This document shows, in pieces, positions 1 through 33,697 of a stretch of DNA of 33,697 bases. The position numbers and the translations under genes were made by a program. How positions within the stretch are numbered: position 1 is the first letter of the stretch; each line of letters begins with the position of its first letter. Location: contig JAMPEU010000030.1 of the NCBI GenBank assembly GCA_023664865.1, positions 1 through 33,697 of the forward strand. Reading direction: 5' to 3'. The notes under the pieces are model-generated. The model did not search any database, was not told the DNA's origin, and saw only the letters and a program-made list of their open reading frames with translations. The stretch comes from Butyrivibrio sp. Lineage in GTDB: Bacteria > Bacillota > Clostridia > Lachnospirales > Lachnospiraceae.

Positions 1-1219
1 AAATAATCAGACCGACCTCCGAAAAAATCTGCGCTTTCTGATTATTCACCGAACCACAGAAACTATGATCGAGCGGCAGCTGCGCAACAGGCATTTTTTC
101 AAGAAGGAAGGCAAAGTTCTCCCGCAGAGCGCCGGTTATCTTGTTTTTGCTGATATATTTTTCTATTTCAGCCTCATCGATATTGTCGTTAAGCGTGGTA
201 ATTGCCCTTGCCTGCAAAATATATGCGTTTCCGCCGCGTATCGCCCATTCAATGTCCATCGGACAGCCGTAGTAATTCTCCACATCGACAGCCGCCTTAC
301 ACAGTGCCTTGACTTCTTCTTCCGACAGGCACAGCACGTTTCTTCTTTCAGGCGCAACAGGCACTTCCTTTGTGCCGCTCTGGAGAACAGTAGATGTTCC
401 ATTTGCGACGTTTTCTAAAGTGTCAGATATTTCCTTTGTAATATTCTGGGAAACGCCGGACTCTTCCTTTTCTGCGTTTTGGGCGTATATGATTTCTATT
501 TCTTTACTTCCAACAACGCTTGAGCGGATACTGCCATCTTTGCTGCAGATAAACGTGTCTGCCGTCACCTTGCCGGAAACCACAGCCTCGCCGAGTCCAT
601 ATGAGGCGTTAAGCTGCATTTCATCGCGATTATTATTCACAGGGTTTACCGTAAAAAGCACGCCCGCTTTTTCACTCTCTACCATTTCCTGCACAACAAC
701 GGCAAGTGCGACGCTTTTCTGGTCGTACCCCTGCGTCTGCCTGTAACTTACCGCACGGTTTCCCCAAAGCGAAGCATAGCAGCAGATTATGTTTTCACAA
801 AGCGCATCGATTCCGACAACATTAAGGTACGTTTCCTGCTGCCCCGCAAAACTCGCGTCAGGCAAATCTTCCGCAGTTGCGGAAGAACGCACGGCAACAC
901 GCTTGTGTTCACCCAGATTAAGGTAGTTTTGACTAACCGCCTCACGCAAAGAAACAGGCATACTCCCCGCCGTAATAAGCGAGCGGATTTTCTGCGCCGC
1001 TGCGAAAAGTTTCTGTTCGTCTGAACCCGCATCATCAAGTAATGCGTCTATTTCTTCATCAATATGATTTTCCCTAAGGAAACTGCGGTATGCGTCCGCC
1101 GTCACCACGAATCCTGCCGGAACCGGCAGCCCCGCCCGCGTCATCTCGCCGAGGTTCGCGCCTTTACCGCCTGCAGTCATTACATCATCTTTGCCAATTT
1201 CATTAAATTTACGAATCAT
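1..1219 (-). CDS. PEP synthase / rifampicin phosphotransferase-like dikinase (N-terminal part, cut by window edge)
   Basis: The reading frame is open from an ATG at 1219 to the left edge (about 406 residues), so only the N-terminal part is seen. It starts MIRKFNEIGKDDV, followed by the nucleotide-binding GGKGANLGEM segment. RSSATAEDLPDASFAGQQET, QEMVESEKAGVLFTVNP and GLGEAVVSG are standard motifs of the ATP-grasp PPDK_N domain, ending in the ILQARAITTL segment near residue 345. This domain takes the phosphoryl group from ATP; in the family a swivelling His domain passes it to pyruvate (PEP synthase) or to rifamycins (Rph). The acceptor and His domains lie outside the window, so the substrate cannot be decided. 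A GGAGG site precedes the start, 37 bp after the TetR stop, so it is probably cotranscribed with TetR. Family call strong; substrate open. Confidence 0.85.
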   Translation of the reverse strand, partial: MIRKFNEIGKDDVMTAGGKGANLGEMTRAGLPVPAGFVVTADAYRSFLRENHIDEEIDALLDDAGSDEQKLFAAAQKIRSLITAGSMPVSLREAVSQNYLNLGEHKRVAVRSSATAEDLPDASFAGQQETYLNVVGIDALCENIICCYASLWGNRAVSYRQTQGYDQKSVALAVVVQEMVESEKAGVLFTVNPVNNNRDEMQLNASYGLGEAVVSGKVTADTFICSKDGSIRSSVVGSKEIEIIYAQNAEKEESGVSQNITKEISDTLENVANGTSTVLQSGTKEVPVAPERRNVLCLSEEEVKALCKAAVDVENYYGCPMDIEWAIRGGNAYILQARAITTLNDNIDEAEIEKYISKNKITGALRENFAFLLEKMPVAQLPLDHSFCGSVNNQKAQIFSEVGLII

Positions 1220-1256
1220 TGTTTTACCTCCATATTTCCTGAAAACACTGATTTAA

Positions 1257-1856
1257 TCAGAATTTCTTTATGTACTTCTTCGCGCCGGCGTCCAGGTACG
1301 CTCTGAATATTTCATCAAAGTAAGCCCCATCTATCATGCCGCTATGGAAAAACAGTATAAACGCCCCCGCCATAATGCCGCACATTCCTTCAATATCGAC
1401 TTCGACAGGGAGATTTTGCCTTCTCCAACAAGCCGCTATCCGCTCCATGAACCCGCGGAACAACGTTATCCCCCGCGCTCCGAGCTTCTCCTGCTGCTTC
1501 ACTAGCATTTTGAACACCTCGGAGTAAGTCTCGCGTGTGTCGGTCTTATGCTTCATGTCAATAAGGTAATCAAACAAAACCTTGCTCATCAAGGCTGCGG
1601 GATTGTCCGTCGGCTGCAAAAACAAGCTCTCTGCATCAGCTATTTTCTGCTCCGCACGGTATCTCATTACGTCCAGCACGAACTCATCTTTATCCTTATA
1701 AAAAGTATAAAATCCGCCCTGTGAAATGCCCGCTCTTGCGGTAAGGTCCCTTATGTTTATCGCTTTTACCGAATTGTCGTGAAACATTTCCGTGCCTGTT
1801 TCCAGCAGCTTTTCGCGTATCGCCTGTTTTTCTTCGTCCGAAAATGCTTTTCCCAT
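1257..1856 (-). CDS. TetR/AcrR-family transcriptional regulator
   Basis: A 199-residue TetR-type repressor. The N-terminal DNA-binding domain has the typical order, with INIRDLTARAGISQGGFYTF as helix-turn-helix (about residues 32-51), followed by an all-helical ligand/dimer domain of about 150 residues. I place the start at 1856 (MGKAFSDEEKQ) because AGGAG lies 7 nt upstream; a longer frame from 1877 has no ribosome site. Its promoter (TTGACA, 17 bp, TAACAT at 1928-1900) contains the palindrome GTTAGTATAGACTAAC, which implies autorepression. Six related palindromes precede other genes in this window, so it is the leading candidate for a local master regulator. Downstream, 37 bp away, is the PEP-utilising dikinase. 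The ligand is unknown. The TetR family is clear; the regulon is inferred. Confidence 0.9.
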   Translation of the reverse strand: MGKAFSDEEKQAIREKLLETGTEMFHDNSVKAINIRDLTARAGISQGGFYTFYKDKDEFVLDVMRYRAEQKIADAESLFLQPTDNPAALMSKVLFDYLIDMKHKTDTRETYSEVFKMLVKQQEKLGARGITLFRGFMERIAACWRRQNLPVEVDIEGMCGIMAGAFILFFHSGMIDGAYFDEIFRAYLDAGAKKYIKKF

Positions 1857-1899
1857 TACGCCATCTCCTGTGAACATTTTATGATTTGTTCATAGATAT

Positions 1900-1928
1900 A
1901 TGTTAGTATAGACTAACCCGTTTGTCAA
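1900..1928 (-). promoter_or_regulatory. TetR promoter with palindromic operator (site A)
   Basis: On the minus strand TTGACA (1928-1923), a 17-bp spacer and TAACAT (1905-1900) form a good sigma-A promoter. Positions 1902-1917 read GTTAGTATAGACTAAC: 6-bp perfect arms around a 4-bp centre, filling the spacer and part of the -10. Binding there would block RNA polymerase. This is the best-formed copy of the window-wide GTTAG-N6-CTAAC motif. Confidence 0.75.
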
Positions 1929-1963
1929 GTAGATTTTAACTTATTTCAATACAAATTTTAACA

Positions 1964-2138
1964 GTTCAGCCCACCGGCGCATGGCTACATATGATTCCCT
2001 GCAGAGACTCTTAAAAAACGTCGGCACTTAGTGAAAAAGCTGTTTTTTAGCTTTTGAACTTAGTACCGTTACGTTTTTTACGGAGCGAGAGCATGTCTCA
2101 AAGGGAATCATATGTAGCCATGCGTCGGTGGGCTGAAC
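1964..2138. repeat. 175-bp element with 37-bp inverted terminal arms
   Basis: Positions 1964-2000 and 2102-2138 are reverse complements over 37 bp with one difference (G at 1977), which would be a G-U pair in RNA. The 101-bp interior is also structured: GAGAC/GTCTC, an AAAAAACGT/ACGTTTTTT pairing with CGG/CCG beside it, and a central AAAAGC/GCTTTT hairpin flanked by two direct ACTTAGT copies. It lies between the end of operon L (stop 2172) and the TetR promoter. It could be a MITE-like non-autonomous element, a very long transcript-end hairpin, or a structured RNA. No transposase or obvious target-site duplication was found. The structure is seen directly; its nature is not known. Confidence 0.8.
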
Positions 2139-2171
2139 CCTTTTCCCATTTCCGGAGTTATCTGTATAATT

Positions 2172-2885
2172 TTAATCATTATACCAATACCCCTTTTCAT
2201 CAATTTTGCGCGGGTGTTCTTTCGCTATGCCGCTTTGGCCGCCCACAATCCAATAATCGCATATATCGCTGTTGGCACAGGTGTGCCTGCGAATCAATGC
2301 GCCGTTTATCATATCCATCGCCGGATAATCGCTGTTGCAGAATGCAGGCATAATATCCAGATAACCATGTTCTTTTGCAAATTCTGCAATCGGACAGCGG
2401 TGAAATTGGTATCTCACGCCTTCGGTCTTACTGTATGGCTCTACATTCATGATGTAGCCTGTCGGCTGCTTGGGCGATTTCTTATCCTTTTTTGCTATTA
2501 TCACAAAAGCCAGATGCAGAAGCCTTAAAAGCAACGGCTTATTTGGATTGACTACTCCGGCTAATTTCTGAAAAGCCGGAAGGAATACTGCTACATTCAT
2601 CTCATAAAGTTCATCAATAGACGGCTTTGGATTAAGGACTTCATAATATGCGAAAATCATAATGCAGTCATATGTTCCGCCCACGCCGTTGTGCGTGCTC
2701 TTTTTTCCACCAAGATATGGAAGTTCCTTGAGAAAAGCTGCATATTGCAGTTGAATCTTGTTCCAGACTTCATTTACACAGTCTGAATCGTATCTTTCGG
2801 ATAACTTTTCCCGAATGACCTTCTCTATTTCAGGCGAATACAAAATATGTTTGTTCAGGTCGATATCCAATTCAGATGCCCTCAT
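2172..2885 (-). CDS. ATC-hydrolase-like protein (L-2-amino-thiazoline-4-carboxylate hydrolase family), operon L
   Basis: A 237-residue soluble protein. The C-terminal third (FHRCPIAEFAKEHGYLDIMP, then AFCNSDYPAMDMINGALIRR) resembles the Cys-containing core of the family named for L-2-amino-thiazoline-4-carboxylic acid hydrolase, which opens a thiazoline ring on the way to cysteine. Most clostridial members are uncharacterised, so the name indicates fold rather than substrate. The start at 2885 is set by AGGAG 9 nt upstream; an in-frame TTG at 2906 would place that site inside the gene. It is the last gene of operon L. The gene at 10476-11105 is a divergent paralogue (DITPALCHLDYTMSDAGGTT) and is also last in its operon. 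Confidence 0.65.
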   Translation of the reverse strand: MRASELDIDLNKHILYSPEIEKVIREKLSERYDSDCVNEVWNKIQLQYAAFLKELPYLGGKKSTHNGVGGTYDCIMIFAYYEVLNPKPSIDELYEMNVAVFLPAFQKLAGVVNPNKPLLLRLLHLAFVIIAKKDKKSPKQPTGYIMNVEPYSKTEGVRYQFHRCPIAEFAKEHGYLDIMPAFCNSDYPAMDMINGALIRRHTCANSDICDYWIVGGQSGIAKEHPRKIDEKGYWYND

Positions 2886-2996
2886 TAAATCCTTCTCCTT
2901 TATCAAGCCGATTTGTCTTTCCTATGATTAAGTTTACCGTAATTTTCTCTATATCGCACTTTTTTAGGCAATTGCGAAAATCTTATCCAGAGGAAC

Positions 2997-3012
2997 GAAA
3001 TTGCACAATTTC
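2997..3012. promoter_or_regulatory. Perfect palindrome in an operon L gap
   Basis: GAAATTGCACAATTTC has 7-bp arms around CA, in the 183-bp gap between two operon L genes. It differs from the GTTAG-N6-CTAAC motif. It might be an operator or a small RNA hairpin; I saw no convincing promoter beside it. The rest of the gap shows nothing recognisable. Confidence 0.3.
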
Positions 3013-3068
3013 TGGTTATCAACTAAGCAGTTTCGTAATTATTTATTTACAGCCAAGAGCAGATATGT

Positions 3069-3560
3069 CTACCATGCCAGCGTACATATCCATGCAATAA
3101 ATGCGCAAACAAACGGATAAACGATAATACGGATTATCTGGCTCTTTAAGTTAAAACCGTATTTGTGAAAGCTCTCACATACATCTACTTCCGGATAATA
3201 GTGCTGAAAGAATCGTGTCCGAGTCACCAGTAAAAAGTCAAAGCAAATCATATCATACGCCTTATAAGCATACAGTATAGTCAAAAATCTTACAAAAAAC
3301 TGCCGGAAACCAAAATTGCTCTGCACGCCGTCCCATACAGCGAAAACCGCAGTTGCTATAAGTATCAGCAGGCTTATGATTAAAAGCGCCCAGCCAAGCA
3401 GATGCTGTCCTTTGAACCGTTCCGGTTTGGGCTGTATCAGCTCTTGGGCGTCTTTGGGTGCAGAGCCGAAAAAACGCTTATCCTGCACCAGCGCTACCGC
3501 CGAATACAGCATAAGGGTAATCGCACCTATTACAAGTAGTGAAAGTAAAATTGTCACCAT
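3069..3560 (-). CDS. Small integral membrane protein, four predicted TM segments, operon L
   Basis: A 163-residue membrane protein with no function I can name. Hydrophobic stretches fall near residues 3-22, 55-77, 88-110 and 142-162, with a charged loop (QDKRFFGSAPKDAQELIQPK) after the first. The start at 3560 (MVTILLSLLVIGA) follows AAGGAGG; an in-frame GTG at 3578 would include that site and is rejected. Layout and a shared patch (FVRFLTILYAYKAYDMICFD against FVHAVILLEVMNWYDGIVVD) make it a likely paralogue of the protein at 12747-13226 in operon R. It lies between a SAM methyltransferase and an ATC-hydrolase-like gene. Confidence 0.7.
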   Translation of the reverse strand: MVTILLSLLVIGAITLMLYSAVALVQDKRFFGSAPKDAQELIQPKPERFKGQHLLGWALLIISLLILIATAVFAVWDGVQSNFGFRQFFVRFLTILYAYKAYDMICFDFLLVTRTRFFQHYYPEVDVCESFHKYGFNLKSQIIRIIVYPFVCAFIAWICTLAW

Positions 3561-3629
3561 ACATATCCTCCTTTCCACATTTCACTTCATAACTTTTCAA
3601 TAAATATGCAGACCTGCTGAATAGTTATT

Positions 3630-4427
3630 TCAGTTCTTTTTCAGTACCACCAGTTTATTAGAAATATTTTTTACCATCGGTATCCAGCCGACCAGACGAT
3701 ATATGGGCATAATGATTTTCATGCCCTCTGCAAGACTGACGTCGCGAATCCATCTATATGACGGCGCAATGCCGATAAGCTCCCTGCCTGATTTAACGCC
3801 CCATGTAAATTTTGCCTGTGTTTTCTCAATGGACTTTTCTTTGACATTTCTTACAACCCACGGACTCATGACTTCCATGATAACTTCTGCCGAATTAAAC
3901 CGTCCGCTGATAATCGCAAGGATTTTTTTCACATCCTGTTCTAACAAATACATAGATAAACCTTCTATGATAACCAGTACCCTGCCGCCCGTTTCTTCTA
4001 TCTCTTCCGCCCAGCCCTCGTCCATAGCGGATTTTGCAATCATGGAAATATGCCCGTCTTCCTGCAGAAAAAGCCGACGGACTTCTATCGTCTCCGGAAG
4101 GTCCAGATTATACCAGCGGACAGACTCGCTTATGTTCAGACGGTATGCTCTTGTATCCAGCCCGCAGGCGATATTAACTACCGTTCCCCGCGGGTTTTCC
4201 TTAAGAAAATCTCCTACCATGCCATCAAGCAGTATTGTTCTGGCAATCACGCCTTTTGACATCATGGCGTCCTTTCCTGCTGAAGAAAAATCATAATCCA
4301 TGCGGGATACAATCTCTACCGCTTTATCATCGTGAAATTTTGCATCTTTTCCTCCGGAATATGCCGCACGCGCATATAATGTCTGCAGCATGGTTTCCGG
4401 TACGCCCTGCATTTGTATTTTTTTCAT
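3630..4427 (-). CDS. Class I SAM-dependent methyltransferase, LCM/PPM1 (Tcmp-like) family
   Basis: A 265-residue cytosolic methyltransferase. Motif I is VVNIACGLDTRAYRL (residues 83-97), the signature of the leucine-carboxyl-methyltransferase/PPM1 family. YNLDLPETIEVRRLF (about 106-120) supplies the acidic loop and EGLSMYLLEQDV follows around 175. Bacterial members include O-methyltransferases of secondary metabolites; the acceptor here is unknown. The start at 4427 has GGAGG 10 nt upstream. The same frame runs open to 4829, but that part overlaps the ZIP gene antiparallel to its code and is not coding. It is 23 bp downstream of the ZIP gene and 69 bp upstream of the 4-TM gene, in operon L. 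Confidence 0.85.
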   Translation of the reverse strand: MKKIQMQGVPETMLQTLYARAAYSGGKDAKFHDDKAVEIVSRMDYDFSSAGKDAMMSKGVIARTILLDGMVGDFLKENPRGTVVNIACGLDTRAYRLNISESVRWYNLDLPETIEVRRLFLQEDGHISMIAKSAMDEGWAEEIEETGGRVLVIIEGLSMYLLEQDVKKILAIISGRFNSAEVIMEVMSPWVVRNVKEKSIEKTQAKFTWGVKSGRELIGIAPSYRWIRDVSLAEGMKIIMPIYRLVGWIPMVKNISNKLVVLKKN

Positions 4428-4450
4428 TTTCAAGTTTCCTCCATTCCTTT

Positions 4451-5230
4451 TTATCCTAATGCCACATCTAACGCCATCATGACGGTAAATCCCGCTGCAA
4501 AAAGAACCGTTCCCACATTGGAGTGGTTTCCTTCCGACATCTCCGGTATCAACTCTTCTACTACCACATAGACCATCGCGCCTGCGGCAAAACTCAAAAG
4601 ATACGGCAAAAGCGGAACAACGAGACCTGCCGCCAGAATAGTAAGCGCCGCTCCGATCGGCTCCACTGCGCCTGAAAGTGCGCCATAAAGAAATGCCTTT
4701 CCTTTGCTTACGCCTTCTGCGCGCAATGGCATGGAAATGATTGCGCCTTCCGGGAAGTTCTGTATGGCAATCCCTAAAGAAAGCGCTAACGCGCCCATTG
4801 CCGTAATCCCTGCATCTTTTGAAAGCCAACCGGCATAGACCACGCCAACCGCCATACCTTCCGGCAGATTGTGAAGCGTCACTGCGAGCACCAGCATGGT
4901 TGTTTTCTGCAGATTGCTCTTAGGACCTTCCGCCTTACTGCTGTTCATATGCAGATGTGGAACTGTCCGGTCCAAAATAAGCAGAAACAGAATGCCTATC
5001 CAAAAGCCGGCTACAGCAGGAATAAACGCCCACTTTCCCATATTTTCCGCCTGCTCCATTGCAGGAACCAGCAGGCTCCAGATGGAAGCCGCCACCATAA
5101 CCCCCGCCGCAAATCCGGTCAACGCCCTCTGCAGCAAGGGATTTAACTTATTCTTCATAAAAAGCACACATGCCGCCCCAAGCGCCGTGCCAACGAATGG
5201 TATCATAACGCCCTGAAAAACTTTAATCAC
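4451..5230 (-). CDS. ZIP-family metal transporter
   Basis: A 259-residue inner-membrane divalent metal (Zn, Fe or Mn) importer of the ZIP family, with about eight TM segments. The metal-site helices are visible as HNLPEG (about residues 120-125) and QNFPEG (157-162), plus a His-bearing loop (VPHLHMN) before them. I set the start at a GTG at 5230 with GGAGG 8 nt upstream. An ATG at 5302 would add 24 residues, has no ribosome site, and would put a regulatory palindrome (5261-5276) inside the coding region. That palindrome gives this gene its own TetR-type control inside operon L. The metal cannot be assigned from sequence. Confidence 0.88.
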   Translation of the reverse strand: MIKVFQGVMIPFVGTALGAACVLFMKNKLNPLLQRALTGFAAGVMVAASIWSLLVPAMEQAENMGKWAFIPAVAGFWIGILFLLILDRTVPHLHMNSSKAEGPKSNLQKTTMLVLAVTLHNLPEGMAVGVVYAGWLSKDAGITAMGALALSLGIAIQNFPEGAIISMPLRAEGVSKGKAFLYGALSGAVEPIGAALTILAAGLVVPLLPYLLSFAAGAMVYVVVEELIPEMSEGNHSNVGTVLFAAGFTVMMALDVALG

Positions 5231-5260
5231 AGAAACTGCCTCCGGTATTTCATAATTACA

Positions 5261-5276
5261 GTTAGCACAAACTAAC
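5261..5276 (-). promoter_or_regulatory. TetR-type operator upstream of the ZIP gene (site B)
   Basis: GTTAGCACAAACTAAC matches GTTAG-N6-CTAAC exactly and ends about 31 bp before the GTG start at 5230. On the minus strand TTGGGT and TAATTA, 16 bp apart, could be a weak promoter spanning the site. This would allow internal, separately repressed transcription of the transporter and genes below it. Confidence 0.6.
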
Positions 5277-5308
5277 CCAACTTCAACCCATTGCTTATCC
5301 ATATTGCT

Positions 5309-5797
5309 TTACGCAGAACGTGATATCCACGGAATACACCGGTTTACCTTCTTGCAATATTCTTCATATTCCCTGCCGTATAGGTTTTTCAGCCATTTTT
5401 CTTCCGTGCATTTCATAAGCGCTGTCATAAATATCCAATAGAAAAAGAACAACGGCATAAAAAACAGATTCCCCTCAATCATAAGCGCACCCGTACACAA
5501 AAACATAAACGCCGAATAAATCGGATTGCGCACCAACGCATATACGCCGGTTGTTGCCAGACTATTCTCCGCAATATGCTTGTCTATCTTTGATTTAAAC
5601 ATTGCCCCTGCCCACAGATAAATACCAAGCAAAATCAGCAGTATTCCTATGATACACAGCGGGACTTTAAGGAAATCAACCACTCCTTTTTCAAATATGG
5701 CATTCCTTCCCAAAATAACCGCGATTACCGTCGCCGCAATGATTACCGCGACATAAACCGGACCTACCCCAATCATCGGGAGATGTTGTTTCTTCAT
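5309..5797 (-). CDS. Isoprenylcysteine carboxyl methyltransferase / PEMT-like membrane methyltransferase
   Basis: A 162-residue integral membrane protein with four to five TM helices. The C-terminal half carries the family signature LATTGVYALVRNPIYSAF (about residues 80-97) and EEKWLKNLYGREYEEYCKKV followed by RCIPW (about 132-157), which bind SAM in isoprenylcysteine carboxyl methyltransferases and phospholipid methyltransferases. Bacterial members have varied or unknown acceptors, often lipids or small hydrophobic compounds. The start at 5797 overlaps the upstream stop as ATGA, with GGAG 7 nt before it, indicating translational coupling. A longer frame to 5959 only shadows the upstream gene. 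Second gene of operon L. Confidence 0.85.
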   Translation of the reverse strand: MKKQHLPMIGVGPVYVAVIIAATVIAVILGRNAIFEKGVVDFLKVPLCIIGILLILLGIYLWAGAMFKSKIDKHIAENSLATTGVYALVRNPIYSAFMFLCTGALMIEGNLFFMPLFFFYWIFMTALMKCTEEKWLKNLYGREYEEYCKKVNRCIPWISRSA

Positions 5798-6516
5798 GAC
5801 CATTCTCCTTTTTTCGTTACAAAAAGCAGCCCGCCGAACATCCAGAGATTCCCGAGGCTGATCCAGCCTGTCGCAAAGGCATTCGTCAAAGGCAGATTCG
5901 GAATCTTTAATACTGCCGCTGCCAGTATGCCGAACAAAACCGAAAATATCCATGTCCATTTCGGAAGCGGCGTAAACCCCTTTGCAAAAGCCATTATCTG
6001 CGTCACGAATAATATGAAAAAGAAAATTAAAAACACAAGCGTCGCAGGAGCAAGGAAATAAGTTAAAAATTTTACGGTCATTTCATATGCTGTATCCGGA
6101 CTGAGTGCAGCCATTTTCTTCATAAAATAAACCATCATGCAGCAAGGCACATGAACCCCGCATCCGCCAAAAATCAGGCAGCCGAATATCCCCGCACGGT
6201 ATGTATGCGCATATTTTTCGCTTTTACCGGCTATCAGCCGATAAATCGCAAAATAACACAGACATTCCAACGGAATCCCTATCATGCCTAAAAGCGCCGA
6301 CCAGAATATTCTTATATCCGATACGTCCAGATATCTTGCAAAAGTCACGGGAATACCGTAAACTTCCGTCTTAGCCGCCCCATAGCCCAGCAGCATATCA
6401 CCGGCAAGAACCATGAACGCCGCTACAAGCCCGATTTTCATAAGGTGCCGTATCCTCGGCATATCCAGCTCGCTGCTGATGCCGATATTGTTAAAATGAT
6501 TTTCTGTCTTTTTCAT
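5794..6516 (-). CDS. Seven-TM membrane protein of unknown function (first gene of operon L)
   Basis: A 240-residue protein with about seven hydrophobic segments and an N-terminal cytosolic tail of about 25 residues. I recognise it only as a clostridial uncharacterised membrane family, possibly the one annotated DUF6796. The motif AGDMLLGYGA in the first helix, a Cys/His patch (GGCGVHVPCCMM) mid-protein, and a late PKWTWIFSVLFG segment are notable. The protein at 11188-11805 has the same layout with ACDMLLIYAPGG, AAHHVFCG and PRWGCIFNV, so the two are paralogues. The ATG at 6516 follows AGGAGG. It is preceded by two operator copies and a strong promoter. Confidence 0.75.
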   Translation of the reverse strand: MKKTENHFNNIGISSELDMPRIRHLMKIGLVAAFMVLAGDMLLGYGAAKTEVYGIPVTFARYLDVSDIRIFWSALLGMIGIPLECLCYFAIYRLIAGKSEKYAHTYRAGIFGCLIFGGCGVHVPCCMMVYFMKKMAALSPDTAYEMTVKFLTYFLAPATLVFLIFFFILFVTQIMAFAKGFTPLPKWTWIFSVLFGILAAAVLKIPNLPLTNAFATGWISLGNLWMFGGLLFVTKKGEWS

Positions 6517-6582
6517 TGCTTTCCTCCTAATTCATCAACAATGCCATAACTGCCGAAATTAGCATCGGCTTTTCATAATAAA

Positions 6583-6598
6583 GTTAGTATAAGCTAAC
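6583..6598 (-). promoter_or_regulatory. TetR-type operator, operon L proximal (site C)
   Basis: GTTAGTATAAGCTAAC, an exact match to GTTAG-N6-CTAAC, 66 bp before the first operon L start. On the minus strand TTGATG and TAACTT, 16 bp apart, flank or overlap it in the arrangement seen at site A, so a second promoter may lie here. Confidence 0.6.
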
Positions 6599-6627
6599 CA
6601 ACCATCAAATAAAAAGCGGCCCCGTTT

Positions 6628-6643
6628 GTTAGTAGCCGCTAAC
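6628..6643 (-). promoter_or_regulatory. TetR-type operator at the operon L transcription start (site D)
   Basis: GTTAGTAGCCGCTAAC, exact to the consensus, begins 8 bp after the -10 at 6656-6651 and so covers the expected start of transcription. Its core is nearly identical to site E of operon R (GTTAGCAGCCGCTAAC). In RNA the AGCGGC arm can pair with GCCGCT about 14 nt later (6620-6615), followed by a TTTTTATTT run, so an attenuator hairpin just inside the transcript is possible. Confidence 0.65.
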
Positions 6644-6650
6644 TGTTATT

Positions 6651-6679
6651 AGTATACTCCATCTTCTTTACTCTGTCAA
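6651..6679 (-). promoter_or_regulatory. Operon L promoter
   Basis: On the minus strand TTGACA (6679-6674), a 17-bp spacer and TATACT (6656-6651) make a near-consensus sigma-A promoter. It is followed directly by operator D and, 45 bp further, operator C. The leader to the first start codon is about 130 nt. Confidence 0.7.
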
Positions 6680-6724
6680 TTAATGATTCATGCACAGCGC
6701 AAATTTCAAAAATCAATAATACAA

Positions 6725-6765
6725 CAGGCAGTGGCATAATAGGAATTTAAAAATGCTACCGCCTG
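6725..6765 (-). terminator. Possible hairpin terminator after the M56 gene
   Basis: Positions 6725-6737 and 6753-6765 pair over 13 bp with two G-U pairs around a 15-nt loop, about 50 nt beyond the stop at 6815. A further AAATTTCA/TGAAATTT pair (6701-6708 and 6772-6779) encloses it. The T-rich stretch after it is interrupted, so it is a modest terminator. It separates the M56 gene from the operon L promoter. Confidence 0.4.
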
Positions 6766-6814
6766 CTATTCTGAAATTTATGCAGCTTTTGAACTTGTTC
6801 AAATCACTATAAAC

Positions 6815-8917
6815 CTAATACTCCCTATTAAGCTTATTATCAATAAGCCACTGAATATCGTCTTCATATATGGTTTGATATTTTAATGAAAACTTCATGT
6901 CCGAGGTATCGACTCCATTAGTGGTATATGCAAAAGAAATCCTATACCGCCATTGCCCCGGATATACATCTAATGTCGTATTTATGTCAACCGCATTTTC
7001 TATGTCTTTTCCTTCTCTGTAAAAAGAATAAGCAACGTCGCCTGATGGGTTGAATACTTCAAAGCTTATAAAAGATACGTCGGTAATAGGCCGCCAGAAA
7101 TGGCGTCCCGAACCATCTATCAGGTTTTCTAAGGTAATTGAAATATCTATGCTGTTGTCATGGTTTACATAAAAATAAGTTCCGCCACCGGCTGTTACAA
7201 CAGGCATCATTCGTTCCGAAAAAGAAACGCCCGTATTAACAATATATCCATTTTGAATATCATTCTTCGTTTGCTCGTAGGTTCTGTAATAGTCGTATAT
7301 CCGGGCGGACAACTGCTCATCAACAATCGAGTTGTCCTCAGCATTTGAAGTGTCCTCAATATCTATGACATCTTCATCATCAGACGCAAATCCCCATACG
7401 AACAAATCAATCAGCTTTGCGCTTACGACCGTTTTTTCAGCCGGCGTTTGATTTGTGCTTAACCGTACATACCAAGTGCCGGGGTATACGGCGTCTGTTA
7501 CCATAATCATATCACTTGCAATGAGATACTCCTGGCTGCCTGATATAAACCCATTTTGATTAAAGGTATATGTCCGTACCACTTCACCTTTGGGATTAAT
7601 TACCTCCAGCGTCCGATGGCTGTTTCCATTGGCGGCCGCATTTAGTTGGATTTTCGTATTATGCTCCGTAATATTAATTGCTATCTCTTTGGTTATCGCC
7701 TCTTCGCCGTCTTTAAATCCGATGATTTCCACAGAATTGGTATATAATGAAACAGCGTTAGTCCCGGCAGCAGAGTCCGCCTGATTATGCGCATTAGCCG
7801 CATACGCTCCTAAAAAGTTAAACCCACAGACAAACATAACCGTAAGCAGCAGAGATATTAAAATCCCCCATTTAGACATTTTCTTAAAATTCATAATCGC
7901 ATCCAGCCTTTCTTTCAATAATTCCCTACTTTCATTCAGCGTGAGAGAAACAAAAGCGTCCTTATAATTTCCGCCAAGTCCAATCGCATTTATCAGGGTA
8001 TCTCCATAGGCGTGCCGCCCCTGTGCATTAAGCCCCCATATAACGGCTTCATCACAGGAAAGCTCACAAGCCCTGCTTATTTCACGGCTCATCAGGTAAA
8101 CAAACGGATTAAACCAATGTACGCAGACGCTAAACTGCACCAGCCATTTATAAAACATATCCCGCCGTTTGAAATGCGTCAGCTCGTGCATGATTGTATA
8201 ATCAAAATCCGCAAGTGGCATTTCCGTGGTAGGGAGTATGATACAAGGCTTAAAAAAACCAATCAGCAGCGGCGATGAAACCAACTTATTTGTGTATAGC
8301 TCCACAGTGGTTTTTATGCCGTTCCTCTCAACCAGCCTTCCAAAGCGTTCCAATAAGTCAATATCCGCCACTTCCACGCAGCCAGCTCTGATATATTTAA
8401 CAAAGTCTTGGTAAACCGTGATTTTCCTGATAAACAAAACAAGCGCCGCCAGCAGCCAGACTAACCAGAGATTATTCCATACCGCCGCTGCTGCGTTTCT
8501 TACGAAATTATTGACAGTTCCCGCTGTTGCCGCATTATCTGCGGAATTATTAATTGTCTCCGTTGTTACCGCATTTTCCGCAGGGTTATCGGCTTTTTTC
8601 ACCGTTTTTGCGTCTTTCCGTCCTGCATTATCAGTTTGGGAGATATCAGCGGTATCCGCTGCGCCGTCTTGCTGCATATAAGCGAAACCTATCCCGCTTT
8701 GTTCCGCAGCCCTGTCAAAGCCTTGAAAAAGCATCGTCATCAAGTTCGTTTCCGCTGCAAATGGGAACAGCAGACGAGCAACCACCACGAGCCAAATATA
8801 ATATTGCCACCGTTTGCTAAGCCGCTCTTTGAACACAGAGCGAAGCAGCAAAAGCAAGATAATCAGCAGAGTGCCGGAGATAGAAAGCGACAAAACGACT
8901 TTCAGTATTTCATTCAT
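6815..8917 (-). CDS. BlaR1/MecR1-like M56 membrane metalloprotease with unusual sensor domain
   Basis: A 700-residue membrane protease. Two N-terminal TM helices (about 5-27, 37-56), a low-complexity Asn/Ala/Thr loop (85-145), a third TM (150-164), then the zinc protease domain with HELTH at 244-248 and the third ligand in CELSCDE (E285), and a fourth TM (348-368). In BlaR1/MecR1 this protease inactivates the BlaI/MecI repressor on a signal. The extracellular part (372-700) is not the penicillin-binding sensor. It appears to hold two similar beta-rich units (about 393-506 and 575-683) sharing E-V-x-N-P-x-G and VYPG-x-W motifs. Its start overlaps the repressor stop as ATGA. Signal unknown. Confidence 0.88.
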   Translation of the reverse strand: MNEILKVVLSLSISGTLLIILLLLLRSVFKERLSKRWQYYIWLVVVARLLFPFAAETNLMTMLFQGFDRAAEQSGIGFAYMQQDGAADTADISQTDNAGRKDAKTVKKADNPAENAVTTETINNSADNAATAGTVNNFVRNAAAAVWNNLWLVWLLAALVLFIRKITVYQDFVKYIRAGCVEVADIDLLERFGRLVERNGIKTTVELYTNKLVSSPLLIGFFKPCIILPTTEMPLADFDYTIMHELTHFKRRDMFYKWLVQFSVCVHWFNPFVYLMSREISRACELSCDEAVIWGLNAQGRHAYGDTLINAIGLGGNYKDAFVSLTLNESRELLKERLDAIMNFKKMSKWGILISLLLTVMFVCGFNFLGAYAANAHNQADSAAGTNAVSLYTNSVEIIGFKDGEEAITKEIAINITEHNTKIQLNAAANGNSHRTLEVINPKGEVVRTYTFNQNGFISGSQEYLIASDMIMVTDAVYPGTWYVRLSTNQTPAEKTVVSAKLIDLFVWGFASDDEDVIDIEDTSNAEDNSIVDEQLSARIYDYYRTYEQTKNDIQNGYIVNTGVSFSERMMPVVTAGGGTYFYVNHDNSIDISITLENLIDGSGRHFWRPITDVSFISFEVFNPSGDVAYSFYREGKDIENAVDINTTLDVYPGQWRYRISFAYTTNGVDTSDMKFSLKYQTIYEDDIQWLIDNKLNREY

Positions 8918-9291
8918 TTATTGCCTTCACCGCCCTTCCAATACTTTCTTAAATCTTCATAATCCTTAGACGAAAGCAAGTCTTTTTGGATAAGCGTGGA
9001 AACAAGCCCTTTTGCACTGCCTTCATAGAGTTTATCAAGCAGGGTTTTGGTCTGCGCCTCTTGATAATCCACTTCTAAAACAGTCGCCGTATATTGATTA
9101 CGGAAACCTGTTTTACTTGCTTTTAAAAAGCCTTTATTAGTCAGGCGCGAAAGCAAAGTTATAATCGTGTTTTTAGTCCACGGAGTCCCTTTATCTTCTA
9201 ACGCCTTGACAATTTCCGCATATAAAGCCATGCCGCCGTTAGCCCATACAATTTTCATAAGCTCCAATTCATAATCCGATATTTGCTGCAT
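8914..9291 (-). CDS. BlaI/MecI-family transcriptional repressor
   Basis: A 125-residue winged-helix repressor. MQQISDYELELMKIVWANGG followed by WTKNTIITLLSRLTNKGFLK is the standard BlaI/MecI N-terminal fold; the C-terminal dimerisation helices hold the protease-sensitive region. The start at 9291 has AAGGAGG 7 nt upstream; a frame extending to 9564 is a non-coding overrun. The stop overlaps the M56 protease start. Upstream are two TACA-N3-TGTA-like operators, so it should repress itself and the protease until the protease is activated. No beta-lactamase or PBP gene is adjacent; other targets would lie elsewhere. Confidence 0.92.
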   Translation of the reverse strand: MQQISDYELELMKIVWANGGMALYAEIVKALEDKGTPWTKNTIITLLSRLTNKGFLKASKTGFRNQYTATVLEVDYQEAQTKTLLDKLYEGSAKGLVSTLIQKDLLSSKDYEDLRKYWKGGEGNK

Positions 9292-9312
9292 TGTTATCCT
9301 CCTTGTGTGGAT

Positions 9313-9362
9313 TACATTTTGTACTCCACTTACAAGATAACATTCTGTACGCCAGATGTCAA
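9313..9362 (-). promoter_or_regulatory. blaI-type promoter with two BlaI/MecI-like operators
   Basis: On the minus strand TTGACA (9362-9357), a 17-bp spacer and TATCTT (9339-9334). The palindrome TACATTTTGTA (9313-9323) is exact to the TACA/TGTA operator type, and AACATTCTGTA (9339-9349) is a one-base variant 26 bp away inside the spacer. Two operators overlapping and following the promoter is the known autoregulatory layout for this family. Confidence 0.7.
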
Positions 9363-9400
9363 GCTCTATATTTATATCAGGCAAGCAAAGACAATAAGTA

Positions 9401-9429
9401 TTGCTTTTGTGCGTACAAACGTGTATAAT
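9401..9429 (+). promoter_or_regulatory. Promoter of the RHH/RelE-ParE toxin-antitoxin operon
   Basis: TTGCTT (9401-9406), 17 bp, TATAAT (9424-9429), 45 bp before the antitoxin start. The spacer region has the palindrome TTTGTGCGTACAAA (5-bp arms, 9406-9419), a candidate site for the ribbon-helix-helix antitoxin. Confidence 0.55.
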
Positions 9430-9473
9430 AAAAAAGCAGATGGGAAAGTTATCTCTTGAAGGGAGTTTTTGAT

Positions 9474-9776
9474 ATGGCAAAATCAGCAAATTTATATGCA
9501 CGAATCGAGCCGGACGTAAAAGAACAGGCAGAAAGCATTTTAAGCGCTCTTGGCATTCCGGCATCTAATGCTATCAATATGTTTTACAAACAAATTATAC
9601 TTCAAAAAGGACTGCCTTTTGAAGTAAAACTGCCGGAGCATCCTCTGAATATCAGCCACATGACTGCTAAGCAGCTTGATACGGAACTAGAGAAAGGATA
9701 TGCGGATATTCAAGCCGGACGTACTATTCCGGCAAGACAGGCATTTGCAGAAATCCGTAAGGAATATGGTATATGA
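9474..9776 (+). CDS. RelB/DinJ-family antitoxin
   Basis: A 100-residue antitoxin. The N-terminal part, MAKSANLYARIEPDVKEQAE followed by ILSALGIPASNAINMFYKQI, is a typical RelB/DinJ ribbon-helix-helix domain; the rest wraps the toxin. In this family the antitoxin neutralises a RelE/ParE-fold toxin and represses its own operon. The start at 9474 has GGGAG 8 nt upstream; a TTG at 9456 in the same frame is less likely. The stop overlaps the toxin start (ATGA), the usual coupled order. Confidence 0.9.
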   Translation: MAKSANLYARIEPDVKEQAESILSALGIPASNAINMFYKQIILQKGLPFEVKLPEHPLNISHMTAKQLDTELEKGYADIQAGRTIPARQAFAEIRKEYGI

Positions 9777-10105
9777 ACTATGAAATCAGTATGACGCCAC
9801 AGGCAAAAAACGACCTACGCAGCATATTTGAGTATATTGCATTTGATTTGCAGTCTCCTCAGAATGCGGCAGGTCAACTTGACCGACTTGAAAAACACAT
9901 TGCATCTCTAAACGAAATGCCAGAACGCTGCCGTGTATATGACAAAGAGCCGTGGTTCAGCCGCAATCTGCGTATCCTTCCGGTAGACAATTATCTTGTT
10001 TTCTACATACCTGACAATGAAGAAAAAGTTGTTACGGTTGTTCGTGTAATGTACGGTGGTCGAGATATTGACCTGCATTTAAATAGCACCCCCAAAGGAG
10101 GCTAA
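9773..10105 (+). CDS. RelE/ParE-family toxin
   Basis: A 110-residue RelE/ParE-fold toxin. MNYEISMTPQAKNDLRSIFE at the start and NLRILPVDNYLVFYIPDNEE, VVRVMYGGRDID near the end are the characteristic strands of the superfamily. Members act as ribosome-dependent mRNA nucleases (RelE) or gyrase poisons (ParE); which one this is cannot be told here. It is translationally coupled to the upstream antitoxin. An AAAGGAGG near its 3' end serves the following, truncated hydrolase gene, so the remnant reads on from the same transcript. Confidence 0.88.
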   Translation: MNYEISMTPQAKNDLRSIFEYIAFDLQSPQNAAGQLDRLEKHIASLNEMPERCRVYDKEPWFSRNLRILPVDNYLVFYIPDNEEKVVTVVRVMYGGRDIDLHLNSTPKGG

Positions 10106-10110
10106 CAACC

Positions 10111-10430
10111 ATGATTTATGAAAGCCAAGAAGTCGTTTTACAAGGAAAGCGGCAAACCATTCTTTTAGAAGGAAAATCCGCAGACGCGCCCGTGATGATT
10201 ATGTTCCACGGCGGTCCGTGGGGATCTGTAATCTATGGGGAGGCATACCGCGGATATTATCCGGAGCTTTCCGCGAAATATATTCTCGTGTGGTGGGACC
10301 AATACGGCTGCGGTAAAAACTATGTTAAAAATCCCGAAGGACTTGTCGTTGAAGATTTTGCAAAAATGGCTGTGGATTTAGTTGATGCAGTCCGCAAAAT
10401 GTATCCCGACCACAGAAACATGGCCGGGAA
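10111..10430 (+). pseudogene. Truncated alpha/beta hydrolase (proline iminopeptidase-like), N-terminal third only
   Basis: About 105 residues resemble the start of a proline iminopeptidase-like hydrolase: the oxyanion-hole motif MIMFHGGPWGS (about residues 28-38) and ILVWWDQYGCGKN (about 58-70). The similarity ends at VRKMYPDHR, just before where the nucleophile elbow (GxSxG) should be. The frame then continues to 10575 antisense to the ATC-hydrolase-like gene, which is not plausible coding. The active site is missing, so this is a broken gene. It has a good ribosome site and follows the toxin by 5 bp. The break (about 10425-10475) marks a recombination junction with operon R. Confidence 0.75.
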
Positions 10431-10475
10431 TGTTAAAAGAAATGGCGGGATTTGCGGGCTGATTTTTCCAAGTCC

Positions 10476-11105
10476 TTATTTCTTCTTATACCCGCAGTCG
10501 CAGTACGGTCCGCCGGACGCCAGCGTGTACTCCCGCACAAATTCCGTCGTCCCTCCTGCGTCCGACATCGTATAATCCAAGTGGCACAACGCCGGAGTAA
10601 TATCAAAGATTCCTAATTTCTTCATTAAAGCGCAGATGCCGCAGCACTCAAACCTTGCCTCATAGCCGCTTCCGTCAGGATAAGGCAGAAATTTCATATT
10701 CCACGAATACGGATTCCTGTCGCCGGCGCGAAAAGCTTCCGTTTGTTTAAGCCCCGCTATGTCCTTCGGCGTGAATTTCTTTTTGCCGGACTGGGCGCAA
10801 AACCATTTCATCGGCTTTATCGTCATGGCGTTAGCATAATAATCCGTCATCTGCTCCACAGAAGGCTTTTGCGGCATATTGAGATAAAACGCCGCCAGCA
10901 TCGAGGCGTTGACGATGTTCATTTTAAAGCGGTCTTCCTTTTCAAATTCAGGCAGTTCCCTTATAATCTCCTGATACTTTGTTTTTGCCCGCCTCTTAAC
11001 TTCTTTTGCCGTACCCGCATCAAAGTCTAAAGTCACAGACAACTGCTTTTTAAAAGATGCGCAAAACAGCATCCACATACCCATAGGCATACCTACATAT
11101 TTCAT
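10476..11105 (-). CDS. ATC-hydrolase-like protein, operon R
   Basis: A 209-residue protein with the C-terminal signature of the L-2-amino-thiazoline-4-carboxylate hydrolase-like family: FECCGICALMKKLGIFDITP, ALCHLDYTMSDAGGTTEFVR, ending GGPYCDCGY. This form, with Cys in CGIC, ALC and CDC, is closer to the typical clostridial type than its paralogue at 2172-2885. The substrate is unproven. The ATG at 11105 is preceded by GGAG sites. It is the last gene of operon R, and its 3' end abuts the break in the truncated hydrolase on the other strand. Family call moderately sure. Confidence 0.7.
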   Translation of the reverse strand: MKYVGMPMGMWMLFCASFKKQLSVTLDFDAGTAKEVKRRAKTKYQEIIRELPEFEKEDRFKMNIVNASMLAAFYLNMPQKPSVEQMTDYYANAMTIKPMKWFCAQSGKKKFTPKDIAGLKQTEAFRAGDRNPYSWNMKFLPYPDGSGYEARFECCGICALMKKLGIFDITPALCHLDYTMSDAGGTTEFVREYTLASGGPYCDCGYKKK

Positions 11106-11187
11106 ATCACTCCACTCCTGTCTTTATTTCAGATTTACTTTGTCCATCAGTGCAAAAATATGAAAATTTCATAATCCTACCACACTA

Positions 11188-11805
11188 TTACATTAACAGA
11201 AAAAGCCCTAAAAACATAATCATTCCCGCCAGATTCCCCGCCCCCGGCGCTTTAAGCAGCATAAGTATAAGGTAAAGCGGGGCGACGTTGAATATACAGC
11301 CCCAGCGCGGAAGAGATGTATTCCCCATAACGACGGCTATAAAAAGGGTTATTACCGAAACCGCCTGTCCCAAATAGCAGACATACATGGTGGATAAGGT
11401 TGCTTTAAAAAAATCCAGAGCCGTTTCCCGCGCCTCTTCCGTCCTTCCCAGCCGTATGTAAAACCATTCCACCGCGCCGCAGAATACATGGTGCGCCGCT
11501 CCTGAAATAAAAAACACTACCGCCGCCGTTATCATGATTACGGCATAAACAACGGAAAACTGCTTCATCCACTCATATAAAGCAAAATATCCGCCAAAAG
11601 ACATCATCAGCGCAAGCAGCCCGAGCATCATGGACGCAAGCGGCTTTTTTAACGACATTCCTGCAAAAACTTTCGCCATCTTTTGATTATCTTTTAAACA
11701 TTCAAAACTGAATTTTCCGCCCGGCGCATATATTAAGAGCATATCGCACGCCCAGCAAAGCGCGTGTCCGGCAAACGCCATTAAAATCAGCATTTTTATC
11801 ACCAT
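11188..11805 (-). CDS. Six/seven-TM membrane protein of unknown function, operon R
   Basis: A 205-residue multi-pass membrane protein, paralogous in layout to 5794-6516: first helix with CWACDMLLIYAPGG, mid-protein AAHHVFCGAVEWFY, late PRWGCIFNVAPLY. The His pair and Cys before the third or fourth helix are shared features that might bind a metal or lie in an active site; this is speculation. The start at 11805 has a GGGGGG run 7 nt upstream; a longer frame to 11904 overlaps the upstream gene and is rejected. It follows the BAAT-like hydrolase by 16 bp. Confidence 0.72.
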   Translation of the reverse strand: MVIKMLILMAFAGHALCWACDMLLIYAPGGKFSFECLKDNQKMAKVFAGMSLKKPLASMMLGLLALMMSFGGYFALYEWMKQFSVVYAVIMITAAVVFFISGAAHHVFCGAVEWFYIRLGRTEEARETALDFFKATLSTMYVCYLGQAVSVITLFIAVVMGNTSLPRWGCIFNVAPLYLILMLLKAPGAGNLAGMIMFLGLFLLM

Positions 11806-11821
11806 ATTAATCCCCCCCTTA

Positions 11822-12712
11822 TCACCATTCACCAAGAGCATTGAAAATATCTTCACTACTCTTCTTTCTCGCCGCCTCACAAGCCTGCGGATATTTCTTT
11901 TCATTGGGGCAGCTCCGTTTAAACATTCTCATCATTCGTTTGTCGCCTTTAGGGCAAATGCCGATAGCATGGCTTGCATTTTCGTATGCGATTTCCCTGA
12001 CTTCATGCGCAAAACCACATTCCTGCAGAACTTTTATCATTCTCGCCGTCGCTGCGTCTGACGGCCATACATCGTCCCATGTCGGATGCAGGAAAAGAAT
12101 ATCGCCATTGATATTCTCCACCTTAATGCGCGATTCCGGATTCAGCCGCGCCGTCTCATAAGCCGCCCTCATAAAATATTTGAAACCGTACTCCGGCGTT
12201 TTATGGAACTTTTGCAAGCCCTTCCACAAACCATCGTCGAGAATGGAAAAAGGCGTATACGGCAGATTTTCACCCTGATACTCATATACTGAAAATCCAA
12301 GGGGCTTTATCATATTTTTCATCGCTTCCATCACATAATCAAAAGGAACTACCGCAATAACCTTCGTAATCTGCGGGATAAGCGATGCACAAAGGAGCGT
12401 ATATCCCGCGCCCGTAGAAGTTCCCATCATGCAGATTTCTCCGTATCCGTTCTCATTCAGCCATTTACACGCTTTCTTTGCAAAATCCACTGGAATATGT
12501 ATCAGTTCGCGCGGAAGCCCTTTCCAGAGATAAAATCCCAGAACCATCACAGAATATCCCTGCGCCGCTATTTCTTCGCCCATTTTTATGCATGTTTCTT
12601 CATTACAGCCCGCGCCGCCAACAAATAAGACCGCTTTTCCCGCTTTTTTATGTCCCCTATGGAAATACGCCCTAAATCCGTCTTTTTGCAATTCAAAACG
12701 CACCCAGTCCAT
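11822..12712 (-). CDS. Alpha/beta hydrolase, acyl-CoA thioesterase / BAAT C-terminal-like
   Basis: A 296-residue cytosolic alpha/beta hydrolase. The nucleophile elbow is MGTSTGAGY with S99, the acid lies in HPTWDDVWPSDA (D213 or D214), and the base is H248 in ENASHAIG. The DDVWPS segment and overall order resemble the C-terminal catalytic domain of acyl-CoA thioester hydrolases and bile-acid-CoA:amino acid transferases (BAAT_C), but the N-terminal BAAT domain is absent, so it may act on another ester or thioester. The start has AGGAGAGG upstream. Third gene of operon R. Confidence 0.82.
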   Translation of the reverse strand: MDWVRFELQKDGFRAYFHRGHKKAGKAVLFVGGAGCNEETCIKMGEEIAAQGYSVMVLGFYLWKGLPRELIHIPVDFAKKACKWLNENGYGEICMMGTSTGAGYTLLCASLIPQITKVIAVVPFDYVMEAMKNMIKPLGFSVYEYQGENLPYTPFSILDDGLWKGLQKFHKTPEYGFKYFMRAAYETARLNPESRIKVENINGDILFLHPTWDDVWPSDAATARMIKVLQECGFAHEVREIAYENASHAIGICPKGDKRMMRMFKRSCPNEKKYPQACEAARKKSSEDIFNALGEW

Positions 12713-12746
12713 TGCGCCCTCTCCTTGTATTTTCCGCCTTACTTTC

Positions 12747-13226
12747 TCAGATTATAATTGCAAGTTCTGCCAGCAGCGCCGCCGCTGGAATATAGACCAC
12801 AGACATAATCGCTCTTTCCACTAACACCATCTTATTCGATTTTACATGATTCATATCTTCCGTACCTTTTATCACCCAGAATTTACTGAACCGCACCCAG
12901 ATTTTATCTACCACGATACCGTCGTACCAGTTCATCACTTCAAGTAAAATGACAGCGTGGACAAACGCAGTCTTAAAGTCGGAAATGCCGCTCCAACAGC
13001 CGATAAATACTACAGGCAGTATCACCGAACCCAGAACAAGCGCAGTAAAAAATATGATTTTGCGACGTTTTGCTTCTTCTTTTGTCGTCAGCCCCATCTC
13101 ATACACCTGCTCCTGAATCGGTTTCGGATAGAAGAAAATGCCCCGTACCGGATTATCCAGAACCAACAGCTTTATACATACCGTGAAAAAAATCAAATAT
13201 AAAATAATCTGCAAAATAAAAACCAT
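12747..13226 (-). CDS. Small membrane protein, three to four TM segments, operon R
   Basis: A 159-residue membrane protein without a named function. Hydrophobic segments at about 3-23, 57-78, 82-98 and 137-158, with a charged loop (PKPIQEQVYEMGLTTKEEAK) after the first. Same architecture as 3069-3560 of operon L, including an aromatic WYDGIVVDKIWV patch after the third segment, so the two look paralogous. It starts at ATG 13226 with AAGGAG upstream and lies between two alpha/beta hydrolase genes (gaps of 21 and 34 bp). Confidence 0.68.
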   Translation of the reverse strand: MVFILQIILYLIFFTVCIKLLVLDNPVRGIFFYPKPIQEQVYEMGLTTKEEAKRRKIIFFTALVLGSVILPVVFIGCWSGISDFKTAFVHAVILLEVMNWYDGIVVDKIWVRFSKFWVIKGTEDMNHVKSNKMVLVERAIMSVVYIPAAALLAELAIII

Positions 13227-13247
13227 GACCTACTCCTTTCAGCTGCC

Positions 13248-14027
13248 TCACTCTATCCCGCAGCAGTTTCTGATTTCCTGCGCCCATTCTTTCGGGTAGC
13301 AGATTAGAAGTTCCTCATGCTGCAGCTCATGACGGCGGATATCCGGATTTTTAAAGTGCATATGATACCGCTCCAGATACATTTCCCCCATTTTTACAGC
13401 GTAAAAGACATGTATCGTCGTGCCGGGTACGGAAATATCATTTTCAATCGGTGTAACCAAATCCGAATAGAATTGATTGCGAATGCTTTCCCGTCTGACA
13501 AAGGACATGCGGGTATTGCTCATACCGAACATATCCATCATTTTCTCATAATACTGTCTTTCGCCTTCCGGCTGTTTCTCAAGGCGTTTCTGCATAAATC
13601 CCGGCACTCTGCCCTTCTTAAACATACCGTGCAGCATTTTACCAATCAACCAAGCCTTAAATTTTGCAGACAGCCCGCTATCCTGATCCATATCGGAGCT
13701 GCCTATTATAGCATGGCTGATATGTATTTTCTTACGCTGCACCAGCAGCCCTACAAAACTCCCGCCTAAAGAACAACCGTAAGCGGCATGGATTTGACCG
13801 CCGAATTTTTCTTTGACATAGCCTTCAATCTTCTCCGTTTCCGTCAGCATATCGGGAAAAATTGCGTCCTCGGTTTCGTCAAAACCGTCATACGATACGC
13901 AGACCACCCTAAAGTCCGGCTCAAGAAGCTTTATGACTGCCTCAAAATTAGACTTCCAATGGCAGCATGTGCCCGGAAGTAATAATATCGCTGGAGAACT
14001 GCTCTCTCCAAATTCATAGAATTTCAT
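13248..14027 (-). CDS. Alpha/beta hydrolase (first gene of operon R)
   Basis: A 259-residue alpha/beta hydrolase-fold protein. The N-terminal strand carries ILLLPGTCCHW as oxyanion region, the nucleophile elbow is AYGCSLGGSF with S86, and a C-terminal His in LQHEELL (about 237) is the likely base. The substrate is unknown and similarity to named enzymes is weak. The start at 14027 is preceded by GGAG about 10 nt away. It is first in an operon with a long leader (about 160 nt) holding two TetR-type operators. Confidence 0.8.
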   Translation of the reverse strand: MKFYEFGESSSPAILLLPGTCCHWKSNFEAVIKLLEPDFRVVCVSYDGFDETEDAIFPDMLTETEKIEGYVKEKFGGQIHAAYGCSLGGSFVGLLVQRKKIHISHAIIGSSDMDQDSGLSAKFKAWLIGKMLHGMFKKGRVPGFMQKRLEKQPEGERQYYEKMMDMFGMSNTRMSFVRRESIRNQFYSDLVTPIENDISVPGTTIHVFYAVKMGEMYLERYHMHFKNPDIRRHELQHEELLICYPKEWAQEIRNCCGIE

Positions 14028-14123
14028 ATCTGCTTATCTCCATTTCTTATCTATGTTATGTAAACTAATTGAATCCGCATGCAACTTGCTTAAAAGCGTC
14101 TTTTTCAGTAGTCACTAATATTA

Positions 14124-14139
14124 ATTAGTATTATCTAAC
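14124..14139 (-). promoter_or_regulatory. TetR-type operator, operon R proximal (site F)
   Basis: ATTAGTATTATCTAAC differs from GTTAG-N6-CTAAC at one base. It overlaps a second palindrome, ACTAAT-ATTA-ATTAGT (14114-14129), giving three spaced half-sites. Spacing to site E is 46 bp, compared with 45 bp between C and D of operon L. Confidence 0.5.
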
Positions 14140-14169
14140 CATTATTTTTAATATATGCGACTACTATTT

Positions 14170-14185
14170 GTTAGCAGCCGCTAAC
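14170..14185 (-). promoter_or_regulatory. TetR-type operator at the operon R transcription start (site E)
   Basis: GTTAGCAGCCGCTAAC, exact to the consensus, starts 8 bp after the -10. In RNA the GCGGCTGCT arm can pair with AGTAGTCGC 7 nt later (nine pairs, two of them G-U). The site and its surroundings, TTTGTTAGYAGCCGCTAAC and AGTATACTCC, match operon L almost base for base. Confidence 0.65.
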
Positions 14186-14193
14186 CTTTATCA

Positions 14194-14223
14194 AGTATAC
14201 TCCTTTTGTCCTGTGTTTGTCAA
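14194..14223 (-). promoter_or_regulatory. Operon R promoter
   Basis: On the minus strand TTGACA (14223-14218), an 18-bp spacer and TATACT (14199-14194). Both elements are the same as in the operon L promoter. It precedes operators E and F and the alpha/beta hydrolase gene. Confidence 0.65.
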
Positions 14224-14256
14224 CAGTGTGACAGTCTGTGAAATATTTTCTTGTTG

Positions 14257-14317
14257 CTATTCACAGCCTATATGGCATGAAAACATATGAGTTCATGCCC
14301 TCGACAACTGTGAATAG
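14257..14317. repeat. Nested palindromic repeat (full copy)
   Basis: Outer arms CTATTCACAG/CTGTGAATAG (14257-14266, 14308-14317) enclose inner arms GGCATGAA/TTCATGCC (14274-14281, 14292-14299). Its left part with 6 upstream bases (14251-14282) recurs at 20965-20996 with 31 of 32 bases identical, so it is a dispersed element and not a private hairpin. It lies between the divergent operon R promoter and the retropepsin cassette. Confidence 0.7.
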
Positions 14318-14368
14318 TATCATTTTCTTACTTATCCAAGATTATCCAAGATTTGATGAAATTTTAAC

Positions 14369-14397
14369 TTTTCAAACAAATGCATTCAGCGTATAAT
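14369..14397 (+). promoter_or_regulatory. Promoter of the retropepsin cassette
   Basis: TTTTCA (14369-14374), 17 bp, TATAAT (14392-14397), 43 bp before the first start. A tandem TTATCCAAGA pair just upstream (about 14332-14352) may be a regulator site. Confidence 0.45.
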
Positions 14398-14439
14398 AAA
14401 AATATAGTGAAACAAATTATCGCGGTAGGAGGTTTTGGT

Positions 14440-14697
14440 ATGCCAGAGAGATTGACATGGACGCAGATGGTACAGAAATATCCTGACAAATGGCTAGCCT
14501 TATCCGATTGTGAATACTATGATAGCAGTGAAACAACCATAATTAAAGCAGCAATCTATAAAGTATTCGATTCTGACGATGAATATGAAAACTTTCGCAT
14601 AGACAACATGGGAAAAGGTTATCGGTACAGGTACACGACAGAACCGGTCATAAGCGGGGTAACATATGGAGAAAACTTTACAGTTGGAATTAGATAG
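14440..14697 (+). CDS. Small protein of unknown function, partner of the retropepsin-like gene
   Basis: An 85-residue soluble acidic protein starting MPERLTWTQMVQKYPDKWLAL. I do not recognise a characterised family. The start at 14440 has TAGGAGG 8 nt upstream; an ATG at 14380 in the same frame lies over the -10 and is rejected. Its 3' end overlaps the next gene by 32 bp, so the two are cotranslated and probably act together. Confidence 0.75.
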   Translation: MPERLTWTQMVQKYPDKWLALSDCEYYDSSETTIIKAAIYKVFDSDDEYENFRIDNMGKGYRYRYTTEPVISGVTYGENFTVGIR

Positions 14698-15154
14698 GAA
14701 CAGAGAAAAGCCGATCTTTTACCTTGAAATTAGCGGTAGCGAACAGATCAGATGTCTGGTGGACAGCGGCGCTGCTGTCCCTGTCTGGTGTGGTACTGAA
14801 AAATTATTAAAAAAATGTTTTGACGTAAAAAAACTAGACAAGAGAACTTGGCTTTCAGGCTTCGGAGGATGCGGCGGATACCACGATGTTTACAGTATCC
14901 CCAGTATTTTGCTGAAAGGGGCAGAAGGGACATTAGCCATACATAATTTCATCGTCATTCTCGCTCCCAATCAAAACATTAAATGTGACCTTATATTTGG
15001 ATCATTAGTTTTTAACAATAGAATTGATTACGCTATCAATACAAGGAACAATAATCGGAATATAAAATTGAAATATGATAAAGACATATACACAATGTTT
15101 TTGAAGGACAGTTCCGATATCGTCAAAAATGTATATATCGTTTCAGCCGATTAA
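14666..15154 (+). CDS. Retropepsin-like aspartyl protease domain protein
   Basis: A 162-residue protein whose N-terminal half fits a single-domain retropepsin fold: IRCLVDSGAAVPVW holds the catalytic D33-S34-G35-A36, and a later hydrophobic-hydrophobic-G element (CDLIFGSLVF, about 107-116) matches the second conserved block. Retroviral-type proteases work as dimers with one Asp each; bacterial versions are rare and mostly uncharacterised. No signal peptide or TM is seen, so it is probably cytosolic. It overlaps the 85-residue partner gene. The target is unknown; the partner could be substrate, adaptor or inhibitor. Family call moderate, since it rests on the DSGA motif and spacing. Confidence 0.65.
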   Translation: MEKTLQLELDRNREKPIFYLEISGSEQIRCLVDSGAAVPVWCGTEKLLKKCFDVKKLDKRTWLSGFGGCGGYHDVYSIPSILLKGAEGTLAIHNFIVILAPNQNIKCDLIFGSLVFNNRIDYAINTRNNNRNIKLKYDKDIYTMFLKDSSDIVKNVYIVSAD

Positions 15155-15261
15155 CATAAATGGCACTCTGTAAAAAATTTTTATGACATAGCGGTCTTTC
15201 ATAAGTTTATAACCATCTGAATTTTTTTCACAAGCAGTATACCATAAGCAGAGTACAAAGT

Positions 15262-15972
15262 CTAATATATTTTTGCTTGAGATATGCGCCCTTCCTGATA
15301 TAAACGCAGAATCTGCGTGCCATCACGCTCCAGTATGTAATTTCTTCCCTCACATACGATTTTCTGGCTACAGAGAACATTGGGATTACGCCTGGACAAT
15401 TCCTGCATGATTTCACTGCAGAGAGCAGGTTTCTTGTCAGTATCAGTAAAAAGTGCAACCGCTTTAGTCTCTTTATCCTGCCTAGTCAAACTGGACATAT
15501 TCCAATAGTCCGTACTATCAGAGAAAGCAACTGCAATGAAATCATCCAAACGACGAACATAAGGCTCCATACCATTCATAACCATATAGTGTTCCGTGAA
15601 AAAGCAGGAAATACAGTTATTTACCGATGCGCTGGGCGTTACTATAAGCGTAACGGATGGCGAGGCTAATTCTCTGTCAATCTGCTGAATTTCCCCTTCC
15701 GAATAACCGGTCGTTTCCCTGTAATAAGAAATCCATGAAGACTTTCTTTTATTTTTCTGTATAATGCCAACTACCAGCAGTATAAGACCGGGAATCCCAA
15801 AGATTAAAAACATTCCCAAAAGACTAAGCAATATTGCGGCAGCTAGAAGAATAATTCCCCCCGCAATCAAACCTTTTCCTCCGCCCTTATCTGCACGCAA
15901 AGCCTTCAAAATGCTTCCGTTTCCCTTTTTTAATAATGCCTGATAATCTTTGTGTTCTGCAGATGCAATCAT
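15262..15972 (-). CDS. Membrane protein of unknown function with two adjacent TM segments
   Basis: About 236 residues. An N-terminal cytosolic stretch, two close hydrophobic helices (about residues 35-70: GLIAGGIILLAAAILLSLLG and IFGIPGLILLVVGI), then a soluble C-terminal domain of about 160 residues. I find no known motif. I prefer the start at 15972 (MIASAEHKDY) because GGAG lies 6 nt before it; an ATG at 15984 is possible but lacks a ribosome site. It converges with the retropepsin cassette; the 107-bp gap between them holds nothing recognisable. Confidence 0.65.
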   Translation of the reverse strand: MIASAEHKDYQALLKKGNGSILKALRADKGGGKGLIAGGIILLAAAILLSLLGMFLIFGIPGLILLVVGIIQKNKRKSSWISYYRETTGYSEGEIQQIDRELASPSVTLIVTPSASVNNCISCFFTEHYMVMNGMEPYVRRLDDFIAVAFSDSTDYWNMSSLTRQDKETKAVALFTDTDKKPALCSEIMQELSRRNPNVLCSQKIVCEGRNYILERDGTQILRLYQEGRISQAKIY

Positions 15973-16044
15973 ATCTTTCTCCATTCCGCTGCGTAAGCAA
16001 CATTGTATTTTATATTATTTATAATAGCCATTTTTACCTTTAAT

Positions 16045-16710
16045 TCAGTTGGATTTACAGAAATGGGTTCGGAGCAGCAGAATCCCGCCGTATGCGACTC
16101 CGACCACGCCGACTATCAGGCTAATCAGCGGTATTCCCGGACGAAAAAGTGCCGACAGGGTATAGTCGTCGTCCACCCCGCACAGATATTCTGCATTCAT
16201 GCTGAGCATATTCTGTCCATCAGCATCAGCGTATTTCCTGCCATATACAGAATAGAAAGAGTCTGCCACAAATGGCAAATCTTCCAGCGATTCCAGAAGA
16301 AAATATCCGCCGACCGTTAAATCCAATTCATCACCCGGATTATTTATCAACAATATGATATGGGATGCCAGTTCTTCATTTCTGCCCGGAGTAAAAGAAA
16401 CAACCCAATCGTTCCGGTCACAATCAAGAAGTTTTGCGATACAATAAATCTGGTCGTCATCTATCTTGGCGCACAAAAGCTGAAGTTCTTCGATGGCACA
16501 AACCTTTTCGGGATAATAATTTTTTCCGGCTGTCATTTCATTTCCGCGGATGTCACGAACATTGTCCGCATGAAACGGAAGTATCCATAAAGTATATAGT
16601 AAAAGGCATATTCCAAGCGCAAACTGGATTTTTCCGTCACAAAGACCATTGCGTTTCTTTTTTTCACGAAACAGGTTTCTTTTGTATTCTCCATAACTGC
16701 TTTCATTCAT
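16045..16710 (-). CDS. Membrane protein of unknown function, TM at both ends
   Basis: A 221-residue protein with a basic N-terminus (KRNLFREKKKRNG), a TM at about 29-46, an external domain of about 140 residues rich in acidic residues, and a C-terminal TM at about 193-213 (ISLIVGVVGVAYGGILLL). No recognised family. It may be cotranscribed with the next gene (15972), 72 bp away. The start at 16710 has GGGAG about 12 nt upstream within the palindrome GAGACGTCTC, so the ribosome site may be structured. Confidence 0.62.
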   Translation of the reverse strand: MNESSYGEYKRNLFREKKKRNGLCDGKIQFALGICLLLYTLWILPFHADNVRDIRGNEMTAGKNYYPEKVCAIEELQLLCAKIDDDQIYCIAKLLDCDRNDWVVSFTPGRNEELASHIILLINNPGDELDLTVGGYFLLESLEDLPFVADSFYSVYGRKYADADGQNMLSMNAEYLCGVDDDYTLSALFRPGIPLISLIVGVVGVAYGGILLLRTHFCKSN

Positions 16711-16790
16711 AAATATGAGACGTCTCCCATTTGAATATATTGCAAGATAAGTATAGCTGATGCCATTAAAAATAACAATAGATTATCTTT

Positions 16791-17117
16791 TTATATAGCA
16801 GTTTTCTTTTCTATTACAATCCCATATCCTAATGCGCTTAAAATATTACAAAATGTCTGTAATGATGGACTATGGCTCTTTTTCTCCAATCGCGATATGG
16901 ATTGCTGCGTATTTCCGGTCATTTCTGCAAGTTCCGATTGGGAAATATTTTCTTTCTTGCGTATCTCAATTAATTTTTCAATCAGTTCTTTATCATTATC
17001 AGATACATAATACGTTTTTGCCGGCATTTCTTTCCGTTCCGCAACAGATATATTCCCTTTCTCAATCTCAACTGCCTCTAATAGCCCTTGCATTGTATCA
17101 TCAAAAAATTTACTCAT
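16791..17117 (-). CDS. HigA-like XRE-family antitoxin
   Basis: A 108-residue protein with a C-terminal helix-turn-helix of the XRE type: IRKKENISQSELAEMTGNTQ then SISRLEKKSHSPSLQTF (about 51-88). The N-terminal 45 residues probably bind the toxin. It starts 2 bp after the toxin gene with AGGAGG inside the toxin's last codons. Toxin first and XRE antitoxin second is the HigBA order. It should neutralise the upstream toxin and repress the operon. Confidence 0.88.
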   Translation of the reverse strand: MSKFFDDTMQGLLEAVEIEKGNISVAERKEMPAKTYYVSDNDKELIEKLIEIRKKENISQSELAEMTGNTQQSISRLEKKSHSPSLQTFCNILSALGYGIVIEKKTAI

Positions 17118-17119
17118 GA

Positions 17120-17449
17120 TTATTCCTCCTGCAAAATTCTCACTACAGCCTTTAACGCCTTCTTTTCATCTTCGGTTAAATCATCTTTTTCATTTTTAGT
17201 ATATACATTTACAAAATAAATAGTTTCTTTCATCTCTACATCAACATATAATACACGTCCTCCACCACGCTTACCAATATATTCTAATGGAATGCGGATT
17301 TTTCTTAATCCACCTGTTCCTTGAATAGCTTTTCCGGCTTTAGGATTATCTAATAATATATTTTCTAATACCCTTAAATCATCATCATTTAATCCAAGTT
17401 CTTTCCATTTCTTAGTAAACATTGGTACTTCCTTAAAAGTCCTTGTCAT
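17120..17449 (-). CDS. HigB/RelE-like toxin
   Basis: A 109-residue RelE-superfamily protein: TRTFKEVPMFTKKWKELGLN at the start, AGKAIQGTGGLRKIRIPLEY in the middle and GGGRVLYVDVEMKETIYFVN near the end. This type (Gp49/YgjN-like) forms mRNA-cleaving toxins with XRE antitoxins. The ATG at 17449 is preceded by AAGGAG. A clear promoter sits upstream. Its product is expected to slow translation when freed from HigA. Confidence 0.85.
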   Translation of the reverse strand: MTRTFKEVPMFTKKWKELGLNDDDLRVLENILLDNPKAGKAIQGTGGLRKIRIPLEYIGKRGGGRVLYVDVEMKETIYFVNVYTKNEKDDLTEDEKKALKAVVRILQEE

Positions 17450-17489
17450 TTATTATTTTCTCCTTAATTAGTATCTACTTTACAATTTA

Positions 17490-17518
17490 ACAATACATCA
17501 AATTTGTTGTTATGTCAA
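17490..17518 (-). promoter_or_regulatory. Promoter of the HigBA-like operon
   Basis: On the minus strand TTGACA (17518-17513), 17-bp spacer, TATTGT (17495-17490), 41 bp before the toxin start. Confidence 0.6.
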
Positions 17519-17577
17519 TTTATATTTTAAATCATAACCAAAGTTTAATACAGAAACAGAAAACGGATATACTGCGT

Positions 17578-17745
17578 ACCATTTCATTAAATCTTTGGAA
17601 CAGCTCGTACTCGGCTTTAGGAGCCATAGCTACGGTCGGTTCGTCTAACAGCATGACAGGCGCGTCTTTATATAAGGCGTGTGCTAAAGCAATTTTCTGT
17701 CCTTCTTCTCCCGATGGCTCAAATCCTTCTTCATCTCTATCATTA
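17578..17745 (-). pseudogene. Remnant of an ABC transporter ATPase
   Basis: The minus strand encodes a short patch typical of an ABC ATPase C-terminal half: a degraded signature (PSGEEGQKIALAHAL, where SGGE is expected) and Walker B (VMLLDEPTVAMAPKAEYELF). The Walker A part is absent and the frame stops soon after. About 50 codons remain. It sits between the HigBA promoter and the GNAT-type gene, so it is a scar of gene loss in this accessory stretch. Confidence 0.75.
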
Positions 17746-17758
17746 AAGAATTGGATAT

Positions 17759-18355
17759 CTAAAAAAATCTTAACAATTGTAAATACTTCTTTCCTTCACT
17801 CTTTGATTTTCTTTCACCAAATATCTTAAATCGATTGTAATCACTCTGATAAAACTCCAGCACCTTATCTATGTCCTCGCAATCCAAATATACTACTCCG
17901 CCTCCAACATAATATTGAACATGTTCTAATATATTAAAAGTTATATCCATTAATTCATTACCGCTGATTTCCCATTTATCAGATATTGAACTGTTTTTTC
18001 CAAACTGAGCTATCAAAAATGCCGACACATTATATCTATTTGTTTCCTCATCAAGTTTTGCATATCTTTCTAATTTCCGGCGAGCTGTATTGCTGATATC
18101 AACATTTGTTACTTCAACGGCTTTATGCGCCAACGTAAAAATCCCTACTAATAAATTTTCACCACTATCAATTTGTCTTATAACCAGATATGTAATAGAT
18201 AATTTCTTTTTAGCAAATTCAATAGCTTTATTATGGACAAAATCTTCCACTTCCTCATTCAATGGAGAAGAAAAATCGGAGAGAAGCCTTTGCAGTTCTT
18301 CCTCTCCGATTGCCTTCAACATATCCTGAATATTAACAGTTATACACTGACTCAT
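17759..18355 (-). CDS. GNAT-type acetyltransferase, probable toxin of a toxin-antitoxin pair
   Basis: A 198-residue protein with GNAT-fold features: a central strand pair (ITYLVIRQIDSGENLLVGIF, about 54-73), YNVSAFLIAQFGKN (about 108-121, where acetyl-CoA would bind), a helix ELMDITFNILEHVQYY, and the closing VVYLDCEDIDKVLEFYQSDY. GNAT toxins such as TacT acetylate charged tRNA; by analogy this could do so, but the target is not shown. It overlaps a 67-residue upstream gene by 23 bp, the arrangement of an antitoxin-toxin pair. GNAT call good; toxin role inferred from context. Confidence 0.7.
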   Translation of the reverse strand: MSQCITVNIQDMLKAIGEEELQRLLSDFSSPLNEEVEDFVHNKAIEFAKKKLSITYLVIRQIDSGENLLVGIFTLAHKAVEVTNVDISNTARRKLERYAKLDEETNRYNVSAFLIAQFGKNSSISDKWEISGNELMDITFNILEHVQYYVGGGVVYLDCEDIDKVLEFYQSDYNRFKIFGERKSKSEGKKYLQLLRFF

Positions 18356-18536
18356 CTTTTCCTGTCCTCACTGTCATAAACTTTCGTATATCTTCTATAT
18401 TTGTCACAAGCGGAATAACAGGTGCAGATGGCATTCTTTTCGGTTCTCTGGCAGATTGATCCAACGCTTCCGCAAAGACTTCGGCTTTTTGGGGATCAGT
18501 AATCTTTACATTTGCAAAAATACTTGACGTTGCCAT
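18333..18536 (-). CDS. Probable antitoxin partner of the GNAT protein
   Basis: A 67-residue protein, MATSSIFANVKITDPQKAEV onward, with a helical middle and the segment PKRMPSAPVIPLVTNIEDIR. I recognise it as a small protein often placed before GNAT-type genes in Clostridia. The start at 18536 has AAGGAGG upstream; a frame to 18575 would include that site. It is expected to bind the acetyltransferase and possibly its own promoter, where 9-bp inverted half-sites lie. Confidence 0.65.
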   Translation of the reverse strand: MATSSIFANVKITDPQKAEVFAEALDQSAREPKRMPSAPVIPLVTNIEDIRKFMTVRTGKDESVYNC

Positions 18537-18556
18537 AAAAACACCTCCTTGTAAAT

Positions 18557-18619
18557 ATATATTGCTATATTTCAATTCTTGTTCATATTTATTATATGCA
18601 ATATATCATCAAAAAACAA
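18557..18619 (-). promoter_or_regulatory. Promoter and inverted half-sites of the GNAT toxin-antitoxin pair
   Basis: On the minus strand TTGTTT (18619-18614), 17-bp spacer, TATAAT (18596-18591). ATATATTGC (18557-18565) and GCAATATAT (18598-18606) are perfect inverted half-sites on either side of the -10, suited to autorepression. Confidence 0.5.
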
Positions 18620-18674
18620 GGTAGATTTTTGAAAATATTTGCCAGCCATAACCGGAATCAGCATTTTCCATTCC

Positions 18675-20714
18675 TCAGAAAACCAGACAGCCGACATGAT
18701 ACGCAATAGCCGCCAAAAGCAGCGACATGGCGATATAATAGCCTGCCACGCACAACGTCCACTTCAGCGAATGGGTTTCATGCACGGTCGCGCTCATTGT
18801 CATAAGGCAGGGCATATTAAAATAAAATGCGAATATAAACGCCAACGCCTCCGGCTTTGTCAAGGCAGCGGAAAGGCTCGCCGCCACCGTCGCGGAATTT
18901 GCGGTTTCCATCTTCTGCATGGCTATCGTCTGCAGGACATTGCCATTATTGGCGTTGCTGAACACAGCGCCTAAAACACCAAGAGAGCCTTCCTTTCCCA
19001 TCATGGACGCAAGCCAGGCAATAAATGTCTGCCAGCGCAAGCCAAACCACATAGTCACAGGTTCAATCACGCTTCCCACCCGGTATAATAAGCTTCCGGT
19101 CAGATTCCCATCTGACGTATAGGAAAGCGCCCACATGATGACAAGCACGATTGTCACGAGATGGATTGCCCGCTTAAACGCCGACGCCATCTTGTCGATA
19201 GACCTGCGGAACAGACTTCCCCACCGCGCCTTATGGTATGGCGGAAGCTCCATAATAAGCCCTGTCTTATCCGATTCTTTTAAGAAACGTTTACCGAATA
19301 CACGCGCCGTAATCTGCAGATGCAGTACTGAAACAACAAACAGCAGAAATACGATAAGCGCCGCGCCCGGTCCGAAAAACACAGTGGAAACCAGACCTAC
19401 AACCGCCCATGTAGAACCGCACGGCACTACCCATGACATCGAGATTGCCGCCATTCTCTGTCCCCATGTGTCCAGCACACGCGCGCCGGTGGCTCCGGCA
19501 ATATTACAGCCAAAACTCACAAGAAACGGCATAATTGCTTTCCCATGAAGTCCAAGCCGCCGCATAGTCCCATCAAACACATAGGAAATACGCGCCATAT
19601 AACCGATTTCTTCCAAAAATCCGAATGCAAAAGTCGTTCCGAATACAAAGCCGCACATCATAACTGTGAATGAAAAAGCCGTCCAAATTCCATCGCACAG
19701 CAGCGAAACCAAAATCGGAGCGGTATTAATGCTAAGCAGCCATTCCGACACAGGAACGGCGAGCATCGGCAGCATACTCCCCAGATACATTACCGGGGCG
19801 GCAAGCACCATTGACGCCATAAGCCCTAAAAGGATAACCCCTGCGGCTAGCCATTTTCCCTTACCTTTAGAAACAGCCAGACGGTCGAATTTTCCCAGCT
19901 TATTTTTCTCCTGCCCCTTGCTTACGCTGTCTATAAGGATACTGTCAATCCAGCGGAATTTACATTCTCCGGTATGCGACGCGCCGTTTTGTACGCCGCT
20001 AAGCTCTTTTTTGATTGTTAAAAGGCGCTCTTTTCCGATTGAATTTTCTACTATATTCTCCGCCACCGCATCGTTTTCTGCCAATTTAGCAAAAATCCAG
20101 CCGTTTTCATACACCGAGATGCCGCCGTCCGCAAGCAGCTCCATGACATTTTGATAAGTTTTGCCAAACTCAGACTCATATAATTCAAACAACGCCGCTG
20201 AATCGGGAATCCAGTTTTCTTTTCCGCTTCGTTCAAGCAGTTTATAAAATTCTGCATAATCCTTTTTTTCAGACGCAGTAAAAGGCAGCACGGGAATGCC
20301 GAGCTTTTTCTCAATAGCGGAAGCGTCAATCTTTTTCCCTTGCGCTTTGGCTACGTCCATCATATTAAGTAAAAGTATGACAGGAACTTTGATACCTGTA
20401 TAATCCGCCAGCATAAAAAGACTCCGCTCCAACTGCGACGCATCCGCAAGTATACAGACAAGGTCGGCACCGCCGCTTGCAATATAATCCCTTGTGACAA
20501 TCTCTTCTTCCGAGTTTGCCGCAAGACTATATGTTCCGGGCAGGTCTACCACATTGTATGTATTTCCGGCATATTTGAAAGTACCTGAATTTTGCTCCAC
20601 CGTTTTGCCGGGCCAGTTGCCGACATGCTGGTGCGAACCCGTCAGGGCATTATAAAAAGTTGACTTTCCCGAATTAGGCTGTCCTAAAAGAGCAATAGTC
20701 ATTATCTCATTCAT
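18675..20714 (-). CDS. feoB: Ferrous iron transporter FeoB
   Basis: A 679-residue inner-membrane Fe(II) importer. The N-terminal G domain shows GQPNSGKST (residues 11-19, G1), DLPG (57-60, G3) and NMMD (117-120, G4). A helical guanine-dissociation-inhibitor region follows, then the Gate-type membrane domains from about residue 280 with GFLEEIGYMARISY and SFGCNIAGATGARV. The start at 20714 has GGAGG 9 nt upstream; a TTG two codons earlier is less likely. It overlaps feoA by 8 bp. Length suits clostridial FeoB without the FeoC-like or extended C-terminus. It is downstream of an AraC-type regulator. Confidence 0.95.
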   Translation of the reverse strand: MNEIMTIALLGQPNSGKSTFYNALTGSHQHVGNWPGKTVEQNSGTFKYAGNTYNVVDLPGTYSLAANSEEEIVTRDYIASGGADLVCILADASQLERSLFMLADYTGIKVPVILLLNMMDVAKAQGKKIDASAIEKKLGIPVLPFTASEKKDYAEFYKLLERSGKENWIPDSAALFELYESEFGKTYQNVMELLADGGISVYENGWIFAKLAENDAVAENIVENSIGKERLLTIKKELSGVQNGASHTGECKFRWIDSILIDSVSKGQEKNKLGKFDRLAVSKGKGKWLAAGVILLGLMASMVLAAPVMYLGSMLPMLAVPVSEWLLSINTAPILVSLLCDGIWTAFSFTVMMCGFVFGTTFAFGFLEEIGYMARISYVFDGTMRRLGLHGKAIMPFLVSFGCNIAGATGARVLDTWGQRMAAISMSWVVPCGSTWAVVGLVSTVFFGPGAALIVFLLFVVSVLHLQITARVFGKRFLKESDKTGLIMELPPYHKARWGSLFRRSIDKMASAFKRAIHLVTIVLVIMWALSYTSDGNLTGSLLYRVGSVIEPVTMWFGLRWQTFIAWLASMMGKEGSLGVLGAVFSNANNGNVLQTIAMQKMETANSATVAASLSAALTKPEALAFIFAFYFNMPCLMTMSATVHETHSLKWTLCVAGYYIAMSLLLAAIAYHVGCLVF

Positions 20715-20937
20715 TTCCAACTACCTCCACCATAATTCCTGTGCAGTCTTCCCTATCCACCGCAAGAAGCGTGCTGCGTATATCCAAAAGCACAGGATAT
20801 TTCTTCTCATTCTGTACTACGGAAAAACTGCTGCCCGGCGTCACGCCTACGGCGGTAATTCTTCGCTGAAAATCCGATTTTCCGGCTACAGACAGCACCC
20901 TGCCTGACTTTCCTTCCTTTACTTCACTCAAAACCAT
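20707..20937 (-). CDS. feoA: FeoA, ferrous transport accessory protein
   Basis: A 76-residue SH3-like FeoA: VLSEVKEGKSGRVLSVAG, then RRITAVGVTPGSSFSVVQ, ending in IRSTLLAVDREDCTGIMVEV. It binds FeoB and is needed for iron uptake. The start at 20937 has AAGGAGG close upstream; a frame running to 21000 passes into the repeat at 20965. The stop overlaps the FeoB start. Confidence 0.92.
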   Translation of the reverse strand: MVLSEVKEGKSGRVLSVAGKSDFQRRITAVGVTPGSSFSVVQNEKKYPVLLDIRSTLLAVDREDCTGIMVEVVGNE

Positions 20938-20964
20938 CTCTGTTTCCTCCTTAATGTATAACTT

Positions 20965-20996
20965 TTGTTGCCATTCACAGCCTATATGGCATGAAA
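20965..20996. repeat. Half copy of the 14257 palindromic repeat
   Basis: 31 of 32 bases match 14251-14282, up to and including the GGCATGAA inner arm; the right half is missing. It lies in the 86-bp gap between the AraC gene and feoA. Confidence 0.7.
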
Positions 20997-21023
20997 TCAA
21001 TCACTTACAAATTTTTCTTCACT

Positions 21024-21992
21024 CTATTCCTGATAATTTATCCTGCGGTACTCCAAGGGCGACAGCCCCGTGCATTCTTTGAACACTGCCCCGAACTTTC
21101 CCTGATTGGCGTATCCGCACGCAGCCGCAATCGCTCCCACGCTTTCTTTTGTTTTCGACAACTGCCGCTTGGCAAGCAAAATTCTCTTTTCCCTAAGATA
21201 AAATGAAATAGGCTGTCCATAGACCGCTTCAAAATATTTCTTTAACGCAGACGGGCTTACTCCATATTTCTTCGCCATATCCGTAATCGTATAATGGCGG
21301 CTGAGATTTTGGGTAATCATCTGTTCTACTTCATCGGCAATGCGCTTCTGTCCCTTAGTGATATAAAATCTGTCAACAATCGGTATAGTGCCGCCATTTA
21401 TCAGCGCATAGAGCAAAAGCATAAGGTGTAGGCGGTAATCCGCAAGCTCCCAGTCCGCCGCCGTCAGATGTGAGTACAGCAGGTTCATAAGCCTGTCACA
21501 CTCGTTTGCCACCCCGCCAAGATAAGTACCGTTATGTGCAGAAAGCAGCTCCCTAATCCAGCCGTCATAATTACAATAGTCAGACATTGCCACAATCGGC
21601 TGTCCGGCAAGCAGGTCCAAATCAAAAACCAACTCCAAACCCGTATAATTCCGATTAGGATACCAATAACCGCCCTTCGGCTCATGCTCGTCAAGGCACA
21701 ACATTCCCTGTTCCATATAAATATAAGTATTATCTGGCAGACAGACTTCGCAGCGCCCGCCGATGCAATAATTCAGCGTTACATAATGATGTCCGGTTTC
21801 TACGCTGATATAAGGCAGATGCTTATCCTCAATCTTATTCGCCCATAATAAAAGCCCATTCCACGGGCAACAGGCGAACATTCGGCTGTTTGTATCCTTT
21901 ATCGCAACGCACGACACGCTTTTGCTTAACGCAGACTGCTTATACATGGAATGGGCAAAAGCCGCTGCCGTCCCGGATATGTTGTCCGGCAT
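21024..21992 (-). CDS. AraC-family transcriptional regulator upstream of feoAB
   Basis: A 322-residue regulator. The C-terminal DNA-binding domain has the usual two helix-turn-helices: YTITDMAKKYGVSPSALKKY (about 245-264) and SVGAIAAACGYANQGKFGAV with FKECTGLSPLEYRR near the end. The N-terminal 200 residues form an unidentified sensor. The arrangement resembles PchR-type regulators near iron genes, but the ligand is unknown. The start at 21992 follows GGGGG by 9 nt; a GTG at 21999-22001 is less likely. It probably shares a transcript with feoAB, and its promoter carries a TetR-type operator. Confidence 0.88.
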   Translation of the reverse strand: MPDNISGTAAAFAHSMYKQSALSKSVSCVAIKDTNSRMFACCPWNGLLLWANKIEDKHLPYISVETGHHYVTLNYCIGGRCEVCLPDNTYIYMEQGMLCLDEHEPKGGYWYPNRNYTGLELVFDLDLLAGQPIVAMSDYCNYDGWIRELLSAHNGTYLGGVANECDRLMNLLYSHLTAADWELADYRLHLMLLLYALINGGTIPIVDRFYITKGQKRIADEVEQMITQNLSRHYTITDMAKKYGVSPSALKKYFEAVYGQPISFYLREKRILLAKRQLSKTKESVGAIAAACGYANQGKFGAVFKECTGLSPLEYRRINYQE

Positions 21993-22088
21993 TTCACACA
22001 CCCCCTATTATTTATGTTTTAGTCGGTTTTGATTACTATATATCTGCCTTCAATTTTTGTCCTTCTTTTCTTTAGACATTTCTATCTT

Positions 22089-22108
22089 TGGTTAGCATGC
22101 ACTAACCA
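22089..22108 (-). promoter_or_regulatory. TetR-type operator upstream of AraC-feoAB (site G)
   Basis: TGGTTAGCATGCACTAACCA contains the consensus GTTAG-N6-CTAAC (22091-22106) with arms extended to 7 bp. On the minus strand it directly follows TATAAT (22115-22110), so it covers the likely transcription start of the AraC gene about 100 bp upstream of its ATG. Confidence 0.65.
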
Positions 22109-22179
22109 TTATACATATTTTATCCTTATTTTCTATCACCAACCAGCTTTTTTTGCTCCATCTGACATTTAATTTTCCA

Positions 22180-22208
22180 TTGACATATCCCCCTGCTAAT
22201 GATAAAAT
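22180..22208 (+). promoter_or_regulatory. mntP promoter
   Basis: TTGACA (22180-22185), 17 bp, TAAAAT (22203-22208), about 20 bp before the riboswitch. Confidence 0.7.
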
Positions 22209-22230
22209 TTTTTTAACATCAACAAAATCC

Positions 22231-22313
22231 CATGGGGGAGTAGCAAGCGTATATCGTAGCAAGTCAACATACTGGCCTTTTGGTCTGGCTTGTTTTAAAT
22301 TGCGAGACTCATG
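22231..22313 (+). ncRNA. yybP-ykoY manganese riboswitch aptamer
   Basis: GGGGAGTAGC (22234-22243) and CAACATACT (22265-22273) are the two conserved loops of the yybP-ykoY class, followed by the GCGAGAC element (22302-22308) that stands for GCAAGAC. CATGGG (22231-22236) can pair with CTCATG (22308-22313) as the closing P1 helix. The class senses Mn(II) and normally turns expression on. It sits before mntP, the classical target. The 3' P1 strand is shared with the terminator stem that follows. Confidence 0.85.
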
Positions 22314-22350
22314 TATAGAAAAAACTATGCATGGAGTCTATATTTTTTTC
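22306..22350 (+). terminator. Riboswitch-controlled terminator
   Basis: GACTCATGTATAG (22306-22318) pairs with CTATGCATGGAGTC (22325-22338) with one bulge and one G-U pair, over an A-rich loop, followed by TATATTTTTTT. The 5' arm uses the CTCATG of aptamer P1, so ligand-stabilised P1 would prevent this stem and let transcription continue. Confidence 0.7.
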
Positions 22351-22358
22351 AGAGATGC

Positions 22359-22394
22359 ACCAAGTATAGTTTACATAACTGTACTTGGTTTTTT
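22359..22394 (+). terminator. Second intrinsic terminator in the mntP leader
   Basis: ACCAAGTA (22359-22366) and TACTTGGT (22382-22389) form a perfect 8-bp stem followed by a T run. It is a second, separate terminator between the riboswitch and the mntP start (22452). Confidence 0.75.
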
Positions 22395-22451
22395 ATTATT
22401 AAAAAGCACGCATCAGCACACTTAGGTTTTATTTTCAAAGGGGGACAAAAG

Positions 22452-23036
22452 ATGGAATGGAGTTTACTGTTTTTCTTTAACAGCGCGCTTCTCGGCGTAG
22501 GGCTTGCCATGGATGCCTTTTCGGTATCGCTTGCCAATGGGCTGAATGAGCCTGACATGAAAAAGAACAGGATGTGTGAGATAGCAGGCGTATTCGCCTT
22601 TTTTCAGGCGGCAATGCCGATGATTGGCTGGATATGCGTTCATACGATTGTCCAATATTTTCAGGCGTTTCGAAAGTTCATACCGTGGATTGCCCTGATT
22701 TTGCTGCTTTTTATCGGCGGAAAAATGCTCATTGACGGCATAAAGAAAAATGATGAGGATATGGAAAACAATAAGGTAGGCATTGTGGCTCTTTTATTAC
22801 AGGGTGTCGCCACTTCGATAGACGCCCTGTCAGTCGGGTTCGCCATTGCAGAATACGGTCTTATTATGGCAATCGTGTGCGCGCTGATTATTTCAGCCGT
22901 CACCTTCATAATCTGCATGGCGGGACTTATTATTGGTAAAAAGTTCGGAACCCGTTTCTCACATAAAGCCGCGATACTAGGCGGGAGCATTTTGATTATC
23001 ATCGGTATTGAGATTTTCATAACCGGGATATCTTAA
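22452..23036 (+). CDS. mntP: MntP manganese efflux pump
   Basis: A 194-residue, six-TM membrane protein of the MntP (DUF204) family. The two inverted repeats show GLAMDAFSVSLANG (about residues 16-29) and ATSIDALSVGFA (about 120-131), with the Asp residues that bind Mn(II). It exports excess Mn(II). The start follows GGGGG by about 8 nt. The Mn-riboswitch leader supports the function. The 3' end overlaps the convergent OhrR-like gene by 4 bp. Confidence 0.95.
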   Translation: MEWSLLFFFNSALLGVGLAMDAFSVSLANGLNEPDMKKNRMCEIAGVFAFFQAAMPMIGWICVHTIVQYFQAFRKFIPWIALILLLFIGGKMLIDGIKKNDEDMENNKVGIVALLLQGVATSIDALSVGFAIAEYGLIMAIVCALIISAVTFIICMAGLIIGKKFGTRFSHKAAILGGSILIIIGIEIFITGIS

Positions 23037-23470
23037 GATAATCCGCCAAGCAGCTTATACAAAAGCTGATATAGCTGCTGCGCCTCCTGCGGCTCCATAT
23101 TGACGCATGCGCTTAATTCCGCGGGTACGCTTACAGCCTGCTCCTTTAGCGCCTCGCCTTCTTTAGTGATTGAGACAATCAGGCTGCGCTCGTCTTCTTT
23201 GGAGCGTTTACGCATTACATAATTTTTCTCTTCCAGCTTCTTTAAAAGCGGCGTAAGCGTTCCTGAGTCTAGATACAGATATTCCCCGAGTTCCTTGACA
23301 TTTACCTCTTTTTTCTCCCACATCACCATCATCGCTATATACTGTGTATAGGTCAAATCGAGCCTGTCAAGGTAGGGCTTATAGCGTCTGATTACCTCTT
23401 TGGAGCAGGCGTAAAGCGGAAAGCATAGCTGGTTTTCAAGTTTCAAACAATCATATTTGTTATTCGGCAT
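23033..23470 (-). CDS. OhrR-like MarR-family redox regulator
   Basis: A 145-residue MarR-family protein. LENQLCFPLYACSKEVIRRY matches the N-terminus of OhrR, with C16 in the position of the peroxide-sensing Cys and a further Cys at 22; YLDRLDLTYTQYIAMMVMWE supplies the conserved Tyr residues. The winged helix contains LDSGTLTPLLKKLEEKNYVM and KRSKEDERSLIVSIT. OhrR represses peroxide-defence genes until its Cys is oxidised. Two glutathione peroxidase genes follow upstream, and their promoter carries an AATTAAATT-type inverted repeat like OhrR boxes. The start at 23470 has AAGGAG. Confidence 0.85.
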   Translation of the reverse strand: MPNNKYDCLKLENQLCFPLYACSKEVIRRYKPYLDRLDLTYTQYIAMMVMWEKKEVNVKELGEYLYLDSGTLTPLLKKLEEKNYVMRKRSKEDERSLIVSITKEGEALKEQAVSVPAELSACVNMEPQEAQQLYQLLYKLLGGLS

Positions 23471-23566
23471 AACATCATAACTCCTTGTGTATTATCACAC
23501 TGCATATTTTATCACGGCTGACATTTTCTTACAAGCGAGCCTTACTTACAAATGTATGTAGCTTTC

Positions 23567-24391
23567 TTATACTGCCGCTTCTTTCTGGGCTTCATACGCC
23601 GCACGGCACGCCTTTGCAAGCTGGTCTGCGCAGGAAGTCTGTCTGCGCCCGCAGATTACGCCTGAGAGCTTTTTCTCAATCTCTTCCACAGTCCAGCCGT
23701 CTACCAGAAGCGGTATCGCCTTTAAGTTGCCGTTGCAGCCGCCCGTAAAAGAAATATTCGTAACCACGTTGCCGTCAATATTGAGCTTGATTTCACTGGA
23801 ACAGGTATTTTGCGTCTTATAGATGTATTCTTTTGCGACTTTTTTCTCAAGAAGTCCCTTAATCCGCCCTTCCACCATCTCCATGTCCGCAGTCGGCTCG
23901 AAGCGTTCCACGACTTCTCCGTTCTTATCAATTAAAAACTTGGTAAAATTCCACTTGATATCGCTCTTCTCCGCGTAGTCCTTATCCGTCCTTTCCAGTA
24001 TGCTCTCAAGCATCGGCGTTAAAGGGTGTTCCGCGTCGAACCCTTCAAATCCCTTCTGTGATTTCAGGTATGTGTATAATGGCGCTTCGCCGTCGCCGTT
24101 TACTTCGATTTTGGAAAATATCGGGAACGTGATTCCGTAGCGGGAATCGCAGAAACTTGCGATTTCTTCATTTGTTCCCGGCGCCTGATGCCCGAACTGA
24201 TTGCAGGGGAAATCCAGAATAACAAATCCTTCGCTTTCATGCTTTTCATAAATATCCTGCAAAGTATCGTACTGCGGCGTAAAACCGCACTCTGTCGCGG
24301 AGTTGATAAGCAAGATTACTTTCCCCGCATAATCCTTTAAAGATACCTCGTTTCCGTTTACATCTTCCATCGTAAAATCATAAATATTCAT
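23567..24391 (-). CDS. Glutathione peroxidase fused to a TSCPD domain
   Basis: A 274-residue two-domain protein. Residues 1-185 are a thiol peroxidase of the glutathione peroxidase family: catalytic C35 in SATECGFTPQ, Q65 in FPCNQFG, W147-N148 in KWNFTKF. Cys replaces Sec, and such bacterial enzymes usually use thioredoxin. It has a 25-residue insertion (about 112-142) compared with the neighbour. Residues 187-270 match the TSCPD domain (Cys 197, 219, 247, 254; TGGCNGNLKAIPLLVDG, SGVICGRRQTSCADQLAKA), which is usually a separate protein or part of ribonucleotide reductase. The fusion is unusual. It starts at ATG 24391, 77 bp after the second peroxidase. Confidence 0.9.
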   Translation of the reverse strand: MNIYDFTMEDVNGNEVSLKDYAGKVILLINSATECGFTPQYDTLQDIYEKHESEGFVILDFPCNQFGHQAPGTNEEIASFCDSRYGITFPIFSKIEVNGDGEAPLYTYLKSQKGFEGFDAEHPLTPMLESILERTDKDYAEKSDIKWNFTKFLIDKNGEVVERFEPTADMEMVEGRIKGLLEKKVAKEYIYKTQNTCSSEIKLNIDGNVVTNISFTGGCNGNLKAIPLLVDGWTVEEIEKKLSGVICGRRQTSCADQLAKACRAAYEAQKEAAV

Positions 24392-24468
24392 CGAATAAAC
24401 CTTCCTTTCCTGTAAATGTTGTCATATGTCATACTTCTGCCATGCCGTCCGGCTCGTTATCTGTCTTA

Positions 24469-24942
24469 TTATAACAAACTTTTAATCTGCTCTTCCAGCT
24501 TCTCCGGCGTGACCGTGGGTGCAAAACGCTCGATTACGTTTCCGTCCCTGTCCACCAGAAACTTCGTAAAATTCCATTTGATATTATTGCCCATTACGCC
24601 CTTCTTCTGCGATTTAAGAAAAGTATATAAAGGCTCCTCGCCCTCGCCGTTTACTTTAATCTTCTTAAGCTGCCTGAAAGTGACGCCGTATCTGGACTGG
24701 CAGAAGTCCGTGATTTCTTCGTCGCTGCCGGGAGCTTGATTGCCGAACTGGTTGCAGGGAAAATCCAAAATCTCCAACCCCTGCGCCTGATACTTCTCAT
24801 ATAAATCCTGCAAGCCCTCATACTGTGGCGTAAATCCGCAGCCTGTCGCCGTGTTGACAATCAACAGAACCTTCCCCTGATAATCTTTAAGCGCAACATC
24901 GCTGCCATCCTGTGCTTTTACTGAATAATCATAAATACTCAA
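24469..24942 (-). CDS. Glutathione peroxidase (Cys type)
   Basis: A 157-residue thiol peroxidase of normal family length: C35 in TATGCGFTPQ, Q65 in FPCNQFG, W123-N124 in KWNFTKF. It reduces peroxides with, most likely, thioredoxin as donor. The start codon is TTG at 24942 with GGAGG 8 nt upstream; no ATG is near. It is the first gene of a two-peroxidase operon and probably arose with its neighbour by duplication. The strong promoter upstream overlaps a 17-bp inverted repeat. Confidence 0.93.
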   Translation of the reverse strand: MSIYDYSVKAQDGSDVALKDYQGKVLLIVNTATGCGFTPQYEGLQDLYEKYQAQGLEILDFPCNQFGNQAPGSDEEITDFCQSRYGVTFRQLKKIKVNGEGEEPLYTFLKSQKKGVMGNNIKWNFTKFLVDRDGNVIERFAPTVTPEKLEEQIKSLL

Positions 24943-24969
24943 GAAATAGCCCTCCTTTTAATCTTGTAA

Positions 24970-25024
24970 AATTAAATTGTGTACAACTTTATTTAGATTG
25001 TACACAATTTAATTGAAGTTGTCA
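24970..25024 (-). promoter_or_regulatory. Peroxidase promoter with a 17-bp perfect inverted repeat
   Basis: On the minus strand TTGACA (25024-25019), 17 bp, TACAAT (25001-24996). Positions 24970-24986 and 24998-25014 are perfect inverted repeats of 17 bp around an 11-bp spacer; each arm contains AATTAAATT and TTGTGTACAA. One arm overlaps the spacer and -10, the other the transcript start. The AATT-A-AATT core is like known OhrR boxes, so the OhrR-like gene nearby is the likely binder. Confidence 0.7.
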
Positions 25025-25045
25025 ACTATTTTTTTATGTTTATAT

Positions 25046-28000
25046 TCACCCCTTACATTCTGGCAGCCGTACTATGGTATATTCTCCATTATGGAACAAC
25101 AAGCCTCTTCCCATTGGCGGATACTCGCGCTGCGTCCTGACAGGGAAGATATTCAGAGTCCCCTGCGGGCTAAGTACAAGACCGTGGGATGCCGCTTTTA
25201 CCCATTTCGACAGCACGTCAAAACCTTTAAGCTTCGCTGAATGTACGGTAATAATAATGCCTACGCCGCACTCGGCGGCATCCGTCATAACGGCATACAG
25301 CTCTTCCGCAGAAACGCCGACAAAAGCCATAAACTTATCCATATCGTCAATTACGATATAAACCGATTCCTGCGTCCTGTAGTAATCAGACGGCGTAATC
25401 GTATTGTTTTTATCCAGTTCCTGCTTGCAGCAAAGCTTTCTGTCTGCGGTAAGCTGCTTCATGCAGTCTATAAAATCCTCAAGTTCTTCCTCGTTTTGAA
25501 CATAGGTTATTCCCTCTTTGTCCTGGTAAGAATATAATCCCATGGACGAAGAATCAAACACATAGGCGTTCCCTATCGCCAAAATCTGATTTAACAAAAC
25601 CTTAACCATGTTGGTCTTTCCTTTTCCAGTCTCTCCGATAATTACGAACGGAGACTGCATACAGGTAAAGCCCGCCTTGGTAACGGATTCAACTTCAAGA
25701 CCGACAGCAAGGTCGAAAGGCTCTTCTCCTGCTGCGAAATCCGCCAGCATATCATACTGAAACTGCTCCGGCAGCACGGGTATCCTCGGCGCGCGTCTGT
25801 CCGGATATTTGTCGGATATCATCTGAATAAGTTCCTTTATATTTCTGTTATATTCTACCTCGCTGCCAAATTTTACCATGGTATAAATCTGCATGATATT
25901 TACATTGAGCGTCTTTACCAGCGCCCTTCCCCTTATCTCCGGCAGTTTATAATCGCTCTTGCCTACAAGCGTACCGGCTTCCGTATTGTCAAAAAGATAA
26001 CCCGCTATCTTTATCTTAAAGTTATTCAGAATGGAATACTTTACCCCGCTTACCCTTGTCGCCGTAATTATCATGAATATTCCGAGTCCCGCGCCGTCCC
26101 TTGAAAGTTTGGTAAAAAAGTCCTCTGCATCCGGTCCCAGTTCCCGCACCACGTCAAAATTGTCCACGACAACCACCACTGCCTTAAGCGGTTCTTCGTT
26201 TGTCTGATTATATACGGTAAAATTCTGCACCATTTTCTCGGCAAAGAGCCTCTTCCGCAATGCGATTTCGTCCTGTATGATATTGATGAATTTGCCAAGT
26301 TTCTCCATGTCGTCATATAAGATATAGTCCGCAGTATGCGGCATGGCATTTAACGGTATCAGCGCGCTGTTGCCAAAGTCAATGATATAGAAATTCAGAC
26401 TCTCCACCTGATTCTGCAGCGCAAGGCTGATAACCACCGTCATTAAAAACACGGTCTTTCCGTACCCTGCAGAAGACATAAATACAACATTCCCCTCTTT
26501 TGCCAGATTAACGGAATATTCCTTCTGCAGCTGTTCTTCGGGAATGTCAATCATGCCTATGGGAATCTTAAGTTTGACGCGCATGGTCTTATCATACGGC
26601 ATAACAGTCTTCGAGTCTTCATCTTCCATAGCAGCGCCTAAAGGGCTTACCAGAATCTGCGGCAAAGGTGGAAGCCACGGTCTCTTAACCTTCTCCACGC
26701 CTTCTGCCTCAAAGAGTTTCTTTAAATAATCAATAGTCACGTCAAGCTGCGTCGCCTTAATGCCGCCCTCTTCCCCGTCACTGCTTAAATCTTCGTTTAA
26801 AAGTTCCCCCTGTCCTAAGTCATTTATCAGGTATACCCTGTTATCCCTGGTCTTCCCTGCTCCATCTTCACCAAACTCCGCGCCGCTCCATGCGGACTGG
26901 AACAATTCATAGATTTCATTGTTCCCCACCTGAAGGAAAGCACGTCCCGCCTGCGTGATATACGCTGCATCCGGCGTCTTGATAATCTCCCGGCTGTCCG
27001 CCTCATCCTGAACTTTCAACGCCAGCTTAAACTTGGAGTTCGTCCATATCTGGTCGTTTACCACGCCCGTAGGCTTCTGCGTGGCAAGAATCAGATGAAT
27101 ACCGAGGCTGCGCCCGATTCTCGCCGTGGAAACAAGCTCCGTCATGAAATCAGGCTGCTCTTTCTTTAATTCGGCAAACTCATCACTTATCAGGAAAAGA
27201 TGCGGTATCGGCTCATTCACCTGTCCGCTCTTATACAGTTTATTATAGGCGTTGATGTGATTCACATTATACTGCCCGAAAATCCTCTGCCGCCTTGCAA
27301 GTTCGCTTTTTATGGAAGCCATTGCCCTTTTGCTCTCGCTTCCGTCCAGATTCGTAATCGTCCCCAGCAGATGCGGCAGATCCCTGAATAACCCTGCCAT
27401 TCCGCCGCCTTTATAATCAATCAGCAGAAATCCCACTTCGTAGGGATGAAAATTGAGGGCAAGCGATAAGATATACGACTGGATGATTTCCGACTTGCCG
27501 GAGCCTGTGGTTCCTGCCACAAGCCCATGCGGACCGTGCGCCTTTTCATGCAGATTCAGATAGACGATATCATTATCAGCCCTCACGCCTAAAGGGACGG
27601 CTAGGGATTTATGCGACTGGTTCTTCTTCCAACGTTCTTTTGCATGAAATTCTTCCGGTTTCTTCACACCATACATTTCAAAGAAAGTAATGCTCTCCGG
27701 TATCTTTGACGTAACGCCCTGCTCGTGAATCAGCGCGCTTAAGTTTCTTGCCATCCACTCTAAGCTGCAGCCTCCCACATGGTTTAAGCGGAAACACTTA
27801 TTTACCACCTGGTTCTCATTCAATAATAACACTGCCTCTTCCGAATCATGTATTTCTACCACAGTGCCGATAATTTCAGGCAGATTCCCCCTTAAGTAGC
27901 TGGTATAAATCACGGAAAATCCAAGGTCTTTGCCGGATTTATTCAAATATTCCATAATGGAATGATCCATAATCAGCTTAGGCTCGTCAATGATAAACAC

Positions 28001-29320
28001 GAAATGCGGCAGGAAACGCGACTGTTTATTGCTCTCCTCCACCTTAAGCTTCCTCTCCTTCAATATCTGGAACAGGCTTCCGAGCACCTGGTCGCGCATC
28101 TGCTCGGAATCAATATATCCGGACATATTGAGGCTTCTGATTGTCAGATGCGGATACCATCGCATCCAGCAGAATTCATCATGGTACTTTTTATTATGTA
28201 TCAGTATAATCTGCAAATCATGGTAGCTCTGCCAGAAAGCCAGCTGCGCCACAATCAGCTTCAACTGATCAATAATGACATCCTTCTCGCCCACTAAACC
28301 AAGATGTGCATTTTTAAGGCTTACCGTTACCGCCTTATCATCAATATAGGCAAATTTCTCCCCTAAAAGCTTCGCTTTTTTATCCAACTCATCTTCTTCC
28401 ATCTTTAATTCGTCATACTGATAGCTGACAGAAAACGCCGCCTTTTCCCTGCGCTTCCCTAATGATACCTCAAGGAAATCATCATCTTCCGCACTCCGCT
28501 CATAGATGCGGCTGCTATAGTTTCCCGTCATTCTTTCAATATCCTCAATATCAGGATAATTATAACGGTATGCCCCTGCCTCTTCCTGATACAGCTTATT
28601 TAACTCCTTGCGCTTTCTAAGCAGATAGTCCATATACACCTTAGAGCGCGCCTCATTTTTCTCCCTGCACTCTTTCTTATCCCTGATATAGCCGGTAACG
28701 GTAAAAAACAGCATCATTAGGGTTGACGCAATAGACATGAGTACAAAAATGCCTCTGTTCATTACAATGGCAATCACTATCGTGATACACAGCATAATGA
28801 CCGGAGGCACAATAGTCTGAATCAGGCTGCCCTTAGGCATGGATGCATCTGCCGGAGGGTGGTTGATTTCCACTTTCTTATCCGAGACGTGCATAATCAG
28901 GCGAGGCGACCTTGTAAAATGCGGAAACCCCTCGAACGGCGTCCTCACGGAATCACACTCAGGCAGCAGGACTTCCGTTTTATCCATATCGGCGTAAATT
29001 TCAATGAAACTGTCATGATAGATAATAAACACATTTTCTATAAGTATATGGTCTCCGTCTGATAACCCATACTCCGAACCTTCTGCCACATCATTAAGCT
29101 TTTTCCTGTTCAAAAACAGACTGCTCCCCGAGGCGTTTCCATACACTGCCAGCCTTCCTTCTTCCATGGATACAATATAATCCATGTCCGGTATATTTAT
29201 ATCACCGCCTTTTCCCATAACGGCGATTTTTCCCTCGTGTTCAAAACAGCGAGGCGTACCCCCTTCCCCATGGGTAAACTGCTCATAACCGTTTTGCGTT
29301 GTCTTCAATACATATTCCAT
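25046..29320 (-). CDS. essC: EssC, type VII secretion FtsK/SpoIIIE ATPase
   Basis: A 1424-residue motor of a Firmicute type VII (ESX-like) system. The N-terminal 110 residues fit an FHA-like domain; two TM helices lie at about 166-187 and 190-211. A cytosolic linker leads to the main FtsK/SpoIIIE ATPase: Walker A GTTGSGKS (603-610) and Walker B LISDEF with D713/E714. Second and third ATPase domains have P-loops at SSAGYGKT (949-956) and GETGKGKT (1229-1236). It drives export of WXG100/LXG substrates. The start immediately follows the EssB stop. The C-terminus is complete at 25046, and no substrate gene lies downstream. Confidence 0.95.
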   Translation of the reverse strand: MEYVLKTTQNGYEQFTHGEGGTPRCFEHEGKIAVMGKGGDINIPDMDYIVSMEEGRLAVYGNASGSSLFLNRKKLNDVAEGSEYGLSDGDHILIENVFIIYHDSFIEIYADMDKTEVLLPECDSVRTPFEGFPHFTRSPRLIMHVSDKKVEINHPPADASMPKGSLIQTIVPPVIMLCITIVIAIVMNRGIFVLMSIASTLMMLFFTVTGYIRDKKECREKNEARSKVYMDYLLRKRKELNKLYQEEAGAYRYNYPDIEDIERMTGNYSSRIYERSAEDDDFLEVSLGKRREKAAFSVSYQYDELKMEEDELDKKAKLLGEKFAYIDDKAVTVSLKNAHLGLVGEKDVIIDQLKLIVAQLAFWQSYHDLQIILIHNKKYHDEFCWMRWYPHLTIRSLNMSGYIDSEQMRDQVLGSLFQILKERKLKVEESNKQSRFLPHFVFIIDEPKLIMDHSIMEYLNKSGKDLGFSVIYTSYLRGNLPEIIGTVVEIHDSEEAVLLLNENQVVNKCFRLNHVGGCSLEWMARNLSALIHEQGVTSKIPESITFFEMYGVKKPEEFHAKERWKKNQSHKSLAVPLGVRADNDIVYLNLHEKAHGPHGLVAGTTGSGKSEIIQSYILSLALNFHPYEVGFLLIDYKGGGMAGLFRDLPHLLGTITNLDGSESKRAMASIKSELARRQRIFGQYNVNHINAYNKLYKSGQVNEPIPHLFLISDEFAELKKEQPDFMTELVSTARIGRSLGIHLILATQKPTGVVNDQIWTNSKFKLALKVQDEADSREIIKTPDAAYITQAGRAFLQVGNNEIYELFQSAWSGAEFGEDGAGKTRDNRVYLINDLGQGELLNEDLSSDGEEGGIKATQLDVTIDYLKKLFEAEGVEKVKRPWLPPLPQILVSPLGAAMEDEDSKTVMPYDKTMRVKLKIPIGMIDIPEEQLQKEYSVNLAKEGNVVFMSSAGYGKTVFLMTVVISLALQNQVESLNFYIIDFGNSALIPLNAMPHTADYILYDDMEKLGKFINIIQDEIALRKRLFAEKMVQNFTVYNQTNEEPLKAVVVVVDNFDVVRELGPDAEDFFTKLSRDGAGLGIFMIITATRVSGVKYSILNNFKIKIAGYLFDNTEAGTLVGKSDYKLPEIRGRALVKTLNVNIMQIYTMVKFGSEVEYNRNIKELIQMISDKYPDRRAPRIPVLPEQFQYDMLADFAAGEEPFDLAVGLEVESVTKAGFTCMQSPFVIIGETGKGKTNMVKVLLNQILAIGNAYVFDSSSMGLYSYQDKEGITYVQNEEELEDFIDCMKQLTADRKLCCKQELDKNNTITPSDYYRTQESVYIVIDDMDKFMAFVGVSAEELYAVMTDAAECGVGIIITVHSAKLKGFDVLSKWVKAASHGLVLSPQGTLNIFPVRTQREYPPMGRGLLFHNGEYTIVRLPECKG

Positions 29321-30469
29321 CTAGTTATCCCCTGTCAATGTTGAAAATTCTTCTTTCAATGGTTTCAATTTATTATCAATATCCGATAAACGCTCATTCT
29401 TCTCCTGCCCTGATAAGGAGGCGTCATTCTCTACGACCGCCTTTTCCTTTAAGTATGCGTAGAAAAGAAGCTGGTCGCTTGACATAAGCATCGCGATATC
29501 CGCTGCCTTCTCCGTATCAAGCCGGTTGATATATATCCAGTATTCCATTATCTTCTCATCGCCGTTTAGGGAAATCGTGCTAAGAATGTTGCGCATGTTT
29601 TCATCGCTGAAACTCTCGCACCTGACGCACGAATATGCCAGAATGTACTTCTGGGATACATCCATTCTCTCCACTCCGACAGGCTCCATCGCTTCTACCG
29701 TTCCGTCATAGTCCGATTGCAGATATGCTTCACCGGCGGCAATGACTGCATCCTTGTACGGCCGCTCCCACAGGAACAGCCAGCCCATGAAAGCCAGCCC
29801 CGCCGCAGACAGCACGCCCATTATGCCTAAAGCAATCCTGCTGCCACGCTTGCCTGACTTGGAAACTTCCACATACCTTTCTTCATGGACCTTCTTATAA
29901 TGAAAATATTCATCATGCAGCCTGTCCAAAATCTGCCCTACGTCAGTACACTCCATAATTCCGCCAAGAAACCTGTCCTCGGCAAGAAGTTCCTGCCCGC
30001 CGTTGTCATAATCCTCAAACTTATATTTCTTTACCAAAGTGCAGCCAATCAGGGATTTGTACTCACGCATAAACCGCTCCTGCGAGTATCCGCTGTCTGC
30101 GCTGTAAACATCCCTCGTCTTCACATATGCCCTGCCCTGGATGTCATAGTAGAGATTCTCCGGAGCAAGGGTGAAACGGTACATCTGCGCCATACGCTCC
30201 AGCCTGCCCGCATCTATCAAAGCGGAAAACATCAATTCCTTCTTTTCACGCCTTATATCAGTCCATGGACGCAAGTTCCCAATCTCATAAGTAATTATCA
30301 GGCTCTCTTTTTCTTCCTCAATAGAGCAGTTTAAAAATCCGTCCTGCGCCCTTGCCAGTTTCTTTAGTTCAAACCCATTAGAGGCTGTAAGTTTGGACTT
30401 CCTGATTGTTTCAGTGATGAATCCGCTTTCTTCCGCGCGCCGGTTTAGGCGGGTTTTCTTTCGAGTCAT
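29321..30469 (-). CDS. essB: EssB, type VII secretion membrane component
   Basis: A 382-residue membrane protein of the EssB/YukC family. The cytosolic N-terminal part (1-200) has a pseudokinase-like fold region (LTLAPENLYYDIQGRAYVKT type sequence near 100-118), one TM at about 211-233 followed by WERPY, then an extracytoplasmic helical domain. It links EssC to the channel. The start at 30469 (MTRKKTRLNR) has AAGGAG. Its ribosome site and first codons are found twice more in the window (31609-31647, 33472-33495). It is 12 bp downstream of the Rpn-type gene. Confidence 0.92.
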   Translation of the reverse strand: MTRKKTRLNRRAEESGFITETIRKSKLTASNGFELKKLARAQDGFLNCSIEEEKESLIITYEIGNLRPWTDIRREKKELMFSALIDAGRLERMAQMYRFTLAPENLYYDIQGRAYVKTRDVYSADSGYSQERFMREYKSLIGCTLVKKYKFEDYDNGGQELLAEDRFLGGIMECTDVGQILDRLHDEYFHYKKVHEERYVEVSKSGKRGSRIALGIMGVLSAAGLAFMGWLFLWERPYKDAVIAAGEAYLQSDYDGTVEAMEPVGVERMDVSQKYILAYSCVRCESFSDENMRNILSTISLNGDEKIMEYWIYINRLDTEKAADIAMLMSSDQLLFYAYLKEKAVVENDASLSGQEKNERLSDIDNKLKPLKEEFSTLTGDN

Positions 30470-30680
30470 ATTGTTCTCCTTTTACACAATTCCATATTCT
30501 TTGTAGAGTTTATTCCTCTCTGTCGCGTCTGCCGCTGCCTTCTTTGCGTCTTCTGTTCTGCCGTCGGCAAAGAGCAGGTTTAACAGCGATGCAAGCAGAC
30601 TTTCACCTTCTCTTATTCCCTCTTTTATACCTTCCTGTTTACCTTTCTTTATTCCTTCCTGCTCCCCTTCTCTTCTAATT
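30449..30680. repeat. Rpn 3' end / essB start direct repeat, copy 1
   Basis: Joins the last 66 or so codons of the intact Rpn-type gene to the essB ribosome site and first seven codons. Repeated in the same orientation at 31627-31790 (copy 2) and 33484-33697 (copy 3). Confidence 0.85.
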
Positions 30681-31345
30681 CTATCAGCTATCTCACACAT
30701 AATATTTATCCCTTCCTTCTGTACTTTGAAATATTTTACACGTTCCACTATCCTCGGAAAATTCTCTGTGGCGTAGTCAGGTTTCGAGTCCTTGAAATAT
30801 TCAAGCAGCTCGTTTATCTTTGCATCGTCCGTGTAATATTCAAGATTAAAATATATCTCCTGCAATCCATTATCAAACGACATTGTAACGTCCTGTCCAT
30901 CTGCTTTTCTGGGTGGTTTATAATGACCTCTTTCAGCTCCTATGAAATCGCCTTTGGATATGTATACCAGCGTCACATCAGGCAATTCACTATATGGCTT
31001 TCCTTTTTCCAGTATGCTCATGTCTATGCTCGACAAGTAATAACGCACTCTTCTAAACGGCGACTTCTCTTCATACATCTGTATTTCGACGTTGATAAGC
31101 CTACTGCTTATGTCTTCCGCAAAAATGTCCAGCTCCACAGAATGGTTTTCAAGGTTGCGGATGGCGTATTTGGTCTTTACGTCCTTAATGACGATTTTGT
31201 CATCCTGCAGCAGTATACGGCATAACTCCTGACACGCCGCCCTGTCTTCAAACACCTTTCCAGCAAATAAGTCGCTCGTTAAATTAAATTCTCCTGCCTG
31301 TTTTCTTTTTTCCTCATAGGTCTTTAGTATTGTTTCTTTTTCCAT
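30482..31345 (-). CDS. Rpn-family PD-(D/E)XK nuclease / putative transposase
   Basis: A 287-residue protein of the Rpn/PD-(D/E)XK transposase-like family. The nuclease core is SVELDIFAED (D73) followed by INVEIQMYE (E87-x-Q89) and RRVRYYLSSID. These proteins promote RecA-independent recombination in E. coli and are often found in many copies. The C-terminal tail has (E/K)GI-type repeats (EGIKKGKQEGIKEGIREGES) and ends LLFADGRTEDAKKAAADATE and so on. The start at 31345 has AGGAG. It lies in the type VII operon directly before essB. Its 3' end is copied at 31660 and 33508. It appears intact. Confidence 0.85.
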   Translation of the reverse strand: MEKETILKTYEEKRKQAGEFNLTSDLFAGKVFEDRAACQELCRILLQDDKIVIKDVKTKYAIRNLENHSVELDIFAEDISSRLINVEIQMYEEKSPFRRVRYYLSSIDMSILEKGKPYSELPDVTLVYISKGDFIGAERGHYKPPRKADGQDVTMSFDNGLQEIYFNLEYYTDDAKINELLEYFKDSKPDYATENFPRIVERVKYFKVQKEGINIMCEIADRIRREGEQEGIKKGKQEGIKEGIREGESLLASLLNLLFADGRTEDAKKAAADATERNKLYKEYGIV

Positions 31346-31608
31346 TTGATACTCCTGCCTTTCTCTTGGTTATAATTTTGCAGGAGTGCAATAATAACAT
31401 TATATGATAATATTAGAAGAACCATTTACCGCAATCCTGCCAAACAAAATTGAATCTCTGGCAGAACTGCCGGAATCATGCAACTGCGAGTGTTAATAGG
31501 TTATGATGCCACCATATACCGCAGTTATCATGTATAAGAGTCAAGATTTGTTTTATTTCGTCTATAATATCATAGGATTTGGGTAAATGCAAGGAGTTTT
31601 TATAAAAT
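31346..31608. other. Leader and intergenic DNA before the intact Rpn-type gene
   Basis: No credible gene in these 263 bp. On the minus strand TTGCAT (31592-31587), 17 bp and TATTAT (31569-31564) form a possible promoter for the Rpn-type gene and essBC, with a leader of about 215 nt. Nothing else is recognised. Confidence 0.4.
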
Positions 31609-31647
31609 TTATCTCCTTTTACTCAAGCGGGTTTTCTTTCGAGTCAT
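31609..31647 (-). pseudogene. Detached essB start (12 codons) after the Rpn remnant
   Basis: The stretch from 31627 to about 31665 repeats the essB ribosome site and its first seven codons (MTRKKTR), then diverges to LSKRR and stops at 31609. Together with the Rpn 3' end above it, this is a copy of the Rpn-essB junction at 30449-30484. Confidence 0.75.
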
Positions 31648-31659
31648 ATTGTTCTCCCT

Positions 31660-31953
31660 TTACACAATTCCATATTCTTTGTAGAGCTTATTTCTCTCTG
31701 CAGTGTCTGCTGCTGCCTTCTTGGCGTCTTCTGTCCTGCCGTCGGCAAAGAGCAGGTTTAGCAAGGTTGCAAGCATGGTTTCGCCTTCACGTTTTCCTTC
31801 TCGTCTTCCTTCGAGTCTTCCTTCACGTTTTCCTTCGAGTCTTCCTTTCTGTATTCCCATTTCTTCAATATAATCACCATAATCAAACATCTCGTCTTCC
31901 TCCTTCTCTATCTCCCTTGTCATTTCTATGCCGAACTCTTCTTCCAGTATCTT
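31660..31953 (-). pseudogene. Rpn-type gene remnant (C-terminal part only)
   Basis: A C-terminal Rpn fragment of about 97 codons. It lacks the nuclease core and holds KGRLEGKREGRLEGRREGKR repeats and the conserved tail LLNLLFADGRTEDAKKAAAD, which ends KLYKEYGIV. Translation could start at the ATG at 31923 (87 residues), but the same frame continues upstream (KILEEEFGIE) to the stop of the next gene at 31954, so the 5' end was lost exactly at that junction. It diverges from the intact copy upstream of the tail. Confidence 0.78.
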
Positions 31954-32472
31954 CTAGTTTATTATCTTATAATCTCCATGCTCCAAATCATAATTGTCAA
32001 TATACTTTTTGGGATAAAAAATTCTTTCATGTTGGCTATATGTATAATCCCTGTAAATTGGCGTAACTATTTCCCATCCTTCAACAACTATTGTATACGG
32101 TTCTGTTATATACTCCATGCTGCCTGCATTAGTTGTCTTTTTCTCTATATTTTTTTCCAATCCATATACTAAAAATTCATTATCAGAACAATCAAAAACA
32201 TCGCTTAAACCCGTCATTGGAGTGATACCTTCCAGTTTCACTTCGATTCCCTCATCTTCACCTTCAGATATAATATATCTCAATCCGGTATTATAGCCTG
32301 ATAATTTTACCAAATGATAATTTTCATTCTCTGAGCATTTTTCTACCGCAATTTTTCTCTCAATTCCTTCGTGTATCACACACCCGGTATTGTGTATGCA
32401 ATACATAAAGATAATCGCACCTGCAGCACAAAACATTATACATATAAGCCTAATCTTTTTTGTAATATTCAT
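31954..32472 (-). CDS. Unknown protein with one N-terminal TM (type VII locus)
   Basis: A 172-residue protein: basic start MNITKKIR, TM at about 8-26, then an external domain with paired beta-type segments. It may be a membrane-anchored or secreted protein; a Cys at 31 is not in a clear lipobox. No known family. The start at 32472 has GGGG about 7 nt upstream; the frame to 32505 lacks support. It follows the 318-residue gene by 40 bp, and both are enclosed by Rpn 3'-end copies. Confidence 0.65.
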   Translation of the reverse strand: MNITKKIRLICIMFCAAGAIIFMYCIHNTGCVIHEGIERKIAVEKCSENENYHLVKLSGYNTGLRYIISEGEDEGIEVKLEGITPMTGLSDVFDCSDNEFLVYGLEKNIEKKTTNAGSMEYITEPYTIVVEGWEIVTPIYRDYTYSQHERIFYPKKYIDNYDLEHGDYKIIN

Positions 32473-32512
32473 TTTATTCCCCTTCTGTCCGTTAAGTTCC
32501 AACACGTATTAG

Positions 32513-33469
32513 TCACCATATAATATCCAATATTCTGTCTTCCGCTTCATATACTTCACATATGCTTTCATCTTCTATTCTTATACACGATATCTCACCA
32601 TACCATGTAAGCATCGCATACTTATTATCATTTGATAAATATGCTTTTGTATCAGTTCCATGATTGAGTTGTTTTATTTTATAATTCTGTGTATCCCATA
32701 TAAGAACAGGAAAAAAATTTAATCCAAAGGCATCTTTGTATCCTACGCTGCTGCCCAGAGACTTATCCCACGCAAGTGTAATCCCGGTTCCTAAAGCATC
32801 GGATATTTCTGTTTTTTCACCCGTAAATACATCATATTCATAGTATACTGTTTCATAGAAATTATCTGCAATATCCCCGGATACAATTAATGTTTCGGGG
32901 GCTGACCAGCCATATATGTATGCTATTCCATTTTCTTTTGAGATGCCCGGAACACTATAGATAAATTCTTCGTTATCGACATCATAGATAACCAGATATT
33001 CCCCATACACAAAACTTATCTTATCCTTTTCAAAGTAATAATGCGCCAATCCAAACGCAAAATCAGGCGGCAGATTCAAGCATCTGCATACGGCATCCTT
33101 ATCTATTAGGCATGTAGTTCTATCAGTTTTCAGGTCATACTCGTATATTGCCCCGTCATTATTACTATAAATGAAAGTCCTCGCAACAGGGTTATAATCA
33201 GAAAGCCAAAAGTTCTTATCTAAAATATGTTTATTATCCGGGGCATCTAAGGAAATAAAATAAGTCTCCCCTTCCTCCGATTCTAAAAATATAACAGGCG
33301 GCTCATAAACCTCTAATTCCTCTAGCGAGAAAAAAGTTGTTCTTTTCAAGTTAAGACCGCTATCCACAAAATTATACACAAGGAAAACAACCAACAGCAA
33401 AATACATACTGCTAAGACTATCTTATCTCTGTGCGCTCCATTTTTATCTCTTCGGTTTAGTCTTTCCAT
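32513..33469 (-). CDS. Unknown membrane-anchored beta-propeller-like protein (type VII locus)
   Basis: A 318-residue protein. After a basic tail (RLNRRDKNGAHRDK) there is one TM at about 17-33, then an external domain with repeated short strand units (IYEYDLKTDRTTCLIDKD, LVIYDVDNEEFIYSVP, YYEYDVFTGEKTEI, LIWDTQNYKIKQLNHG) typical of WD/TolB-type beta-propellers. No name can be given. The start at 33469 is set 2 nt after a seven-codon minicistron derived from the essB start. It may belong to the type VII locus by position only. Confidence 0.68.
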   Translation of the reverse strand: MERLNRRDKNGAHRDKIVLAVCILLLVVFLVYNFVDSGLNLKRTTFFSLEELEVYEPPVIFLESEEGETYFISLDAPDNKHILDKNFWLSDYNPVARTFIYSNNDGAIYEYDLKTDRTTCLIDKDAVCRCLNLPPDFAFGLAHYYFEKDKISFVYGEYLVIYDVDNEEFIYSVPGISKENGIAYIYGWSAPETLIVSGDIADNFYETVYYEYDVFTGEKTEISDALGTGITLAWDKSLGSSVGYKDAFGLNFFPVLIWDTQNYKIKQLNHGTDTKAYLSNDNKYAMLTWYGEISCIRIEDESICEVYEAEDRILDIIW

Positions 33470-33471
33470 AT

Positions 33472-33495
33472 TTATGACATTCCCTTTCGAGTCAT
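33472..33495 (-). other. Seven-codon minicistron from an essB start copy
   Basis: ATG at 33495 with GGGAG upstream, encoding MTRKGMS, stopping at TAA (33474-33472) two bases before the ATG of the next gene. MTRK and its ribosome site copy essB. The tight stop/start spacing would allow re-initiation on the 318-residue gene. Confidence 0.5.
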
Positions 33496-33507
33496 GTTGT
33501 TCTCCCT

Positions 33508-33697
33508 TTACACAATTCCGTATTCTTTGTAGAGCTTATTTCTCTCTGCAGCGTCTGCCGCTGCCTTCTTTGCGTCTTCTGTCCTGCCATCGGCAAAGAG
33601 CAGATTTAACAGCGATGCAAGCAGACTTTCACCTTCTTTTATACCTTCTCTTATTCCCTCTTTTATACCTTCCTGTTTACCTTTCTTTATTCCTTCC
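33508..33697 (-). CDS. Rpn-type protein, C-terminal end (third copy, cut by window edge)
   Basis: The minus-strand frame is open from the stop at 33508 to the right edge (63 codons): EGI/KGK repeats, then ESLLASLLNLLFADGRTEDA onward to KLYKEYGIV. It is nearly identical to the end of the intact copy at 30482, closer than the remnant at 31660. Whether the nuclease core is intact lies outside the window. Confidence 0.85.
   Translation of the reverse strand, partial: EGIKKGKQEGIKEGIREGIKEGESLLASLLNLLFADGRTEDAKKAAADAAERNKLYKEYGIV

What the first reader, a model, noticed from the sequence alone, without database searches (positions are those of the whole stretch)
1257..22108. Candidate local TetR regulon: seven GTTAG-N6-CTAAC palindromes over 20 kb
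Seen: 16-bp palindromes at 1902, 5261, 6583, 6628, 14170 and 22091 match exactly and 14124 differs by one base. All are in promoters or leaders of minus-strand genes: TetR itself, ZIP, operon L (two), operon R (two) and AraC-feoAB. At 1902 it fills the spacer of the TetR promoter; at 6628, 14170 and 22091 it follows the -10. Known: TetR proteins bind such palindromes and often repress themselves. Inference: this TetR (1257-1856) coordinates two gene sets of unknown function with iron and ZIP metal uptake and a PEP-utilising dikinase. A regulon this dense in one region is unusual, and I know of no description of it.
Basis: partly seen in the sequence, partly recalled or inferred. Interest (0 to 1): 0.8.

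Follow-up and report, generated by a model that had tools for sequence, protein, structure and literature searches.

The report
Iron-box regulon, not a TetR regulon
The repeated DNA palindromes are real, but they look like switches for an iron-sensing repressor shared across a large bacterial family, and the TetR gene is probably one of the genes being switched rather than the one doing the switching.

Summary
Observation confirmed: six exact GTTAG-N6-CTAAC palindromes plus one with a single mismatch. The whole genome has 11 exact sites, 2 for the reversed control, all 11 between genes, all fitting GTTAGY-N4-RCTAAC. The TetR reading is not supported: a TetR orthologue occurs in 5 of 60 congeners, the motif in 55 of 60 and in 248 of 299 family genomes. 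In all 10 congeners with exactly one site, it lies at feoA1-feoA2-feoB, ferrous iron uptake; dtxR is often divergent from feo with a site between. The core matches the one-dimer IdeR/DtxR consensus TTAGGNNNNCCTAA (PMC8464063, passages). Best reading: a DtxR-type, probably iron-dependent repressor controls feo, ZIP, ABC transporters, AraC, TetR and uncharacterised operons. Against: G045 has nine sites but no detected DtxR gene. New: at operons L and R the promoter-proximal operator also supplies one arm of a covarying hairpin near the inferred mRNA 5' end, with a second operator about 45 bp on; the cassette recurs in other genera. No binding or expression data were available.

The parts
1902..1917 (-). 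operator in the tetR promoter
   Evidence: exact match; conserved with 0 or 1 mismatch in 15 of 15 orthologue sequences
1257..1856 (-). tetR gene, read here as a target
   Evidence: PF00440 TetR_N; orthologue in 5 of 60 congeners
5261..5276 (-). operator in the leader of ZIP
   Evidence: exact match
4451..5230 (-). ZIP-family metal transporter (GTG start at 5230 preferred)
   Evidence: PF02535; CGGAGG before the GTG
6651..6679 (-). promoter of operon L, TTGACA-17-TATACT
   Evidence: scan, 11 of 12 consensus bases
6628..6643 (-). operator 1 of operon L
   Evidence: exact match
6613..6643 (-). operator-hairpin element of operon L
   Evidence: model R1, E 9.2e-7 (this copy was in the training set); -11.4 kcal/mol, z -2.35
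6583..6598 (-). operator 2 of operon L
   Evidence: exact match, 45 bp from operator 1
2172..6516 (-). operon L genes: DUF6796, PEMT/ICMT-type methyltransferase, ZIP, LCM methyltransferase (3630 to about 4424), a membrane protein, ATC_hydrolase; co-transcription inferred
   Evidence: Pfam, ORFs
14194..14223 (-). promoter of operon R, TTGACA-18-TATACT
   Evidence: scan, 11 of 12 consensus bases
14170..14185 (-). operator 1 of operon R
   Evidence: exact match
14154..14185 (-). operator-hairpin element of operon R
   Evidence: model R1, E 7.0e-6 (in the training set); -14.9 kcal/mol, z -4.43
14124..14139 (-). operator 2 of operon R, one mismatch
10476..14027 (-). operon R genes: two alpha/beta hydrolases, a membrane protein, DUF6796, ATC_hydrolase; co-transcription inferred
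   Evidence: Pfam, ORFs
22091..22106 (-). operator before araC-feoA-feoB
   Evidence: exact match
18675..22001 (-). araC (21024-22001), feoA (20707-21000), feoB (18675-20720)
   Evidence: Pfam

Best explanation
GTTAGY-N4-RCTAAC is the operator of a DtxR-family, probably Fe2+-dependent, repressor: the 119-aa protein at contig C65:860-1219, which is divergent from feoA1-feoA2-feoB. With iron plentiful, the metal-loaded dimer binds operators that overlap or directly follow the -10 and blocks transcription. With iron scarce it leaves, and the cell makes ferrous iron transporters, ZIP, ABC transporters of the YbtP/IrtA type, a P1B-type ATPase, secondary regulators (AraC, TetR, TetR2) and the L, R and C86 operons. 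Shown: the motif, its rarity, its placement, its spread and its link to feo and dtxR. Inferred: which protein binds, the metal and the direction of control. At L, R and C86 an mRNA hairpin near the inferred 5' end is built into operator 1; it most likely affects transcript stability or early elongation (inferred).
For: Family-wide motif: 248 of 299 genomes. All 10 congeners with exactly one site have it at feoA1A2B; 31 of the 63 site loci examined have feo-type genes within the fetched 1.5 kb flanks. Of 39 dtxR loci examined, 18 have a site with up to one mismatch within 700 bp upstream of dtxR (5 exact), the control pattern 0 of 39; 16 of the 21 with feoA1 alongside have one. Inner core TTAGYNNNNRCTAA against the one-dimer IdeR/DtxR consensus TTAGGNNNNCCTAA (PMC8464063, passages). 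The C65 protein matches MntR, DtxR and IdeR structures by sequence, and PF02742 is found once in this genome. dtxR matched in 57 of 60 congeners and 285 of 299 family genomes. Six positions aligned with metal ligands, Cys among them, are invariant in 39 of 39. Other targets: ZIP, P1B-ATPase, ABC transporters.
Against: G045 (93% complete) has nine sites at iron-type genes but no dtxR hit and no PF02742 match. Seven of the 14 family genomes without a dtxR hit have sites, and PF02742 was not found in any of those 14 or in G010, G045, G052. 21 of the 39 dtxR loci have no such site upstream. The fifth base of each half-site differs from IdeR's (Y/R instead of G/C). A fur-like gene heads the feo operon in four loci, and Fur boxes occur at some relatives' feo loci. 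No binding or expression data.
Confidence: 0.78

Rival explanations
1. The window TetR (1257-1856) binds the palindromes and represses itself and the other operons.
For: tetR carries a conserved site in its own promoter in 15 of 15 orthologue sequences, and a 16-bp palindrome is typical of TetR operators (recalled).
Against: 50 of 55 congeners without the orthologue have sites, and 14 of 19 with five or more sites lack it. Homologous operons keep the sites in G016. The motif is family-wide.
Confidence: 0.04
2. Another regulator binds the sites: a Fur-like protein, such as the one that heads some feo operons, or a factor not identified here.
For: G045 has nine sites, no detected DtxR-family gene, and a fur-like gene heading feo behind sites. 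Fur boxes with up to two mismatches occur in 10 of 21 feo/dtxR loci, one exact.
Against: The motif does not resemble the Fur 7-1-7 box (recalled), and the window has none with up to two mismatches. The fur-like gene was found in only four loci of those fetched, and one of these (L222) also has dtxR on the other side of the site. The match is to the DtxR/IdeR half-site.
Confidence: 0.13
3. The binder is this DtxR-family protein but it senses manganese, as MntR does. This is a variant of the best reading and overlaps with it.
For: The best PDB sequence matches are MntR, the best NCBIfam hits are MntR models, below their cut-offs, and ZIP is a target. Residue 9 is Asn, not the Met of DtxR.
Against: Core targets are ferrous iron transporters. 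Cys is invariant where MntR has Glu, 39 of 39 (ligand roles recalled).
Confidence: 0.12

Closest known systems
IdeR/DtxR iron boxes of Actinobacteria (PMC8464063, passages only)
   Same: Half-site TTAG...CTAA with six bases between, the spacing that paper proposes for one dimer (TTAGGNNNNCCTAA)
   Different: Fifth base Y/R instead of G/C, a G...C added outside, no full 19-bp two-dimer box; pairs of separate operators 31-34 or 42-46 bp apart instead
MntR branch of the DtxR family
   Same: Small protein, best PDB sequence matches
   Different: Cys where MntR has Glu, Asn where it has Asp (ligand roles recalled); feo targets instead of mntH-type targets
Intrinsic terminators and 5' stabilising stem-loops (recalled)
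   Same: A hairpin a few bases from the inferred 5' end, with a T run in many copies of this genus
   Different: Its 5' arm lies inside a repressor operator, so one stretch would serve DNA binding and RNA folding

Membership tests
DtxR/IdeR-type operator | TTAG half-sites as an inverted repeat with one-dimer spacing (TTAGGNNNNCCTAA) | tested here: inconclusive
   TTAG and CTAA and the spacing match in all 11 exact sites; the fifth base of each half differs from the published consensus
DtxR/IdeR-type operator | found at iron-uptake and dtxR promoters | tested here: met
   10 of 10 single-site congeners at feo; 18 of 39 dtxR loci, control 0 of 39
DtxR/IdeR-type operator | bound by a metal-loaded DtxR-family dimer | not testable with these tools
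   needs purified protein
DtxR-family regulator (C65 protein) | sequence membership and metal-binding residues | tested here: met
   the first ligand position is Asn, so the metal stays open
TetR regulon of the window TetR | motif tracks the presence of the TetR orthologue | tested here: not met
   motif in 55 of 60 congeners, orthologue in 5 of 60
TetR regulon of the window TetR | TetR binds the palindrome | not testable with these tools
   needs purified protein
Fur regulon | Fur 7-1-7 box | tested here: not met
   none with up to two mismatches in the window (box recalled)
Known RNA leader families (Rfam 15) | match at the gathering score | tested here: not met
   0 matches in the window

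The most novel reading that the evidence does not exclude
A composite iron switch: a DtxR-type operator sits at the transcription start, and its freely varying centre is at the same time the 5' arm of an mRNA hairpin, with a second operator about 45 bp downstream. One sequence would then give metal-gated initiation and post-initiation control (early termination or 5'-end protection) of iron-starvation operons, carried as a portable promoter cassette between operons and genera.
Probability: 0.5. Interest if true: 0.62.

Novelty: new variant of a known kind. Interest (0 to 1): 0.5.

Why it matters
If right, one exact motif assigns a metal regulon to much of a large bacterial family (probably Lachnospiraceae, judging from titles of related records) for which the paper listings searched here showed no DtxR regulon. 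It puts uncharacterised protein families (DUF6796, ATC_hydrolase, LCM-type methyltransferases, several alpha/beta hydrolases) into an iron-starvation setting that can be tested directly. It also corrects a natural misreading: a regulator gene surrounded by operators need not be the protein that binds them.

Tried and rejected
TetR as master regulator: rejected.

Fur: the window has no Fur box with up to two mismatches. Some relatives carry Fur boxes or a fur-like gene at feo, so Fur may share or replace control there.

The hairpin as a plain intrinsic terminator: not adopted, because the T run is present in many copies of this genus but missing in operon R and in most of the copies shown from other genera, and the pattern scan called neither the L nor the R hairpin a terminator.

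An early impression that two TetR orthologues lack the promoter site came from exact matching only and was corrected.

A first contiguous-stem score gave only a modest own-versus-swapped result: own higher in 55% of swaps with a different core, mean 10.9 against 5.0, Wilcoxon p = 0.005; 17 of 34 cassettes and 1 of 39 other promoter-proximal sites score 12 or more. It misses stems with an internal mismatch, so the pair count is used as the main test.

Family searches gave broad folds but no function for the L and R enzymes.

Papers: seven searches showed no description of this regulon or of a DtxR operator with a leader hairpin (listings and abstract starts only; open-licence papers only). In PMC9806134 I looked for the E. 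coli MntR box and the text held does not give it, so that comparison is left out. PMC8464063 was seen as passages, not read through.

Panel error: three panel proteins (LCM, BlaI, DUF6796_R) were made in a wrong frame. Their hits are not used; they were corrected.

Full report
What was checked. With two mismatches allowed the window is not enriched (14 against a mean of 10.05, sd 3.19), so the case rests on exact and near-exact sites. The genome of 3.82 Mb has 11 exact GTTAG-N6-CTAAC sites against 2 for the reversed pattern, and 27 against 11 for the tighter form with up to one mismatch. Six of the 11 are in the window. The others are C16:1950 and C16:2835 (either side of a second TetR gene, next to a DUF6796-like gene and an ABC transporter), C65:2032 (between feoA2 and feoB) and C86:2754/2798 (a pair between a P1B-type ATPase and an LCM methyltransferase gene). 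All 11 lie between genes, given the GTG start of ZIP at 5230, and all fit GTTAGY-N4-RCTAAC.

Is TetR the regulator? In 60 genomes of the genus the motif occurs in 55, with 0 to 15 copies; the control has 0 to 2. An orthologue of the window TetR (80-100% identity) occurs in five: G000, G006, G020, G034, G059. The other listed hits are generic TetR matches of 38% identity or less, which is why that search's own tally reads 60 of 60. Fifty of the 55 genomes without the orthologue have sites, and 14 of the 19 genomes with five or more sites lack it. G016 has 15 sites and no orthologue, and its homologues of operon L and R genes (72-88% identity) carry sites, paired ones included. In favour of a link, the tetR promoter keeps a site with 0 or 1 mismatch at about -60 in all 15 orthologue sequences examined, four of which look like second records of one genome. 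TetR is therefore best seen as a conserved target.

What binds, then? One search compared 63 site loci from the genus with a panel of proteins; 31 of them have feo-type genes within the fetched flanks. The cleanest subset is the ten genomes with exactly one site (G002, G008, G010, G030, G032, G038, G040, G041, G048, G050): in all ten it lies at the feoA1-feoA2-feoB operon, nine at its 5' end and one (G010) inside it. Across the family, 248 of 299 genomes (298 genera) have exact sites. Among the 30 loci fetched there (some already held), neighbours again include feoA1A2B, dtxR, ZIP, TetR-ABC pairs and P1B-ATPases, though a good share show no panel match. The DtxR-family protein of this genome has a match in 57 of 60 congeners and 285 of 299 family genomes. 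Genomes with a match have sites more often (241 of 285 against 7 of 14; Fisher p = 0.004), but draft completeness confounds this. Of 39 dtxR loci examined (the 10 and 29 loci returned for the best matches of those two searches, this genome's own included), 18 have a site with up to one mismatch within 700 bp upstream of dtxR, 5 of them exact; the control pattern has 0 of 39. Of the 21 with feoA1 alongside, 16 have one.

The match to a known box. The IdeR study PMC8464063 (passages) argues that one IdeR/DtxR dimer needs TTAGGNNNNCCTAA. The inner 14 bases here are TTAGYNNNNRCTAA: same core and spacing, with only the fifth base of each half different. The C65 protein's solved relatives by sequence are MntR (best), DtxR and IdeR, and PF02742 is found once in this genome, over its cut-off. 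Six positions that align with metal ligands (ligand roles recalled) are invariant in 39 of 39 loci: Asn9, Glu12, His78, Cys100, Glu103, His104. Cys100 aligns with DtxR Cys102; Asn9 stands where DtxR has Met and MntR has Asp. The Cys and the feo targets favour iron; the Asn leaves the metal open.

Targets. Besides feoAB and ZIP, the ABC transporter behind the C16 site has 6p6i (grouped with 8vsi, a yersiniabactin-iron transporter) as its best PDB sequence match, with mycobactin importer IrtA third and P-glycoprotein relatives close by, so import of iron chelates is suggested, not shown. Operons L and R hold DUF6796, ATC_hydrolase, methyltransferase and alpha/beta hydrolase families. Their role in iron starvation is inference. 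Many sites overlap or follow the -10 of sigma70-type promoters (67 of 442 oriented sites by one regular expression), as expected for repression.

Evidence against. G045, 93% complete, has nine sites near iron-type genes (feo, ZIP, P1B-ATPase, a TetR2-like gene) yet no dtxR hit and no PF02742 match; its feo operon begins with a fur-like gene behind two sites, one exact and one with a mismatch. Seven of the 14 family genomes without a dtxR hit have sites, and PF02742 was not found in any of those 14 or in G010, G045 and G052. Fourteen absences in 299 drafts is about what missing sequence could produce, but that is an argument, not a test. Fur boxes with up to two mismatches occur in 10 of 21 feo/dtxR loci, one of them exact (no chance control), so Fur may act on feo in some relatives. 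The fur-like gene was found in four of the fetched loci, always behind a site; in one (L222) dtxR lies on the other side of that site.

A composite promoter cassette. Neighbouring sites come in preferred spacings, 31-34 bp and 42-46 bp; the control pattern gives none (the tally counts pairs in both orientations). In the second class a TTGACA...TATA.T promoter is followed by operator 1 and then operator 2, and the variable centre of operator 1 can pair with a segment just downstream. Using promoter and spacing only, not the hairpin, one search took 34 cassettes out of 73 promoter-proximal sites (operator 1 with up to one mismatch, operator 2 with up to two, 42-47 bp on). In 28 of the 34 the predicted best fold is that hairpin; in six it is not (L119, L151, L153:8412, L155:7699, L169, L204:1501). 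All 34 were kept for the pair count: 82.9% of cells pair, against 76.4 +/- 0.9 in shuffles and 24-57 when the arms are slid; 21 cells have changes on both sides, against 7.3 +/- 2.2 (0 of 500 shuffles as high) and 1-9 when slid. Two measures are weaker: five pairs with a double change (39 of 500 shuffles reach it, and one slid version equals it) and 13 further pair types (28 of 500; one slid version equals it). Relatedness inflates such counts, so I read this as good but not final support.

A covariance model built from these 34 finds the element in 19 of 77 genus genomes (E <= 0.001) and 9 of 299 family genomes (E <= 0.01), seven of those outside the genus. Three of the seven are marginal (G136, G181, G219). 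G246 had supplied two training rows (L204), so its three other copies are new but its genome is not. The seven clear copies outside the genus that were not used for training (L236, L237, L240, L241, L245, L247, L248) all fold into the hairpin behind a promoter-like sequence; five of them also have operator 2. Rfam has no match in the window.

How the cassette may work. Repressor on operator 1 would block initiation. The second operator, about four helical turns on, could allow cooperation or a roadblock (inference). Once iron is low, the transcript would start a few bases before a strong hairpin; the start itself is inferred, not mapped. In many copies of this genus a T run follows, as in a terminator; in operon R and most copies shown from other genera it does not. 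The common denominator is a stem-loop near the 5' end, so protection of the 5' end seems a little more likely than attenuation. A purely DNA-level role of the extra inverted repeat is not excluded.

Verdict. Observation confirmed; TetR interpretation not supported; replaced by a family-wide DtxR-type, probably iron-responsive regulon (confidence 0.78), with a composite operator-hairpin promoter as the least expected part. I found no description of either in the paper listings searched, which hold open-licence papers only.

Noticed in passing
window 2-1219: PEP-utilising gene behind tetR. The full-length relative L162:10036-12528 resembles phosphoenolpyruvate synthase and rifamycin phosphotransferase models, all below their cut-offs, so its function is open.
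   Followed up: partly
window 6815-9564: BlaR1-type peptidase (PF05569) and BlaI-type repressor (PF03965) pair between the two operons.
   Followed up: no
window 9456-10105: RelB-type antitoxin gene (PF04221) followed by a small ORF that looks like its toxin partner (by eye).
   Followed up: no
window 25046-30469: Two large ORFs that look by eye like EssC and EssB of a type VII secretion system (not searched).
   Followed up: no
L282:5384-5875, L037, L112, L222: A fur-like gene heads the feoA1A2B operon in four relatives, always behind one or two of these operators.
   Followed up: partly
L213:1312: Exact Fur 7-1-7 box at a feo promoter that lacks the GTTAG operator, which suggests Fur and DtxR-type control may replace each other.
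   Followed up: partly
L012:1117-2883 (C16): A second TetR gene flanked by two exact operators; similar TetR2-like genes beside ABC transporters and operators recur in other genera (L180, L191, L193).
   Followed up: partly
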